Source: Gammaproteobacteria bacterium
GTDB lineage: Bacteria; Pseudomonadota; Gammaproteobacteria; Pseudomonadales; Cellvibrionaceae
Length of the DNA stretch: 64,000 nt
NCBI GenBank assembly: GCA_004172865.1
Contig: SEBV01000007.1
Coordinates: 248,001 to 312,000, forward strand
Direction of reading: 5' to 3'
Shown: piece after piece, positions 1 through 64,000 of the stretch
Position numbering within the stretch: the stretch's first letter is position 1
How the letters are laid out: each line of letters begins with the position of its first letter
Translations under genes and position numbers: made by a program
The notes under the pieces: model-generated
The model's database searches: none
What the model saw: the letters and a program-made list of their open reading frames with translations, nothing else
What the model was told of the DNA's origin: nothing

Positions 1-35
1 GAAAAATTGTCAGGCCAATATGAAATATTTTACCT

Positions 36-467
36 ATGAGTGGTGGTCAAACGAATCACCAAAAGCTGAAAAATGTATTTGAAGAGTATCGAAGCTATCT
101 TGCTTCGATCAAGGATGTTTTGCCAGAAAAAATTGTTGAATTTGAAGCCGAATATAGTTTGCATGACTCCAAAATTAAGAAAATTTTCTGCTCTTTTAAA
201 AATAAAGAAGTCATTCTTGAATTTCTTGGCTGGAATTTAAACCTAGAGCATCAAATTTATTACACCTTAATATTTTCGGGAGTTACTAAATTTAAACAAA
301 CTTTACCGCAGCAAGAATATGTTGAATCTGAACTTGGTGATTTAGGTTATTGGGAAATTGAAAGTATAAATTCAGAAATTGAGGTGCGTATGTTGTTTGC
401 GTCTGGAGCTGAATTTAATATAACTTTTAAAGAATTTAGCTTCATCACAAAAAATATAAAAGCATAA
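36..467 (+). CDS. hypothetical protein, 143 aa
   Basis: I do not recognise this protein. It begins with a charged helix (residues 1-35, KLKNVFEEYRSYLASIKDVLP) and continues as alternating hydrophobic and charged strands, including HDSKIKKI near residue 45 and a beta-rich C-terminal half. There is no signal peptide and no membrane segment, so it is probably cytoplasmic. The layout resembles small immunity-like or DUF4085-type proteins, but that is only an impression. Base composition is more AT-rich than the later genes, which may point to acquisition. It stands alone, with about 170 bp of non-coding DNA before the next gene. No clear Shine-Dalgarno sequence precedes the ATG, and the true start could lie a few codons on. 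Confidence 0.6.
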   Translation: MSGGQTNHQKLKNVFEEYRSYLASIKDVLPEKIVEFEAEYSLHDSKIKKIFCSFKNKEVILEFLGWNLNLEHQIYYTLIFSGVTKFKQTLPQQEYVESELGDLGYWEIESINSEIEVRMLFASGAEFNITFKEFSFITKNIKA

Positions 468-641
468 TAAGTTGTTGCAGCTTTAATCCGTTACTTCGTG
501 CCTCAATTGTAAACTTTTTAAGTTGCGATTTTAACTAGGTGCCTCCACGGCTTAGTTGCGTAGAATATTTCATAAGACCACAATACGAAACTTCAATAAA
601 TTCCATTTGTTAATAGTGCTATTAAAAAATAGGAGCTGACT

Positions 642-1057
642 ATGAAGCCATTGATTACAGTAATTACATTAGGTGTTGATGATTTAGAAAAATCACTTCT
701 TTTTACAAGGATGGTTTAGGTTTTGAAACTGAGGGTATTGTTGGGAAAGAAATTGAATACGGTGCTGTTGTTTTTATACAGCTTCAAGCGGGTTTGCGTT
801 TGGCGTTGTGGCCGCGTGAAAGTATTGCTCATGATACGGGTTTAAAGCTTGGTTCAGCCAACCCTGCTGAAATGACTATTGGCCATAATGTTTCAAGTAA
901 GTCTGAAGTTGAAGATATTATGGAAAAGGCAAAAAATGCTGGCGCTTTTATTTTAAAGCCAAGTGGCGATACGTCATGGGGTGGTTACTCAGGTTATTTT
1001 CAAGACCCGGATGGTCATGTTTGGGAAGTTGTTTTTAATCCTCAGTGGGAAAATTAA
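642..1057 (+). pseudogene. VOC/glyoxalase-family gene broken by a one-base frameshift
   Basis: A Shine-Dalgarno AGGAG at 631-635 precedes an ATG at 642 that opens MKPLITVITLGVDDLEKSLLF, the typical first strand and helix of a vicinal-oxygen-chelate domain. That frame stops at 717-719. The continuation FYKDGLGFETEG lies in the neighbouring frame and runs to the stop at 1055-1057, ending in the classic FQDPDGHVWEVVFNPQW strand. The switch is near 695-705 and is repaired by restoring one base. The joined product would be about 138 residues, normal for a single VOC domain (dioxygenase or fosfomycin-resistance-like; substrate unknown). It is either a recent pseudogene or a sequencing deletion; the otherwise intact second half favours a recent event or an error. 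Confidence 0.85.
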
Positions 1058-1221
1058 AAATCCGTGTTAATTGATAAATAGTGATTTTTAATGCTGATGC
1101 TGCGGTAAGTCTTATCAGATAAAAATTACTGCAGTATCAGCTCAAAATTGCGATGACTTTGTGATTTTAAAAAAGTACGCGAATACCCAAATCAAAAAAT
1201 AAAATGTCATCACTTTATTTA

Positions 1222-1815
1222 CTAGGTTGGAGTTTTAATTTCTCCTGTAAAGCGCCCTTTATAAATGATATCGCTCAATGGTAGGCGTTGAGATGGAACT
1301 TCACGTTTTTGAAGCGCTTCTGGTAATGTGGAAGCGTCACCTTGATAACCTATAGCGACTGCAGCTTCAACTTTTAAATTTTCTGGCAGGCCTAATACAA
1401 CCGGTGTCTTTTCATAATCGATTCCCGCCATGCCGTGCGCGATTAATCCCAAGTTATGCGCTTGAAGTGCCAGCGACATAAACGCGGAACCTGTATCGAA
1501 ACTATGAGTGTTCAAAGGTCGTGTTCCATCGTAAGACGTTACCGATGTAATAATGACCAAGGCACCTGAATTTTTTGCCCATCCCTCATTAAATGGAACC
1601 AGCAGACTCAAAAGAGTATCGAATTCAGGCTCACCGCGCACTCCGTAAAAAAAGCGCCATGGTTGTAGATTGGAGCCAGATGGTGCCCAACGTGCTGCTT
1701 CAAAAATCGTTAGAAGCTGCTCATGCGTTACAGGCCGATCAGAAAAAGCTCGCGGTGACCAACGATCAAGAAATTGCTTATCAATTGGGTATTCGGATGT
1801 ACGCGTACTGCTCAT
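1222..1815 (-). CDS. nitroreductase family protein
   Basis: The 197-residue product is a FMN-dependent nitroreductase-fold oxidoreductase. The N-terminal FLDRWSPRAFSDRPVT is the usual phosphate-binding RRSxRxF-like segment, followed by EAARWAPSGSNLQPWRF (about residues 40-56), which contacts FMN and the substrate, and by the central LALQAHNLGLIAHGMAGID helix. The family reduces nitro groups, quinones or flavins with NAD(P)H as a cytoplasmic dimer; the physiological substrate cannot be read from the sequence. The start is supported by AGAGG about 8 bases upstream. It is transcribed away from the hybrid kinase gene and shares no operon. Confidence 0.9.
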   Translation of the reverse strand: MSSTRTSEYPIDKQFLDRWSPRAFSDRPVTHEQLLTIFEAARWAPSGSNLQPWRFFYGVRGEPEFDTLLSLLVPFNEGWAKNSGALVIITSVTSYDGTRPLNTHSFDTGSAFMSLALQAHNLGLIAHGMAGIDYEKTPVVLGLPENLKVEAAVAIGYQGDASTLPEALQKREVPSQRLPLSDIIYKGRFTGEIKTPT

Positions 1816-2293
1816 AGCTTCTACCTCTGCTTTAACCGTTTATAGACGCCAACGAGCTCTTTATTGGCGAGTTAGTGGACATTCAGTTTCATGTCATTCA
1901 TTGCGAAACGCCGTTGATGATCACTTGGTGATGCCATAAGGCTCATCATGGCCACCGACAACCCATCCTAGCGCATTTTATCTATCGTTGTTGGCTCAGC
2001 CAAAATTTTTTCAATAAACTCAATGGGCAATCCCAGTATTTTGGTAATCAAATAAGGGTGATTATTAATGCTTAAAAAAGTAGCCATTACAATTCATTTT
2101 TTTGATGCTATCTGCATAATTTAAACACAATAGAGGCTTACAAATTTACGCTTTTGATTAACTTGTCACCCGGAACATTGGTAACTTTGTTCTCTACCGA
2201 ACTGTGTTTTCTATAGGTTTTAGTGTCCAATTGTATAACCAAAACAGCGTAGTTCCATTTGCCGACTGGATAGCTGCTAAACTTTATTAAAAT
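1816..2293. other. intergenic region with no convincing gene
   Basis: About 480 bp between the divergent nitroreductase and hybrid kinase genes. It should hold both promoters. A 39-codon minus-strand frame at 1968-2087 (starting MATFLSINNHPYLITKIL) and an adjoining open frame below it could be the remains of a small gene, but there is no ribosome-binding site and no family I recognise. Confidence 0.5.
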
Positions 2294-5152
2294 GTGACAA
2301 TAACTTTCTACAAAAAATGGAGATACATCATTTCCCAGCAACATTTTTTACATCTGAGCTACAAGGAACTCAGCTTGCCTGATGGCTGCACAGAGTTGCA
2401 AAAAGCTCTGCTAACAACCATTCGACTAACGCAGCATCCAATGGCTTTCTTCTGGGCGGCCAATGAAATTTTTTATTTCAATGATGGTTTCAAGGATATG
2501 CATGGGAGCTTATGTGAAAACTTATCAGCCATTCAAAGCAATTCCGTCATATCAGAAACTTTTGGTTTAATAGAGAATAATATCAAAGGTGTGGTTAATG
2601 GCGGCGAAGCTTCATATTCTGAGAATCAATTAATATCTTGCGCAACTAATCCAAAGGTGAAAGCTTATTGGACATACAGTTGCAGCCCTATTAAGAATGT
2701 TGATTCTGAAGATGTAGTTGGAGCAATTGTGGTGGTGGATGACACTACTCACCAAGTTCTCTCAATGCAAAGCGCAAAAGAAGAGCGTGAACGATTAGCT
2801 GAGCTTTTTCAGCAGGCTCCTTCTTTTATGGCAATTTTAAATGGCCCTGAACATCGCATTGAATTCGCCAACCCTGGTTACCTGCAACTTATAGGTCACC
2901 GAGAAATTATTGGTAAAACTATTGCAGAAGCTTTGCCTGATGCAGTTGATCAAGGATATTTAAAAATACTTGATGATGTATATGGTAGCGGGAAATCATT
3001 TTCCGCAACTGGAGCAAAGTATGCGATGCAGGTCGAGCCAAATAGTCCTGTTGTTGAACGTTATGTTGATTTTGTGTTTCAGCCCATTAGGGACAGCGAT
3101 AAACAAACGAGAGGTATTTTTGTTGAAGGAATAGATGTTACTGAACGTGTTATCGCGGAAGCTCGACGCAACGGTTTAGCTAAATTAACGGATGAAATAA
3201 GTGTTCTTAAAACACCTGGTGAAATCGCATTTAAAGCTGCACAGATTTTAGGTGAGACGCTAAATCTAAGTCGCGCTGGTTACGGCGATATTGATCCAGT
3301 TGCTGAAACCTTAACTGTGGGTAAAGACTGGTGTGCAGAAGGAGTAGAAACTCTTGCCGGAACATTAAATTTGCGAGATTTTGGTTCGTTTATTGATGAT
3401 CTTAAAATTGGAAAATTTATTTCTATTAATAATGTTGAGACAGATTTTCGCACAGCAGATGCCGCTAAAGCATTTAAAGAAAAAAATGTCAGCTCGTTCG
3501 TCAACGCACCTGTCATTGAGCAAGGAAAGTTGGTCGCAGTTTTTTTTATAAATTATGCAGCGCCGAGGGAATGGAGCGATGCGGATCTTTCTTTCATTAA
3601 AGAAATGGCAAATAAAATTCGCGTTGCAAGTGAGCGATTAAGAAATGAAAAAGCCTTGGCAGAAAGCGAAGCGAAATTTCGTACAATAACTGATGCTATG
3701 CCGCAAATGGTATGGTCCACTTTGCCGGATGGATTTCACGATTACTACAACAAACAATGGTACACGTTCACCGGTGTTCCAGAAGGTTCTACGGATGGTG
3801 AATTATGGAAGACCATGTTTCATCCGGATGATCGGTCGCGCGCAAATGAGATCTGGCAAAAAAGTCTTATTTCTGGCAAACCTTATGAAATTTCATATCG
3901 GCTTCGCCACAGTTCGGGCGAATATCGTTGGACTCTGGGGCGAGCTTTGCCCATTAAAAATTCATCGGGGAAAATTATTCGATGGATGGGCACTTGCACT
4001 GATATTCACGCGCAAAAATTAGCAGAAGAGGGATTACGAGATTCGAATGATCGGAAAGATGAATTCCTTGCAATGTTGGCCCATGAACTGCGTAATCCAC
4101 TAGCACCTATCAGCAGCTCAGCGCATATGCTCGCGTTGATAAAATCAGATGATGAGCGTATCAAACGCGCTGGAGAAGTTATCGTTCGACAAGTGAAGCA
4201 CATGACAAATCTAGTTGATGACTTACTAGACGTTTCTCGCTTAACTCGTGGGTTGGAACAACTGAAAAATGATTTTATCAATATTAATGAAGTTATAAAT
4301 AATGCCATTGAACAAAGTTTTCCACTCATTCAGGCACGGCAGCATACGCTAGATGTGCAATTGGAAGAACACGATGCAATTGTCTACGGCGATAAAACTC
4401 GACTTACGCAAGTGGTATCGAATATTTTGACCAACTCTGCGAAGTACACTGAGGAAGGTGGGAGAATTATTGTCCGTGTTCAAAGTCAAATTGGAAAAAT
4501 TACTATCAAGATTTCTGATAACGGAACCGGAATTTCATCTGAGTTGCTTCCGCTCGTATTTGATACATTCACGCAAGGCGAAAGAAATTCTGATCGCACT
4601 CTAGGTGGTCTTGGGCTTGGCCTCACACTGGTAAAAAAACTAGTCACTTTACATAATGGTGAAGTGCAAGCTGAAAGCAAAGGCAAAGATCTAGGAAGCA
4701 CATTTACCGTTACACTTCCATTAGCAAAATCCTCAGCAGCCTCGATCAGTGAAGAATTTAGTGTTGGTTCATCAGTTAAAAATCTAACGTCATTAAAATT
4801 AATGGTTGTAGACGACAATGCTGATGCCGCTGAAACACTCACACAACTTTTGCAACTGTCCGGTTATGAAACTATTACTAGCAAAGATGGAAAATCCGCA
4901 TTGAGTGAAGCGGCCAGCTTCGTACCCGATGTTCTCATCCTGGATATTGGTTTGCCCGATATGGACGGCTACGAGTTAGCGCAACAGATTCGAAAAATAG
5001 AAAATTTATCAAACTCAACATTAATTGCGTTAACCGGATATGGACAGAATCACGATAGGCTATTGGCATTGGCAGCAGGGTTTGATCACCATTTGGTGAA
5101 ACCAGTCGATTTCAAAGTGCTGAGAAGTATACTGGACACACTACATTTGTAA
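2294..5152 (+). CDS. hybrid sensor histidine kinase (PAS-PAS-GAF-PAS-HisKA-HATPase-REC)
   Basis: A 952-residue hybrid kinase without obvious membrane segments, so the sensing is probably cytoplasmic. Domains in order: a weak PAS-like region (about 40-160), PAS (about 170-290, QAPSFMAILNGPEHRIEFAN), GAF (about 295-450), PAS_3 (about 455-580, with MFHPDDR), HisKA with the phospho-acceptor His597 in LAHELRNPL, HATPase with NSAKYT, DNGTGI and GGLGLGLTLVK boxes, and a C-terminal receiver with Asp884 in VLILDIGLPDMDGYE. The receiver has no output domain, so a phosphotransfer partner or autoregulation is expected. The open frame begins with GTG at 2294, with no good Shine-Dalgarno sequence; a start further in is possible. 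No dedicated response regulator lies next to it. Confidence 0.92.
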   Translation: MTITFYKKWRYIISQQHFLHLSYKELSLPDGCTELQKALLTTIRLTQHPMAFFWAANEIFYFNDGFKDMHGSLCENLSAIQSNSVISETFGLIENNIKGVVNGGEASYSENQLISCATNPKVKAYWTYSCSPIKNVDSEDVVGAIVVVDDTTHQVLSMQSAKEERERLAELFQQAPSFMAILNGPEHRIEFANPGYLQLIGHREIIGKTIAEALPDAVDQGYLKILDDVYGSGKSFSATGAKYAMQVEPNSPVVERYVDFVFQPIRDSDKQTRGIFVEGIDVTERVIAEARRNGLAKLTDEISVLKTPGEIAFKAAQILGETLNLSRAGYGDIDPVAETLTVGKDWCAEGVETLAGTLNLRDFGSFIDDLKIGKFISINNVETDFRTADAAKAFKEKNVSSFVNAPVIEQGKLVAVFFINYAAPREWSDADLSFIKEMANKIRVASERLRNEKALAESEAKFRTITDAMPQMVWSTLPDGFHDYYNKQWYTFTGVPEGSTDGELWKTMFHPDDRSRANEIWQKSLISGKPYEISYRLRHSSGEYRWTLGRALPIKNSSGKIIRWMGTCTDIHAQKLAEEGLRDSNDRKDEFLAMLAHELRNPLAPISSSAHMLALIKSDDERIKRAGEVIVRQVKHMTNLVDDLLDVSRLTRGLEQLKNDFININEVINNAIEQSFPLIQARQHTLDVQLEEHDAIVYGDKTRLTQVVSNILTNSAKYTEEGGRIIVRVQSQIGKITIKISDNGTGISSELLPLVFDTFTQGERNSDRTLGGLGLGLTLVKKLVTLHNGEVQAESKGKDLGSTFTVTLPLAKSSAASISEEFSVGSSVKNLTSLKLMVVDDNADAAETLTQLLQLSGYETITSKDGKSALSEAASFVPDVLILDIGLPDMDGYELAQQIRKIENLSNSTLIALTGYGQNHDRLLALAAGFDHHLVKPVDFKVLRSILDTLHL

Positions 5153-5173
5153 TTTCAGTCGATGGGGAAAAAT

Positions 5174-5322
5174 ATGAAAAAACAAGCAGCTGGGGCGGGA
5201 ATAGGTGTAGGACAGTGATTGCTGCTGTCTTATCCTGGAGTGCAAATCATTCTGTATTTTGGATAATTATCCACGCGTTGTTGGGTTGGCTTTACGTAAT
5301 TTATTACGTGTTGTTTAAATAA
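5174..5322 (+). pseudogene. small membrane protein gene with a one-base frameshift
   Basis: An ATG at 5174, just after GGGGAAAAAT, opens MKKQAAGAGIGVG and then hits a stop at 5216-5218. The adjacent frame from 5215 reads VIAAVLSWSANHSVFWIIIH and continues LLGWLYVIYYVLFK to a stop at 5320-5322. Adding one base near 5211-5214 joins the two into a protein of about 49 residues with a glycine-rich start and one or two hydrophobic helices. I recall small proteins of the form glycine-rich, LSW..NHSV, GWLYVIYY in other proteobacteria, function unknown. It is either a pseudogene or a sequencing deletion, like the VOC gene at 642. Confidence 0.65.
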
Positions 5323-5439
5323 TTTTTTAGAAATAACTAAATCTCAAGCGCACGATATAAATCAAACTCATCTTTAAAGTTTCCGTAATTTTTGAGATTT
5401 TTATTACGATGTGCGATTCGCTCTACGCAAAGGAAAACC

Positions 5440-6978
5440 ATGAGTCGACTACGCTTGATACTCGGCGATCAGTTAAATATAAATCATAGTTGGTTGCGAG
5501 AGCCGGAGCGGAGTGCATCTCGCGATGTTATTTATGTGTTGATGGAAGTACGTACTGAAACAGACTACGTAGTTCATCATGCGCAAAAAGTGTTGGGGAT
5601 TTTTGCCGCTATGCGCGGTTTTTCAAGCGCTTTGCAAGCGGCGGGTTTAAAGGTTCACTATATTCGTTTGAGCGATGCCGATAATAAGCAAGATTTTATC
5701 GCTAACTTACGGCAGCTTATTGATATTTATGGTGTGACGAAAATTGAACGACAACAAGCTGACGAATATCGCCTGGAATCGCTTCTGCTAAAAGCACCAG
5801 ACATATTAGGTGTGCCTGTAAAGGTATTTGATAGCGAGCATTTCCTCACCAATAGAGCTTCCATCTCACGTCAATTTGCTATTGAAGTTCCACGCATGGA
5901 ATTTTTTTATCGTGAATTGCGTAAGCAATACAATGTTTTGCTAGATGAAAAGCATAATCCTATTGGAGGGCGGTGGAATTACGATCAAGAAAATCGTAAG
6001 CGTTGGAAGGGCGAGCCAGCATTGCCCGAGCAATATAAGCTATCCGCAAATCTCGCTGAGCTTTGGAATGAAATTCAAACCTGCAACGTGAAAACCATGG
6101 GGCAGGCACACGCAAAAGAATTTCCATGGCCTATTACCCGATCGCAAGCTAAAGCTTGGCTTGCACATTTTATGGTTACCGCATTTCCACATTTTGGTGA
6201 ATTTCAAGATGCTATGAGCACGGCATCACCAAAATTATTTCATGCGGGAATTTCGTTTTCACTCAATATTAAATTGTTGCATCCCCTGGAGGTCATTCGA
6301 GCGGCACTTGATGAATTTAATGCTGGGCGAGTGGGCGTTGCAACTGTTGAGGGTTTTGTTCGGCAAATCCTCGGTTGGCGTGAATTTGTGCGCGGTATTT
6401 ATTGGGCGCGCATGCCGGACTACGCCCATTTAAATGTATTACAACATGAGCGCCCACTACCTCGTTGGTATTGGAATGGCGAAACCAACATGAATTGTTT
6501 GCATCATGCTATCCAACAGTCACTCGATAACGCTTACGCGCATCACATTCAGCGTTTAATGATAACGGGTAATTTTGCGCTGCTTGCGGGATGCGCACCG
6601 GATGAAGTGGATGCATGGTATTTAGGAATTTATATCGATGCATTTGAATGGGTTGAAATGCCCAACGTGCGCGGTATGAGTCAATACGCAGATGGTGGAA
6701 TAATGGGCAGTAAACCTTACGCTGGTTCTGCAAGTTACATTAATAAAATGAGCGATTATTGTAAAAATTGCCATTACGACCACAAACTTCGACACGGTGA
6801 AAAATCTTGTCCTTTTAATAGTTTGTTTTGGCACTTTCATGCGCGCCACGCGAAACTTTTGTCAACCAATCCTCGGATTAGTATGACCTATCTTTTGTGG
6901 CAAAAGATGAGTGAGTCGGAACGTAGGCAAACACTCGCACAGGCAGAACTTTATCTTAATAATGTTGATAATCTTTAA
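5440..6978 (+). CDS. iron-sulfur photolyase of the FeS-BCP (PhrB) class
   Basis: The 512-residue product belongs to the cryptochrome/photolyase-related family with a 4Fe-4S cluster, whose characterised members are (6-4) photolyases. The N-terminal Rossmann half starts SRLRLILGDQLNINHSWL; the C-terminal FAD-binding half contains GWREFVRGIYW and YIDAFEWVEMPNVRGMSQYADGG. Four cysteines, Cys353, Cys441, Cys444 and Cys457, have exactly the spacing of the cluster ligands known in Agrobacterium PhrB (350, 438, 441, 454 as I recall). The ATG at 5440 is chosen because AAGGAAAA lies just upstream; the frame is open 16 codons earlier but that extension is basic and not conserved-looking. It stands alone and complements recA as a light-driven DNA repair function. 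Confidence 0.92.
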   Translation: MSRLRLILGDQLNINHSWLREPERSASRDVIYVLMEVRTETDYVVHHAQKVLGIFAAMRGFSSALQAAGLKVHYIRLSDADNKQDFIANLRQLIDIYGVTKIERQQADEYRLESLLLKAPDILGVPVKVFDSEHFLTNRASISRQFAIEVPRMEFFYRELRKQYNVLLDEKHNPIGGRWNYDQENRKRWKGEPALPEQYKLSANLAELWNEIQTCNVKTMGQAHAKEFPWPITRSQAKAWLAHFMVTAFPHFGEFQDAMSTASPKLFHAGISFSLNIKLLHPLEVIRAALDEFNAGRVGVATVEGFVRQILGWREFVRGIYWARMPDYAHLNVLQHERPLPRWYWNGETNMNCLHHAIQQSLDNAYAHHIQRLMITGNFALLAGCAPDEVDAWYLGIYIDAFEWVEMPNVRGMSQYADGGIMGSKPYAGSASYINKMSDYCKNCHYDHKLRHGEKSCPFNSLFWHFHARHAKLLSTNPRISMTYLLWQKMSESERRQTLAQAELYLNNVDNL

Positions 6979-6999
6979 GTTAATAAACGTTTTTGGTTT

Positions 7000-7692
7000 T
7001 CAATGCGATGCCAGCTGATCGTTTTTATATTCTGAAATAGTTAAAGCGTTTAAACTGTAAGAAGAAATGCCCAGTACAGTTTCTTCCGTCTCCGTTGTTT
7101 CTATATGAAGAATTCCTGTAAGCCAGAATGGAGTAAATATATCTTTAATTTTAATTCCCTGTGGTGATCTTACATAAATCAACTGATTGGGCGAAGGTGG
7201 TGGTACATGTGTGCATGCGCCAAAATACGGTGCAAAGAAAAACGCTGTGAGTTCGTGTTTATCATTGTATTCAAGCGGTACTACATATCCTGCAATTTTG
7301 ATTTTTTTATTAACAAATTCTCGACGAACACCTGTTGAAATTAGTACGTACTTCAGTGACATTTTTTCCTGACTGTCAAAATTATTGGGCGTACTTTGCA
7401 TGATCACACCGAAATTTTTACCTATCGAACTAGATTGAATTCGCTTCGCATTTTTATCTTTTTCTAATTCAAATTTACTTAGGCTGTTGTGGTCAACAAC
7501 TTGCGCAGCTTGTATAAGTTTTACTGCATCTTTCGGAAGTAGGTCAATCCACTCAATTGTTTGCGGTTGGGTATTTTGATCACTCGCCGTAGCCGGAAGA
7601 AAAGGCTCCTTTTGCACCTGAAAAGTAAACAGAGCTAAAAGCGTTAGCGTAAGAACAAAAATTACTTTTTTCACTCGAGTTTTTCTCGTCAT
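7000..7692 (-). CDS. DUF3299 family exported protein (copy 1)
   Basis: 230 residues with an N-terminal positively charged segment and a hydrophobic stretch (VIFVLTLTLLALFTF), so probably exported or membrane-anchored in the periplasm. The family core is IEWIDLLPKD near residue 46 and the C-terminal VVPLEYN...PYFGACTHVPPPSPNQLIYV, which is diagnostic of DUF3299. Function is not established, but genes of this family often sit beside ZrgA-like (DUF2796) and MacB/LolD-type ABC genes, as they do here. It diverges from the COG0523 GTPase gene, and a Zur-like palindrome lies between them, so zinc regulation is likely. A paralogue is at 9782-10480. The start codon has no clear ribosome-binding site. 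Confidence 0.85.
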   Translation of the reverse strand: MTRKTRVKKVIFVLTLTLLALFTFQVQKEPFLPATASDQNTQPQTIEWIDLLPKDAVKLIQAAQVVDHNSLSKFELEKDKNAKRIQSSSIGKNFGVIMQSTPNNFDSQEKMSLKYVLISTGVRREFVNKKIKIAGYVVPLEYNDKHELTAFFFAPYFGACTHVPPPSPNQLIYVRSPQGIKIKDIFTPFWLTGILHIETTETEETVLGISSYSLNALTISEYKNDQLASH

Positions 7693-7854
7693 GAGCGGGA
7701 AGGCGCGTTTGTGAGAGTATGCGCTTAGCTTTATGCTGATTTCATCGTAGTTGTTCAGTCAGGCGTGAGTTATCTTGAACAACAGCATTGCCTTCTTAGA
7801 ATTTGCCTGAACATTTTTAGTCAAAACGCCGAAACTCCCTTCTCTTTATTTATG

Positions 7855-7870
7855 TTATGTTATAACATAA
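7855..7870. promoter_or_regulatory. Zur-type operator palindrome
   Basis: TTATGTTATAACATAA is a perfect 16-bp palindrome in the divergent promoter between the DUF3299 gene (minus) and the COG0523 GTPase gene (plus), 68 bp before the latter. Its TGTTAT...ATAACA arms match the known gammaproteobacterial Zur box pattern. Because the site lies between both genes it could repress both when zinc is plentiful. Confidence 0.8.
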
Positions 7871-7938
7871 TTTAATAAATTGATATTTGCCTAAAGCAGT
7901 TTCAGGGCATATGAGGTGTAAACAATGAGGCAATCGCT

Positions 7939-9141
7939 ATGCAACAACTCCCGGTAACCGTTCTATCAGGCTTTCTTGGCGCGGGTAAAACCACCTTGTT
8001 GAGTCATATATTGAACAATCGCGAGCAGCTGCGGGTGGCAGTTATCGTGAATGACATGAGTGAAGTGAATATAGATGCAGATTTGGTTCGTCATGACGTT
8101 GAATTGAATCGCGCCGAAGAAAAATTGGTGGAGATGAGCAACGGCTGTATTTGCTGCACCTTGCGCGAAGATTTACTGATTGAGATCAATCGGTTGGCTG
8201 TGGAGGGTCGTTTTGACTATTTGGTTATTGAGTCGACTGGGATATCTGAGCCATTACCGATTGCGGAAACCTTCACTTTCGAGGATGAGGACGGCAAAAG
8301 TCTTTCGCACGTTGCGCGTTTGGATACGATGGTAACCGTCGTCGATGGCGCCAATTTTTTGGATGACTATTACGAAGCGTTTTCCTTGTTAGAGGCTGGC
8401 GAGTCATTGAGTGAAGACGATGATCGCAATGTCGCGGACTTATTAATCGATCAAATTGAGTTTTGCGATGTCCTTCTAATCAGTAAGACGGATTTAATCA
8501 GTGCGGAAAAACTCAATGAGTTGAAGGCAGTATTGCGGCAACTAAACACTACCGCAGAAATCCTTTCGATGACGAAAGGAAATATCCCGCTCGACAAAGT
8601 ATTGAATACGAGAAAATTTAACTTTGAAAAAGCTCAGCAATCGCCCGGATGGCTAAAAGAATTACGCGGAGAACATATTTCGGAAACGGAAGAATATGGC
8701 ATTAGCAGTTTTGTTTATCGCGCGCGTCGTCCGTTCCATCCACAAAAGATCCACAATTTTTTTGCGGACCCTGAAATGAGCGGAAAGTTATTGCGCTCAA
8801 AAGGCTTTTTCTGGCTCGCGAGTCGCCCTCAATTTGCCGGGCAATGGAGCCAAGCGGGTGGTGTTGCACAACATGGTGCGGCGGGTATGTTTTGGAAGGC
8901 AACGCCGAAAGAGCATTGGCCGGAGGATCAGGAACAAGTTAACTACATTATGGAAAAATGGATTGAACCTTTTGGCGATATGCGTCAGGAATTGGTTTTT
9001 ATTGGGCGTGGTATAGAAAAAGAAAGCTTCATCACTCAGTTGGATGCATGTTTGCTAACAGATGAAGAAATGTCAGCGGGGCAAACCTATTGGAAAGCAT
9101 TGCCAGATCCTTTCCCAAGCTGGACAAGAGAAGAGGTATAA
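7939..9141 (+). CDS. COG0523 G3E GTPase, probable zinc metallochaperone (ZigA/YciC-like)
   Basis: A 400-residue CobW/COG0523 GTPase. The P-loop GFLGAGKTT is at residues 11-19, the family metal-binding CxCC motif is Cys70-Ile-Cys72-Cys73, the Walker B region is [13 protein letters not shown], and the base-recognition motif SKTD follows. The C-terminal half is the CobW_C domain (from about residue 250, [19 protein letters not shown]). These GTPases bind zinc and deliver it to client enzymes under zinc starvation. The Zur-type palindrome 68 bp upstream and the DUF2796 gene 3 bp downstream support a zinc role rather than cobalt or nitrile hydratase. Start: ATG at 7939, preceded by GAGGCAAT. Confidence 0.93.
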
Positions 9142-9143
9142 CT

Positions 9144-9776
9144 TTGAGCTTTGCTAAATATGCTGCACTAACATTCACTTTTTTCGGATTATTGTTTGCA
9201 GGGTCTTGCAGCAAACAATCACCTGTTTCCAAACATGCTAATGAAGACACTAGTTCTTTGGTGATTATAAAATCTAGTGAGCCTGAAAATAATCATAGTG
9301 AAGATACAAATTATGAGCATAGGCAGTTAGGTGCTCATGTACATGGCGCTGCTTCTATGAATCTAGCGCTGGAAAACGGTCAGTTAAATATCGCGATGAG
9401 TATTCCAGGAATGGATGCAGTGGGTTTTGAGCATGCTGCTGCGTCTAGCGAAGATCAAGCAAAGCTAAATGAAGTATTAAATTATTTGCAAAAACCAGCT
9501 GTGATTTTTGTAACGCCAATTGATGCAGAATGCCAACTTATTAAAGGCGAAATATCAACTGCTTTATTAAACAAAGAAGACAAGTCAAATTCACATGCGG
9601 ATGTTGATGTCAGCTATCAATGGCAGTGCAAAAATTCCTCCGCTCTAAAATCCCTAGAGGTTAAATTATTTTCTCATCTTTCACATTTGCAAAAAATAAA
9701 AGCGAGTTGGATCTCAACGGATGGGCAAGGCGCCGCTGAACTTACGCCGGCAGTTGCGCTGTTAATACTTGAATAG
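9144..9776 (+). CDS. ZrgA-like DUF2796 lipoprotein
   Basis: The product (210 residues from a TTG at 9144) has a lipoprotein signal ending LLFAGSC, so Cys is probably lipidated. The DUF2796 core follows: LGAHVHGAASMNLALENGQL and PGMDAVGFEHA. ZrgA of Vibrio cholerae, of the same family, is a periplasmic component of a zinc transporter. The open frame extends upstream into the GTPase gene to 9090, but the TTG at 9144 has AGAAGAGG correctly placed and begins the signal peptide directly; it lies 3 bp after the GTPase stop, so the two genes are co-transcribed. The histidine-rich segment seen in some ZrgA proteins is short here. Confidence 0.85.
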   Translation: MSFAKYAALTFTFFGLLFAGSCSKQSPVSKHANEDTSSLVIIKSSEPENNHSEDTNYEHRQLGAHVHGAASMNLALENGQLNIAMSIPGMDAVGFEHAAASSEDQAKLNEVLNYLQKPAVIFVTPIDAECQLIKGEISTALLNKEDKSNSHADVDVSYQWQCKNSSALKSLEVKLFSHLSHLQKIKASWISTDGQGAAELTPAVALLILE

Positions 9777-9781
9777 GTAAA

Positions 9782-10480
9782 TTACTCATCTTTATAGACC
9801 ACAACGCTATCACCATCGAGACTGTAGGCAGAAGTACCAACATCTTTTTCAACGGTTTCAACATGTAGTATGCCCGTCACAGAGTAGGGTGTGTAAATAT
9901 CTTTAATTTTTAAACCTTTTTGTGAGCGAACATAAATAATTTGGTTGGGCGGCGGTGGCGGAACGTGAATACAAGCACCGAAGTAGGGGACTAGGAAAAA
10001 CGTTTTGATTGACTGATTGTTGTCATATTCAAGCGGAACTATATAGCCGCCAATTTTTATTTTGATGCTATTAAATTCGGGCCGCACTTTAGTGGATACC
10101 AATGCATCTTTCCAGGTTCGTTTTTGCGATTTTTCATTAACTTTTTTATTGGTGGCGTTGACGGCAGAAGATAAGGAAGCTTCAAACTTACTAGTATCAC
10201 CCGAGTTGATATTATTTTTGTTAGGTGGTCTTAATGAATTTCGGTTGGCGGGTTTGTCATTCGCTAATTCCTTCTTGCTCAAGGTGTTGTGATCTACAGG
10301 TTTCATGGATTCCAGTAATTGTAAATCTTCAGCAGGCATAAGATCTGTCCACTCTACAATGCGTGGCGCAATAGATTTATTGCTCAGCATGGTGGGAACA
10401 TTTTCTTTTGCATCTGCAGTAAACGCTATTGCTGAAACAAAAATGGATAGAAATACTGTAATATTTTTTTTCATAAACAT
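9782..10480 (-). CDS. DUF3299 family exported protein (copy 2)
   Basis: 232 residues, paralogue of the protein at 7000-7692. It has a cleavable signal peptide (MFMKKNITVFLSIFVSAIAF, AxA-like TADA), a variable middle, and the family core IVEWTDLMPAED and IVPLEYD...PYFGACIHVPPPPPNQ. It is convergent with the DUF2796 gene (5 bp apart) and divergent from the ABC transporter genes. The two paralogues therefore bracket the GTPase-DUF2796 pair in the same orientation, as after a local duplication. Translation may begin at the second Met (10474). Confidence 0.87.
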   Translation of the reverse strand: MFMKKNITVFLSIFVSAIAFTADAKENVPTMLSNKSIAPRIVEWTDLMPAEDLQLLESMKPVDHNTLSKKELANDKPANRNSLRPPNKNNINSGDTSKFEASLSSAVNATNKKVNEKSQKRTWKDALVSTKVRPEFNSIKIKIGGYIVPLEYDNNQSIKTFFLVPYFGACIHVPPPPPNQIIYVRSQKGLKIKDIYTPYSVTGILHVETVEKDVGTSAYSLDGDSVVVYKDE

Positions 10481-10516
10481 ATTCGCTAGTTAATACATAT
10501 TTGCAATTGGTTAATT

Positions 10517-11227
10517 ATGGAACATATCAAAAATAATTTACCAGCCATTTCTTTGCGCGATGTAAAATTTGGTTGGAATAATTCAGAAATACCATTATTA
10601 GATATTGAAAATCTTCAGGTCGCTCGTAATGAGCACGTTTTTCTTCACGGATCTTCAGGCTCTGGTAAAAGCACTCTGTTGAATATTTTGGCGGGCATCA
10701 ATGTGCCACAGTATGGCAATGTTGAAATACTTGGTGAATCCTTAATAAATTTATCGCCACGTAAGCGCGACCAATTTCGTGCGCAGCATATGGGTATTAT
10801 TTTTCAACAATTCAATTTAATTTCCTATTTGAGCGTGTTGGATAATCTAATGCTGCGTGCCGAGTTTTCTAAACAACCAAAACACGAAGCAACGCAAAAA
10901 GCACAGGAACTTATTTTCTCATTAGGATTGAGTGATCTGGCGGATAAGAAAGCTCAATATTTGAGTGTAGGGCAACAACAGCGTGTTGCAGTAGCGCGCG
11001 CGTTAATTAATTCACCCGAAATAATTATTGCTGATGAGCCGACTTCGGCTTTGGATAGTGATAATCGCGATGCATTTATGGAATTGTTATTCGAGAGCGC
11101 GACGTCGGCCGGTTCAACTATTGTTTTTGTTAGTCACGATAAATCACTAAGTCATTTCTTTAATCGGTCATTGGAAATAACATCTTTATCTGCAGCCAAT
11201 GAAAATAAGGATGCTATTCCATGTTAA
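10517..11227 (+). CDS. ABC transporter ATP-binding protein, LolD/MacB type
   Basis: 236-residue ATPase: Walker A GSSGSGKST (residues 45-53), Q-loop FQQFNLISYL, signature LSVGQ (149-153, Val replacing the usual Gly), Walker B IIIADEP (169-175) and the H-loop SHD. The type is that of MacB, FtsE and LolD, which work with FtsX-like permeases by mechanotransmission rather than transport through the membrane. It overlaps the next gene by 7 bases. With DUF2796 and DUF3299 neighbours it is a likely part of a Zrg-like zinc system, though no Zur palindrome is visible in the 36 bp upstream. Confidence 0.93.
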   Translation: MEHIKNNLPAISLRDVKFGWNNSEIPLLDIENLQVARNEHVFLHGSSGSGKSTLLNILAGINVPQYGNVEILGESLINLSPRKRDQFRAQHMGIIFQQFNLISYLSVLDNLMLRAEFSKQPKHEATQKAQELIFSLGLSDLADKKAQYLSVGQQQRVAVARALINSPEIIIADEPTSALDSDNRDAFMELLFESATSAGSTIVFVSHDKSLSHFFNRSLEITSLSAANENKDAIPC

Positions 11228-12477
11228 TAAAACTGGCGCGCTTAAGTGTATGGAATCGACGTGCAACAGTATTGCTTACATTACTGGCATTAAGTATTAG
11301 TATTGCGTTAGTGCTAGGTATTGATCATTTGCGTAATCAAGCAAAAGAGAGTTTTAGCAAAACACTATCTGGTACGGATCTTATTGTGGGTGCGCGTTCT
11401 GGTTCTATTAATTTGTTGCTGTACTCAGTATTTCGTATCGGTAATGCAACCAATAATATTACCTGGCAGACTTATCAAGAGCTTGCAAAGCATTCAGGTA
11501 TTGATTGGATCATTCCAATTTCTTTGGGGGATTCACATCGCGGTTATCGTGTACTGGGAACCAACGATGTTTATTTCGCACATTATCAATTTGGTCAACA
11601 TCAGCCATTAGTGTTTACTGAAGGGAAAAAATTCGAGGAAGTTTATGATGCTGTATTGGGTGCTGAAGTTGCGCAAAAATTAGGTTATAAACTCGGGGAT
11701 AAAATTGTTGTTGCTCATGGTAGCAGTGAGGTTACTTTATCAAAGCATAACGATAAGCCGTTTACCGTTGTTGGTATTTTGCAACCAACGGGAACCCCTG
11801 TTGATCGTACTGTTCATGTAAGTCTCGCTGCAATCGAAGCAATTCATTTGGATTGGCAAGGCGGTGTGCAGACGCCCAGCCATAAAATCTCTGCAGAAGA
11901 AGCTCTTAAATTTGATTTAACACCAACGGCAATCACTGCGATGCTAGTCGGACTTAAATCCCGCGCGCAAACTTTTTCAGTGCAACGCCAAATTAATGAA
12001 TATTCAGAAGAACCACTGCTTGCAATTTTACCGGGAGTTGCGTTGACTGAGCTTTGGTCGATGCTTGCAATGGTTGAAAATTTATTGACTGTAATTTCTA
12101 TTTTTGTACTAATCGCCGCACTTATGGGAATGACGACGAGCTTATTATCTGCCATGAATGAACGTCAGCGTGAAATTGCGATCTTACGGTCATTGGGAGC
12201 AAGTGCAGGTTATTTGTTTTTGTTAGTTGAGTTAGAGGTTTTTATTATTACTGTTTTAGCGTTGCTGCTTGGAACGGGCGTTTTATCAATAGGCTTAGCG
12301 TTCGGTCAACATTACCTTGCGCAACAATTCGGATTATTTGTGCCAGCAAATCCAATTCAGTCCTACACACCTATAGCGGCGTGTGGAGTGATTTTATTGT
12401 CGCTGGTGCTGGGAAGTGTTCCTGCATTTATTGCTTACCGTCGTGCATTGGGTGAGGGGCTCAGCCAACGGCTTTGA
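11221..12477 (+). CDS. ABC transporter permease, FtsX/MacB type
   Basis: 418 residues: an N-terminal membrane helix (about 14-35), a periplasmic MacB-PCD-like domain (about 40-260) and a C-terminal FtsX core with three membrane helices (about 280-305, 330-360, 382-405). The cytoplasmic loop NERQREIAILRSLGAS is the characteristic coupling region. It is the partner of the ATPase whose gene overlaps it. The substrate is unknown; zinc-related envelope function is inferred from the neighbourhood. No other gene follows in the operon, recA has its own promoter. Confidence 0.92.
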   Translation: MLIKLARLSVWNRRATVLLTLLALSISIALVLGIDHLRNQAKESFSKTLSGTDLIVGARSGSINLLLYSVFRIGNATNNITWQTYQELAKHSGIDWIIPISLGDSHRGYRVLGTNDVYFAHYQFGQHQPLVFTEGKKFEEVYDAVLGAEVAQKLGYKLGDKIVVAHGSSEVTLSKHNDKPFTVVGILQPTGTPVDRTVHVSLAAIEAIHLDWQGGVQTPSHKISAEEALKFDLTPTAITAMLVGLKSRAQTFSVQRQINEYSEEPLLAILPGVALTELWSMLAMVENLLTVISIFVLIAALMGMTTSLLSAMNERQREIAILRSLGASAGYLFLLVELEVFIITVLALLLGTGVLSIGLAFGQHYLAQQFGLFVPANPIQSYTPIAACGVILLSLVLGSVPAFIAYRRALGEGLSQRL

Positions 12478-12543
12478 TAATCTTAGTCCTCGTTAATGGC
12501 AGGTGAATTTACGCTCAACATAAAAGACTGCATATAATACCAG

Positions 12544-12563
12544 TACTGTTTGCGCATACAGCT
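12544..12563 (+). promoter_or_regulatory. LexA (SOS) box of recA, with upstream -10 element
   Basis: CTGTTTGCGCATACAG at 12546-12561 has the CTG-N10-CAG form of the LexA box and is preceded by TA, as in TACTG...CAG. A TATAAT at 12533-12538 lies just upstream, so the operator would cover the transcription start of recA. A second TATAAT at 12618-12623 may be an additional start. Confidence 0.88.
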
Positions 12564-12666
12564 TTTATGGTGTAGTCTATATTCACAGCTGGGGCAGTCT
12601 TCTAAAAAGCTTCGGCGTATAATCAAATTACGGTCTTACTATTAATTTTTTACGTTGAGGTGTGAA

Positions 12667-13716
12667 ATGGACGCGAACAAAGAGAAAGCGTTATTAACTG
12701 CGCTAACCCAAATTGAACGTCAATTTGGCAAGGGAACTGTCATGCGTATGGGCGACAAAGAACAAGTCGCTATTCCTTCTATTTCTACCGGTTCCATAGG
12801 CTTGGATGTTGCCTTGGGGATTGGTGGTTTACCGAAAGGCCGTATTGTTGAAATTTACGGCCCTGAATCATCCGGTAAAACCACTTTAACACTACAAGTT
12901 ATTGCTGAAGCCCAGCGTACTGGTGGCACTTGTGCCTTTATCGACGCAGAGCATGCGCTCGACCCAATTTACGCCGCGAAGCTTGGTGTAAATGTAGAAG
13001 ACCTAATTATTTCGCAGCCAGATACCGGCGAACAAGCGCTTGAAGTTACTGATATGTTGGTACGTTCCGGTGCTGTCGATGTATTGGTTATCGACTCAGT
13101 AGCTGCCTTAACGCCACGTGCCGAAATTGAAGGCGAAATGGGTGATCACCATGTTGGCTTGCAAGCACGTTTGATGTCGCAAGCGCTGCGTAAAATTACC
13201 GGCAATATCAAAAACGCTAACTGCCTGGTGATTTTCATTAACCAGATTCGTATGAAAATCGGCGTAATGTTTGGTAACCCTGAAACCACTACTGGTGGTA
13301 ACGCGCTTAAGTTCTACGCCTCTGTGCGTTTGGATATTCGCCGTACCGGTGCGGTGAAAGAGGGTGAAGAAGTTGTTGGTTCTGAAACTCGTGTGAAGGT
13401 TGTTAAAAACAAAGTAGCGCCTCCCTTCAAGCAAGCAGAATTCCAAATTCTCTACGGCAGCGGTATCAACCGTATGGGTGAAGTTGTTGATTATGGTGTG
13501 AAACTTGGAATGATTGATAAAGCTGGTGCCTGGTATAGCTATCAAGGCAACAAAATCGGCCAAGGTAAAAACAATGTCATGAAATACTTGCAAGAGAACC
13601 CAGTGATTGCAAAAGAACTTGAGCAAAAAGTTCGTAAGGAATTATTGGAATCACCAGCGTTGTCCCTGACTGCTGGCGGCGCAGAATCTGCTGATGAAGT
13701 TGAGCTTTCAGAATAA
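12667..13716 (+). CDS. recA: recombinase RecA
   Basis: 349 residues. Walker A GPESSGKT is at residues 65-72; other invariant segments are [20 protein letters not shown], the L2 loop [26 protein letters not shown] in pieces, and a short acidic C-terminus ([10 protein letters not shown]). RecA forms filaments on single-stranded DNA, drives strand exchange and triggers LexA self-cleavage. The start is the ATG at 12667, aligned with the known N-terminus of RecA (ENKQKAL... in E. coli, ANKEKAL here) and preceded by GAGGTGTGAA; the frame is open four codons further. Regulation by LexA is indicated by the box at 12546-12561. No recX gene follows; a terminator closes the unit. Confidence 0.98.
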
Positions 13717-13746
13717 AATTATCGGAGTAGAAATACTCTGTAAATA

Positions 13747-13783
13747 AAAACGGGCCCGCACTTTAGTGACGGGCCCGTTTTTT
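13747..13783 (+). terminator. Rho-independent terminator of recA
   Basis: The stem ACGGGCCCG / CGGGCCCGT with an 11-base loop is followed by a run of T, 31 bp after the recA stop. Confidence 0.92.
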
Positions 13784-13800
13784 ATTTATATGAATCCATG

Positions 13801-13885
13801 CTCCGGGATCTTGTCTCGCTCCCAAGTTCTAGCTTGAGAGCATATGTCTGTTAAGTCGAACATGAGTTTGCAAGCAAGAGCTGGA
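13801..13885. repeat. two-hairpin intergenic repeat, degenerate copy
   Basis: Lies between the recA terminator and the BON gene terminator. The imperfect palindrome at 13818-13841 (GCTCCCAAGTTC... to ...GAGAGC) matches 20 of 24 positions of 43672-43695, and a decayed second half (CAAGCAAGAGCTGG, 13871-13884) matches the second hairpin of that copy. See the element at 43661-43745. Confidence 0.65.
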
Positions 13886-13911
13886 AAACAAAGTAATAGT
13901 AAATTATTTTT

Positions 13912-13943
13912 AAAAAAAACGGGCCAAAATAGGCCCGTTTTTA
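13912..13943 (-). terminator. Rho-independent terminator of the BON gene (bidirectional)
   Basis: The stem ACGGGCC / GGCCCGT (13919-13925 and 13932-13938) is flanked by A-runs on one side and T-runs on the other, so it can act on both strands. It lies 28 bp beyond the stop of the minus-strand BON gene. Confidence 0.88.
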
Positions 13944-13970
13944 ATTCGCAAAAATATTTTTATAAGGATC

Positions 13971-14783
13971 TTAAAAGACTAATCCTTTCGCATCCACGCT
14001 TTTAACTCCGCGTACGTTTTGTGCAAGTTCAATCGCTAAAGCGCGTTCTGCGCTATCGCTCACATTTCCTTTTAAACTCACTACACCAGCATTCGTGCTT
14101 ACATCGATATCCGTGCCGCTTACGTTACTTGAATACAAAAAATTTGATTTTACTTTGGTGGTAATCCACGCATCAGCAACATTTTTGCTGGTTTCGTTGG
14201 CGACTGTTTTTACTGCGTCACCCGTGCCTGGCTTATCATCAACAGTTAATTGGTTTTTAACAGCTATCACGCCGCGAGTATGCGAAGCCAAGCTGGTTGC
14301 AAGTTCTTTTGCTTCTTTTGAATCCACGTTACCTGTTAGTAAAACGCGTCCACGTTTTGTTTCTACTTTGGTGGATAGATAAGAATGTTTACTCCAGAAC
14401 AATCGCGCTTTAACGCCTGCTGTAATGGTCACATCATCAACTGAATCACCATAATTCGTTGTGGTTGCTGGGCTGAAATCTGGATGCACTGTAATTTTAT
14501 TATCTACATCTTTAATTCCGCTAACGCCTAATGCAATCTCCTTAGCTAAATCTTTATTCGATTCTTCATCCACTTTTCCAGTAAGTACCGCTTTGCCATT
14601 ATGTACGGTGACTTTAATGTCGCTTGCGCGAAGATAAGGGCTTAACGCATAGGTTGTCCAGATTTGTGTTTCCTGACGCGCGTCGGCGATGTCCTGTTTC
14701 GCATCTGCGTAGGAAAAATTGCTTAAAAAAATAAATGCAAATGGGAGTGCAGGTTTTATAAGTGCAACTAATGATGGTTTCAT
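13971..14783 (-). CDS. periplasmic triple-BON domain protein (OsmY-like)
   Basis: 270 residues. A signal peptide (ALPFAFIFLSNFSYA) is followed by three BON domains of about 65 residues, each with the pattern D..ITxxVKxxL ... VxxxxGxVxLxGxVxS ... A...A..V.GV..V (about 30-95, 115-185, 200-268). OsmY-type BON proteins are periplasmic, bind membrane or support outer-membrane protein folding, and are induced by osmotic or stationary stress. The ATG is preceded by GGAGAGA. A copy of the 19-bp stress motif at 14838-14856 lies 54 bases upstream. A terminator follows the stop. Confidence 0.93.
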   Translation of the reverse strand: MKPSLVALIKPALPFAFIFLSNFSYADAKQDIADARQETQIWTTYALSPYLRASDIKVTVHNGKAVLTGKVDEESNKDLAKEIALGVSGIKDVDNKITVHPDFSPATTTNYGDSVDDVTITAGVKARLFWSKHSYLSTKVETKRGRVLLTGNVDSKEAKELATSLASHTRGVIAVKNQLTVDDKPGTGDAVKTVANETSKNVADAWITTKVKSNFLYSSNVSGTDIDVSTNAGVVSLKGNVSDSAERALAIELAQNVRGVKSVDAKGLVF

Positions 14784-14837
14784 AATATCTCTCCAATGAA
14801 TTATTGAATTTTTTATAATAATTTTTGGAGAGTTATT

Positions 14838-14856
14838 AGTCTGTGTGGTATCACAC
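14838..14856 (-). promoter_or_regulatory. 19-bp stress motif upstream of the BON gene
   Basis: Minus strand reads GTGTGATACCACACAGACT. It keeps all positions common to the set (G1, T2, G5, C10, A13, C14, G16, numbering from the left), and is itself nearly palindromic (GTGTG...CACAC). Confidence 0.6.
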
Positions 14857-14956
14857 TCAGATTTTTGGATGGATAAAGGTAGGAATAATGATTGCTTTAT
14901 AATTTAATTAAAATTAAAAATGAATTTTTTGATATTTTTTTGAAGGTATAAAAAAT

Positions 14957-15012
14957 AACTCGAAAAATGGAGGCAAATATTTTAGATAATTTGAACTACC
15001 ATTTTTCGAGTT
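14957..15012. repeat. 14-bp perfect inverted repeat between BON and Crp/Fnr genes
   Basis: AACTCGAAAAATGG at 14957-14970 is repeated inverted at 14999-15012, with 28 bases between. No T-run follows on the minus strand in the direction of the Crp gene's end, so this is not a standard terminator, although it is placed 40 bp beyond the Crp stop and could still end that transcript. Confidence 0.6.
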
Positions 15013-15052
15013 TGAAAATTAGAAAACAAAAAATAATAAATTTCATTTAATG

Positions 15053-15775
15053 CTAGGTCACATTTCCGATTAGGCGATCCAATTCCTTTTTAACAACGCC
15101 ATAGCATTCACACGATTTTACTTCGAGTTTTTTTCTATCCAATACTGCGATGTGACCGCGTCGGTAACGAATACAGCCAGAATTTTGTAACGCACCTGCA
15201 GCTTCAGTCACACTTTCTCGGCGCACGCCAAGCATGTTTGCAACCAATTCCTGGGTCATCTTCAATTCGCCACTGGGAATCCGGTCCACTGTTAATAATA
15301 GCCAGCGACATAACTGTTGCTCAACTGAGTGGTGACGATTGCACGCTGCGGTTTGAAACATTTGTGTCATTAGCGCTTGAATATAACGCAGCAACAAACG
15401 ATTCATTAACCCCGAACTATTATTGAATTCTGCTTTTAAAATATGGCGATCCAGTCGATAGGCTTGTCCGGCAGTTTGCACAACAGCGGAACTGGGCGTT
15501 GTGTTTCCTCCGAGAATAAGAGGCACACCGACCATACCTTCATTGCCTACGCCTGCAGCTTCGGCTGAAGCACCGGTTTCAGTAACATAGTGCAATGAAA
15601 TAATGCTTGTTGTCGGAAAATAAGCATATTGCAAAAGTTGGTTAGGTTCATAAAGCATCTCACCAAGTCGCAGCGTTACCAAATCCATCCGTGAAGCTAT
15701 GCGGCTAAGTTCCTGCTCGCTTAGAGCGGCGAGAAGACGGTTTTGTATGAGGCTATTAGTAGTCAGTTGCATCAT
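15053..15775 (-). CDS. Crp/Fnr family transcriptional regulator
   Basis: 240 residues: an N-terminal cyclic-nucleotide-binding-like beta-barrel (about 10-130) without an Fnr-type cysteine cluster, a dimerisation helix and a C-terminal winged helix (KMTQELVANMLGVRRESVTEAA, about 173-194). This subgroup (with HHSVEQQLCRWLL) is often found beside PAS kinases in soil bacteria. The gene overlaps the response regulator stop by one base (TAATG), so it is the last gene of a three-gene signalling operon and its product may carry the output of that kinase pathway. Confidence 0.92.
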   Translation of the reverse strand: MMQLTTNSLIQNRLLAALSEQELSRIASRMDLVTLRLGEMLYEPNQLLQYAYFPTTSIISLHYVTETGASAEAAGVGNEGMVGVPLILGGNTTPSSAVVQTAGQAYRLDRHILKAEFNNSSGLMNRLLLRYIQALMTQMFQTAACNRHHSVEQQLCRWLLLTVDRIPSGELKMTQELVANMLGVRRESVTEAAGALQNSGCIRYRRGHIAVLDRKKLEVKSCECYGVVKKELDRLIGNVT

Positions 15776-16629
15776 TATCCTTTATGCGTAATCGGCATTT
15801 CTTGACACTGAACTCCAATACCGCGGTAGCCAATAAAACGGCTTCCCTGGTCGAACATGGGTTCTCCACTAACGCGGAAGTAATGCGGGCTGCCATCTGC
15901 CGCGGTGCGGCTAAAGGAGAAATCAATGAACGGCTCACGCGCTGCAATAATATCTTGCAGGGCTTTACGTTCGTCTTCATTCCAGCCTTGTGATGCAGCT
16001 AAATCAGCGGTTGATGTTGTGCCATTTTCTACAAATGAATCAACTTGTATGCCGAGCATTTCCAACACTGGCCCGGAAACCTTGGTGAATTTTCCGGTCT
16101 CATCCTGCTCCCAATACCAGTCAGATGCAAGTTCCGTCAGGCTGCGGAAACGCGCTTCACTTTCACGCAATTCAGCCGTGCGTTCCTGTACCGTCTCTTC
16201 AAGAATCTTACTGTAATTTTCCAATTTCTTATAAAGTAAACGTACTTCAAGCATGTTATGGATGCGTGTTTTTACTTCAATAATATCGAAAGGTTTACTA
16301 ATAAAATCTTTTGCGCCAGCTTGCAATGCGCGCAATTTGTGGCCCGGTTGCGCTGTTAATACAATAACCGGAATGTAATGGTCTTGATCGTTTGTCTTAA
16401 GACATTCCATCACTTGAAAACCATCCATTTCTGGCATTTGTAAATCGAGCAAAATTAAATCGTAAACATTTTTGCGATGCAAACCAGGAACTTCTACCGG
16501 GTTAGTCGTTGAACTAACGTTGGTATAACCTTCCTCGCTCAACAACTCCTCCAGCACCATAATATTGGGCTGTTGGTCGTCTACGATTAATATGCGTGCG
16601 TTAAGCACTTCCTCGTCGGTTATCTTCAT
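15775..16629 (-). CDS. response regulator with C-terminal PAS domain, no output domain
   Basis: 284 residues. The receiver (about 10-130) has the acidic pair DD and the phospho-acceptor Asp62 in LILLDLQMPEMDG, the conserved T in VLTAQ and Lys in ISKPFD. A coiled-coil linker (LLYKKLENYSKILEETVQERTAELRESEARF, in pieces, about 135-165) leads to a PAS domain (about 166-275). Nothing follows the PAS domain, so it probably works through protein contacts, for example with the kinase upstream. The start overlaps the kinase stop by four bases (ATGA). Confidence 0.9.
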   Translation of the reverse strand: MKITDEEVLNARILIVDDQQPNIMVLEELLSEEGYTNVSSTTNPVEVPGLHRKNVYDLILLDLQMPEMDGFQVMECLKTNDQDHYIPVIVLTAQPGHKLRALQAGAKDFISKPFDIIEVKTRIHNMLEVRLLYKKLENYSKILEETVQERTAELRESEARFRSLTELASDWYWEQDETGKFTKVSGPVLEMLGIQVDSFVENGTTSTADLAASQGWNEDERKALQDIIAAREPFIDFSFSRTAADGSPHYFRVSGEPMFDQGSRFIGYRGIGVQCQEMPITHKG

Positions 16630-19600
16630 ATTATTTTCTCTTTACTTTTTTTCACGGATTTTTCGTTGTCGAGTTCTAAAGCTAAATCAAGGGTGTCAAT
16701 AAACTCAGGAATTTTAATGGGCTTGGTTAGGTAGCGGAAGAATCCCGCTGACAAACCTTTTTCGATATCGCGAGGTATAGCGTTTGCGCTTAATGCAATC
16801 ACCGGTATGTGTGATGTTAAAGGATCTCTCGCGAGAATTTTTAACGCATCAGTACCATTGATGCCGGGCAAATTAATGTCCATTAAAATTAAATCGGGTA
16901 GTGTGCTGCGTGCTAAATCAATGCCGGAATAACCATCGCGAGCGGACAGCATATCAATATCGGCGCGCGCTTCTAAGATATCGCCAATCAACATTAAATT
17001 CGCAGGATTATCTTCAATGTAAAGTAATCTGAATTTGCGATTTAAATTTTTGGATTGACGCAAAGTAATTTCATTGCGTTCACTTTCGCTAATTCCCGGG
17101 AACAGACCTTGTGCAACGGCTTCCAATTCAATACTGAATATAGTGCCTTTGCCGACGGTGCTTTCCACGTCAATTTTTCCGCCCATTAATTCGATAAGTC
17201 GTTTGGTCATCACCAGACCTATACCTGTACCTTCAACAGCGCTATTTTCTTTTCCTAGGCGATTAAAGGGCTGGAATAATTGTGCCACTTTTTCTGGTGA
17301 CAAGCCTTCGCCAGTGTCTTCAACACATAAGCGTACGCGACCAGGTTCGTGCTCAATAAAGGTGACGATAATTTTTCCATGTTCGCGATTATATTTAACC
17401 GCGTTTGACAGTAAATTGATTAGCACTTGTTTCAAGCGAGTGTGATCCGCTTTAACAACTACTTCAGTTTCTGGTTGATGGAAATCAATTGAAATATTGC
17501 GCTGCGTTGCTTGCGCTTCAATCATAACGTGGCACTCCTGCATTAATGCAGTGAGTGAAACATTTTCCATCGAGAAGGATAATTTCCCCGATTCAATTAA
17601 AGTCAGATCGAGAATCTCATTAATTAAGTCCAGCAAATACCAACCCGCTTGCAAGATTTGATCAATGCTGCGCTTTTGCGATGGCGATGGCGGCGTTTTG
17701 CTAGCCGCAAGTAATTGCGCAAAACCTAAAATCGCGCTCAAAGGTGTGCGCAATTCATGACTCATATTGGATAGGAAATCTGACTTAGCGAGGTTGGCTT
17801 TGTCCGCTAGGTTTTTTGCTTTCTTCAATTCAATATTGTTTTCAAGTAAGACTTTATCGAGGCGTTTGCGCTCGGTAACGTCAATCAACATATTGATACC
17901 GCCGGTAAGTTTTCCGTCGGCGTCATGCAATGGAGTAGGGTGCGCGGTAAACCAAACGCGAGTTCCATCGGGCCGTTCAGCAATGGCTTCTGCACCTAAA
18001 ATCTGGCGATCTTCTTTTAAGGCAATGGCCATTGGCGATTGATCGTGAGCTAAAGGTGAACCGTCGGGGCGCCACAATTTCATTCCGACAGACCAATGAT
18101 CCGTTCCCAGCTCTGGGGTTTGGCCTGAGAAATCTACTGCAGCTTGATTGAAGTGGGTGAGGGTGCCTTTGGCGTCCGTGGTGTAAATGGCAACGGGCAA
18201 GGCATCAATTACTGACCGCAAATGCCGCTCATTTTCGCGCAAGGTATTTTCAATGCTCTTACGTTCGGTGATATCCAGATTGGTACCTACAATCGATTCA
18301 ACCTGACCTAACGAATTTGACCGCGTGGTTTCAACCGACCGAATGTAGCGTAAGCCCGTGTCATTTTGGGGTGTAATTCGGTATTCACGAATGCTTTGTG
18401 CACCGGTGCGAATCGCTTTTTGCTGGGCTTCTTGTTGCGTTGCTAAATCTTCCGGCAGTAAATAACTTAACCATTGTTTGTAATGAATATAGCCATCTGG
18501 TGTAGGTTCTACGCCGTAAATACGGAACATCTGCGCATCCCAGTGCACGGTATTGTTGAGCAAATTCCACTCCCAAATACCTACGCCGGTAGCTTCAGTC
18601 GCAAGACGAACACGTTGGTCGCTTTGGCGAAGTGCTTCTTCTGCGAGTTGACGCTCTGTAATATCGGTAAACAGCACAATGATTTTTTTGCTGTCTGCAG
18701 TATTGTCGGGGCAGGCATAAACATCGAAGAAGCGGTCGAGTGCTTTTACTTCCTGTAAGAAGCGAATGGGCTGACCTGTTTCAATAACTTCCGCGTAGCC
18801 GTCTATAGCGGCCTGCTCATAGTCGGGTAGAATTTCTTTAACGGTTTTCCCTGTTACATCTTTGAGTCCGGTTTGTTTTTCGTAGGAAGGGTTTACTTCT
18901 ACAAAACGGAAATCGACAGCTTTGTCATTCTCATAAATCATTTCGAGAATGCAGAAGCCTTCATCGATGGTGTTGAATAGGTTGCGGTAGCGGTATTCCG
19001 ATTCCAGCGCCGTAGCTTCGGCGAGTTTACGCGCGGTGATATTGCGCAAAACGCCGGTGAAATAGCGCTGCCCACCCAAACGCATTTCACTTACTGCAAT
19101 TTCCATAGGGAAACTGTAACCGTCTTTGTGCAAACCACCGACTTCACGAATCAGCCCGCTCGCGCGAACATCCGCTGGAACGCTGTTGTAATAATCGAGT
19201 GAGCCTTTGTCTTCAGAAAGCTCTGGAACAATCGAACTGAAACGCTTGCCAACGAGCTCGGCAGCGCTATAGCCAAACATTTTTTCGGCGGCGGTATTAA
19301 CAGTTTCAATTAAATTAGTGCGCACATCGAAAGTGACAATAGCATCGGCAACTGTAGATAAAATTGTTTGCACGAGAGCCGTACTATCAAGCAATGCTTG
19401 TTGCGCTAGGTTTTCGGCGGTTACGTCACGGAACACCAGTACCGCACCAATTACCTGGCCATCGTGATCGCGCATAGGCGCACAACTATCAGCAATAGTG
19501 CATTGGTTGCCGTTGCGAACGACTAATAATGAGTCGTGCGAACCTTGCACGGTGCCGGTAAGTGCAGCGTCCATTACTAAGGTGGTAATAGGTTCGCGAG

Positions 19601-20504
19601 TTTCTTTATTGAGCATGTGGAACACATCAGCAATCGGGCGCCCCATAGCTTCATCTTGAGACCAGCCAGTAATCTGCTCAGCTACATGGTTCATTAAAGT
19701 CACGCGCGATTGCGGATCGGTCGCTATTACGGCGTCGGCAATGGAGTTTAGCGTCACTTCGAGCTTCTTTTCGCTATCCTGTACGGTCACATAAGCGAGA
19801 TTTAACTGGTGGTTCATCGCCTCCTGAGTATCCAGCGAGCGCTTGGTTTCCTGATGCACCAAGTCCATCAAACGCTGATGGATGTTGCGATAAATTCCGT
19901 ACGCAAAAACTTGTGCGAACAACAACATGAACAAACTTGCACCCACCAAAAAGATGAACAAAAAGTTCATGTTGGTGCGGTATTGATTGTCGTAATAATG
20001 CAGCTGATCAGTTTGGAGCTGTACATAGCTTTGAACGCGCTCACGCACGTTATCCATTATCCGGCGGCCTTCGCCGCTGCGGATTTGTGGCATAAGGTCT
20101 TCGATGCTGCCTTTTCGACGTATCTCCAAGGCTTCATCAATCAGCTTCATTCGGGTTGCAATTAATTCGTTTATTGCAATTGCCTGTTGCTTGGTTGCGG
20201 CTGTAGAGGAGATATCTTGTAATTCTTTAGACTTGATGGGGACAATTTTGACTGCCTCGTTATACGGGCCCAGCGAAACGTCTTCACCAGTCAGTACAAA
20301 ACCACGCGCACTGGTCTCGGCATCCACCACGGCCATCAAGAGTTCTTGCGAGATATTAATCGTGTGCAAGGTTTGTTCACGCATATTGTTGGCGGTTTTC
20401 ATGCGATCAAAAAACCAAAACAAAGTCGCGACTATAACCACGACCACTACTGTAGGCATGGAAAGTAAGAAGATGTTTTTCCGGGTTGCGGATCTTTTAA
20501 TCAT
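16626..20504 (-). CDS. CHASE3-PAS hybrid sensor histidine kinase
   Basis: About 1292 residues from the ATG at 20504. Two membrane helices (near residues 12-30 and about 180-205) enclose a periplasmic CHASE3 domain (ISQELLMAVVDAETSARGF). Then a coiled coil and about five PAS/PAC units, HisKA (His916, MSHELRTPLSAILGF), HATPase (NLLSNAVKYN, EDTGEGL, GTGIGLVMTKRL) and a receiver (Asp1209, LILMDINLPGING). The frame is open to a GTG at 20552, but the added residues do not look like a signal anchor, while MIKRSATRKNIFLL does. The response regulator-PAS and Crp/Fnr genes overlap downstream, so this is the sensor of that operon. Ligand unknown. Confidence 0.93.
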   Translation of the reverse strand: MIKRSATRKNIFLLSMPTVVVVVIVATLFWFFDRMKTANNMREQTLHTINISQELLMAVVDAETSARGFVLTGEDVSLGPYNEAVKIVPIKSKELQDISSTAATKQQAIAINELIATRMKLIDEALEIRRKGSIEDLMPQIRSGEGRRIMDNVRERVQSYVQLQTDQLHYYDNQYRTNMNFLFIFLVGASLFMLLFAQVFAYGIYRNIHQRLMDLVHQETKRSLDTQEAMNHQLNLAYVTVQDSEKKLEVTLNSIADAVIATDPQSRVTLMNHVAEQITGWSQDEAMGRPIADVFHMLNKETREPITTLVMDAALTGTVQGSHDSLLVVRNGNQCTIADSCAPMRDHDGQVIGAVLVFRDVTAENLAQQALLDSTALVQTILSTVADAIVTFDVRTNLIETVNTAAEKMFGYSAAELVGKRFSSIVPELSEDKGSLDYYNSVPADVRASGLIREVGGLHKDGYSFPMEIAVSEMRLGGQRYFTGVLRNITARKLAEATALESEYRYRNLFNTIDEGFCILEMIYENDKAVDFRFVEVNPSYEKQTGLKDVTGKTVKEILPDYEQAAIDGYAEVIETGQPIRFLQEVKALDRFFDVYACPDNTADSKKIIVLFTDITERQLAEEALRQSDQRVRLATEATGVGIWEWNLLNNTVHWDAQMFRIYGVEPTPDGYIHYKQWLSYLLPEDLATQQEAQQKAIRTGAQSIREYRITPQNDTGLRYIRSVETTRSNSLGQVESIVGTNLDITERKSIENTLRENERHLRSVIDALPVAIYTTDAKGTLTHFNQAAVDFSGQTPELGTDHWSVGMKLWRPDGSPLAHDQSPMAIALKEDRQILGAEAIAERPDGTRVWFTAHPTPLHDADGKLTGGINMLIDVTERKRLDKVLLENNIELKKAKNLADKANLAKSDFLSNMSHELRTPLSAILGFAQLLAASKTPPSPSQKRSIDQILQAGWYLLDLINEILDLTLIESGKLSFSMENVSLTALMQECHVMIEAQATQRNISIDFHQPETEVVVKADHTRLKQVLINLLSNAVKYNREHGKIIVTFIEHEPGRVRLCVEDTGEGLSPEKVAQLFQPFNRLGKENSAVEGTGIGLVMTKRLIELMGGKIDVESTVGKGTIFSIELEAVAQGLFPGISESERNEITLRQSKNLNRKFRLLYIEDNPANLMLIGDILEARADIDMLSARDGYSGIDLARSTLPDLILMDINLPGINGTDALKILARDPLTSHIPVIALSANAIPRDIEKGLSAGFFRYLTKPIKIPEFIDTLDLALELDNEKSVKKSKEKII

Positions 20505-21350
20505 GAATTTACCATCAAATAACGTACGACACTTCGCGACGGCTGGCATCACTGCTTACGCGAATACATCTTGTAACGACTTGGGGCGGCACCTTGGCGA
20601 AGTTTGAAAACGCTCAACTTTTAGCCCGAAACTAGTCTTAGAGGCTACTAATTAATCAGCCAACGCTATAAGTTTTATAAGGTGCCACTAATTTTTAAGC
20701 TGAGAAACCCCATCAAACCCATGATTACAGGCACAGGGGGTTGCCGTCTGTCTGTTACCGCTCATAAGAAAGGGACGACTTATTGTTAACTGAGGCGACT
20801 ATCACATAATCCTTAAGTCTTGTCTCCAGTATTTTTTACGTGCCGAACGAAGATTTTGGATTTGTGAAGCAGGCGCCAGAGGATGGGATCATTGTCAGGC
20901 AAAAAATTTAATTACACTCTGCCGCGGGAGGTAATTTGTGGGTAGGGGGCTATAAGATTTTAAGCCCTTGATAGTGTGATCAAAATGCTAATTTTCATTT
21001 TAAGAATAATCCGAGCGATGACTTTTAAATTGAATTTCAAGCCACATTATTTTTATGCTTTAAATAATGTTAGTAATGATGGTTTCACTATTTACTAATA
21101 ATTTTTTCGATCCATTTTTTTTCGACCAGTTTCTGTTCTTTGCCCTCCAGATGTCTAATTCAATTTCTGTGTGCGCTCGCGCACCGATTCACGATACCTA
21201 TTTGAATGATTATGAGTCTAATAGATTGGATTATTACTGCGCGTCGATTGAGTTTAAAAATTTCAGCGCCAAATTTCTAATTCAATAAAGTTTTTTCTGC
21301 AAAATATATTTCATCATTTTTCAATTTATCTACAAGTTAGGGAGAAACTT
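20505..21350. other. long intergenic region
   Basis: About 850 bp between the divergent kinase gene and the DUF3309 gene. It must hold the kinase promoter. I see no RNA gene or riboswitch I can name. An open frame at 21067-21288 (73 codons) lacks a ribosome-binding site and overlaps the stress motif at 21171-21189, so I do not call it. Confidence 0.5.
21171..21189 (+). promoter_or_regulatory. 19-bp stress motif upstream of the DUF3309 gene
   Basis: GTGCGCTCGCGCACCGATT on the plus strand, 161 bases before the DUF3309 start. It has the strongest dyad of the set (GTGCG...CGCAC). Confidence 0.65.
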
Positions 21351-21509
21351 ATGAGTACAAGAAATCTTCTAGTCATTATTTTAATTTTGTTGCTGATCAG
21401 CGCAATTCCAACATGGCCTTACAGTGCCTCATGGGGCTACGGTCCGAGTGGTGGTGTAGGTGTGGTTCTTCTTGTTGTCATATTGGTGTTGATATTTAGA
21501 CGACCTTAA
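21351..21509 (+). CDS. DUF3309 small membrane protein, 52 aa
   Basis: The product starts MSTRNLLVIILILLLISAIP, continues with WPYSASWGYGPSGGVG and ends with a second hydrophobic segment (VVLLVVILVLIFRRP). The W.YS..WGYGPSGG centre between two membrane helices is diagnostic of DUF3309. Function is unknown; members are small inner-membrane proteins usually found among stress genes. A strong Shine-Dalgarno sequence, AGGGAGA, is correctly placed. A copy of the 19-bp stress motif lies upstream, and the cyclic glucan synthase gene begins 150 bp downstream. Confidence 0.88.
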   Translation: MSTRNLLVIILILLLISAIPTWPYSASWGYGPSGGVGVVLLVVILVLIFRRP

Positions 21510-21659
21510 CTCCGCAAAGCGTTAATAGTTTACGAATTTAGATCACACATATTTAGCGGTTAGGTTTTATCTGGACACAGATTTTTTAAGGACTGGAAAT
21601 TCACTACGTGTATTTAGATGAGCATTAATCCATCTGCTTCTACTAATTTAGGATAACAA

Positions 21660-24600
21660 ATGAAACTTACAAACAGGTTTCAACTGCCGGAAAGTTTACC
21701 AAGCAACTTATCCCGCCTTGAAGATAAACTTGGTTCTTCCGCTTCTAGTGACGATGCGCCCGAAACTGCGCGAACTGAAATTCAATTCGAAAAAAACATT
21801 ACTCCATTTTTTATTAGCGCGCCGAAAACCTGGTTTTTAAATTTCCTGAATTATATTGATGGCTGGAGTACTGATCCTTTCCCGGAGGAGGATTCAGCAC
21901 CGCTCACACCATTGCGTGCCGAATTATTTAGCGTCGATCAAATGGAACAGCATGGGAAAATTCTTGCTGCCACACATCAACTAAGTCGCTTTGGTCGACA
22001 CAATCGGCTGTTATCACGCCTCGATGAAAACGAAACGCTGCTTGTCGATAGTTGCACGCTGTTGATGGACGCCGTAAAAGCAAAATCTCGCATTGCACCA
22101 GCGGGCGAATGGTTGCTAGACAATTTTTATTTAGTAGAAGAGCAAATACGTATTGCTCGACAACATTTACCACGCGGTTACAGCCGCGAATTACCGCGTC
22201 TTGCCAGCGGAAATTCGCGTGGGTTACCACGGGTTTACGATTTGGCATTGGAAGTTATCGCGCATGGCGATGGCCGTATTGACTCGGTGTTATTGAGTCG
22301 TTTTATTTCTGCTTATCAAACTATTGTTCCGCTCACACTTGGTGAGTTGTGGGCGATTCCGATTATGCTACGCCTCGCGTTAATTGAAAATTTACGTCGC
22401 GTCGCAAGTCACATTACTGCTGCACGCATTTATGTAAATCAAGCGCAGGATTGGGCAACTAAATTAATTGATGTTGCCGAAAATGATCCTAAAAATTTAA
22501 TTTTAGTGATGGCCGACATGGCGCGCTCAGAGCCGCCAATGGTGAGTCCATTTGTTGCAGAATTAGCGCGGCGTTTACAAGGTCACAATACCGCGCTCGC
22601 ATTGCCACTTGGTTGGGTAAAAGAACGTTTGGCTGAATCGAGTTTAACGATTGAACAAATGATTTTAGCGGAGACACAACAACAAGCCGCTGATCAGGTT
22701 TCCATTAGTAATACCATCGGTAGCTTACGGTTTTTAGGTTCACATGATTGGCGAGTTTTTGTAGAAAATCTCAGCGTTGTAGATTCTATATTGCGTAAAG
22801 ACGACGTTTACTGCGCGATGGATTTCGCCACACGCGATAATTATCGCCAAGTGATTGATCGTCTCGCTAAACGAATTCGCCTCACAGAAACCGATGTCGC
22901 TCGCGCAGCTATTACGCTTGCAGGTATCAGCTCTGCAAACGCAAATAGTCCCGAGCCGCACAAACAACACGTTGGTTATTATTTAATTGATCGCGGTTTA
23001 TCCCAATTAGAAAAAATGGTCGGGCCGCGTTTATCTTTATTGACCAGAGCTCGCCGCAGTGTGGGTCGCGTGCCTTTATTGCTGCACGTTGGCAGTATTT
23101 TTTTGCTCACTGCAATTTTTACAACGCTCTTGGTAGTACGTGCGAGTGAAAGTGGCATTCATGGTTGGCCGCTCGCGGTTTTGGGAATTCTTGCGGCGTT
23201 TTGTACCAGCCAATTAAGTTCGGCGTTAACCAATTGGGTTGCGCTTTTATTAGTGACGCCCAAACTTTTACCTCGCTTGGATTATTCGAAAGGCTTGCCG
23301 CAAGAAATGCGCACGCTGGTGGTAATTCCAACTCTGTTAACCAGCTCAAAAAATATCGAAGATTTATTGGAAGCATTGGAAGTTCGCTACCTCGGTAATA
23401 GCGATCCATTTTTACATTTTGCATTGCTCACTGATTTTGCCGATGCCGCTACTGAAACGTTGCCGGGCGATGAACAATTAGTTGAGCAGGCGCGCGCGGG
23501 AATTATCGCCCTTAATGAAAAATACGCGCCGGACCAAAATGATCGCTTCTATTTAATTCATCGCCGTCGCTCATGGAATAGCACTGAACGTGTATGGATG
23601 GGTTACGAACGCAAGCGCGGGAAATTAGCCGATTTGAATGCGTTGTTGCGCAGCAATACTGAAACCGAAAATAATGCAGTCACTAATTTTTCAATGATCG
23701 TGGGCGATTTAACACGGTTGGTAAATGTTAAATACGTGGTCACTTTGGATACCGACACACAATTACCAAGGGATTCTGCGCGTGAATTTGTCGGCACCAT
23801 GGCGCACCCACTTAATCAACCACGGTTTGATGAAGCCGGTTCAAAAGTCATCGGCGGTTACGGTATTTTGCAGCCACGTATGGCGGCGAGTTTGTCCGCG
23901 AACAAACGCTCGCGTTATGCGCTTCTCTATGGTCTTGAGCCAGGTATTGATCCCTATACCCGTTCCGTTTCTGATGTGTATCAAGACTTGTTTGATGAAG
24001 GCTCATTCATTGGCAAAGGTATTTACGATGTAGATGCTTTTGAACAGACTTTGCGTGGACGCTTCCCCGAAAACCGAATTCTCAGTCACGATTTACTGGA
24101 AGGATGCTACACCCGTTCTGGTTTGTTGAGCGATGTACAACTTTACGAAGAAAACCCCACAACTTACGCCGCCGATGTAAGTCGTCGTGAGCGCTGGATT
24201 CGCGGTGACTGGCAAATTGCGAGTTGGCTGTTTGGCCGCGTTCCTGGATTTGATGGCAAGGCGCAATCCAATCCGCTATCTGCGTTATCGCGTTGGAAAA
24301 TTCTCGATAACCTGGTGCGCAGTATTGCGCCCATCTGTTTGCTGACCTTGTTGATTTTAGGTTGGGTCATGACCACCGACGTGTGGTTTTGGACTTCCAC
24401 TATTTTCGGCATCGTCTTTATTCCAGCTTTGTTAATAGGCTTTGTGGATATTTTCCGCCGCGCAAATGAGGTTGGATTTTGGCAGCATTTTATGGCGGTA
24501 ATTCAATCCGTTGAACGCAATATGGCGCAGTCAGTATTTCGCGTGAGTTGTCTGCCGCACGAAGCCATGTTTAGTTTGACGGCGATTTTACGCAGTATGA

Positions 24601-27600
24601 ATCGCCTGTTGTTTACCCATCGTTTACTGCTGGAATGGAACCCTTATGCGGAGCAAACCAGCAAAGGGCCAGGCACCATTTGGGCTAGTTACAGATCCAT
24701 GTGGGCCGGCCCAGTAATCGCTGTGATCACGGGAATTGTGCTCGGCGCTATGTATCGCGGTGCTCTTTTGGATGCATCGCCAATTCTTTTGTTATGGATA
24801 GTCGCGCCCGCCGTCGCCTGGTGGATCAGCCAACCGTTGCAACATCCTGAAGTTAAATTGAGTAACGATCAGGTTATTTTCCTGCGCAAAATCGCTCGCA
24901 AAACCTGGTTGTTCTTCGAGCGTTTCGTCAGCGCTGAAGACAATTGGTTACCGCCCGATAATTTTCAGGAATTGCCCGGCCCGGTAATCGCACATCGTAC
25001 ATCGCCCACCAATATGGGCTTGGCGTTACTCGCTAACATAACCGCGCTGGATTTTGCTTATATTTCTTGCGGCACCATGCTTCAGCGTACCGAAAATACC
25101 TTGGGCACCATGGGTAAATTGGAGCGCTACCTAGGCCACTTCTACAACTGGTATGAAACCACTACCTTAAGGCCGTTGCCGCCACGTTATATTTCATCGG
25201 TAGATAGCGGAAACCTCGTGGGCCATTTGATGACTCTGCGAGTTGCCTTGGTTGAGCAAATTGATAGGCCCATCATTCCGCCAAACTTGTTTGATGGTTT
25301 ACTGGATACCCTGCGACTGGTGATAGATACCTCCAAAGGCAATCATTCCGAAGTCGTTACGGCATCCATTCAAAACTTGCATGTGCAATTATTGGCTGCG
25401 ACTGGTTCTGCACATACCTCATTAAGTTCGGTATTCCAATTTTTGCAACCGCTGTCATTCAACGCCATCGCACTCGCAGCAGAATTTGAGCATACGCAGG
25501 ATGATGCGTTGCAATCTGATGCAGCCGTGTGGGCAAAAGCCTTAGCAGAACAAGTGCAAGGAATGGTGCTTGAGCTTGTACATTTCGCGCCTTGGGTGGA
25601 GCTGACGGTTAGCCTTGACCCTGCTAATAAGTATTCTGAGTTGGATCGTATTCCGACTCTGCGTTACCTCGCGAATGCGAAGAATCAGCTATTGAAAGAT
25701 TTGGGCGCGTCTGTTGCTCATGGTTCATTGGCAGATCGTGCGCATCTCACCAAATTACTGCGCATGGTGGCAATTGGTTGCGAACACGCGTCTGAACGTA
25801 TCGAAAAAATCTCGCAACTGAATGCTCAAGTGACTGATTTTGCGACCATCGAATACGAATTCCTGTATGACCGCAGCCGTCATTTGTTGGCGGTGGGTTA
25901 CAACGTGGATGAATTCCGTCGCGATGTCAGCTTCTACGATTTGCTAGCATCAGAAGCGCGGCTTGCCAGCTTTGTGGGTATTGCCCAAGGTTTCTTGCCG
26001 CAGGAGAGCTGGTTTAATTTAGGCCGTTTACGTACGTCATCGGGCGGGGAGCCAACGCTGGTTTCCTGGAGTGGTTCCATGTTCGAGTACTTGATGCCGA
26101 ACCTGGTTATGCCCAGCTATGAAGGCACTTTGCTTGATCAAACCTGTCGCGGCGCCGTCGCTCGCCAAATTGCTTACGGCAAACAATGTTCAGTGCCTTG
26201 GGGTATTTCCGAGTCGGGTTACAACGCGACGGACGCGGCACTTAACTATCAATACTATGCATTTGGTGCCCCAGGTTTAGGCTTGAAACGTGGCCTCGCT
26301 GAAGATCTGGTAGTTGCTCCTTACGCGACTGCCATGGCCTTGATGTTTGCGCCCGAAGAAGCGTGCATCAACTTACAAAATCTCTCTGCCATCGGTTTGG
26401 AAGGACGCTACGGTTTCTATGAAGCGCTGGACTACACGCCTGCCAGACTTGCGCGCGGCCAGACTAAAGCGATTATCAAATCCTTTATGGCCCACCACCA
26501 AGGCATGAGCTTCTTATCGCTCTCCTACTTGATGCTCGATCAGCCAATGCAAAAACGCTTTGAGGCTGATCCACAGTTCCAGGCAACTTTACTCTTGTTA
26601 CAAGAGCGTATTCCGAAAACCTCGGTGTTCCACAACTATGTTGCCGAGCATGCGGAAGGTGCAGCGGTATTTGAAACGCAGGAACATCCCGTTCATGCGC
26701 CCGTTGGTGCTTACACCCCGTTCCCTGAAGTGCAATTGCTGTCAAACGGCACTTATCACTTGATGATTACCAATTCCGGCGGCGGTTACAGCCGTTGGAA
26801 AGATCTTGCAGTATCCCGTTGGCGTGAAGACAGCACTTGCGACAACTGGGGTAGTTTTATCTATTTGCGCGATTTGGCGAGCAACGATTTCTGGTCTAGC
26901 TCCCATCAACCAACCACCAAACGCGCAGACAGCTATGAAGCGATCTTCTCTGAATGGCGCGCCGAATTCCGCCGCCGTGACTACGACATTGAGACTTACA
27001 CCGAGATTGTCGTATCGCCGGAAGATAACGTTGAATTGCGCCGTGTTCGCCTCACTAACCGCTCGCGCCGCACTCGTACCATTGAAGTTACCAGCTACAG
27101 CGAAGTGGTATTGGCAACGCAAGCTGCGGATATAGGGCAGACTACCTTCGGTAACTTGTTCGTTCAAAGTGAATTAGTGCCCGAACAACACGCGATTTTA
27201 TGTACTCGCAGACCTCGTGCTGAAGACGAGCATACGCCTTGGATGTTCCACTTATTGGCAGCCCAAGGTGTAGAGCTGGGTGATGTTTCCTACGAAACTG
27301 ACCGCATGAAATTTATCGGTCGTGGTCGTAATCTCACGGCGCCCCAAGCCTTACTTGAACGGGGAAATTTATCTGGCAGCCAAGGTTCGGTGCTTGATCC
27401 TATAGTGTCAATTCGCACTATGATCACGCTCAAAGCCGAGCAGTCGATTACTTTGGACTTTGTGTCCGGCGCCGCTGAAAATCGTCCCGCAAGTATTGCC
27501 TTGGTAGAGAAATATCAGGATCGTCATTTTGCAGATCGTGTTTTCGATATTTCGAGCACTCATAGTGATGTGAATTTACGGCAGATCAACTCCAATGAAG

Positions 27601-30600
27601 CTGAGTCAATTTTGTACCGCAAACTGGCGCGTTCAGTGCTTTTTGCCAATCAAACGTTGCGGGCTGATCCGCAAGTGCTTATCCAAAATCGTCGTGGTCA
27701 ATCCGGCTTATGGAGCTACGCCATTTCAGGTGATTTACCCATAGTGCTACTTAAAATGGCAAGTTCAGATCATATAGAAATTGCGCGTCAACTCATCAAA
27801 TGCCATACCTATTGGCGTTTGAAAGGTTTGAAAGTCGATTTGGTGATCTGGAACGAAGACCATGTTGGCTACCGTCAAAACTTGCAGGATCAGATTATCG
27901 GTTTGATAGCAACCGGCGCAGAGGCCCAATCTATCGATAAACCGGGCGGCATTTTTGTACGCTCAGCGGAGCAAATTTCGCATGAGGATCGCATCCTTCT
28001 GCAAACTGTAGCCCGTGTAGTTATTGACGATAGTGAAGGCAGTTTGGTTGACCAAATCAGACGCCGCAATCTTAGTGAAAGCAAAGTTGCACGCTTGCCC
28101 TTAACTCGCACCTATCGCCCCGATACATCGTTGCCACCGCCAGAACCGCAAGCGCCCTTATTGTTGGGCAATTCGCTGGGTGGTTTCAGCAGCGATGGCC
28201 GCGAGTACATCATCAATACCAGCAACAAAGTGACTACGCCTGTGCCTTGGGTGAATGTGCTGGCTAACCCGAACTTCGGTACTGTCGTTACCGAGAGCGG
28301 TTTGTCTTACACCTGGAGTGAAAACGCCCATGAGTTCCGCTTAACGCCTTGGAGCGACGACCCGGTGGGCGCATCTGGCGGTGAAGCGATTTACTTGCGC
28401 GATGAAGAAACAGGTCATTTTTGGACGCCTACGCCGCTACCCAAAATAGTGGATGCTGCTCTAACCGCGAATTACACCACTCGCCACGGCTTCGGTTACA
28501 GCGTGTTTGAACATTCACATAACGGCATTCGCACCGAGCTTTGGGTGTATGTGGATTTGAACGAAACCGTAAAGTATTCGGTGCTCAAAGTTCGCAACGA
28601 CTCAGGCCGCATGCGCCGTTTATCTGCCACCGGTTACGTGGAATGGGTGTTGGGCGATTTACGGTCTAAATCGGCCATGCATTTAGTGACTGAGATTGAT
28701 CCGCGTAGCGGGGCGCTCTTTGCGCGCAATGCGTACAACACCGAGTTTGCAGGCCGCATCGCTTTCTTCGATGTGGACGATGCATCGCGCACCTTAAGTG
28801 GTGACCGCACCGAATTCCTCGGTCGTAATGGGTCTATCAATAGTCCGGATGCCATGAACCGCACGCGTTTGTCTGGCCGTTTGGGGGCAGGGCTCGATCC
28901 TTGCGGAGCAATACAAGTTCCGTTCAAATTAGCTAATGGCGAAGAGCGCGAAATTATTTTCCGCCTCGGTGCCGGCCATGATATCGAGCAAACCCGCAAC
29001 CTCGCACAGCGCTTACGCACCATGGGTACAGCTCGTGCGGCGCTCGAAAAAGTCCGCGATTTCTGGCAAGACACGCTGACTCGCGTGCAAGTGCATACGC
29101 CTGACCCAGCGCTAGATTTGCTCGCCAATGGTTGGTTGCTCTACCAAACCTTGGTGTGCCGGATCTGGGGCCGCAGCGGTTTCTATCAATCTGGGGGTGC
29201 CTACGGTTTCCGCGATCAGCTGCAGGATTCCATGGCGCTGCTGCACACGCAACCGCAATTGGTTCGCGAGCATTTGGTGCGTTGCGCACAACGTCAATAT
29301 CCAGCTGGCGATGTGCAACATTGGTGGCATCCTCCGCAAGGTCGTGGCGTGCGCACCCGTTGTTCAGATGATTATCTCTGGCTGCCATTAGTTGCCTGCC
29401 GTTATGTAGAAAGTACAGGCGACTCTTCAGTTCTGGATGAGATTTTGCCCTTCCTGCAAGGTCGCGAACTCGCTCCAGACGAAGAATCCTATTACGACTT
29501 GCCAGCGCCAAGCACTGAAACGGCGAGCCTTTATGAACACTGCATCCGCGCCATCGAAAATGGTTTGCGCTTTGGCGTTCACGGTTTGCCGTTGATGGGC
29601 TCTGGCGATTGGAACGACGGCATGAATTTGGTGGGAATCCACGGCAAAGGCGAAAGCGTTTGGCTCGGCTTTTTGCTCTATGACGTGCTCAACTCCTTTG
29701 CAAAAGTTGCTACAGATCGTAAAGACATTAATTTTGCCGAGCGTTGCAAAACCCAAGCAGAAAACCTGCGTAAAAATATCGAAGCCAATGCATGGGATGG
29801 CGGTTGGTATCGCCGTGCTTATTTCGACGATGGCACGCCGCTAGGTTCATCCAGTAACACCGAATGCTCTATTGATTCCATCTCCCAAAGCTGGTCGGTA
29901 TTGTCGGGAGCGGGCAGTGCGGAGCGAACCAAGGTTGCCATGCATGCCCTTGACCAGCATTTGGTAAGACGCGATAGCGGCATTATTCAATTGCTTGATC
30001 CACCCTTCGATAAAGCGCCTATGAACCCCGGCTATATCAAAGGTTATGTTCCTGGCGTGCGTGAGAATGGCGGTCAATATACTCACGCCGCCGTATGGGC
30101 AGCCATGGCGTTTGCTGCGCTTGGGGATAGCCGCCGCGCGTGGGATTTAATGGCACTGATTAATCCACTTAACCACACTCGTTCAGATGCCGAGATTGGC
30201 ACTTACAAAGCTGAGCCCTATGTAGTGGCAGCAGACGTTTACGCCATACCGCCACATACCGGTCGTGGTGGCTGGAGCTGGTATACCGGCTCTGCGGGTT
30301 TAACTTATCGTTTGATTATGGAATCGCTACTGGGTTTAAAACGTGAAGGTAATTGTTTGCGTGTTATTCCTTGTATGCCTGGCGAGTGGGATCACTACTC
30401 GATTAATTATCGTTTTGGCAAAGCCACTTACCGCATCAAAGTAATGCAAGTTCCCGCGGAGGATGGCACGGGGAAAAGTGGCCAAGCCAAGTTAAGCCAC
30501 GTTGCCCTGGATGGTGCTATTCAAGCTGATCAATGCATCACCTTGATCGACGATGGCAAAGAACACTGGGTAGAAGTTTGCGTTAATGCAAAAACGTATG

Positions 30601-30605
30601 GGTAA
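21660..30605 (+). CDS. cyclic beta-1,2-glucan synthase (NdvB/ChvB-like)
   Basis: A 2981-residue inner-membrane enzyme, close to the 2800-2900 residues usual for NdvB/ChvB. Six membrane helices fall in three pairs (about 475-535, 890-935, 1020-1060). The GT84 glycosyltransferase domain lies between (about 560-880) with the DxD motif Asp697-Thr-Asp699 and an ERWIRGDWQ segment near 845-855. A glucoamylase-like domain follows (about 1330-1650), then two glycoside phosphorylase N-terminal beta-sandwich regions and a GH94 domain with the catalytic-type DWNDGMN at 2650-2656. The enzyme makes protein-linked beta-1,2-glucan from UDP-glucose, cyclises it and controls its length; the glucan is an osmoregulated periplasmic glucan. 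It stands apart from any glucan exporter gene (ndvA) in this window. Start: ATG at 21660 after AGGATAACAA. Confidence 0.94.
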   Translation: MKLTNRFQLPESLPSNLSRLEDKLGSSASSDDAPETARTEIQFEKNITPFFISAPKTWFLNFLNYIDGWSTDPFPEEDSAPLTPLRAELFSVDQMEQHGKILAATHQLSRFGRHNRLLSRLDENETLLVDSCTLLMDAVKAKSRIAPAGEWLLDNFYLVEEQIRIARQHLPRGYSRELPRLASGNSRGLPRVYDLALEVIAHGDGRIDSVLLSRFISAYQTIVPLTLGELWAIPIMLRLALIENLRRVASHITAARIYVNQAQDWATKLIDVAENDPKNLILVMADMARSEPPMVSPFVAELARRLQGHNTALALPLGWVKERLAESSLTIEQMILAETQQQAADQVSISNTIGSLRFLGSHDWRVFVENLSVVDSILRKDDVYCAMDFATRDNYRQVIDRLAKRIRLTETDVARAAITLAGISSANANSPEPHKQHVGYYLIDRGLSQLEKMVGPRLSLLTRARRSVGRVPLLLHVGSIFLLTAIFTTLLVVRASESGIHGWPLAVLGILAAFCTSQLSSALTNWVALLLVTPKLLPRLDYSKGLPQEMRTLVVIPTLLTSSKNIEDLLEALEVRYLGNSDPFLHFALLTDFADAATETLPGDEQLVEQARAGIIALNEKYAPDQNDRFYLIHRRRSWNSTERVWMGYERKRGKLADLNALLRSNTETENNAVTNFSMIVGDLTRLVNVKYVVTLDTDTQLPRDSAREFVGTMAHPLNQPRFDEAGSKVIGGYGILQPRMAASLSANKRSRYALLYGLEPGIDPYTRSVSDVYQDLFDEGSFIGKGIYDVDAFEQTLRGRFPENRILSHDLLEGCYTRSGLLSDVQLYEENPTTYAADVSRRERWIRGDWQIASWLFGRVPGFDGKAQSNPLSALSRWKILDNLVRSIAPICLLTLLILGWVMTTDVWFWTSTIFGIVFIPALLIGFVDIFRRANEVGFWQHFMAVIQSVERNMAQSVFRVSCLPHEAMFSLTAILRSMNRLLFTHRLLLEWNPYAEQTSKGPGTIWASYRSMWAGPVIAVITGIVLGAMYRGALLDASPILLLWIVAPAVAWWISQPLQHPEVKLSNDQVIFLRKIARKTWLFFERFVSAEDNWLPPDNFQELPGPVIAHRTSPTNMGLALLANITALDFAYISCGTMLQRTENTLGTMGKLERYLGHFYNWYETTTLRPLPPRYISSVDSGNLVGHLMTLRVALVEQIDRPIIPPNLFDGLLDTLRLVIDTSKGNHSEVVTASIQNLHVQLLAATGSAHTSLSSVFQFLQPLSFNAIALAAEFEHTQDDALQSDAAVWAKALAEQVQGMVLELVHFAPWVELTVSLDPANKYSELDRIPTLRYLANAKNQLLKDLGASVAHGSLADRAHLTKLLRMVAIGCEHASERIEKISQLNAQVTDFATIEYEFLYDRSRHLLAVGYNVDEFRRDVSFYDLLASEARLASFVGIAQGFLPQESWFNLGRLRTSSGGEPTLVSWSGSMFEYLMPNLVMPSYEGTLLDQTCRGAVARQIAYGKQCSVPWGISESGYNATDAALNYQYYAFGAPGLGLKRGLAEDLVVAPYATAMALMFAPEEACINLQNLSAIGLEGRYGFYEALDYTPARLARGQTKAIIKSFMAHHQGMSFLSLSYLMLDQPMQKRFEADPQFQATLLLLQERIPKTSVFHNYVAEHAEGAAVFETQEHPVHAPVGAYTPFPEVQLLSNGTYHLMITNSGGGYSRWKDLAVSRWREDSTCDNWGSFIYLRDLASNDFWSSSHQPTTKRADSYEAIFSEWRAEFRRRDYDIETYTEIVVSPEDNVELRRVRLTNRSRRTRTIEVTSYSEVVLATQAADIGQTTFGNLFVQSELVPEQHAILCTRRPRAEDEHTPWMFHLLAAQGVELGDVSYETDRMKFIGRGRNLTAPQALLERGNLSGSQGSVLDPIVSIRTMITLKAEQSITLDFVSGAAENRPASIALVEKYQDRHFADRVFDISSTHSDVNLRQINSNEAESILYRKLARSVLFANQTLRADPQVLIQNRRGQSGLWSYAISGDLPIVLLKMASSDHIEIARQLIKCHTYWRLKGLKVDLVIWNEDHVGYRQNLQDQIIGLIATGAEAQSIDKPGGIFVRSAEQISHEDRILLQTVARVVIDDSEGSLVDQIRRRNLSESKVARLPLTRTYRPDTSLPPPEPQAPLLLGNSLGGFSSDGREYIINTSNKVTTPVPWVNVLANPNFGTVVTESGLSYTWSENAHEFRLTPWSDDPVGASGGEAIYLRDEETGHFWTPTPLPKIVDAALTANYTTRHGFGYSVFEHSHNGIRTELWVYVDLNETVKYSVLKVRNDSGRMRRLSATGYVEWVLGDLRSKSAMHLVTEIDPRSGALFARNAYNTEFAGRIAFFDVDDASRTLSGDRTEFLGRNGSINSPDAMNRTRLSGRLGAGLDPCGAIQVPFKLANGEEREIIFRLGAGHDIEQTRNLAQRLRTMGTARAALEKVRDFWQDTLTRVQVHTPDPALDLLANGWLLYQTLVCRIWGRSGFYQSGGAYGFRDQLQDSMALLHTQPQLVREHLVRCAQRQYPAGDVQHWWHPPQGRGVRTRCSDDYLWLPLVACRYVESTGDSSVLDEILPFLQGRELAPDEESYYDLPAPSTETASLYEHCIRAIENGLRFGVHGLPLMGSGDWNDGMNLVGIHGKGESVWLGFLLYDVLNSFAKVATDRKDINFAERCKTQAENLRKNIEANAWDGGWYRRAYFDDGTPLGSSSNTECSIDSISQSWSVLSGAGSAERTKVAMHALDQHLVRRDSGIIQLLDPPFDKAPMNPGYIKGYVPGVRENGGQYTHAAVWAAMAFAALGDSRRAWDLMALINPLNHTRSDAEIGTYKAEPYVVAADVYAIPPHTGRGGWSWYTGSAGLTYRLIMESLLGLKREGNCLRVIPCMPGEWDHYSINYRFGKATYRIKVMQVPAEDGTGKSGQAKLSHVALDGAIQADQCITLIDDGKEHWVEVCVNAKTYG

Positions 30606-30697
30606 TTTTTCGCGCGAAAGACGCTGTAATTTTTCGTGTTCCAATGACATCAAATTAGTTAACGCAATTTTGCATTTAACTGTGTGAGGTAAAAACA

Positions 30698-31216
30698 ATG
30701 AGCACTCAACGCCATTATGTATCAGGTTTTTTTATTAATCGTAATTTTGCAGAGAAAGTAAGCGGCCAACTTATTGAGCAAGGCATTCCTGCAGAACGCG
30801 TTCATATTTACGATAAAAGTTCAGCAATGCCAGATCGCGTCGCCAAAGACAGTGACGATAAAGTCCTAAAAGATATTCTTATCGATGGCGGTGTAGGCGC
30901 TGCAGTAGGAACGGGAATCGGTGCTTTGATTGAAGTAGGTTTAATTGCCGCTAACGTAACCTTGTTTGTCGCCAGTCCACTAATTGCACCGCTGGTTTTA
31001 TTAGGCTGGGGTGCTAGCTTGGGTGGATTAATTGGTGCCAGTGCTGGTGCTGCAGAAAAAGTTAAACCGCTTTCAGAATTAGTTCATGACGCCATCACTA
31101 ACGATCAATTTGTAGTAATTGTTGAAACCTTGAATAGCGACGAACAAGCCTTGGCAGCAAAAATTATTGAAGCTGCAATTGGTGATAGCACTGATGTAAG
31201 TACTGATGTAACTTAA
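30698..31216 (+). CDS. glycine-zipper stress protein, 172 aa
   Basis: The N-terminal 50 residues (VSGFFINRNFAEKVSGQLIEQGIPAERVHIYDK) resemble the GSP17M-like alpha/beta domain of general stress proteins. A glycine- and alanine-rich membrane region follows (about 65-130, GGVGAAVGTGIGALIEVGL and GWGASLGGLIGASAGAA), typical of a glycine zipper, then a second alpha/beta strand (QFVVIVETLNSDEQALAAKII) and a short repeat STDVSTDVT at the end. Probably membrane-associated and stress-induced; exact role unknown. Start supported by GTGAGGTAAAAAC. It is 92 bp after the glucan synthase gene and ends at a strong terminator. Confidence 0.75.
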   Translation: MSTQRHYVSGFFINRNFAEKVSGQLIEQGIPAERVHIYDKSSAMPDRVAKDSDDKVLKDILIDGGVGAAVGTGIGALIEVGLIAANVTLFVASPLIAPLVLLGWGASLGGLIGASAGAAEKVKPLSELVHDAITNDQFVVIVETLNSDEQALAAKIIEAAIGDSTDVSTDVT

Positions 31217-31250
31217 CTATCAATTTTAAAATTCTATAAGTAAATATATA

Positions 31251-31288
31251 AAAGCAGGCATAAAATTTAATGTATGCCTGCTTTTTTT
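31251..31288. terminator. bidirectional Rho-independent terminator
   Basis: A 12-bp perfect stem AAAGCAGGCATA / TATGCCTGCTTT with a T-run on the plus side and A-run on the minus side lies between the convergent stress gene and pectate lyase gene. Confidence 0.92.
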
Positions 31289-31301
31289 GTAACGCTAAAA
31301 T

Positions 31302-33284
31302 TTAATAACCAACGCTATCTGCATATTTAATTATCCCCGCGCCGTAGCTTCCCCCCCAGCTGTAACCCGTTCGACGTTCCAGTGACATTTGAGTAATATC
31401 ATAGAATTTACTGCCATCGCGATCACTAAAAAATCCGCGATTAGTATTTAAGTCGTAAAAGCGATACCACATTTTGCTTCCTGCTAAAGGCACGATTGGA
31501 TTAGTTGCCGCTTGCGATGAATCATAAGTGTAATTCGCGAGATAGGTATTAGGGCTGCGGTACCAAGCCAACGCAGATTTCACTGCAGTTTGTACTTGTG
31601 CTGTTTGGGGTTGGGTCATCAAAAATGCGATAATTTCTGCTGATTCTTGTCCGCTGATAGATTCCAATTCGTAAGCTCGCGCTGGTTTGGGTTTGTAATC
31701 TGTTGGGCCGTGTTGCGCGCACCAAGCGGTAAGAGTTCCATTCTGTTTCCACTGTGATTTTAAAATATAGTCCACGCCTTTGGTGATTGCAGTTTGCGCG
31801 CGCGCACGTTGATCATCGGAAAAAACATCAGTGTCGAAAGGGGCCGTTTTTTTCGTAACGTGATAGAGCACAGTCAATACGCGCGTCATCGCATTATCGT
31901 TAAAAGTTACGTAATCCGGGTAGCCACCTTTAAGCGGAAAAAATTGTGGCCAACCACCCGTACTGTATTGCGCGCTCAAGGTGAATTCCAAACCTTTACG
32001 CACGGCATCGCGATACTTGGTATTTTTGGTGTTGCTGTAAATATTTGCGAGATACGCCATTTCAGTGGTGGTCGCGCCGTTATCAAAAGTGCCTGAATCG
32101 CTTCCGCCGCTACCCGCTGTGTCGTAGGTTTGGTTTTTAGGCCAGCCACCGTTGGTGTATTGGTAGGATAAAACGATATCCGCTTTATCTGCGCTCCATT
32201 TTGATTTCAATCCGTTAAAACGCGAGTGCACCGGGTTATCGGTTTGCGAAAGAATTATTGCCGACGCCGATGATGTGCTCGCCGCAGAAGAAGAGCTGCG
32301 CGATGACGAACTGCTGCTTACTGTAGTGTTACAAATACCAGCGCTGGTTTGCGCACCTTCAATTTTTAATGAATCTATATTTGCAAGACCATCTGCAGTT
32401 GTTGCTGAGAGTTTTAACAAATTATTACCTTGCACCAAATCAATATCGATGCTCGCGGTTTGCCATGTTGTCCACGCACCGGTTGTTGGCAAACTCAAGC
32501 TGTAATTGCCATTAGCTCCACCATTAATTAACAGCGAACCATTGCGATTGCTTGCGCCACCGTTAGCAAAGCGGAAGGTCAATGTGTAACGACTACTGCT
32601 CGGCGCATTTACCGCCCACTCAATCGCAGCGCCTTGTGCATTATTGGCATTGGTATAACCGTCACCAGTAAAACCTTCGTTGATATTTTCTGTCGCGGTT
32701 CCATCAACACGACAAAAACCGGCGTCTTCTTCCTGAATAGTAAGCGCAGCTACGGCCACTGAACTTGAGCTTGAAGATTTACTGCTCGACGAAATTTTTA
32801 CGCTCGAAGAACTGCTACTAATCGCTTTGGATGTGGAAAGCGATGAGCTGGATTTGCTGGTGCTAACCGCAGAGCTGGATTTGCTACTACTCACAGATGA
32901 AACGGCGGTGCCGCACAAACTGCCATTTACTGTTGGGGCGCCTGCAGTGCCGTTTCCCTGTAAACCAAAGCTTGCACTCGCTTTGGGTGCGAGCGTTGCA
33001 TTCCAGCTCAATGCGGTCGCTGTGTAAGGATTTGCTCCCGTTAGCGTAGCATTCCAGGCGCTGGTTACAGTCGCGCTCGATTCCTGCCATGACACTGACC
33101 AGTTATTGACTGTTTGTGCGGTGTCGTTAGTCACTTTTATTTCGGCAGTGAATCCTGAACCCCAATTATTGGTTAGAGTATAAGTACACGCTGCCCATGC
33201 TGAAGTTGTCATCGCCAAAGTTAACGCACTGGCACTGAGTACTGTTTTAAACGATTTCGTAAAAAAGTTATCTAAATTTTTCAT
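31302..33284 (-). CDS. secreted pectate lyase, PL10, with CBM2 and CBM35
   Basis: 660 residues: signal peptide (ending SAWA, residue 31), CBM2 cellulose-binding domain (about 32-127, CTYTLTNNWGSGFTAEIKV to NGSLCG), a long serine linker (about 128-178), CBM35 (about 180-318, EEDAGFCRVDG...), a second serine linker, and a PL10 catalytic domain (about 345-660) with the family pieces QYTNGGWPKN, FDNGATTTEM and STGGWPQFFPL. The enzyme cleaves de-esterified polygalacturonate by beta-elimination with calcium. The same architecture is known in Cellvibrio japonicus Pel10A. The CBM2 would anchor it to cell-wall cellulose. It lies 98 bp downstream of the pectin methylesterase gene, so the two act in sequence on pectin. 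Confidence 0.95.
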   Translation of the reverse strand: MKNLDNFFTKSFKTVLSASALTLAMTTSAWAACTYTLTNNWGSGFTAEIKVTNDTAQTVNNWSVSWQESSATVTSAWNATLTGANPYTATALSWNATLAPKASASFGLQGNGTAGAPTVNGSLCGTAVSSVSSSKSSSAVSTSKSSSSLSTSKAISSSSSSVKISSSSKSSSSSSVAVAALTIQEEDAGFCRVDGTATENINEGFTGDGYTNANNAQGAAIEWAVNAPSSSRYTLTFRFANGGASNRNGSLLINGGANGNYSLSLPTTGAWTTWQTASIDIDLVQGNNLLKLSATTADGLANIDSLKIEGAQTSAGICNTTVSSSSSSRSSSSAASTSSASAIILSQTDNPVHSRFNGLKSKWSADKADIVLSYQYTNGGWPKNQTYDTAGSGGSDSGTFDNGATTTEMAYLANIYSNTKNTKYRDAVRKGLEFTLSAQYSTGGWPQFFPLKGGYPDYVTFNDNAMTRVLTVLYHVTKKTAPFDTDVFSDDQRARAQTAITKGVDYILKSQWKQNGTLTAWCAQHGPTDYKPKPARAYELESISGQESAEIIAFLMTQPQTAQVQTAVKSALAWYRSPNTYLANYTYDSSQAATNPIVPLAGSKMWYRFYDLNTNRGFFSDRDGSKFYDITQMSLERRTGYSWGGSYGAGIIKYADSVGY

Positions 33285-33324
33285 GATATTCTCGGAATTA
33301 TTTTTTAAAAAATTATTGTTAGAT

Positions 33325-33366
33325 ATTTATCGCCACTTTTATAAAATTAAAATCGTGGCGATAAAT
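33325..33366 (-). repeat. 12-bp hairpin between the two pectinase genes
   Basis: ATTTATCGCCAC and its exact inverse GTGGCGATAAAT are separated by 18 bases in the 98-bp gap between the methylesterase stop and the lyase start. On the minus strand an AT-rich stretch with a T-run follows some 20 bases later. It could be a partial terminator, or an RNA stability or processing hairpin that sets the ratio of the two enzymes. Confidence 0.6.
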
Positions 33367-33382
33367 GTTTATTTAAAAATGT

Positions 33383-35302
33383 CTATTTACTAAAAGAAGG
33401 CGTCCAGGAACTAAAAATATTGCTGATGGTATAATTCGCCGCTTGTGAAGCTGTGAGTTGTTTGGATTGCGTTGCGCGCGCACTGGGATTTGCACCGGCA
33501 CCGGTGGTTAAATATTCCGAAAAGCGCGCAGTTTCCAATACATTTTCACTCATCTTTACCCAGCCGACGGCAGAAATATGTTGGCCCAATTCTGTGCGAA
33601 TATAAGTTGCAGCGCCGTAAGGTCTCCAGTTGCGCCCGAGTGCAACAGAACCTTTCGCTACGCTTGAAACTGCAGTCACTTTCCCGCCGAGGAATACCAA
33701 ACCATAAGGAACATCTTGCTCGGTACTCGGTGCCGTTAAAGCAGTGCCGCCGCCCACACTGTGAATAGTATTGTTATCAAATACTGCAGTCGCGGCGCCG
33801 AAAATAAAATCAACCGTGCCCTGAATGTGGCAATTTTTATAATACTGAGTGCCGCTGTGCGCGTAGAGGGTGTCCTGATTGGCAAGTAAACGACAATTGC
33901 GAAATTGCAAACGTTGACCTTGCGCCAATAGTGCAACTGCTTGTGAGCCAACACCAAATGAATTTTCGATAGTGATATTTTCTACAGAAATATCATTGGT
34001 TTTAATTGTGATACTCGCGCTGCCCGAGGTTCCAATCGCAGTGCCATCAGACTTCAAAGTGCTCGCGCCGTCGTTATAGGTTAAAACGGTAGATGCCTCT
34101 TTGCCGGTTTCTCCACAGAAAGTGACGAAGGGTTTGGTGATAGTTAATTTTTCACGATAGGTGCCGGGTTTGATGCGAATTTGCGTCGGCGTTGTATTGG
34201 ATGTAGACAAAGTATTTAACGCAGCCGCTAGGGTTTTATATTGCCCGGAGCCGTCGGCAGCGACACGCAGGATCGGTTGATTGGTAATGCTATTGCAATC
34301 AGCCGCTGTTGGCGCAGCAGGGCAGGCGGCTGGTGCAATTCCGTTGCCGGTAACAGTAATATTGTCGAGATTCGGTAAACCATCAGCAGTTTCCGCAACG
34401 GCTTTAAGGTTATTAATTCCTGCGTTAAGCGGAACATTGATAGTGACTGTTTGCCATAAATCCCAATTGGTATTGCTCGGGAAATCGACAGTTTGAATCT
34501 CATTGTCGTTCACTAAAATTGCAGCGCGCCGTGTTGCAGCACCACCATTGGCAAAACGAATTTTTATTGCGTAAGTTTTTGTACTGGCTGCAGAAATACT
34601 CCAGCTTGTCGATGCACCTAAGATATTTTCGCTATCAACAAAACCGGTGCCGGTGTAGCCGGTGTGATTGGTAAGAATTGCGCTGCTATCGCCACAAAAC
34701 CCCAAGTTATTTTCTTCAAATGTCCACGCGTTTTCTGCAGCGACCGATGAAACAGCAGAAGAACTTTTACTGGAACTTACAACACTATTTTTAATACTCG
34801 AACTGCTTGCAACACTGCTTTTAACGCTGGAATTAATACTTGAAATCAAACTGCTTTTAGCACTTGAGCTTGCCGGTGTACTTGAGCTGGATTTAACACT
34901 TGATGAAGAGACAGTAGCGCCGCACAAACTGCCAGTTACTTGCTGAATAGCGGCGTTACCTGTGCCCTGAAAACCAAAGCTTGCAGATGCTTTTGGAGCG
35001 AGCGTTGAGTTCCAACTTAATGCGGTGGCCGAGTAAGGGTTGCTACCACTTAAGGTTGCATTCCACGCGCTGCTAATAGTTGCGGCCGATTCTTTCCAGG
35101 ATACCGACCAATTACTAATTGTTTGCGCAGTGTCGTTGGTTACTTTAATTTCGCCCGTAAAGCCGCCACCCCAATTATTGGTAATGGTGTAGCTACAAGC
35201 TGCCCAGGTTTGCGGTGCTGCAAGTAAAAGGCTTGCGGCAACGAATGAACTTTTAAACATAGCTAAGAGCTGCACGCTCGGCTTGGTAATTATTTTTTTC
35301 AT
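33383..35302 (-). CDS. secreted pectin methylesterase, CE8, with CBM2 and CBM35
   Basis: 639 residues: signal peptide (ending TWA, about residue 34), CBM2 (about 35-130, CSYTITNNWGGGFTGEIKV to TGSLCG), serine linker, CBM35 (about 190-330, EENNLGFCGDSS...), and a CE8 beta-helix domain (about 345-630). Catalytic motifs are visible: GQRLQFRNCRLLANQDTLY with the acid Asp, the nucleophile region IQGTVDFIFG, and GRNWRPYG with the arginine. It removes methyl esters from homogalacturonan, preparing the substrate of the PL10 lyase next to it. Its CBM2 is a close paralogue of the CBM2 in the lyase. Start preceded by GGGATAAG. Confidence 0.95.
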   Translation of the reverse strand: MKKIITKPSVQLLAMFKSSFVAASLLLAAPQTWAACSYTITNNWGGGFTGEIKVTNDTAQTISNWSVSWKESAATISSAWNATLSGSNPYSATALSWNSTLAPKASASFGFQGTGNAAIQQVTGSLCGATVSSSSVKSSSSTPASSSAKSSLISSINSSVKSSVASSSSIKNSVVSSSKSSSAVSSVAAENAWTFEENNLGFCGDSSAILTNHTGYTGTGFVDSENILGASTSWSISAASTKTYAIKIRFANGGAATRRAAILVNDNEIQTVDFPSNTNWDLWQTVTINVPLNAGINNLKAVAETADGLPNLDNITVTGNGIAPAACPAAPTAADCNSITNQPILRVAADGSGQYKTLAAALNTLSTSNTTPTQIRIKPGTYREKLTITKPFVTFCGETGKEASTVLTYNDGASTLKSDGTAIGTSGSASITIKTNDISVENITIENSFGVGSQAVALLAQGQRLQFRNCRLLANQDTLYAHSGTQYYKNCHIQGTVDFIFGAATAVFDNNTIHSVGGGTALTAPSTEQDVPYGLVFLGGKVTAVSSVAKGSVALGRNWRPYGAATYIRTELGQHISAVGWVKMSENVLETARFSEYLTTGAGANPSARATQSKQLTASQAANYTISNIFSSWTPSFSK

Positions 35303-35798
35303 TTTCTTATCCCGCTATTTAGGTTTATTTGATTAATAAATTCCCGACCCAATGCAATTAAGCAATGAGCAAGATAAATGACCAAATACCAGATCCTAAG
35401 ATCACAACGGTAGGGGTTGGAGATGATTGGGTTTGGTCTTCGACAGCTGCATCCAGAGATAGCGATGAGCTAGATTTACGCGCCAATTATTTTTGCCGAT
35501 TTTTTACTTTCTTATTAGTAGCTCTGTATATCGAGCTTTTAATAGTCTTCTAGACTACGTCGGGAGTTTACTAGCCATTCATTAAGTATAAAAGTTAGTT
35601 AACTAATGAAATTATTGTCTTCGACGACAATTTGCGTTTTATGTCTACCAAGTCGGTAATATATGAGACGGGCGGGGGGTTATTTGGCGATATTCGAGGA
35701 AAGATAAGATGAAGATAAGATGAAGATAAGATGTTATAGCTCAAGCGCGGATACAAGGAGTCAAATCCTTTCGACACACCCTTTTTCAAAAACACACG
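35303..35798. other. intergenic region upstream of the pectinase genes
   Basis: About 500 bp without a convincing gene. It must hold the pectinase promoter. A 62-codon plus-strand frame (35365-35553) has no ribosome-binding site. Near 35670 there is a G-rich stretch (GGGCGGGGGG), and the 11-bp tandem repeat lies at 35702-35734. Confidence 0.5.
35702..35734. repeat. three tandem 11-bp units
   Basis: AGATAAGATGA occurs three times in a row (35702-35712, 35713-35723, 35724-35734), the last with one change at its end. It is just beyond the stop of the minus-strand gene at 35799, in non-coding DNA. Confidence 0.85.
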
Positions 35799-36050
35799 TT
35801 ATGGCCAGGGAGCAGGGTTGTCATTGATATATTGAGCGCCGCCCTCAGAAGGCTCCGGCTCTTGATTTGGAACACTCCCACCACCTTTGGCGATAGTGAT
35901 AAAACGTTCACGCGGTTCAATAAAATCGTCTTTAGAAAGTTGCGCAATTTTATGCGGCTGATTGGCTATAGCCCATTCGACTACCGAGTCGATTCGCGCC
36001 TCAAGTTCTTGCGCATAACTTAATTGTGGTTCCGAATTAAAAATTGACAT
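35799..36050 (-). CDS. small hypothetical protein, 83 aa
   Basis: I do not recognise this protein. It begins MSIFNSEPQLSYAQELEARID, has a short helix pair up to about residue 50, and ends in a flexible tail rich in Pro, Glu and Gly (GGGSVPNQEPEPSEGGAQYI). No signal peptide or membrane segment. It sits 39 bp after the gene at 36090-36305 and in the same orientation, so the pair is probably one transcript. AAGGTAAGTGCT just upstream offers a ribosome-binding site. Confidence 0.6.
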   Translation of the reverse strand: MSIFNSEPQLSYAQELEARIDSVVEWAIANQPHKIAQLSKDDFIEPRERFITIAKGGGSVPNQEPEPSEGGAQYINDNPAPWP

Positions 36051-36089
36051 AGCACTTACCTTAAAAGGTTAATTCAGGCTGCAAACTGA

Positions 36090-36305
36090 TTAGTGAGTCG
36101 AAACAGATTTATTACCTGCGGATACCCAATTACTCAATTCCAGGATGAGTTGGCGAATATCCAAAATTTCGCTAAAAAAAATGTCGCGTCCTACTAACGA
36201 GCGATATTTAGCTTCTGCAATTTGTTGTGCAATTTCGATGTCGTTTATGGCGTTTTTCAATCCAAAACGAGCTGAAAATTCCTGATGTTGTGTTGAGTGA
36301 ATCAT
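36090..36305 (-). CDS. small hypothetical protein, 71 aa
   Basis: Unrecognised, predicted to be largely helical (DIEIAQQIAEAKYRSLVGRD, then IRQLILELSNWVSAG). The frame is open seven codons further (to 36326), but the inner Met at 36305 has GGGGAT at a proper distance and is preferred. It is followed at 39 bp by another small gene. A long perfect hairpin (36400-36442) separates it from the hemerythrin gene upstream. Confidence 0.55.
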   Translation of the reverse strand: MIHSTQHQEFSARFGLKNAINDIEIAQQIAEAKYRSLVGRDIFFSEILDIRQLILELSNWVSAGNKSVSTH

Positions 36306-36399
36306 GACATTATCCCCAAGAGCCAAGTTTCATTATGGTAAAAAATTGTTTAACTTTCTTTACGGTCTCACTTTTGTTCTCGCTAGATACAGGGTTAAT

Positions 36400-36442
36400 T
36401 AGTTAATTGGCCATCACTTTCAATGTGATGGCCAATTAACTA
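36400..36442. repeat. 18-bp perfect inverted repeat
   Basis: TAGTTAATTGGCCATCAC and its exact inverse flank a 7-base loop. On the minus strand it lies about 95 bp beyond the hemerythrin stop, but it has no T-run, so a Rho-independent terminator of the usual kind is not shown. It could be a protein-binding dyad or a transcript-end hairpin. Confidence 0.75.
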
Positions 36443-36536
36443 GTTTCATCCTTGTAAACCTCGTTTCTTCCTTGTTAAATAATCCCTTTGTAAATGTGCT
36501 TCCCTTGCTGTCAATCGTTCTTCCTTGCCCAGCGTA

Positions 36537-37019
36537 TCACTTGTAATTAGCAAGCAACTCCGCTTTACGTTCGGCTAACTGTGCGCCCAATTCCGTTAAA
36601 TCCAATTTGGATTCTTTGGCTTTGGGGAACATTTCGTTTTGTTCTTCCTTAACGTGATGCTTCACGTACTCAGAGAGCACTTTAATTTTTGCATCAAACA
36701 TTTCGCCATCGGGTTCCTTACCTTCTACCTGAGCAATTAACTCTTTAAGCGTTGCGTGCTCAACAGTTGCTTCAGGAACTAACTCCTTGTCTTTTAACGC
36801 TGCTTTAACAGCAGGATAAAAAATTTCTTCCTCAATCTGTGCATGAACAGTTAGTTCTTTACAGATCATATTCACAATTTGCTTTTTACGAACATTTGAA
36901 CGGCTTTTTTCATATTCGTTAAACAAATCGTTTACAGCTTTATGATCTGCACGTAGCAAGGCTGTAGCTTCTTTTGCTTTTGGTGCAACATCGGCAGCTA
37001 ATTTTTTTGCAGTGGCCAT
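36537..37019 (-). CDS. hemerythrin HHE domain protein
   Basis: 160 residues of alpha-helical bundle with the histidine/glutamate pattern of the HHE family: LLRADHKAVNDLF (about 22-34), TVHAQIEEEIFYP (about 53-65), ATVEHATLKELI (about 83-94) and HHVKEEQNEMFPKAKE (about 115-130). Such proteins hold a diiron centre and bind oxygen or nitric oxide, or protect iron-sulfur centres in stress. It is cytoplasmic, with an Ala/Lys-rich start. The gene follows the 24-aa membrane protein gene by 41 bp and the larger membrane protein gene, in one probable operon under the stress motif at 38237. Confidence 0.92.
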   Translation of the reverse strand: MATAKKLAADVAPKAKEATALLRADHKAVNDLFNEYEKSRSNVRKKQIVNMICKELTVHAQIEEEIFYPAVKAALKDKELVPEATVEHATLKELIAQVEGKEPDGEMFDAKIKVLSEYVKHHVKEEQNEMFPKAKESKLDLTELGAQLAERKAELLANYK

Positions 37020-37060
37020 GTTAATTACCTCTAGTTAAGTTGCATTGATGTAAGAACGTT

Positions 37061-37135
37061 TTAGTGAACAAACAGAGCAATAAGAATGATGATTGGAATT
37101 GGGATTCCGAGAAAATATAAAAGTATTGAACGCAT
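37061..37135 (-). CDS. 24-residue hydrophobic mini-protein
   Basis: The complete product is MRSILLYFLGIPIPIIILIA plus LFVH, a single membrane helix with a Gly-x-Pro-x-Pro kink. The ATG has a textbook Shine-Dalgarno sequence (AGGAGA, seven bases upstream). I recall near-identical mini-proteins (xRSILLYFLGxPxPIIILIALFTH) beside stress genes in other proteobacteria; they have no assigned function. It lies between the membrane protein gene and the hemerythrin gene, all in the same orientation with gaps of 32 and 41 bp. Confidence 0.78.
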   Translation of the reverse strand: MRSILLYFLGIPIPIIILIALFVH

Positions 37136-37167
37136 AATGTTTCTCCTAAAATGAGTATTAAACGTGA

Positions 37168-38154
37168 TTACAAATCGCGTTGACGACCACCGTAAATCGC
37201 AGCCAAGCTAGCTACAAAAGCACCTATCAGTAAGGAAATAAACAACCACAGTGAACCGTAACTAGTCGCTTTGCGCGCTTTATCAGCGGCAGCTTTAGCA
37301 GCAGTTTCAGCTTCACGTAATTTGGTTTGGATTAAATCGAAGGTGGTGGTGATTCGTTTTTCAGCATCTTGCTGACTAACACCAACTTGTGGCGCTAATA
37401 ATTGGCCTGCGTAAGTCACATCTGCTGGTGGCAATTTACCGGTTGAAATTGCGTTCACGAAGATACGCGCAATTTCCGCTTGGGCTTCGCCTTTTGCTTT
37501 AGGGTCACTACTTCCAACCGCTGCAGTCGCGGGTGGTGGAGTGGCGGCGTCAGTCGGAGCAACAGCGGGAGTATTTTTACGGAATAAATAATCCAGGAAG
37601 TACGTGAAGGATTTATCGCCTTCAGCTTTCTCATCAGGATTAGCTGAATTCGCCGAAGCAGCTACCGCAGCCGCACCGCCCGTTGCAGCAGTACCCGCAA
37701 CCGCAGCACCAGTTTGCACTGCGCCGCCAATTACTGATGAAATTACTGATGTTAATAAAGTTGCAGTCACTAAAGTTGCTACAGCCCAAGCTAAAAAGCC
37801 ATGTGCGGTATCACGAAAGTAAACTTCATCAGAATGAGTAGCTACCCAACGCGCTCTTAAGCGGCCAGCGATATAACCACCAAGACCAGAAGCAATGAGA
37901 GAGGTGAGTGTGATCCACACAATGGTGGTAACACTCCAGGTAGTACCGCTAATACCTTCATGTGCCCATGGTGAAACGGCTGAAAGACCCAAGCCAGTTC
38001 CTAGCAATAAAAGAATCAAGGATAGGGCTGCGGCTGCGGCTGCACCAGCAAAAATCGCACCCCAGGAAACAGCGCCTAATGCATTGGGTAAGGTTGACAA
38101 TGTGGTGTCTCGACCATAGTCCGGTGAGATGGTTTGTGCACTACGAATTTCCAT
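37168..38154 (-). CDS. multi-pass membrane protein of unknown function, 328 aa
   Basis: Four membrane helices: about 27-57 (glycine- and alanine-rich), 73-97, 117-145 and 302-322. Between helices 3 and 4 lies a long soluble segment (about 160-300) with an Ala/Thr/Pro-rich stretch and a helical part (QQDAEKRITTTFDLIQTKL, then AETAAKAAADKARKA). The N-terminus (ALGAVSWGAIFAGAAAAAAL) is typical of a conserved membrane family near stress genes. No enzyme motif is visible. It is the first gene of the probable operon with the mini-protein and hemerythrin, with the 19-bp stress motif 82 bases upstream. Start preceded by GGAGG. Confidence 0.8.
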   Translation of the reverse strand: MEIRSAQTISPDYGRDTTLSTLPNALGAVSWGAIFAGAAAAAALSLILLLLGTGLGLSAVSPWAHEGISGTTWSVTTIVWITLTSLIASGLGGYIAGRLRARWVATHSDEVYFRDTAHGFLAWAVATLVTATLLTSVISSVIGGAVQTGAAVAGTAATGGAAAVAASANSANPDEKAEGDKSFTYFLDYLFRKNTPAVAPTDAATPPPATAAVGSSDPKAKGEAQAEIARIFVNAISTGKLPPADVTYAGQLLAPQVGVSQQDAEKRITTTFDLIQTKLREAETAAKAAADKARKATSYGSLWLFISLLIGAFVASLAAIYGGRQRDL

Positions 38155-38236
38155 AAAAACCTCCAGAAAAAATTACCTATGCAAAATTGCAGGAATTTGT
38201 ATTTAGCATCTGCAGAATAGGAATTTTAAGCTGTGT

Positions 38237-38255
38237 AATCAGTTCGTTAGCGCAC
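38237..38255 (-). promoter_or_regulatory. 19-bp stress motif upstream of the membrane protein-hemerythrin operon
   Basis: Minus strand reads GTGCGCTAACGAACTGATT, 82 bases before the start at 38154. Confidence 0.65.
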
Positions 38256-38330
38256 CATGATTTGACAAATGTAATGAGGATATAAACACGCGAGATTAAA
38301 ATTGAAAAATAATAAAAATTTGGGGGGGTT

Positions 38331-38360
38331 AAAAAGAAAAACCCCCGTAAAAACGGGGGT
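38331..38360 (-). terminator. Rho-independent terminator of the PRC-barrel gene
   Basis: The stem ACCCCCGT / ACGGGGGT with a 4-base loop is followed on the minus strand by TTTTTCTTTTT. It lies 32 bp beyond the PRC-barrel stop. Confidence 0.9.
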
Positions 38361-38392
38361 CATATTCAAGTTCAAGTCGGCAAACTAAAAAA

Positions 38393-38797
38393 TTAATTTG
38401 GCGCTTTGGTTCCGTAATATGCATGAATGTCATTAGTCAATGACGGGTCGGCCAAATTTGGCCATGCATCTTTATCGAAACCTGGTGCGTTTTTCAAACG
38501 GTCTTTACTAACGTTCAAAATAAAACGCTTGTTTTCAGTATCTAATTTTAAAGCGCTCCAGGGCACCGCGAAAAGTTTTTCGCCGAGGCCCAAAAAGGAA
38601 CCGAAAGATAATACAGCATAAGAAATTTCGCCGGTGGCTACATCAAGCATAATTTCTTTAATGTCGCCAATATTTTCTTCATCGAGGTTGTAAACATCAT
38701 CGCCAATTAATGTATCAGCGCCCATTAATTGTGGGCCTGGGCCGTTGTGGAAATTGGTTTTATAGATGCCATAAGTATCGCGAGTTTCGTAGCTCAT
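38393..38797 (-). CDS. PRC-barrel domain protein
   Basis: 134 residues. The PRC-barrel beta fold is seen in TLIGDDVYNLDEENIGDIKEI, then YAVLSFGSFLGLGEKLFAVPW and the TENKRFILNVSKDRLKNAPGF segment. Such stand-alone PRC-barrel proteins are common among stress-induced genes; the domain usually binds partners rather than catalysing. The inner Met at 38797 is taken as start because GGAGAT lies at the right distance; the frame is open eight codons more. Monocistronic, with a terminator, and a copy of the 19-bp stress motif at 38907-38925. Confidence 0.9.
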   Translation of the reverse strand: MSYETRDTYGIYKTNFHNGPGPQLMGADTLIGDDVYNLDEENIGDIKEIMLDVATGEISYAVLSFGSFLGLGEKLFAVPWSALKLDTENKRFILNVSKDRLKNAPGFDKDAWPNLADPSLTNDIHAYYGTKAPN

Positions 38798-38906
38798 TTT
38801 GAATCTCCAGTCTGTTAGCAATCGTGTTTGTAAGTTAACTATTTAGAAGCACTGGCGCTATGCCTTTTGCACTTTCACGATGAAATTTACGCGCAATTGA
38901 ATATGG

Positions 38907-38925
38907 CCTCTGTACGACAACTCAC
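38907..38925 (-). promoter_or_regulatory. 19-bp stress motif upstream of the PRC-barrel gene
   Basis: Minus strand reads GTGAGTTGTCGTACAGAGG, 109 bases before the start. The more divergent members of the set are this one and 60180-60198, which resemble each other (GTGAG....CGTACAGA). Confidence 0.5.
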
Positions 38926-39598
38926 ACACTTTTGAATAAAAATCAATTTTTATTTTGTGTTAAATGTTAAAAAATATTTATCGATGTGGCGCGCAAATTT
39001 ATTTAACAGATTCACCTAAAACATGACTTTTTTATCGCATAACTAGAACTGTTTATCAAAATTTATATTTATATTTTTGTGTGCTCGATTTTTACGACTA
39101 GGCTTCAACCAAGCTGAAATTTTATTCAGCAGATTCACGCATAACTAATTGAAGTTTTAAACTCGCTAATTTAATTAAATGCGGAAGAGTAGAATTGAAG
39201 TTGAATTAAGGTTATCGCCCAGTGATTCATGCCCTAAAAATTAAGCTTTGGTTAAAAAACGACAGAAAGGCTAATAATTTATAGGGCAAAGTTGGCATGA
39301 TTTTTCGCTTTTTTAATCTATGTACGACAACGCACTGATTCAAAGCTGGTTAACAATTAGTCTTTATGCGTTTAAGCGACTTTATATCGAGCGCTTATTG
39401 TAGTGTTGGGACTTGGGTATTTCACAGTTTAACAGTCGCTAACGTTATACCTAGCGATCTAAGAAGCAGCGTTGGAATTCTGCGCTGTGTAAGTTTCAAA
39501 CGGATATGGATTAACCTCGCATGCATCCTTTTAAAGCATGCTCGGCCAGTAATTCATAATGAGATAAAAGTTTTGCTGTATAAAACTTGGGAAATTGA
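38926..39598. other. AT-rich intergenic region
   Basis: About 670 bp between the divergent PRC-barrel and GGDEF-EAL genes, without a supported gene. It holds the stress motif at 39322-39340. A plus-strand frame from 39366 overlaps the GGDEF-EAL gene in another frame and is not credible. Confidence 0.5.
39322..39340 (+). promoter_or_regulatory. 19-bp stress motif upstream of the GGDEF-EAL gene
   Basis: GTACGACAACGCACTGATT on the plus strand, 258 bases before the start at 39599. Confidence 0.6.
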
Positions 39599-41764
39599 AT
39601 GCAAAGTCGTAACCAAACTCATGTATTGCTTATCGAAAGCGATCCTCTCGAAGCGAAGCGAGTTCAAGATGTACTTGCCGAGGTTGAGTCTAATCCTTAT
39701 TGCCTTGAGTCGGTCACTACTGTTGCAGAAGCTCGAAGTCGTCTGCGCCAACCAATGGGCGATTATTTGATTGATATCGTTATTATCAATCAGGCTTCGA
39801 CAGTATCCACAGCTAGTGACACCGATCTCTTACCCTTCGAACAAATTGCCTTTCTCGCACCCCACGCGTTAATCTTGGTGTTGGATGATGATGACCAACG
39901 CGGTCATCTTGCTCTCGAAAAAGGTGCTCACGAATATTTAGCGAAATCACATATTGATTCTTATTGGCTGCCCCGCGTGTTGCGTTACATGATGCAACAG
40001 CGTCAACAGGAACTTGTGGTTTTGGCAGCGGAAAAAGCGCTTTACGATGAAAAAGTGCGTTCGCAAATTGCCTTGAATTCAATTGGCGATGCAATCCTCA
40101 CGACTGATTTATTCGGTGATTTAATTTATATGAATCACGCCGCCGAAATTCTAATTGGCTGCTCTCGTGAGAACGCCTTGGGTCGTCCGCTTACAGAAGT
40201 GTTTAAAATTATTAATCGGAATACTCGACTTCCTGCACCTAATCCTGCGCTTCACGTGATTGAAAATAACAGCAGTCAAGGTTTGGATTCAGATGTGAAA
40301 TTATTGCGGGGAGATGGCTCCGAGCTTTCTATCGAGAAGTCGGCAACGCCAATTCATGATCGCGATGGCAGTGTTACGGGTGCGATTATTGTATTTCACG
40401 ATGTGAGTGAATCGCGCACCATGGCGATGAAAATGACGCATCTCGCGCAACACGATTTTCTCACCGGTTTACCCAATCGTATGTTGCTCACCGAGCGACT
40501 ATCGCAAGCTATTGGTATGGCTTATCGCAACCTTACACAAGTTGCGTTGTTATTTATTGATGTCGATTTTTTCAAGCATATTAACGACTCGCTCGGACAC
40601 GCAGTTGGGGATGAATTATTAAAATCCATTGCTGCTCGTTTAGTAAGTTGTGTGCGCGCAACTGATACCGTTTGTCGTCAAGGCGGTGATGAGTTCGTTA
40701 TTTTGTTAACCGAAATTGAGCGACCGCAGGATGCAGCAATCACTGTAGAGAAATTATTCAGTGCTTTCTCGGAACCCCATCATATAGGTGTGCATGAATT
40801 GCATATCTCGCTCAGTGTCGGCATCAGCATTTATCCTGGTGATGGAAAAGATGCAGAAATCCTGATGCAAAATGCTGATGCTGCTATGTATCACGCGAAA
40901 ATGCTCGGTCGTAATAACTTCCAATTTTTCAAAATGGAAATGAACACCAAAGCAGTACATCGCGCTTTTATTGAATCGAGTTTGCGTCGCGCTATTAAAC
41001 GCAATGAATTTGTACTTCACTATCAGCCGAAGGTGGATATAGCTTCGGGTGTAATTATCGGTGCTGAAGCTTTAATTCGTTGGGATGATCCGCAACAAGG
41101 CGGCCTGGTTCAACCTGAGGAGTTTTTAGCTATCGCAGAAGAATGCGGCCTTATAGTGGCGATAGGAAACTGGGTGCTGCGTGAAGTTTGCGGTCAGTTG
41201 CGTGCCTGGTTGAAAGCGGGTTTGCGAATTCTTCCTGTATCCATAAATATTTCGGCAGCGGAATTAAAACATAAATATTTTTTAAACAGTATTAATGATG
41301 CGTTACAAGAAACTGGATTGCCACCTTATTATTTGGAGCTGGAGTTTACTGAAACAATTCTTATGCGCGATGCTGAATTGTCAGTCACTATTCTTGAATC
41401 TTTAAAGGCGATTGGTGTGCAATTAGCTATTGATGATTTTGGGACGGGCTATTCAAGTTTAAGTTATCTACAACGGTTTCCAGTTGATACTTTGAAAATT
41501 GATAAATCTTTTATGCGTGATTTGGAATTGAATGCAGACAACTCAACTATTGTGAGTGCAATCATTGCAATGGGCAGAAATCTTAGGCAGCGGGTGTTGG
41601 CTGAAGGTGTGGAAACATCTGAGCAGCTAGCATTTTTGCGCGCTCATAGATGTAGTGAGGCACAAGGTTTTTATTTAAGCCCGCCGTTAACGGCAGATGA
41701 GTTCTCAAAATCGATGTCCAGTAATGTACTTCCGGTGTTGAGTGTACGGCAACGAACTGATTAG
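39599..41764 (+). CDS. receiver-like-PAS-GGDEF-EAL cyclic-di-GMP protein
   Basis: 721 residues. An N-terminal receiver-like domain (about 7-125) is followed by PAS (about 155-275), GGDEF (about 285-445) with intact GGDEF at 362-366, and EAL (about 460-705) with E490-A-L492, DDFGTGYSSLSYL and KIDKSFM. Both catalytic motifs look intact, so it may make, degrade or switch between the two activities on cyclic di-GMP. In the receiver the residue at the phosphorylation position is Asn (IDIVIINQAS instead of a DLxxxD-type motif), so it is probably not phosphorylated, though LAKSH keeps the conserved Lys. Start is weakly supported (GGGAAATTGA). It is monocistronic, under a copy of the stress motif. 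Confidence 0.93.
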   Translation: MQSRNQTHVLLIESDPLEAKRVQDVLAEVESNPYCLESVTTVAEARSRLRQPMGDYLIDIVIINQASTVSTASDTDLLPFEQIAFLAPHALILVLDDDDQRGHLALEKGAHEYLAKSHIDSYWLPRVLRYMMQQRQQELVVLAAEKALYDEKVRSQIALNSIGDAILTTDLFGDLIYMNHAAEILIGCSRENALGRPLTEVFKIINRNTRLPAPNPALHVIENNSSQGLDSDVKLLRGDGSELSIEKSATPIHDRDGSVTGAIIVFHDVSESRTMAMKMTHLAQHDFLTGLPNRMLLTERLSQAIGMAYRNLTQVALLFIDVDFFKHINDSLGHAVGDELLKSIAARLVSCVRATDTVCRQGGDEFVILLTEIERPQDAAITVEKLFSAFSEPHHIGVHELHISLSVGISIYPGDGKDAEILMQNADAAMYHAKMLGRNNFQFFKMEMNTKAVHRAFIESSLRRAIKRNEFVLHYQPKVDIASGVIIGAEALIRWDDPQQGGLVQPEEFLAIAEECGLIVAIGNWVLREVCGQLRAWLKAGLRILPVSINISAAELKHKYFLNSINDALQETGLPPYYLELEFTETILMRDAELSVTILESLKAIGVQLAIDDFGTGYSSLSYLQRFPVDTLKIDKSFMRDLELNADNSTIVSAIIAMGRNLRQRVLAEGVETSEQLAFLRAHRCSEAQGFYLSPPLTADEFSKSMSSNVLPVLSVRQRTD

Positions 41765-41848
41765 ATTAAGCCAGAAGTTTATTCTTGCTCCAAGTTGCAC
41801 ACCGCAGCTTTCCCTCACGAATAAATTTTATTAACAGGAGATTTAAAA

Positions 41849-42163
41849 ATGAAAAAAATTACTTCATATTTTTCATTAGTGTTTATGGCTATGGCGCTTT
41901 TCTCAATGGTTGCTTGCTCAGCTACTCATAAGCGTGAAAGTACCGGTGAATATGTTGATGACACCGTTATTACTACACGAGTTAAAGCTGCAATCGTGAA
42001 AGAAGACACTTTGAAAGTGAGTGAAATCAACGTAGAAACTTTTAAAGGCGTTGTTCAACTCAGCGGCTTTGTATCTTCACAAGCTGACGTTAACACTGCA
42101 GTGCGCGTAGCAGGTGGTGTAGGTGGTGTGAAATCAGTTAAAAATGATATACGACTGAAGTAG
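41849..42163 (+). CDS. single BON domain lipoprotein
   Basis: 104 residues. The signal peptide ends in a lipobox (FSMVAC), so Cys23 is probably lipidated. One BON domain follows (about 36-104, DTVITTRVKAAIVKEDTLKV to KSVKNDIRLK). It is a likely periplasmic outer-membrane or inner-membrane anchored relative of the OsmY-like protein at 13971. AGGAGAT lies just before the ATG. The gene has its own strong terminator; no stress motif is seen in the 84 bp upstream, so it may be co-transcribed with the GGDEF-EAL gene. Confidence 0.92.
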   Translation: MKKITSYFSLVFMAMALFSMVACSATHKRESTGEYVDDTVITTRVKAAIVKEDTLKVSEINVETFKGVVQLSGFVSSQADVNTAVRVAGGVGGVKSVKNDIRLK

Positions 42164-42197
42164 GTCACTCCTGGCTAGCATTAACTGTGTTAGCTAT

Positions 42198-42252
42198 AAA
42201 AACCGCTATTTAAGATTACAAAACATCGTGAACTTAAATAGTGGTTTTTTTT
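42198..42252 (+). terminator. Rho-independent terminator of the BON lipoprotein gene
   Basis: AACCGCTATTTAAG pairs with CTTAAATAGTGGTT across an 18-base loop (one G-T pair) and is followed by a T-run. Confidence 0.9.
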
Positions 42253-42520
42253 GCTTTAAATTTGCTGAAAAATTATAGGTGGATCACGGGTGAAGTGGCG
42301 TGCTTATTCTTAATTTATAAAATGGATGAACAAATATAAATGGCAGTTAAACTTTAGACGTGAAGAAAATAAAGATTAGATAGGGGTAAAAGAATTGGAT
42401 TCAAAATTAATAATAAAGTATGAGGGAGTTATGAGGTTTTAATTTTACTGGCTATGTTAAATAAAGTTTACCGCAGCTAAACGATCTGCGGTGACTCTTT
42501 AAATTAGTGGCAAGCCGCAA

Positions 42521-42877
42521 TTAATTGCGGCGAGCTACTAATAAGCCAAACAAAAAGCTAATGGCTACACCAGCACCTAACACAGTCCATGGTTGTTCAT
42601 GAACGTATTGGTTAGTGTATTCAGCAGTTTGACGAGCTTGCTGAATGAGTGAGCGATTTGCTTCGCCCAAAGTTGTTTTGGCAAGACTAATACGATCAGT
42701 GATGCGTGCTTTAGCCTTATCCAAATCTTCGCCAGAGAGTGATGCAGTTTCTTTCAGAAGAGCTTCAATATCGCTCACGAAATATTTGAATTCCTTTGAA
42801 ATGTCCACAGACGCATCTTTGATTTCAGCGCCAGCATCCAGCAATGTTGATTTAAGCGTTTCAGTTTGAGTTGACAT
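42521..42877 (-). CDS. DUF883 (ElaB/YqjD-like) membrane-anchored protein
   Basis: 118 residues: a long amphipathic helical region (about 1-85) and a C-terminal membrane anchor (WTVLGAGVAISFLFGLLVARRN). The YVHEQPWTVLGAGVAISFLF block is diagnostic of the family, which in E. coli (YqjD, ElaB) is inner-membrane anchored, stationary-phase induced and ribosome-associated. The ATG at 42877 has AAGGAT upstream; the frame is open 42 more codons but that part is not conserved-looking. A copy of the stress motif is 109 bases upstream. Confidence 0.9.
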   Translation of the reverse strand: MSTQTETLKSTLLDAGAEIKDASVDISKEFKYFVSDIEALLKETASLSGEDLDKAKARITDRISLAKTTLGEANRSLIQQARQTAEYTNQYVHEQPWTVLGAGVAISFLFGLLVARRN

Positions 42878-42986
42878 ACAGCTATCCTTTTGTTGATTAA
42901 TGAGCAGCCCAGAATTTACGTGAAGCAAAGATTTGTCCTTCAATAATTTCGAACTGTAGGCGGAAAATAAAGCTAAACCCGCGCTG

Positions 42987-43005
42987 GATCTGTTCGTCAG
43001 CACAC
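42987..43005 (-). promoter_or_regulatory. 19-bp stress motif upstream of the DUF883 gene
   Basis: Minus strand reads GTGTGCTGACGAACAGATC, 109 bases before the start at 42877. Confidence 0.6.
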
Positions 43006-43169
43006 CTAAAATTACTTTCGCAAAATGCTTGAGTTATTCCAACTTTTAAGCTAGTTACCGCACCGATGTAGAAGCGCAATAATTTTATTGTGTAATCGTA
43101 AATGCCGAATTTGGTTTGATGTTTTTAAATTTTAAATCTACACATTAAATAAATGTCAGAGGTCTAGCA

Positions 43170-43394
43170 ATGAACAGAGATATGATGAATAACGATGATT
43201 TTTACAGCAGTAAAATTAATCCACATATTGGTGAGCAACCGCGTAAGTTGATGGCGCGAAAAGACAAAAAGCATAAGTTTTTTGATGGCGATTTCGATGA
43301 CATAGAAATGGATAAACATCGCCAAACCTACAAGCGCGCTGCTGCCAAATATTCTACCCGAATTCAGTTACACTCAAGCGAAGTCATTTTTTAA
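43170..43394 (+). CDS. small charged hypothetical protein, 74 aa
   Basis: Unrecognised. The protein is hydrophilic and rich in Lys, Asp and Met, with KDKKHKFFDGDFDDIEMDKH in the middle; no membrane segment or signal peptide. It is preceded by GAGGTCTAGCA, a modest ribosome-binding site. It is divergent from the DUF883 gene and 55 bp before the 46-aa membrane protein gene, with which it may form a transcript. Confidence 0.5.
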   Translation: MNRDMMNNDDFYSSKINPHIGEQPRKLMARKDKKHKFFDGDFDDIEMDKHRQTYKRAAAKYSTRIQLHSSEVIF

Positions 43395-43449
43395 TAGTAA
43401 GCTGTTAATTAAAAATAACTAAATTTATTACGCGACAACGGAGAAATGT

Positions 43450-43590
43450 ATGAAGATATCAAAGCCCTTAGCAGTTTTAGTGAGTTTGATTTGCCTTGCG
43501 GCAGTCATATTCGTCGTCTATGGCTTGCGCACAGACTGCGCTCATACAGCCGGATACGTCGATTGTAGCGCGCCGAAAAGCAATCCCTAA
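43450..43590 (+). CDS. small membrane protein with two C-terminal cysteines, 46 aa
   Basis: MKISKPLAVLVSLICLAAVI continues with FVVYGLRTDCAHTAGYVDCS and a short tail. One membrane helix or uncleaved signal is followed by a short region with two cysteines nine residues apart that could form a disulfide in the periplasm. CGGAGAA lies just before the start. A terminator follows 20 bp after the stop, which supports a real gene. No known family. Confidence 0.6.
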   Translation: MKISKPLAVLVSLICLAAVIFVVYGLRTDCAHTAGYVDCSAPKSNP

Positions 43591-43610
43591 TGTAGTTCGA
43601 TATTTAAATA

Positions 43611-43640
43611 AAAAAGCCGCTTTAGTAAGCGGCTTTTTAT
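43611..43640 (+). terminator. Rho-independent terminator
   Basis: AAGCCGCTT / AAGCGGCTT with a 4-base loop, followed by a T-run, 20 bp after the 46-aa gene. Confidence 0.92.
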
Positions 43641-43660
43641 TTGAATGTGTGATGGTTTAC

Positions 43661-43745
43661 CGAATCATCTTGCTCCCTAGCTCTAGCTTCGGAGCCTATA
43701 AAGGATTTATGCATTACCAAGCTGGAGCTTGGGAACGAGAAAACG
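43661..43745. repeat. two-hairpin intergenic repeat element
   Basis: Two imperfect palindromes, GCTCCCTAGCTC... (43672-43695) and CCAAGCTGGAGCTTGG (43717-43732, followed by GAACGAG), are separated by about 21 bases that include TTATGCATTA. On the reverse strand this reads CTCGTTCCCAAGCTCC then a second arm, the layout of the abundant CTCGTTCCCA... two-hairpin repeats of Pseudomonas and relatives. A degenerate copy is at 13801-13885. It sits between convergent genes. Confidence 0.75.
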
Positions 43746-43777
43746 AGAAATAAAAAGTAGTACTATAAAAATAAGTA

Positions 43778-44764
43778 TCAACTGGTTTTTGCATTTAACT
43801 TTTTTGCGTATATTTCAAGAATTACATAAATTACTGCAGCTATCGCCAGAGGTAATAGAAAGTAAATCGCTCTGTAACCGATTAGTGCAGCGAGAATAGT
43901 ACCTTTAGACACTTGATGACTCAGCATCGCTATAAATACGGCCTCTATCACGCCTAAGCCTGCTGGAATGTGAGTTATGACTCCCGCAATGCTGCTGATT
44001 AATAAAATACCTAACACTGTGGGATAGGGGACTTTACTAAGAAGTAAAATATAAATTAGCAGCCCCATTAAACACCAATTTATTGATGCAAAACTTGCTT
44101 GTGCAAGCGCGAGTTTAAATGAAGGTAAGCTTAATTCCTGTTTGAAAAATTTAAATGTACGTCGTTTGGAGAAACGGCACGCTGCAAAATAACTAGCAGC
44201 CACCAAAAATAGAACACCGCCAATTATCTGCAGAGCAGTATTTCCTATTTTCCAGTTGTCCGGTAAATCCAATTGTCCCGATGAGAAAATAACGGCGGCG
44301 ACAATTGTGTATCCCAACCAATTGGTGACTATGTTAGTGCTGATTATTTTCGCAATGGTGACTGCATCCACTCCCAAGCGAGAATAAAGCCGGAAGCGCG
44401 ATGCAACTCCACCGACCCATGCGAGGTTGAGTGAAAATACGCAACCGACAAAAGCGAGTGGTAAAACCTGTCGAATTTTTATAGGGTTTTTTAAGTAATG
44501 CAACGCGAGTAAATCGTAGCTACTAAATATTAAAAAGCTCGCTGCAGCGATTGCACAACCGAGCAACAAAGTTTTTAGTTCATAAGCATGAATGCCTTGC
44601 TTAACTTCTTGCCATTCAATATTTTTTAACACCATATAAAGCAGAACAGGAATCACAAGGAAGAAAAATGCAGTGAATCCCCGTTGTGCCCATACCCACT
44701 TTTTGCTGGGTTTGCTTTCATTGCCGGTAGAGTCATTAGGTTTAGTTGCTGCCGCTGTTGTCAT
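43778..44764 (-). CDS. ybhN: YbhN family membrane protein (UPF0104/LPG synthase TM fold)
   Basis: 328 residues with about eight membrane helices and the family segments NLAWVGGVASRFRLYSRLGV and THIPAGLGVIEAVFI, which are related to the flippase half of lysyl-phosphatidylglycerol synthases. E. coli YbhN is a member of the same group, recently linked to phospholipid transport between membranes. The gene overlaps the clsB stop by four bases (ATGA); in E. coli ybhP-clsB-ybhN stand in the same order, so a membrane phospholipid role is likely. Last gene of the treY operon. Confidence 0.88.
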   Translation of the reverse strand: MTTAAATKPNDSTGNESKPSKKWVWAQRGFTAFFFLVIPVLLYMVLKNIEWQEVKQGIHAYELKTLLLGCAIAAASFLIFSSYDLLALHYLKNPIKIRQVLPLAFVGCVFSLNLAWVGGVASRFRLYSRLGVDAVTIAKIISTNIVTNWLGYTIVAAVIFSSGQLDLPDNWKIGNTALQIIGGVLFLVAASYFAACRFSKRRTFKFFKQELSLPSFKLALAQASFASINWCLMGLLIYILLLSKVPYPTVLGILLISSIAGVITHIPAGLGVIEAVFIAMLSHQVSKGTILAALIGYRAIYFLLPLAIAAVIYVILEIYAKKLNAKTS

Positions 44765-46050
44765 ACCCGATTTTCCCGGTCGCGTAGCACTTTAATATTG
44801 TCACCATGTTCTTCGTTAATATGAGCATTTTTAACATTGAATGAATGCTCGTTGAACGAACGTTTTTTTGAACTAACTAATTTTAATTCAGGACTATGCG
44901 CAGGTAACCAGCCGAGCATTCCAGGGAAGCCGCGTAAGAAATGGAAACTTAAAAATATTAAGGGAGTGCGCCACCAATAACCTTTTGTTGCCACCTTTAT
45001 ATTTACGGGCTTACAACTACTTTGTGTTAATTCCTGGAAATGATCGTAGAGTTGTTGATTAAAACTAGTGTCGTGAATAATAACGTTGGCTTCCAAATTT
45101 AATGACAAGCTCAAAGGGTCAAGATTACTTGAACCTACTGTCGCCCATTCTTCATCCATAAGTGCAACTTTGCCATGTAAAGGTCGTTTGCAATATTCGT
45201 GAATTTTTACACCGGCTCGCATTAGATAACTGTAAAGTAAACCTGATAGCATACTCACCCAAGGCATATCAGGCTGACCTTGTAAAATTAAAGTCACTTC
45301 AACACCGCGGCGCGCGGCGCGACGCAATTCACGCAAAATTCTATAACTGGGGAAGAAATAGGCATTGGCAATTACAATGCGATGTTTTGCCAAACGAATC
45401 GCCAATAAATATTGCCGCTGAATATCATTTTTGTGTTTTTGATTATCGCGAATGGAAAGCAGCGTTTGTACTTTACCGCTAGATTGTGGGGCTGGTTGCT
45501 TGGGATAGTTTCGATAAATTAGCGCATCTTCTTTTGTAGACGCGCGCAACAATAAATCGATACAGGTTTTGTGGATATCAGCAACTATAGGGCCGTGTAG
45601 TTCAACTGTATAATCCTGCTTGGCTTTGGGGCCGAAATCGCTCAAGTGATCTGCAGATAAGTTAATGCCACCAATAAATGCAACATTGTTATCAATTACT
45701 ACTAACTTGCGGTGTAAGCGGCGAAAGAAATTAAAACGAATGCCGCGGAAATTTGGCTGTGGGTCGAAGATGTGAAGTTTTACACCCGCATTAATTAATT
45801 TATCGACAAATTCTTTGCTTAAATCAAAAGTGCCGTAATCGTCTACGGTGATGTCAACGCGTACTCCACGCTTTGCGGCCGCAACCAATGCGTCTCTCAC
45901 CTGATAACCAACTTTATCCTCGGCGAGAATAAAAGTTTCAATCAGAATTTCTGTTTTTGCTTCGGCAATGCATTCGCACATACGTGGAAAAAATTCTTCG
46001 CCATTGATAAGCAGTTTTACGTCGTTATTATCTCGCCAAAGATCAATCAT
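44761..46050 (-). CDS. clsB: cardiolipin synthase B
   Basis: 429 residues with two phospholipase D HKD motifs: His113-x-Lys115-x4-Asp120 (HRKLVVIDNNVAFIGG) and His292-x-Lys294-x4-Asp299 (HGKVALMDEEWATVGSSNLD). The family makes cardiolipin (ClsB from phosphatidylglycerol, also phosphatidylglycerol from glycerol and phosphatidylethanolamine). No N-terminal membrane helices, as in ClsB rather than ClsA. It overlaps the genes on both sides by four bases. Context: ybhP-clsB-ybhN block as in E. coli, joined to glgX. Confidence 0.94.
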   Translation of the reverse strand: MIDLWRDNNDVKLLINGEEFFPRMCECIAEAKTEILIETFILAEDKVGYQVRDALVAAAKRGVRVDITVDDYGTFDLSKEFVDKLINAGVKLHIFDPQPNFRGIRFNFFRRLHRKLVVIDNNVAFIGGINLSADHLSDFGPKAKQDYTVELHGPIVADIHKTCIDLLLRASTKEDALIYRNYPKQPAPQSSGKVQTLLSIRDNQKHKNDIQRQYLLAIRLAKHRIVIANAYFFPSYRILRELRRAARRGVEVTLILQGQPDMPWVSMLSGLLYSYLMRAGVKIHEYCKRPLHGKVALMDEEWATVGSSNLDPLSLSLNLEANVIIHDTSFNQQLYDHFQELTQSSCKPVNIKVATKGYWWRTPLIFLSFHFLRGFPGMLGWLPAHSPELKLVSSKKRSFNEHSFNVKNAHINEEHGDNIKVLRDRENRV

Positions 46051-46880
46051 ATGTGTACCTCTACCGCCAGCGGGGCGTGATCTGATAAGTGCGACCAGGG
46101 TTGGCGGTGGAGCACTTCGGGGTGGTGGGTGGTTGCGTTGCGAACATAAATTCTATCGAGCGAAAGCAGCGGCCAGCGCGCGGGAAAACTTTTTGCGGAT
46201 TTTCCAAATTGATTTAAAAAAGCTTCGTGAAAACCAACGCGCTCAAGAACCTTATTCGCGCGCACGCGCCAGTCATTAAAATCGCCCGCAATGATTACAG
46301 GATCTTTTGCCGGCAGGCTTTCAACTAATTTACACAACAATTCAAGTTGCTGTTTGCGATGGCTTTCACGCAAACCAAGGTGAACACAAATAGCGTGAAG
46401 CTCGGTATTGTCCGGCAATTGAAGTGTTGAATGAAGCAGTCCACGTTGTTCAATAGTGCCGATGGACACATCAAGATTTTCATAGCGAACAATTGGGTAT
46501 TTTGATAGCAATGCATTGCCATGATCACCGTGCGGATAAACCGCATTCCGACCATAGGAATATTGCGGCCACATACTGTCAGCTAAAAATTCGTATTGCG
46601 GTGTGGCGGGCCAATTTTTAAAACGCTCGGCATGTTGGTTATGTGTGCCGTGAACTTCTTGTAAAAAAACAATATCGGTAGAAAGTCTTCTAACTGCTTC
46701 ACGCAACTCAGGCAAAATAAAACGGCGATTAAAAACCGTGAAACCTTTATGCATATTCAAGGTGAGGATACGAACTTTGGTGATTTGTTTTGCGCCCAGG
46801 TTAACTTGCGTTCCATCTGAATCGGTAGTAGCCGATTCCGATGTAACAAAGTCTGCATTACGACTCGATTCCGCACTCAT
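46047..46880 (-). CDS. ybhP: endonuclease/exonuclease/phosphatase family protein (YbhP-like)
   Basis: 277 residues of the EEP fold: ILTLNMHKGF (start of the Mg site), IVFLQEVHG (catalytic Glu), HAICVHLGLRE, IIAGDFNDW (Asp-x-Asn), RWPLLSLDRIYV and the final LSDHAPLAVEV with the catalytic His. A phosphodiesterase or phosphatase; substrate unknown, phospholipid suggested by the E. coli neighbours. Four-base overlaps with glgX (46877-46880) and clsB. Confidence 0.9.
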   Translation of the reverse strand: MSAESSRNADFVTSESATTDSDGTQVNLGAKQITKVRILTLNMHKGFTVFNRRFILPELREAVRRLSTDIVFLQEVHGTHNQHAERFKNWPATPQYEFLADSMWPQYSYGRNAVYPHGDHGNALLSKYPIVRYENLDVSIGTIEQRGLLHSTLQLPDNTELHAICVHLGLRESHRKQQLELLCKLVESLPAKDPVIIAGDFNDWRVRANKVLERVGFHEAFLNQFGKSAKSFPARWPLLSLDRIYVRNATTHHPEVLHRQPWSHLSDHAPLAVEVHI

Positions 46881-49042
46881 GACTCGTCCTTGTTACATTC
46901 TTCGATGGTGAGTTTGAAAAGCACGAGCGAACGTTCGGTAACAATAAATTCCTGCCCAAAATCATAAACGTCGTGTTCTTCCTGAGTTGGACTGTTGGTG
47001 TCCAATAAACGTATCCAACAACAACCCTGAGCAACTTCAGGCAGTTTGAAATTAACGGCTTCATGATGGGCGTTGAAAATCATCAGCAAAGTTGCGTCAG
47101 CACCGCGACGATGAATACCGCTCGGTTGCGCGCGGCCATCCAGCACTACGCCTAAACAGGAAACGGAGGTAGTGTCCCAAAGTTCGCTGTTCATTTCATC
47201 GCCGGAAGGCGCAAGCCAGGTAACGTCTTTTACTCCGAGATCTTCGTTGAACGCGCCTACCAAAAACCGGCCACGGCGAAGAATGGGATAATCACGACGC
47301 AAGGCCGTGAGTTTGCGAGTGAATTCCACCAAGCCTTTGGCTTCGTCATCCAGCTCCCAATTGAGCCAGCTAATTTCGCTGTCCTGACAGTAGACGTTGT
47401 TGTTACCATGTTGGGTATGACCAAGTTCATCACCAGACACCAACATAGGCGTGCCTTGGGATAACAAAAGCGTGCTCAGAAGATTGCGAACTTGGCGCAG
47501 GCGTATAGCGCGTATGCCTTCATCGTCCGTCTCGCCTTCAGCGCCGTAGTTATAGGAGATGTTGTTGTCGTTGCCATCGCGATTGTCGTCGCCGTTAGCT
47601 TCGTTGTGTTTTTCGTTGTAGCTCACCAAATCGCGCATGGTGAAACCATCGTGGGCGGTGATGAAATTCACTGACGCAAACGGTCTGCGCCCGCCCCAGT
47701 TAAACAAGTCGCCGGAAGCGGTGATTCGGCTAGCGAGTTCCGGCAATTTGCCTTGATCACCGCGCCAAAAGCCACGCACTGTATCGCGGAAGCGGTCATT
47801 CCATTCCAGCCAGCCGGGCGGAAAGGCGCCGACCTGATAACCGCCTATACCGCAATCCCAAGGTTCAGCGATCAATTTTAATTGGCTGAGTACAGGATCT
47901 TGACGGCAAGCGAGGTGGAAACCGTGGCGTTCGTTAAAGCCGGTATCTTCACGAGCGAGAATGGTGCCCAAATCAAAGCGGAAACCGTCTACGCCCATTT
48001 CGGTAGCCCAATAACGCAGTGAATCTGTAACCAGGCGCAGTACACAAGGGTGACCCAAGTCTAAAGTGTTGCCGGTGCCGGAATCGTTAACGTAATAGCG
48101 AGGATTGCCGGGCATAAGGCGGTAGTAGGTAGCGTTGTCTATACCACGCATGGATAGGGTCGGGCCCATCTCATTGCCTTCGGCGGTGTGGTTATAAACT
48201 ACATCGAGAATCAATTCTAAATCGGCATCATGTAAACCGGCGGCCATCTCTTTAAATTCATCCAACTCGCCGCTTGCAAGGTATTCCGCATGTGGAGAGA
48301 AAAACGCGATGCTGTTATAGCCCCAATAATTTTTCAGACCTTTTTCCAATAGATGATTGTCATGCAGGAAGGCGTGGATCGGCAGTAACTCAACACTGGT
48401 TACACCGAGAGATTTAATGTGTGCGAGCACATCTTTATTGATGAGCCCTGCATAGGTGCCGCGCAATTTTTTGGGCACGGATGGATGTAATTTACTAATG
48501 CCGCGTACGTGGGCTTCATAGACAATAGTCTTATCCATAGGTACGCGGTGAGAGAGTCGGTCATCCCATTCAAAACTGGGGTCGATTACTTTGGCTTTGG
48601 GCACAAAGGGCGCGCTGTCGCGTTCATCAAAACTGAGGTCACCATCGGGGGAACCTATGGTGTAGCCGAATAAGGCTTCATCCCATTTAAGTTCGCCAAC
48701 TAATTGCTTGGCGTAAGGATCGATCAAGAGTTTATGGTGATTAAATCTGTGTCCCGCATGCGGGTCATAAGGGCCGTAAACGCGGTAGCCATAGACTTGG
48801 CCTGGTTCTAGATTTGGCAAGTAACCGTGCCAAATTTCATCGCTATATTCGGGGAGTTCAATGCGTTCAAGCTCATGCGTTCCGCTTTTATCAAACAGGC
48901 ATAGTTCAACTTTGGTTGCATGGGCGGAAAAGATTGCGAAATTGACACCTTGTCCATCCCAGGTTGCTCCTAATGGAAACGGCTGTCCTTCCGTAATCCG
49001 CGCGCTGTCTGCCTTTTTGAAGGATTTTTCATGCGTGCTCAT
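46877..49042 (-). CDS. glgX: glycogen debranching enzyme GlgX
   Basis: 721 residues, GH13: an N-terminal CBM48-like domain (about 20-150, GATWDGQGVNFAIFSAHATKV) and the barrel with LDVVYNHTAEGNE, the nucleophile Asp in DGFRFDLGTIL, the acid/base Glu in LIAEPWD and FITAHDGFT. GlgX removes maltodextrin branches from limit dextrin. The ATG at 49042 has AGGAGCGGAT just upstream; the longer frame adds 12 residues. With TreY and TreZ its linear products feed trehalose formation. Confidence 0.95.
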   Translation of the reverse strand: MSTHEKSFKKADSARITEGQPFPLGATWDGQGVNFAIFSAHATKVELCLFDKSGTHELERIELPEYSDEIWHGYLPNLEPGQVYGYRVYGPYDPHAGHRFNHHKLLIDPYAKQLVGELKWDEALFGYTIGSPDGDLSFDERDSAPFVPKAKVIDPSFEWDDRLSHRVPMDKTIVYEAHVRGISKLHPSVPKKLRGTYAGLINKDVLAHIKSLGVTSVELLPIHAFLHDNHLLEKGLKNYWGYNSIAFFSPHAEYLASGELDEFKEMAAGLHDADLELILDVVYNHTAEGNEMGPTLSMRGIDNATYYRLMPGNPRYYVNDSGTGNTLDLGHPCVLRLVTDSLRYWATEMGVDGFRFDLGTILAREDTGFNERHGFHLACRQDPVLSQLKLIAEPWDCGIGGYQVGAFPPGWLEWNDRFRDTVRGFWRGDQGKLPELASRITASGDLFNWGGRRPFASVNFITAHDGFTMRDLVSYNEKHNEANGDDNRDGNDNNISYNYGAEGETDDEGIRAIRLRQVRNLLSTLLLSQGTPMLVSGDELGHTQHGNNNVYCQDSEISWLNWELDDEAKGLVEFTRKLTALRRDYPILRRGRFLVGAFNEDLGVKDVTWLAPSGDEMNSELWDTTSVSCLGVVLDGRAQPSGIHRRGADATLLMIFNAHHEAVNFKLPEVAQGCCWIRLLDTNSPTQEEHDVYDFGQEFIVTERSLVLFKLTIEECNKDES

Positions 49043-49086
49043 ATCCGCTCCTGTAATCAATAAATTCTTCAGCACCATATTTGGTA

Positions 49087-49722
49087 CTAAACCGGCGCGT
49101 TTTCAGTCGCCTTGGATTTTTTAGTTTTCGTAGCCTTTTTAGTGTCGGTGCTGTCTGTTTCAGATTTTGTTTTAGGAATTGATTTTTCTGCTTTTGCTTC
49201 TTTAGATTTTGGTTCCTTAGGCTTTGCATCAACAGATTTTGGATCAGCCTTTTTGCGCAGATCCGTTTTCAGTTTTACATCCGTATTAAGCTCGCCTTGG
49301 CCCGCCGATTTTTTTCTCGCCGCCGCTTTTTCATTTGCCACAACGCGATTAATCACCTCGCCAACATCGGTGGCTTTTGCGCGCGATTTTTTGGGTTTAT
49401 CGGTTGCATCGATTGATCCAGCCACCAGCTCGGCGGTGGGTGAGCCCGGTTGAATAGGCTGGCTTGGTTGCACCGGATCTGTGGGTTGGATTGGGTCGGT
49501 AGGAGTTACAGGTTGCGCTGGTTGAGTGGGGGAAATTGGCTCAATAGGCTCAGTTGAACCGCTTTGTTGGCCATCATTAGCGGCTTTCACGTCGGTATCA
49601 GCGTGAGTTTGCGCCAGCTTGCAGGCCATATTCCAATGACGCTCTGTCTGCCCGTGGGGCTTTCCTTCTGACTCCCAGATTTGATAGGCGAATTCACGGA
49701 TGCGTTGTTCATTAGTGCTCAT
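49087..49722 (-). CDS. DUF2934 protein with proline-repeat and lysine-rich tail
   Basis: 211 residues. Residues 1-40 are a DUF2934 domain (RIREFAYQIWESEGKPHGQTERHW). Next come a proline-rich repeat of the type xPxxPxQP (about 60-95: PTQPAQPVTPTDPIQP...) and a histone-like tail rich in Lys, Ala, Ser and Thr (about 105-211). The tail is longer than in ordinary DUF2934 proteins as I recall them. It has no signal peptide. The start at 49722 has GGAGAT; it overlaps the treY stop by 11 bases, so translation is coupled. A DUF2934 gene lies between treY and glgX in Pseudomonas too. Function unknown; the basic tail suggests binding to DNA, RNA or polyglucose-bound proteins. Confidence 0.85.
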   Translation of the reverse strand: MSTNEQRIREFAYQIWESEGKPHGQTERHWNMACKLAQTHADTDVKAANDGQQSGSTEPIEPISPTQPAQPVTPTDPIQPTDPVQPSQPIQPGSPTAELVAGSIDATDKPKKSRAKATDVGEVINRVVANEKAAARKKSAGQGELNTDVKLKTDLRKKADPKSVDAKPKEPKSKEAKAEKSIPKTKSETDSTDTKKATKTKKSKATENAPV

Positions 49723-52700
49723 GGTGTTGATCTCCATTTGATATGAATTGTGTAGATGTTGCCGATGGAAAAGTAAGTTCAAAAATTAAAAAGTTAACGG
49801 GGAAGTTAGTGAGCAAATCGCGTACGAAAAACGAGTCCCGCACGCTGCGTTCGCTGATAGGGGCAAGGCTATCGACCAAAATATGAGAGCTAGGGCTTAA
49901 ACGTGAGGGCAATAAGATACGCGTATCGCCCCAAGCGTCTGGCGCTACAAAGGGAATTGCACGTTCGCCCAGCAGGCCCGCACTCAGGCGGGGCACGACT
50001 ACGACCAAGTAGTTGTCGCGGTATTGACGTGTAAACGCCACAACCTGATCTGCCGCAACGCCCTCAACCTCAAGGGCGTTATAATCCCCATGGTTAAAGA
50101 GCTGTGCATATTGCGCACGCACGTGCAGCGTCTCTGCGATTAGCCATTGCTTGATCCGTCCATCTTGCCAATGTTCCACCAAGTCTGCTCCCGTGGTCGT
50201 GTTGGAAAGGCGATCATCGGAAAGTGTTGCAACGCGAGTGCCAAAATCCACTGGCTGGCGGTTGTCTGGGTCTACCAAGCTGAAGTCCCAATATTCGTTA
50301 CCTTGGTAAAGATCTGGCACGCCGGGAGCGGTCATACGCAGCAGCGTTTGTCCCAAACTGTTCAGGGCACCAGCGGGCGCAATTGAGCCTGCGGCTTGCG
50401 CGATGTCTCTACGCAGAACCTGCGTGTCATCTGCCGTCAGCAAGCGAGTTAGGAAATCGCGGCTTGCGCTTTCATAGGCAGTGTTAGGCGCACTCCAGCT
50501 GCTGCGCAACTTGGCTTCGCGCATTGCTTTTTCCTGCCAACGTAAAATGCGTTCCAAATAAGCATTGAGAGCATGCGCTTTTTCAGAATCGTCGCCAGCT
50601 TTCGGCATAAGTTCTAACGGCCAGCTTGCCAGCAAAATTTGGTAGAGCATCATTTCATCGCCGGGCGAAGGCACAATGCCGTCTTCCAGTGTTGCTCGCA
50701 GTGGCGCTGCCAGTGTTTGCCAATATTCAATTTTTGCGGCGTACCATACCGAACGTTCACTCACTACCGCGAGGCGTGCGCGCGTATCTTCGCCGCGCTT
50801 ATGATCGTGAGTTGCGGTAGTTAACATATTCCCGGGAAAGGTTTGCGAGCGCTCAACATTTAGTTGATGAAATTGTGCGAGCGGTGCGCTGAAATTTTGT
50901 GGATCAAAACCAACATCGTTGCGCGATAATAAAACCGCAGAGCGATAACACGCGGTATCCTCAACTGCTTTTGCAGCTGCGGGCGATGTTAATTGTTGGA
51001 AGCGCGCAAGAATTTTCTTACGCAAATTCCGATGCGGTCCCGGTGGTAATTCGTGTAATGCTTTGCCGCCCAGCCAGCGATCCAAATATTCCAAAATTGG
51101 CCAATCAATTTCCGCTAGTGCGAGTCGAGCGCCAGCAATAGCTTGATCAAAAAATGCTTGATCTTGCGCGGTGCGGCCGCATGCATTTGCGTAAGTACGG
51201 TATACGGGAAAATGCACGACTAATTCAGTTAGGCCACGGCGAATAGCGCCAAGTGGTAAGTCGCGCGTAGCAATATCGGTGCGGGCGATTAGTAATAAAC
51301 CCTGCGCCACCATTTCAACATCACCTGCCAAGCTGCTCGCTAATACTAGGCGGCGCGCTTCAATAGTTTCATCTTTAAATGTGCCTTGTCTGCCGCTGAT
51401 TCGCGTCCACACATCAAATAAATGCATAGCACCGCAAGGGTCATGTTGCAGCAGCGAAACCTGGTTCATAAATTCATAACCGGTAGTGCCATCCACTGTC
51501 CAGCTTGCGCTAAGTTTTTCGCCGTCGGCAAGAATTTTTTCTACATAAATAGGCAAATGATTTTGCGCAAATTCAGCAGGGCGTTCCAAAGTTAGGTGAT
51601 CCAGCCGGCGGCGCAATTTACGGCAATAAGCGCGTGGATTAGCGAGGCCATCCACATGATCAATACGCAAACCGTCAATCCAGCCACGCGCAATTAATTC
51701 AAAAATTTTACCGTGACTCGCTTCAAAAACTTCTGCACGCTCAACACGTAAACCAGCTAATTCATTCACATCAAAAAAGCGACGCCAATTGATATCGTCG
51801 GCCGCAGTGCGCCAGCTAGCGAGACGATAATGTTGCAGCTCCAGAAGTTCGTGTAAGCGCTGTAAATTTTCATTGTGCTGCCAATCGGGATGCATATCGC
51901 CCGCGTGCTCATCACGTGTATGCGCTTCACTTGCGTCAACGGTTTCCAGTGCAGGCAGTCGTTTTTTTGCAGTATTTTCTTGCACTGGTGTATCGCTAAC
52001 TTGGTAGGCTAGCAAAGCTTTTTCAATGCTAGCGGCGACCGCAGGATTTTGTGCAAGTGTACTTAATTGTTTATGAAGTACTTCGGCATCGTGCCAACGT
52101 TCTTCGTCATCTTCCTCGGTTTCCAATCCTTCAAATAAACGGATGAATGGACGCAGTGATGAGTTGTCGGCGTTGCGTAAAATATGGCCGTAGCTGGGAG
52201 GATAAATAGGGAAGCGGTGATCATAATGCTCCGCATAAAACTCACCGGCTTTTGCATCAAACTTTAAACTGATTTCGCCTGCGGCTAATACATCGCCATA
52301 GTTGCCACCTAAAAATGGCAACAATAATTGGCCTTTTAATAAAGGGTCGGGCGAATTCCATTGAATATCAAAGTAGCGTGCGTAGGGACTTTTTAATCCC
52401 CACTGCAACACTTCTTGCCACCAGGGATTATCGTCTTTGCCAACCGCCATATGATTGCAAACAATATCCACAATCAAACCCATTTTATGCGCGCGCAATT
52501 CCGTGACTAAACGTTCAAGCGCAGCTTCACCGCCTAATTCAGGATTGATAACGGAAGGATCAACAACGTCGTAACCGTGCATGGAACCGGCCCGAGCTTT
52601 TAGTAAAGGCGATGCATAAATATGGCTAATACCAAGACGTTTAAAATAGCTTACGAGTGGTACAGCGTCATCAAGCGTAAAGTCTCGATGGAATTGCAAA

Positions 52701-52726
52701 CGCACTGTGGCATTTACTGCAGTCAT
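49712..52726 (-). CDS. treY: maltooligosyltrehalose synthase TreY
   Basis: 1004 residues, GH13. The N-terminus VRLQFHRDFTLDDAVPLVSYFKRLGISHIYASPLLKARAGSMHGYDVVD (in parts) is characteristic of TreY. Catalytic segments DGLRIDHVDGLANP and IYVEKIL and the far C-terminal DLYQGNEYWDFSLVDPDNRQPVDF are present. It rearranges the reducing end of maltodextrins to an alpha,alpha-1,1 trehalose unit, which TreZ then releases. The 218-bp gap to treZ carries the stress motif at 52805-52823, so treY probably opens its own operon (treY-DUF2934-glgX-ybhP-clsB-ybhN). Confidence 0.95.
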   Translation of the reverse strand: MTAVNATVRLQFHRDFTLDDAVPLVSYFKRLGISHIYASPLLKARAGSMHGYDVVDPSVINPELGGEAALERLVTELRAHKMGLIVDIVCNHMAVGKDDNPWWQEVLQWGLKSPYARYFDIQWNSPDPLLKGQLLLPFLGGNYGDVLAAGEISLKFDAKAGEFYAEHYDHRFPIYPPSYGHILRNADNSSLRPFIRLFEGLETEEDDEERWHDAEVLHKQLSTLAQNPAVAASIEKALLAYQVSDTPVQENTAKKRLPALETVDASEAHTRDEHAGDMHPDWQHNENLQRLHELLELQHYRLASWRTAADDINWRRFFDVNELAGLRVERAEVFEASHGKIFELIARGWIDGLRIDHVDGLANPRAYCRKLRRRLDHLTLERPAEFAQNHLPIYVEKILADGEKLSASWTVDGTTGYEFMNQVSLLQHDPCGAMHLFDVWTRISGRQGTFKDETIEARRLVLASSLAGDVEMVAQGLLLIARTDIATRDLPLGAIRRGLTELVVHFPVYRTYANACGRTAQDQAFFDQAIAGARLALAEIDWPILEYLDRWLGGKALHELPPGPHRNLRKKILARFQQLTSPAAAKAVEDTACYRSAVLLSRNDVGFDPQNFSAPLAQFHQLNVERSQTFPGNMLTTATHDHKRGEDTRARLAVVSERSVWYAAKIEYWQTLAAPLRATLEDGIVPSPGDEMMLYQILLASWPLELMPKAGDDSEKAHALNAYLERILRWQEKAMREAKLRSSWSAPNTAYESASRDFLTRLLTADDTQVLRRDIAQAAGSIAPAGALNSLGQTLLRMTAPGVPDLYQGNEYWDFSLVDPDNRQPVDFGTRVATLSDDRLSNTTTGADLVEHWQDGRIKQWLIAETLHVRAQYAQLFNHGDYNALEVEGVAADQVVAFTRQYRDNYLVVVVPRLSAGLLGERAIPFVAPDAWGDTRILLPSRLSPSSHILVDSLAPISERSVRDSFFVRDLLTNFPVNFLIFELTFPSATSTQFISNGDQHHEH

Positions 52727-52804
52727 AGCGATTTGCTCTTAAGATTTATGTAAGGAGATTCTGTTTAAAATGTCAGATGTCTTTTTCTCAAATCGAGCCT
52801 GTTA

Positions 52805-52823
52805 CGTCTGTGGGTTAGCGAAC
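52805..52823 (-). promoter_or_regulatory. 19-bp stress motif upstream of the treY operon
   Basis: Minus strand reads GTTCGCTAACCCACAGACG, 78 bases before the treY start. Confidence 0.62.
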
Positions 52824-52944
52824 ACTAAAGGTAGCAGTGCTGAATGAAACGACAGCGATGAGTAAAGATGTGTTGTGTATCTAGTGAAATGTCGCCTCAT
52901 AAAATTTTGTTTGAAGCGACATTTGGAATGAAAAGAAAAAATTA

Positions 52945-54705
52945 CTATATTCCTTCTTGCGTTACCAAAATACTTTTAGCGGGCAAAACATTTTGTTGGT
53001 AATGCGGTTGATTTACGCCGTGATCAAAAATAAGTTTTTCTTTTGCCCACGAATGCGGCGATGAAACATTAGCGTCGGAAAAATTAACGTAAATTCGCCA
53101 TACGCTTCCGTCGCCCAATTTCCACGTTGCCAATACGGCACCGTCTGCTAAAACGTCAGCACCTTGTGAAATTGCGTTAGGGAGATTGGGCGTCAATTCG
53201 CTGTGGCGCAGTGCCAAGAGATTTTTATAAAAGTCTCTCCAGATTTGATGTTCCGGAGAGGTGTGTGAAGCATCGTCGATAATTGAATTGGTAAATGTAC
53301 TTTGCGCATTTGGGTCTGGAATTTTTTGGAGCGCTTCATCGCTGGTAAAGTGTGAAAATCCAGAAAATTCGTTGCGACGGCCATCGCGCACTAATTTGCT
53401 GAGATCTTCATTGTGATCAGTGAAAAACAAAAATGGTTGGCTCGAACCAAATTCTTCACCCATAAACAAGAGCGGAATCATAGGCGACAATAACAACAAG
53501 GCGGTTGCAACTTTGAGCGCTTCAGGATCTGTCAACAATGACAAGCGTTCACCAAAAGCACGGTTACCGACTTGATCATGATTCTGTAAAAATAAAATAA
53601 AAGCAGTAGGTGGCAAGTGCGCGCTGAGAGAGCCGCGCGGTTCGCCCTTTGCATTAAGCTGGCCTTGATAAATAAATCCTTCGCCTAAAGCGCGAGCTAA
53701 TTTCGCGGTGGGAAGCTCGGCGAAATTTTCGTAATAACCTTCATGTTCATCGGTAAGAATATGGTGCAAGATATTGTGACCATCATCGTTCCATTGCGCG
53801 TTAAATCCCTGTTCTAATAAACTCGCATCGTTGTTTTCATTTTCCAACATTAAATGTATATGACGACTTGGCGCTACAGATGAACGCACGCGTTGGGCAA
53901 GTTCAACTAAAAAATCTTTTTCACTGATAGCATGCACCGCGTCGAAACGCAAACCGTCTACTCGATAATCAAGAATCCACATTAATGCATTCTCGATAAA
54001 ATATTGGCGCACTTGCGGCTTGCGAAAATCGATTGCTGCGCCCCAAGGCGTTTGAATATCGTCGCGGAAAAAACCTTTGGCATAATTGCCTAAATAATTT
54101 CCATCGGGACCAAAATGGTTATACACAACGTCAACAAAAACCATAAGGTCAAGTGAGTGCGCGGTGTCAATTAAACTTTTTAATTCTTCGGGTGTACCGT
54201 AGGAGGATTCGGGCGAGAAGGGCAGTACACCGTCATAACCCCAATTGCGTTCACCAGGAAATTCACTTAGCGGCATTAGTTCAACAGCAGTTACACCAAG
54301 CTCTGCGAGCTTCGGTAGATATTCCTCAACTTTTTTATAGCCGCCAAATAAACCTACATGCAATTCATAAATAACGGCTTCATGCCAGGGGCGGCCATGC
54401 CAGGTTACAGATTTCCAAGGGTAAGCTTGGTCGACAACGCGACTCGCGCTGTGTACATCTTTAACTTGCGCACGCGATGCAGGATCAGGAACCTCCAAAT
54501 CATTATCAATCACGAATTGGTAACTCGTACCTGCCGAACATTCCACCGTATCGCAAAACCAGCCGTCTTTATTTTTTAATAAGTCAAACGAACGGCCATC
54601 ACCTAATTTTACGGCAACGCGCAACACATCCGGTGCCCATAATGCAAAACGAGTGGTTCCATCTTTATTAACAAGTGCGCCATGACGCTCGCCTGGAAGA
54701 GACAT
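52945..54705 (-). CDS. treZ: maltooligosyltrehalose trehalohydrolase TreZ
   Basis: 586 residues, GH13: an N-terminal beta domain (TRFALWAPDVLRVAVKLGDG), VYNHFGPDGNYL, nucleophile Asp in DGLRFDAVHAI, acid/base Glu in LMLENENND and FLQNHDQVGNR. It cleaves trehalose from maltooligosyltrehalose. The frame is open 47 codons upstream inside glgA, but the ATG at 54705 shares one base with the glgA stop (TAATG), the usual sign of coupled translation, and gives the normal length. Confidence 0.95.
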   Translation of the reverse strand: MSLPGERHGALVNKDGTTRFALWAPDVLRVAVKLGDGRSFDLLKNKDGWFCDTVECSAGTSYQFVIDNDLEVPDPASRAQVKDVHSASRVVDQAYPWKSVTWHGRPWHEAVIYELHVGLFGGYKKVEEYLPKLAELGVTAVELMPLSEFPGERNWGYDGVLPFSPESSYGTPEELKSLIDTAHSLDLMVFVDVVYNHFGPDGNYLGNYAKGFFRDDIQTPWGAAIDFRKPQVRQYFIENALMWILDYRVDGLRFDAVHAISEKDFLVELAQRVRSSVAPSRHIHLMLENENNDASLLEQGFNAQWNDDGHNILHHILTDEHEGYYENFAELPTAKLARALGEGFIYQGQLNAKGEPRGSLSAHLPPTAFILFLQNHDQVGNRAFGERLSLLTDPEALKVATALLLLSPMIPLLFMGEEFGSSQPFLFFTDHNEDLSKLVRDGRRNEFSGFSHFTSDEALQKIPDPNAQSTFTNSIIDDASHTSPEHQIWRDFYKNLLALRHSELTPNLPNAISQGADVLADGAVLATWKLGDGSVWRIYVNFSDANVSSPHSWAKEKLIFDHGVNQPHYQQNVLPAKSILVTQEGI

Positions 54706-56279
54706 TATGCGTGCCCCCAAGTATCGCTGATTAAAACATTGTGACCGGTGTATTCGCCAAGCAAGCGACGATATAAATAATCGTAAGGCAATACCGATTG
54801 TTTCCAATAAAGTGGCGATGCCATTGCATGACAGCGCATTGCACACAACAATTTTGGAAATTTAAAAACGTTTAATGCGCGCTGCACCGCGCGCGCGTAA
54901 CTATCCACCGTGACATCGGAAAATAAAAATCCGTTTAAACCATCATCAATCGTATCTGCTAAGCCACCAGTGCGATGTGCAATAGGCAAAGAGCCAAAAC
55001 GTTGCGCGTACATTTGGCTTAAACCGCAAGGTTCAAAACGTGAAGGCATCAATAAGAAATCGCTGCCCGCAAAAATACGGCGTGCATCGGCTTCGTTAAA
55101 ACCTATGTGAACACCAACATGTTGCGGGTGACGTTGCGCGAGGTGCACCAATTCTTTTTCAATTTTTGTTTCGCCGCTGCCCATTACCACTAAACGGCCA
55201 CCAGCTTTAACAATGATGTCTGCAATTCGTAAAGTGAGATCCAACCCTTTTTGATGAGCTAAGCGCGATACCACCGCAAAAAGCGGGCCATTACCCGGCT
55301 TTAAACCAAACATTTTTTCTACGTAATGCGTATTAGCGCGTTTTCCGTTCCACTTGCGTACTGCAAAACCTTCAATTAAATGCGGGTCGGTTGCTGGTTC
55401 CCAACTCTCATCAATGCCGTTAGTGATTCCGCTTAATCGGCCTTCATCCAGCTTTTTCTTTAATAGACCTTCAAGTCCGCAGCCAAATTTTTGTTCAGTA
55501 ATTTCGCGTGCATAATTTTCGCTTACGGTTGTTACATGGTTCGCGTAATTAATGCCTGCTTTTAAAAACGAAAGCTGCCCATAAAATTCCATGCTTTCGA
55601 TATCAAATACCTCGGGCGGAAAACCGAGTTCTGCGCTGCAGTGAGAGGCGCAAAGACCTTGGTGCGCAAGGTTATGAATGGTAAATACACTGGGCGTCAT
55701 TTGGCCTTGCCACTTCATATATGCAGGCGTTAAAGCCGCTGGCCAGTCGTGAGCGTGTACTAATTCTGGTTGCCAATTTAGTGCAGCTTTGCCTCGTGCT
55801 ATTTCTGCAGCGGCATGTGCAAAACAAGCGAAACGAAGGTGATTGTCATTCCAATCTTTTCCAGTAGCGTCGCCGTAAGGATTACCTTCACGCTGATAAA
55901 GCTCAGGACAAATAAGTACGTAAATTACCGGGCCATTTAATCCAAGTGTCTGAATCTGCATTTCCCCAATCTTACACGCGGGAAAGCCAGCGAATGCTTC
56001 AATCGCATCCACAATTTTTATAGCGTGTCCGCTATTAACAATTTGTGTATAGCCCGGAATAAAAACGCGTACATCATTACGTTTTAATAATGCTTTAGGT
56101 AGAGCAGCAGACACGTCGCCAAGCCCACCCACCTTAATCAAATCAGCGTACTCAGATGTTACGAATAAAATGTTTCGCTTATTTTTATAAGCAAGGTTTT
56201 TAACGGATGGCGATGAAAGCTGTAAATCCGCAGGTAAATTGAGATGTGAGAGATGCGCGATACTAGCAGCGGTTCCCAT
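54705..56279 (-). CDS. glgA: glycogen synthase GlgA
   Basis: 524 residues, GT5 with GT-B fold: the ADP-glucose motif KVGGLGDV near residue 48, HAHDWPAAL, the C-terminal VVSRLAHQKGLDL, and MPSRFEPCGLSQMYAQRFGSLP with the catalytic Glu. It extends alpha-1,4-glucan from ADP-glucose. The start at 56279 is chosen because GGAG lies seven bases upstream; the open frame begins with TTG four codons earlier. First gene of a glgA-treZ pair, so storage glucan and its conversion to trehalose are encoded together. No glgB, glgC, glgP or malQ in the window. Confidence 0.95.
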   Translation of the reverse strand: MGTAASIAHLSHLNLPADLQLSSPSVKNLAYKNKRNILFVTSEYADLIKVGGLGDVSAALPKALLKRNDVRVFIPGYTQIVNSGHAIKIVDAIEAFAGFPACKIGEMQIQTLGLNGPVIYVLICPELYQREGNPYGDATGKDWNDNHLRFACFAHAAAEIARGKAALNWQPELVHAHDWPAALTPAYMKWQGQMTPSVFTIHNLAHQGLCASHCSAELGFPPEVFDIESMEFYGQLSFLKAGINYANHVTTVSENYAREITEQKFGCGLEGLLKKKLDEGRLSGITNGIDESWEPATDPHLIEGFAVRKWNGKRANTHYVEKMFGLKPGNGPLFAVVSRLAHQKGLDLTLRIADIIVKAGGRLVVMGSGETKIEKELVHLAQRHPQHVGVHIGFNEADARRIFAGSDFLLMPSRFEPCGLSQMYAQRFGSLPIAHRTGGLADTIDDGLNGFLFSDVTVDSYARAVQRALNVFKFPKLLCAMRCHAMASPLYWKQSVLPYDYLYRRLLGEYTGHNVLISDTWGHA

Positions 56280-56501
56280 GGTAGACTCCAAAATAGTATT
56301 TCATTAATACAGCAATGACCGTGCCTGTTGCCAAGCTTAGAGTCTTATCTGTCGCAAATTTCCGTTAAATTATTCTGCAATTAATCAACACTTATAGTGA
56401 TGACTCGGTACAAATGCAGAAGTTCTTTATTTCTTAGCACAATTCAGCGTCAAAAAATATTTAAAAACTATAAGTAAACTATTTTTAACGCAGTGCAATA
56501 T

Positions 56502-57611
56502 TTAAACCGGAGGTTGATGTTCTGGTGTATGTATTTGGTCTGCGCTTGAAGGCGCTTTAGGCGCTTCCTCGTGCAAGTTTGCACGCAATTGCGGCAGTGA
56601 TTCTGGGTAATGCAAGCTAATAAAATTAATTAACTTTTCACGCACAAAACAGCGCAAATCCCAGTTGCTAGAAGAATCTTTGCTGCTCACCAAAATACGC
56701 AATTGCATTGCTTTGTCAGTAGCATCGGTGACTTGTAAAACGGATACTTTTCCATCCCACAAATTAGGTGATTGCTTACATAACTCGTCCAACTCTTTGC
56801 GTAGCGGTTCTAATGGCATTGAATAATCCACCCATAAAAATAACGAACCGATTAGATCAGATGTTTTACGTGTCCAATTTTGAAATGGATGTTCAATAAA
56901 ATATTGCAGCGGCACCACTAAGCGACGGTCATCCCAAATCCGAATCACGACATAGGTGCCGGTTATTTCTTCCACACGACCCCATTCGTTTTCTACGATC
57001 ACAACATCATCCAAACGAATAGGTTGGGTAATGGCAAGTTGTAAGCCGGCAATTAAATTTCCTAAGACAGGTTTTGCAGCAAAACCAACGGCTAACCCTG
57101 CCAAACCCGCAGAGGCAAGTAAGCTGGTGCCAAATTGGCGTGCATTAGGAAATGTCATTAGCATTGCTGCTAAACCAAATAAAATTATAAAAAAACCGAG
57201 AGTCTGGACCAACACTTTAGTTTGCGTTTGAATTCTGCGGGCAGATAAATTGTCGGTAATATTCATTGGGTTGCGCTGCAAAATAATATCTTGCCCAACC
57301 GCGATAATTCTTAAACCTAACCACGTTAAGGCACCAATAATAAACAGCGAATTTATGTGTCGTGCCAAATCAATAAAATGAAAATCGTCATCCGCTGAGC
57401 CTAAATAGGCGCGTAAGCCGAGTAGGGGAATAAGTAGATTAATAGGGGGTTTTATACGCTCCAATAAATCGCGAGCAAATGAGAACGGGCTGGCAATGCG
57501 AGTTAATAATTTCGTAAGAAGCGGCGCAATTACGGCGAGCACTAGAACCAGAACGGCGGCACCTAATAATAATTTTAATTCGGGGAGGTACTGCTCCCAA
57601 TTAATTGTCAT
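56502..57611 (-). CDS. mechanosensitive channel, MscS family
   Basis: 369 residues. Three to four N-terminal membrane helices (about 12-38, 75-100, 130-150) lead to the pore-lining helix (ASAGLAGLAVGFAAKPVLGNLIAGLQLA, in pieces, about 165-190) and the MscS beta domain (RLDDVVIVENEWGRVEEI), with a Pro/Glu-rich end. It releases solutes on hypo-osmotic shock. AGGAG lies 7 bases upstream of the second of two close ATG codons (57611); the open frame goes on to 57710. The stress motif at 57772-57790 is 160 bases upstream. Confidence 0.92.
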   Translation of the reverse strand: MTINWEQYLPELKLLLGAAVLVLVLAVIAPLLTKLLTRIASPFSFARDLLERIKPPINLLIPLLGLRAYLGSADDDFHFIDLARHINSLFIIGALTWLGLRIIAVGQDIILQRNPMNITDNLSARRIQTQTKVLVQTLGFFIILFGLAAMLMTFPNARQFGTSLLASAGLAGLAVGFAAKPVLGNLIAGLQLAITQPIRLDDVVIVENEWGRVEEITGTYVVIRIWDDRRLVVPLQYFIEHPFQNWTRKTSDLIGSLFLWVDYSMPLEPLRKELDELCKQSPNLWDGKVSVLQVTDATDKAMQLRILVSSKDSSSNWDLRCFVREKLINFISLHYPESLPQLRANLHEEAPKAPSSADQIHTPEHQPPV

Positions 57612-57771
57612 TGTCATACTCCTACAATCTGTACTACACAATTTATTGGTGATTCGCGAACTAATGCAAAACGCTAAAATGATATTTATCGCGACACTTT
57701 TTAGTAACAAATGTTATCAATGTGTTAAAAGCTATCGCGATAGCGCATTTATATCACCGTGAGAAATAGAG

Positions 57772-57790
57772 GCTCTGTATGCGAGCGCAC
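57772..57790 (-). promoter_or_regulatory. 19-bp stress motif upstream of the mscS-like gene
   Basis: Minus strand reads GTGCGCTCGCATACAGAGC, 160 bases before the start at 57611. The plus strand of the same spot also contains a CGAGCGCACACAGAC half-match. Confidence 0.55.
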
Positions 57791-57874
57791 ACAGACATCG
57801 AATTGGAGAGTTATTGGCGGTTATGTATGAAGAGAAGAGTGCGTCTGTCGCGTAAATCTTTAAGGTTGTAATGA

Positions 57875-58246
57875 TTAATTCGGTTTACGTAGCGCTAAAA
57901 TTAATTCTTGTTTATTCATGGTTGAGCGACCGCTGATATTTTTTGTGCGAGCTTTGATAAGCAGCTCTGACTTTTTTTGTGATTCTAGTGAATCTACCTT
58001 GGATTTTTCCTGCTTAGTGTGAACAGCATTTTTTGCAGAATCTTCCCGCGCTTCTGCTTTCTGAATTTTACTGGTCGTTTTTCCAGAACCCGATTTTTCA
58101 CCGCCGCCTGATTGTTTATTAACGGTAGCCCAAGCTATGGCTTCAGCCTTTTTCGTGGGTATTCCCTGAGCTTTGTAGCTTGTTTCAATTTGTTGAGCTT
58201 TCTTCTTTTGCTCCGTTGAATATTTTGCTTTGCTACCTTGAACCAT
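57875..58246 (-). CDS. basic small protein with KYSTEQKKKA and Rho_N-like regions
   Basis: 123 residues. The first 50 (SKAKYSTEQKKKAQQIETSY, then PTKKAEAIAWATVNKQSGGG) match a family often labelled 'plasmid stabilization protein' on little evidence. A Lys/Ser/Glu-rich linker follows, and the last 30 residues (KKSELLIKARTKNISGRSTMNKQELILAL) look like a SAP or Rho N-terminal nucleic-acid-binding helix pair. Probably cytoplasmic and nucleic-acid-associated. It lies 39 bp after the GFA gene and may share its transcript. Common near ku/ligD and stress genes. Confidence 0.8.
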   Translation of the reverse strand: MVQGSKAKYSTEQKKKAQQIETSYKAQGIPTKKAEAIAWATVNKQSGGGEKSGSGKTTSKIQKAEAREDSAKNAVHTKQEKSKVDSLESQKKSELLIKARTKNISGRSTMNKQELILALRKPN

Positions 58247-58285
58247 TACACTACTCCAACTTCATAAATTGATGAAAGCGTACTG

Positions 58286-58690
58286 TTAGAGATACGCAGT
58301 TTCTTCGGGCGAATTCTGCCAATTATCATGCAATCCATCGCTAACGCGTACCGGTGCTGCAGCTAATTCTTTGGTGTCGATATCATCTAGGCAGGAGAGG
58401 TGAATGCTGTAGAAATCTCCGCCAACTTCTTCGAGGTATCCGCGAGTAAATGTGCGAACGCCGCAATGTTTACAAAATAAGTTGTGAGTAGAGTGCGTAT
58501 TAAATAGGTAATCGTTTAAATCGTTTTCACCGGATATTAAAGTGAATGCAGCGGGCTTGATAGTAACGCACCATAAGCGTATTTTGCGGCAGAAAGAGCA
58601 GTTACACTTTCCAGTGCCTTGAGCTAAATCAAATTTAACTCTAATTTTTACTTTTCCGCAGTGGCAACTGCCGTGATAAGTCTTTTCCAT
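58286..58690 (-). CDS. GFA/CENP-V family zinc protein
   Basis: 134 residues with the zinc cysteines of the GFA fold: CHCGKVKIRV (near residue 9), CNCSFCRK (near 33-40) and CKHCGVRTF (near 82-90). Named after a proposed glutathione-dependent formaldehyde-activating enzyme, but most members have no proven activity. AGGTG lies six bases before the ATG at 58690; the frame is open 12 codons more. Confidence 0.9.
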   Translation of the reverse strand: MEKTYHGSCHCGKVKIRVKFDLAQGTGKCNCSFCRKIRLWCVTIKPAAFTLISGENDLNDYLFNTHSTHNLFCKHCGVRTFTRGYLEEVGGDFYSIHLSCLDDIDTKELAAAPVRVSDGLHDNWQNSPEETAYL

Positions 58691-58785
58691 CTCAATCACC
58701 TTTAAGTAGATAAACAGAAACCACAACTCTTAAATTAAATCCTTTTGAATCCCTATATCCCCTAATTTTTCTACAGCCCAACAGT

Positions 58786-58812
58786 GAAAATGACGGCAAT
58801 GCCGTCATTTTC
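58786..58812 (-). terminator. perfect hairpin after the DUF4142 gene
   Basis: GAAAATGACGGCA and its inverse TGCCGTCATTTTC meet around a single base. The T-run is in the stem end itself. It lies 17 bp beyond the DUF4142 stop. Confidence 0.75.
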
Positions 58813-58828
58813 TACTTAAAGCATCAAC

Positions 58829-59344
58829 TTATTTCTTTTTATAAGTTTTTGCTAATTCTTGTGCCAAGTGCAAATGATGCTCAAGTTTTGGCAACGTCGC
58901 TACCGCGAAGCTAGCTAACTCAGGATCGGGAGATACTGATGCTTTCTTGAAAAGTGCAATCGCATCTTCATGCGCTTTTACTTGGTTATTTGCGTAGGCT
59001 TCGTCGAAAGATTCGCCATCGCGTTGTTTCAGTACAGCTGCTTTAGCTTTATTCATCAATTCCGCTTCGGTAGAAACTTTCAGTTTCTTCTTAGCTGCAA
59101 TGCTAGCCAATTCTCTGTTAGCGGCGGTGTGATCATTAATGACTGCTTGAGCGAAAGTTTTTACATCGCCAGCAGTTGATTTTTGCAAAGCCAGTTTGGC
59201 GGTCTCAATTTCTGCTATACCAGCGGCAGAAGCATCTTCTACGAAATCATCTGCATCCACAGTGTCTGCTGCCATTGCAGTGCCGCACACAGCGCTGAAT
59301 GCGAAAAGGAATGCACCGGTCATTAACAATTTAGTTGTCTTCAT
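58829..59344 (-). CDS. periplasmic DUF4142 protein
   Basis: 171 residues: signal peptide (LLMTGAFLFAFSAVCGTAMA, cleavage after AMA), then the helical DUF4142 domain with FVEDASAAGIAEIETAKLAL, then KTFAQAVINDHTAANREL and HEDAIALFKKAS. The family is a ferritin-like four-helix bundle without clear metal ligands, exported, and induced by stress. Start preceded by AGAGGTAATCAAT. A copy of the stress motif is 108 bases upstream; a perfect hairpin follows the stop. Confidence 0.9.
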   Translation of the reverse strand: MKTTKLLMTGAFLFAFSAVCGTAMAADTVDADDFVEDASAAGIAEIETAKLALQKSTAGDVKTFAQAVINDHTAANRELASIAAKKKLKVSTEAELMNKAKAAVLKQRDGESFDEAYANNQVKAHEDAIALFKKASVSPDPELASFAVATLPKLEHHLHLAQELAKTYKKK

Positions 59345-59452
59345 ATTGATTACCTCTGTTTTAAATGTAGTTACGAGTTATTAAATAATTTCCTTCTACG
59401 GGCGGCATGTGACTGCTACCTTGATGCGAAGGTTGCCAAACTGAAAAGGTTA

Positions 59453-59471
59453 ATACGGTGCGTTAGCGAAC
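59453..59471 (-). promoter_or_regulatory. 19-bp stress motif upstream of the DUF4142 gene
   Basis: Minus strand reads GTTCGCTAACGCACCGTAT, 108 bases before the start. Because of its dyad it also fits on the plus strand (GTGCGTTAGCGAACTCA) facing the KGG gene. Confidence 0.65.
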
Positions 59472-59755
59472 TCAAAATATAAGATCATGTTTCGCTTTAG
59501 TGGATTGCCTATTAACAGATTTAATTTTAAAAATTTAATCTATGCGATTTTTCTTAAAAATATTAATGATGGTATTTCATTTAAATTGTTTTAATAATTT
59601 ATAAAATTATTTGGTAATTGCAAATTGCTCTAAAGATCTATTGAAATTAAAAAAATTAGGTGCTTAGATAAAAATGAGTGTGAAAACACTTGCTGTTAGT
59701 TAGAAGTTTTTTACTTTTAATTAGTGGGAACATTAATGTAATCACCGCGAGGAAA
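59472..59755. other. AT-rich promoter region between DUF4142 and KGG genes
   Basis: About 280 bp with no gene. It should contain the KGG gene promoter. Nothing else is recognisable. Confidence 0.5.
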
Positions 59756-59761
59756 ATGAAT

Positions 59762-59911
59762 ATGGCCCAGCAACACGAAGGTAAAGGAAATTTTGCTGAA
59801 AACCCAAAAGCGGCTTCGGCGGCAGGTAAAAAGGGTGGTCAAGCAAGCCATTCAAAAACTACATCCAAGCAAGGCTCAGGCGGGAACTCCAAAAGCGGAC
59901 AAAAGTCATAG
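59762..59911 (+). CDS. KGG-motif stress protein (GsiB-like), 49 aa
   Basis: MAQQHEGKGNFAENPKAASA is followed by AGKKGGQASHSKTTSKQGSG and a Lys/Ser/Gly tail. The GNFAxxPxxAxxAGxKGG block is the KGG motif of small hydrophilic stress-induced proteins (YciG and GsiB type). Entirely disordered and soluble. AGGAAA is eight bases before the ATG at 59762; another ATG six bases earlier is too close to it. A 13-bp hairpin follows the stop. Confidence 0.88.
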   Translation: MAQQHEGKGNFAENPKAASAAGKKGGQASHSKTTSKQGSGGNSKSGQKS

Positions 59912-59921
59912 CTCAGGAGCG

Positions 59922-59948
59922 GTGGATGGAAGCACTGCTTCCATCCAC
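59922..59948 (+). terminator. hairpin after the KGG gene
   Basis: GTGGATGGAAGCA and its perfect inverse TGCTTCCATCCAC around one base, 10 bp after the stop. No T-run follows, so termination is probable rather than certain. Confidence 0.6.
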
Positions 59949-60011
59949 TACTACTTAAAGCAATTTAAATAACCCATGTAAGTTTAATTAGAAATAATAA
60001 TTGGTGAGAAA

Positions 60012-60143
60012 ATGAAAAATCTTGAAAAATTAATTTTAAGGCAAGTCGTATTTGCGTTGATTCCATTGCCAGACATGGTTTGTCGTTCCGGTCAATTCAT
60101 CGCTAGCATGCCTGTTCCAATTTCTATGGCGGCAATGAAATAA
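60012..60143 (+). CDS. possible small protein, 43 aa
   Basis: MKNLEKLILRQVVFALIPLP continues to a stop at 60141 with a mixed tail including CRSGQFIASMPVPI. No family known. GGTGAG just before the ATG could serve as ribosome-binding site. Coding status is uncertain. Confidence 0.3.
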   Translation: MKNLEKLILRQVVFALIPLPDMVCRSGQFIASMPVPISMAAMK

Positions 60144-60179
60144 TGCTCGTCAAGCCTGCCCATTTTTCTTCACTGGCCT

Positions 60180-60198
60180 GTGAGGCAGCGTACAGAAA
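60180..60198 (+). promoter_or_regulatory. 19-bp stress motif before the small gene upstream of ku
   Basis: GTGAGGCAGCGTACAGAAA on the plus strand ends at the base before the ATG at 60199. If it is a promoter element, translation must start further in, for example at the ATG at 60241. Confidence 0.45.
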
Positions 60199-60441
60199 AT
60201 GATAAAGGAATTTCCAAATCATGTTGCCTGGACAGACGCAATGGCGGATGGTGGCAGCTTTGTGGGTTTAATTGAATACCAACGAAAATTGCCTTTTTCC
60301 TGCGTACATATATTGTGGGTGATAAATCCCGCCATTAGCGATCAAATTGAAGCCGAGTTATCGGCAATTAAAATGCTTGAAAAGATTTGCAGAATTACTG
60401 ATAGCGATACTGTTGTCTACGATGATGGCGTAGCACTTTAA
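60199..60441 (+). CDS. small hypothetical protein upstream of ku, up to 80 aa
   Basis: Unrecognised alpha/beta protein: GSFVGLIEYQRKLPFSCVHILWVINP, then a helix (QIEAELSAIKMLEKICRIT) and a final acidic strand (SDTVVYDDGVAL). No signal peptide. The frame starts at 60199; the stress motif directly before it makes the inner ATG at 60241 (MADGGSFVG) an alternative start, giving 66 residues. It lies 82 bp before ku and in the same direction. Confidence 0.55.
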   Translation: MIKEFPNHVAWTDAMADGGSFVGLIEYQRKLPFSCVHILWVINPAISDQIEAELSAIKMLEKICRITDSDTVVYDDGVAL

Positions 60442-60523
60442 TTAGCAAATTTTTAGGCATATTTATCGCAAATGCGTCGATCAATAAAGATCACGGTAAT
60501 CAATCGCTACAAGGAAATTTGCA

Positions 60524-61510
60524 ATGGCTAGAGCAATTTGGAAAGGCGCAATAAGTTTTGGGCTGGTTCATATTCCAGTGGCGTTGCAATCTGCCACGTC
60601 TTCTGATGCTGTGGATTTCGACTGGCTTGATGAACGCAGCATGGAACCCGTGGGTTACAAACGCATAAATAAGGCTACCGGCAAGGAAGTTTCTAAAGAA
60701 CATATTGTAAAAGGAATTCAATATGAGAAAGGCCGCTACGTAATTTTAAGTGAAGAAGAAATTCGCACTGCGCATCCTACCTCCACACAAACCATTGATA
60801 TTTTCTCGTTTGTTTCCAGTGATGAAATTCCCCTGACCAATATTGATACTCCATATTACTTAGCGCCTGATAAACGTGGCGAAAAAGTTTATGCACTTTT
60901 GCGTGAAACCTTGGTAGATGCAAACAAGGTTGCACTTGCCTATGTAATTCTTCATACCCGTCAACATTTAGCGGCACTTATGCCAATCGACTCTGCGCTG
61001 GTACTAGTGCTTTTACGCTGGCCCAATGAGGTTCGCGGCCTTGATGAGATCGCCTTAACTAAAGCCACTACCGATGCATCGCTCACTAAAAGCGAAAAAG
61101 ATATGGCAAAACGCTTAGTGAGTGATATGTCTGGTAAATGGCAACCAGAAGAATATCGCGATACTTTCAAGGAAAAAATAATGGAACTGGTCGAGAGGAA
61201 GGCGAGTGATGGTGAAATTGAAAATGTTGAAACAGAAGCTGGCGAAGAAACTCGCAAGAGTGCGGACATTATTGATCTAACTGAATTGTTAAAAAGAAGT
61301 TTGCGTGGTGAAAAATCCAAGCCAACTTCCAGCAGAAAATCAGCAGAACCAGCGAAAGTAAAAACGGCTTCTAAAACAAGTGCTGCAAAAGCCGAACCTA
61401 AAGAAAAAAAGCCTACTAGTACCGCTAAAGTTAAGACATCCACTTCTAAATCAACAACTGCCAAAACGTCCACCACTAAAACTGCCAAAAGTAAGTCTTC
61501 AGCGAGGTAG
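60524..61510 (+). CDS. ku: non-homologous end joining protein Ku
   Basis: 328 residues. The bacterial Ku core spans about 1-255: ARAIWKGAISFGLVHIPVAL, then KEHIVKGIQYEKGRYVIL, IDTPYYLAPDKRGEKVYALL and MPIDSALVLVLLRWPNEVRG. The C-terminal tail (about 262-328) is a basic, low-complexity stretch of Lys, Ser, Thr and Ala, as in long-tailed Ku proteins where it binds DNA and threads LigD onto ends. Ku homodimers bind double-strand break ends and recruit LigD. AAGGAAATTTGCA precedes the start. ligD begins 5 bp after the stop. Confidence 0.96.
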   Translation: MARAIWKGAISFGLVHIPVALQSATSSDAVDFDWLDERSMEPVGYKRINKATGKEVSKEHIVKGIQYEKGRYVILSEEEIRTAHPTSTQTIDIFSFVSSDEIPLTNIDTPYYLAPDKRGEKVYALLRETLVDANKVALAYVILHTRQHLAALMPIDSALVLVLLRWPNEVRGLDEIALTKATTDASLTKSEKDMAKRLVSDMSGKWQPEEYRDTFKEKIMELVERKASDGEIENVETEAGEETRKSADIIDLTELLKRSLRGEKSKPTSSRKSAEPAKVKTASKTSAAKAEPKEKKPTSTAKVKTSTSKSTTAKTSTTKTAKSKSSAR

Positions 61511-61515
61511 TTCCT

Positions 61516-64000
61516 GTGGAAAAGGCCTTGAGTGAATATCAAAAAAAACGAAATTTCAAGTTAACTTCTGAGCCTTCAGGTCACCTCGACACTGGTAAAC
61601 GTAAAAGTAGTGCCCATGCCTTACGCTTCGTAATTCAAAAGCATGATGCACGACGGTTGCATTATGATTTTCGTTTGGAAATGGACGGTACTTTAAAAAG
61701 CTGGGCAATTCCTAAAGGCCCAAGTCTTGACCCGAAAGATAAACGCCTTGCGGTACATGTTGAAGATCATCCCATTAGCTATGGAACTTTTGAAGGTTCA
61801 ATCCCGCACGGTCAGTATGGTGGTGGTGACGTAATTGTTTGGGATCACGGCGTTTGGCAACCGCATGGTGACCCTTTAGACACTTATAAATCCGGCAAAT
61901 TAAAATTTACGCTTATTGGAGAAAAACTCACTGGAGAATGGGCGCTGGTGCGAACTCACCTGCGCGGCAGTGGCGATAAAGAGCAATGGCTCTTAATTAA
62001 AGAGCACGATGATGTTGCACGGCCGTCGTCTGAATACGACATAGTGAGTGAACTGCCGCAAAGTGTTTTATCGGGAGCGGTAATTAAACCGAAAAATGCC
62101 GAGAAAAAAATATCCCCCAAACCCGCGAAAAAAAAAGTTGCCAAACCTGTTAAAAAAGTTGGCTCTCTAAAAAAAGTCATTTTGCCGAAAACACTTTCCC
62201 CTGAACTTGCAATCTTGGTAAGCGCTCCTCCGACTGGCGAATGGCTGTATGAAATCAAATACGATGGCTATCGCATTCTCACTCGTATTCAGGATGGCGA
62301 AGTAAAGCTATTTACCCGAAATGGTCACGATTGGACTGACCGCTTGCCACTACAAGCGGAAGCCATAGCCGCGTTGAATTTGGGCGATTCCTGGCTAGAT
62401 GGTGAAGTAGTCGTGTTGAACGATGAAGGCTTGCCTGATTTTCAAGCCCTGCAAAATGCTTTTGAAAAAACTGCTGCCATGAAAGGAAACGCTAAAGAAA
62501 AAGGCAAAGAAAATGAGAGCAAAAGTATTCACTACTATTTATTCGATGCGCCTTTCTTAAATGGTTTTGATTTGCGCAATGAGTCGCTTGAGTTGCGTCG
62601 CGCGGCGCTTGAAAAAATTATTCCAAAACGTGCGAAAAGCCCTTTGCGATTTTCATCTGCATTTGCCCATGGTCACGAAGATGTGCTTGCTAGCGCTTGT
62701 GCATTATCCCTAGAAGGCATTATTGGAAAAAGGGCAGGTAGCCACTATGTTACTGCGCGAAGTGGCGATTGGATAAAACTTAAATGTAAATTGCGGCAGG
62801 AATTTGTCATTGTTGGCTACACCAAGCCTCAAGGTTCACGCTCCGGTTTTGGAGCTTTGTTAATTGCAGTGCATGAGGAAATTGGAAAATCTGAATTGCG
62901 CTACGCGGGCAGGATAGGAACGGGATTTAATGAAGAGCTTTTGCAAGAACTTTATCAAAAATTAAAAAAATTGGAGCGAGACGATACACCTCTCGCACAC
63001 GGTTTAAATAATTTGCAGATGCGTGGCGTGCAATGGGTTACTCCTAAACTTATCTGCGAAGCGGAATTTGCCCAGTGGACTGGCGAAGGTGTTTTACGTC
63101 AAGCCGCTTTTGTCGCATTGCGCAGTGACAAGCCAGTAAAAGATATTATTCGCGAGCAAGCGAAATCTCCAAATAAACTTAAAGCGGAAGAATCTCCCAA
63201 GGAGAATATTAAGATGACTGCAAAAGCAGGTTCAGTAAGAGAGATTTCTTCAAAAGAAAGCTCTACAAAAGAAAGCTCTGCAAAAAAAAATCCTACAAAA
63301 AAGATCGTTGACAAAACCACTGCATCAAGCGACGAGAAAAAAGCTAAACCAAAAACCACAAAATCTGAAGCGCTGAAAGGCAAAAGTGAAAATTCGCAAG
63401 TCACAATAACGCATCCTGATCGCATTATTGATGCTGAATCGCAAGCGACCAAAAAAGATTTAGCAATATTTTACGGTGAAATATCCTCGTGGATTTTACC
63501 GCATCTCAATCACCGTCCTGTATCCATTTTACGCGCGCCGGAAGGAATTGCAGGTGAGCAGTTTTTTCAAAAGCATACCGAACATTTGGCGATTCCAAAT
63601 ATTAAGCATTTGGATAAATCTTTAGATCCAGGTCATGCTGCGCTAATGGAAATTGATTCAGCACAAGCCTTGGTTGGTGCGGTTCAAATGGGCACCGTTG
63701 AGTTACACACTTGGGGATCAACCAGCGATGCGATTGAAACGCCAGATCGCATCATCCTGGATCTCGACCCGGACCCGGCGTTACCCTGGCGCAGTGTGGT
63801 GGAAGCTACGCGTTTAACTCTTGCGATGTTGGAAGAATTACAACTGGATGCGTTTTTGAAAACCACTGGCGGTAAAGGCATGCATGTTGTTATTCCGCTA
63901 AAGCCGGATGCTGATTGGGAATACGTTAAAGAATTTTCTAAAACCATATCGCAATTTATGGAGCGACAAATCCCCGAGCGTTTTGTAGCTAAAATGGGCC
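61516..64000 (+). CDS. ligD: ATP-dependent DNA ligase LigD, 3' end outside window
   Basis: The frame runs open from a GTG at 61516 past the window end (about 828 codons seen). Order of domains is PE-Lig-Pol. Phosphoesterase: about 35-180, QKHDARRLHYDFRLEMDG and GPSLDPKDKR. Ligase: about 215-540, adenylated Lys248 in YEIKYDGYRI, then LDGEVVVL and the OB domain with KLKCKLRQEFVIVGY. A Lys/Ser/Thr/Glu linker (about 555-630, with repeats SSKESSTKESSAK) leads to the primase-polymerase, with Asp749-x-Asp751 in IILDLDPD and KTTGGKGMHVVIPL. The GTG is supported by GAGG in the ku tail, eight bases upstream. Ku-LigD repairs breaks without a template, useful in non-dividing cells. The polymerase domain is cut by the window edge. 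Confidence 0.95.
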   Translation, partial: MEKALSEYQKKRNFKLTSEPSGHLDTGKRKSSAHALRFVIQKHDARRLHYDFRLEMDGTLKSWAIPKGPSLDPKDKRLAVHVEDHPISYGTFEGSIPHGQYGGGDVIVWDHGVWQPHGDPLDTYKSGKLKFTLIGEKLTGEWALVRTHLRGSGDKEQWLLIKEHDDVARPSSEYDIVSELPQSVLSGAVIKPKNAEKKISPKPAKKKVAKPVKKVGSLKKVILPKTLSPELAILVSAPPTGEWLYEIKYDGYRILTRIQDGEVKLFTRNGHDWTDRLPLQAEAIAALNLGDSWLDGEVVVLNDEGLPDFQALQNAFEKTAAMKGNAKEKGKENESKSIHYYLFDAPFLNGFDLRNESLELRRAALEKIIPKRAKSPLRFSSAFAHGHEDVLASACALSLEGIIGKRAGSHYVTARSGDWIKLKCKLRQEFVIVGYTKPQGSRSGFGALLIAVHEEIGKSELRYAGRIGTGFNEELLQELYQKLKKLERDDTPLAHGLNNLQMRGVQWVTPKLICEAEFAQWTGEGVLRQAAFVALRSDKPVKDIIREQAKSPNKLKAEESPKENIKMTAKAGSVREISSKESSTKESSAKKNPTKKIVDKTTASSDEKKAKPKTTKSEALKGKSENSQVTITHPDRIIDAESQATKKDLAIFYGEISSWILPHLNHRPVSILRAPEGIAGEQFFQKHTEHLAIPNIKHLDKSLDPGHAALMEIDSAQALVGAVQMGTVELHTWGSTSDAIETPDRIILDLDPDPALPWRSVVEATRLTLAMLEELQLDAFLKTTGGKGMHVVIPLKPDADWEYVKEFSKTISQFMERQIPERFVAKMG

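Follow-up and report, generated by a model that had tools for sequence, protein, structure and literature searches.

Which protein reads the 19-bp motif that recurs in this part of the genome, and which genes does it serve? A first-pass annotation had aligned ten copies by eye and read them as a single stress regulon under a dimeric regulator. All ten 19-mers were found letter for letter in the window (the whole 64-kb stretch of DNA that was analysed), three on the forward strand and seven on the reverse. With leave-one-out matrices, the omitted site ranked 3 to 24 among all 64-kb positions on both strands, the nine training sites counted; the weakest were 38907 and 60180 (rank 24 each). An eleventh site, absent from that annotation, was detected at 41744 (+) upstream of a BON gene; it overlaps the 3' end of the GGDEF-EAL coding sequence (its last codons), a position that may account for the oversight. 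Apart from the reverse reading of 21171, the window has no further match scoring at least 14.6 and therefore none before recA or the pectinases, as had been noted.

Motif sites and predicted promoters

The sites, the genes behind them and the hexamers that read as -10 boxes are:

14838-14856, reverse strand: before the triple-BON gene (13971-14783); -10 TATTAT at 14815-14820
21171-21189, forward strand: before a 52-aa gene (21351-21509; DUF3309 in the first-pass annotation); -10 GATTAT at 21208-21213, spacing one base longer
38237-38255, reverse strand: before a gene without a Pfam match (37168-38154) and a hemerythrin gene (36537-37019); -10 TATTCT
38907-38925, reverse strand: before a PRC-barrel gene (38393-38821); -10 TAAATT
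39322-39340, forward strand: before a PAS-GGDEF-EAL gene (39599-41764); -10 TAGTCT at 39358-39363
41744-41762, forward strand: before a BON gene (41849-42163); -10 TATTCT at 41780-41785
42987-43005, reverse strand: before a DUF883 gene (probable ATG at 42877); -10 TATTTT
52805-52823, reverse strand: before an alpha-amylase-family gene (49712-52726; treY in the first-pass annotation); no clear -10
57772-57790, reverse strand: before a mechanosensitive-channel gene (56502-57710); no -10 having both A and T
59453-59471, reverse strand: before a DUF4142 gene (58829-59344); -10 CAACCT
60180-60198, forward strand, weak: before a small ORF (60199-60441) and ku (60524-61510); -10 AATCAT, spacing one base longer

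The statement that all sites are intergenic was too strong, since four are not plainly so: besides 41744, site 60180 abuts an ATG and its predicted transcription start would fall inside that ORF, 21171 sits within a 73-aa ORF (taken as spurious), and 42987 overlaps the first codons of the mechanically called DUF883 ORF. That all precede stress-type genes also goes somewhat too far, given 41744 and 60180 and several targets without known function. Use of the 60180 site could mean that the small ORF before ku begins further in, at an ATG at 60241. A weak additional candidate, GCTAGTTACCGCACCGA at 43050 (+), has TATTGT at the right spacing and precedes a 74-aa ORF. A search of the window with Rfam gathering thresholds gave no match.

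The genome scan that had been proposed as a check depends on the pattern: across all 5.25 Mb of the genome, the loose pattern scarcely exceeds chance (91 matches vs 83 in the reversed control), and the stricter pattern GTDHGNYRNCGHACWGA gives 19 matches vs 0. Stretches elsewhere in the genome were chosen around pattern matches. Twenty extra sites were hand-picked from 37 listed matches scoring at least 12.5, leaving out mainly intragenic matches and second strands of one palindrome, and together with the 11 window sites they form a set of 31, all selected before the -10 element was seen. The positions G1, T2, G5, C10, A13, C14 and G16, described as constant, are so in the ten original sites; among the 31, T2 and G5 each vary once.

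When the 31 sites were aligned with 75 downstream bases, a second block appeared, with A38 in 25 and T42 in 26, which reads as a sigma70-type -10 box (TANNNT). In the window, A38 and T42 are both present at the standard spacing in 7 of the 11 sites; 21171 and 60180 are one base longer, and 52805 and 57772 lack the pair. The consensus is TNTGTGCG-N4-CGCACAGA-N19-TANNNT, and its dyad is CRP-like (TGTGC-N6-GCACA). Assuming a transcription start 7 bases past the last T of the -10, the dyad centre would lie at -41.5, the geometry of a class II activator; starts predicted in this way include 14808, 38207 and 39370. Such a start puts G16-A17 at -33 and -32, within the -35 hexamer, and this overlap of an asymmetric GA with the -35 would explain why the dyad is more strongly conserved in its right half than in its left.

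The same arrangement was found in other genomes, whose sites were located with the 31-site matrix. We used 26 named loci with Crp relatives (425.6 kb), of Cellvibrio type plus 17 assigned by record title to the Betaproteobacteria (Methylotenera, Polaromonas, Methylobacillus, Gallionella and others). The own-genome matrix gave 59 separate matches scoring at least 17, against a permuted mean of 1.35 and a maximum of 7 in any of 60 permutations. Among 67 matches scoring at least 16, the A and T of the -10 stand at offset 37 in 50 and at offset 38 in 11, the remaining offsets tried (25 to 59) giving 0 to 7; the -10 thus has a fixed spacing, from which the operator centre was derived as for a class II promoter. 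Four loci (L119, L133, L137 and L142) have no match of at least 16. A composite matrix with rigid -10 spacing was built from 43 non-Cellvibrio sites, which were also required to carry the -10 and whose consensus is TNTGTGCG-CTAG-CGCACAGA, 19 bases, TANNNT. Its top eight window matches, all those of at least 14, are known sites, and over 200 permutations of the matrix the mean number of matches was 0.065 and the maximum 1. Site 21171 scores 10.6 with this matrix, and 57772 and 60180 score below 10. Among the crp loci L058-L087, a set of 30 short ones from the search for relatives, 14 lack a site of at least 15 within about 1.5 kb.

A proposed Crp-type regulator and its apparent operon

The window contains an apparent operon of three genes next to site 14838, which falls between crp and the triple-BON gene:

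16626-20552, reverse strand: hybrid histidine kinase (CHASE3-PASx-HisKA-HATPase-REC), first gene
15775-16629, reverse strand: REC-PAS protein (Response_reg 8.6e-27, weak PAS), no recognised DNA-binding domain, second gene
15053-15775, reverse strand: Crp/Fnr-family regulator of 240 aa (HTH_Crp_2 7.5e-15, cNMP_binding 7e-7, both over cut-off), third and last gene
20745-20763, reverse strand: weak candidate site before the operon (score 8.4; -10 TAATCA), possible autoregulation

In two relatives, a site likewise lies between crp and a further ORF, of 276 or 271 aa (L117, site 10919, and L118, site 11012). In 18 of the 26 loci crp is immediately preceded by a REC-PAS homolog, and L127 and L134 have one at another place in the locus. 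Four loci (L136, L137, L139, L140) have neither partner and two (L138, L123) a kinase match only; these counts are lower bounds because some loci end near the gene. Kinase homologs adjoin crp in relatives. Stronger sites than that at 20745 stand before the kinase gene in L117, L118, L120, L121, L122, L124, L127, L129, L130 and L132. The conserved gene order would fit two-component control, in which the kinase would phosphorylate its partner.

The 240-aa protein is the genome's best HTH_Crp_2 match. It has a cNMP-binding-like domain and a C-terminal HTH_Crp, which place it in the Crp/Fnr family, and its predicted model (pLDDT 88.5) has the CRP/FNR fold, with CRP, GlxR and FNR as best structural matches (TM about 0.7). 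No NCBIfam model matches it at E 0.01. The recognition-helix sequence VRRE is identical, and C145, C156, C222 and C224 as well as R147 and H149 are invariant, in 21 aligned Crps, an alignment that omits L132, L133, L135, L137, L140 and L142; the L140 protein has VRRS instead of VRRE, yet a strong site. An Arg of the phosphate-binding cassette marks CRP proper, the cAMP receptor. In the alignment with the PRTS of GlxR this Arg is replaced by Thr, and cAMP is therefore unlikely as the ligand. FNR has an N-terminal cysteine cluster for Fe-S, and here the first cysteine is C145. With its invariant cysteines, the protein may instead sense redox state or a metal. In some Crp paralogs (L128 16135-16776, L138 13708-14400, L137 2768-3415, L086 896-1591) VRRV or VRRS replaces VRRE, perhaps with other DNA specificity.

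The presence of the motif follows that of the protein. Within the genus, 11 genomes with a Crp of at least 67% identity have 5 to 19 strict matches (reversed control 0 to 3), and the other 10 have 0 to 3 (control 0 to 3; one-sided P 7e-5, own genome excluded). Those 10 comprise six without a Crp match, with 1 to 3 strict matches, and four with a Crp of 55-61% identity (G009, G011, G012, G013), with only 0 to 2; near the Crp gene, one or two matrix sites were found in G009, G012 and G013 and none in G011. Outside the genus, G040 (Crp 63%) has 7 matches vs 5 in the control. In a class sample of 274 genomes, 22 of the 30 with a Crp homolog carry the extended motif vs 12 of the 244 without (Fisher P 1.4e-17; 8e-17 with the own genome excluded), the exceptions being the 8 Crp genomes that lack it and the 12 genomes without a Crp match, which have one copy. 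The sites also lie near the gene: among 60 in other Crp genomes, 46 share a contig with a Crp gene, 31 are at most 10 kb and 19 at most 2 kb from one, and in six near-complete genomes 13 of 23 are within 10 kb of a Crp gene vs 0.43 expected. One genome without a Crp match (G024) has seven pattern matches; none of them carries a -10, and they look like chance.

The beyond-chance motif, the fixed -10 and the co-occurrence with the Crp gene support the first proposal of one stress-type regulon under a dimeric regulator, which had included neither the gene at 15053-15775 nor the -10. On this sequence evidence, the motif very probably serves as operator for an activator of the Crp/Fnr family, the likeliest candidate being the 240-aa protein. 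From the dyad and the co-occurrence we infer that a Crp dimer binds a 14-16 bp dyad, TNTGTGCG-N4-CGCACANA, centred about 41.5 bp before the transcription start. The dyad would adjoin a degenerate -35 in which GA is kept, followed by the TANNNT -10, an arrangement consistent with class II activation. Direct binding, activation rather than repression, and the exact transcription start are all predictions from these sequences. The bound Crp would turn on protective genes, among them envelope, osmotic and redox functions. Its operon partners, the kinase and the REC-PAS protein, may relay a stress signal to Crp, and sites before the operon, seen in relatives and weakly in the own genome, would close a positive loop.

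Alternative explanations and known systems

It is unlikely that several Crp paralogs share the sites, which would make an overlapping network instead of one regulon. Some relatives have up to nine Crp matches, fragments included, and VRRV or VRRS paralogs occur in some of the same loci; against this, the own genome has a single match to the window Crp at E 1e-10, though five HTH_Crp_2 proteins are over cut-off. We regard as improbable that a different, unlinked regulator binds the motif and that crp is one of its targets. Several Crp genes do have a site close upstream, as a target would, and Crp binding is itself a prediction; but the dyad has CRP-type spacing and half-site (a comparison from general knowledge), Crp is alone among the trio in having a recognised DNA-binding domain, and motif presence in distant genomes tracks Crp.

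The first-pass annotation had offered a dimeric regulator or an alternative sigma/activator element; the sigma-factor element is the less likely, because the -10 is an ordinary TANNNT and the dyad centre would be at -41.5, as for a class II activator. That the 17-bp block is the extended -35 of an alternative sigma factor promoter is very doubtful: the fixed -10 spacing and the asymmetric GA on the -35 would suit it, but the block is a dyad of 16 to 20 bp, longer and more symmetric than a -35 would be, the -10 is of the plain TANNNT type, and the motif differs from the EcfG promoter type (GGAAC-N16-GTT). Chance or an artefact of alignment by eye is hardly credible, since only the loose genome-wide pattern comes close to chance level, and the leave-one-out ranks, the strict pattern (19 vs 0), the held-out loci and the non-Cellvibrio matrix speak against it. 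Both of these explanations were set aside on the loose and strict genome scans, the held-out matches and the composite matrix.

A Crp-type activator is thus the preferred reading, and it resembles several known systems in part. E. coli CRP recognises the dyad TGTG-N8-CACA (TGTGA-N6-TCACA), with class II centres at -41.5 and a sigma70 -10. The dyad, centre, -10 and fold are alike here, whereas the half-sites are TGTGC-N6-GCACA, a Thr is aligned to the cassette Arg of GlxR, the operon also encodes a histidine kinase and a receiver protein, and the targets are mostly protective genes. The site of NtcA is GTA-N8-TAC. NtcA and DNR are among the solved sequences matching the window Crp, and NtcA and DNR/FNR share with it the Crp/Fnr family and a 14-bp core with outer GT...AC; the present system differs in having no N-terminal cysteine cluster, an inner CG...CG and other targets. 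PhyR-NepR-EcfG, the general stress response of Alphaproteobacteria, similarly ties a kinase and a receiver to BON, PRC, hemerythrin and DUF-type stress genes, its output being an ECF sigma factor instead of a Crp-type DNA-binding protein. The RpoS regulon of Enterobacteria is similar in gene content (OsmY-like BON, trehalose-type enzymes, catalase in relatives, mechanosensitive channel), but the promoters here are operator-dependent.

Literature searches, which included passages of PMC8510549, found no account of the motif or regulator; subscription journals were thinly covered, which makes this weak evidence of absence. A Crp-type class II regulon is of a known kind; for its combination with a kinase and a receiver protein to control stress genes, no description came up in the literature searched. 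More tentatively, the module might be a general stress response without a dedicated sigma factor, in which a hybrid kinase and a receiver without a DNA-binding domain gate a non-cAMP Crp-type activator, self-amplifying and common to Beta- and Gammaproteobacteria, with the regulon gained or lost together with the module within one genus; we hold this as a possibility on the doubtful side. The first-pass annotation is extended here by the -10 element, a likely regulator with its operon, and the occurrence of the system in further bacterial groups. An unnamed Crp-type regulator of several proteobacterial groups thereby gains a proposed DNA site, a promoter plan and a testable regulon, and genes of poorly known function (BON, PRC-barrel, DUF883, DUF4142, DUF4398) are joined under one proposed switch.

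Genes of the proposed regulon

The genes found behind the 20 extra sites of the own genome include those for Peptidase_Mx, holin_3_6, DUF4398, PRC, LemA, Pmp3, hemerythrin, OmpA, DJ-1/PfpI, PAS-type kinases, a PNPOx-like protein and alpha/beta hydrolases; two of these sites (L040, L046) have no ORF close behind them. Sixty held-out sites carry a -10 at either spacing; 26 without an ORF of at least 60 aa within 350 bp were dropped and 34 were scanned. The genes behind these include, as raw counts, six for kinases (several from the crp operon itself), BON (2), PRC (2), Crp (2), and single ones for OmpA and a catalase; MlaE, RcnB and an outer-membrane efflux protein are among the others.

The regulon seems to turn over quickly, because LemA orthologs in other genomes have the site in none of four cases and OmpA copies in 8 of 12. 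The OmpA homolog (E 1e-60) occurs in 7 of 21 genus genomes, all within the high-identity Crp group. In each of the eight copies with a site, the A and T of a -10 follow it at a spacing of 17 or 18; the other four have no site. The two OmpA homologs of the own genome (L164, G000:C34:35984-37093, and L038, 8445-9563) both have a site and a -10.
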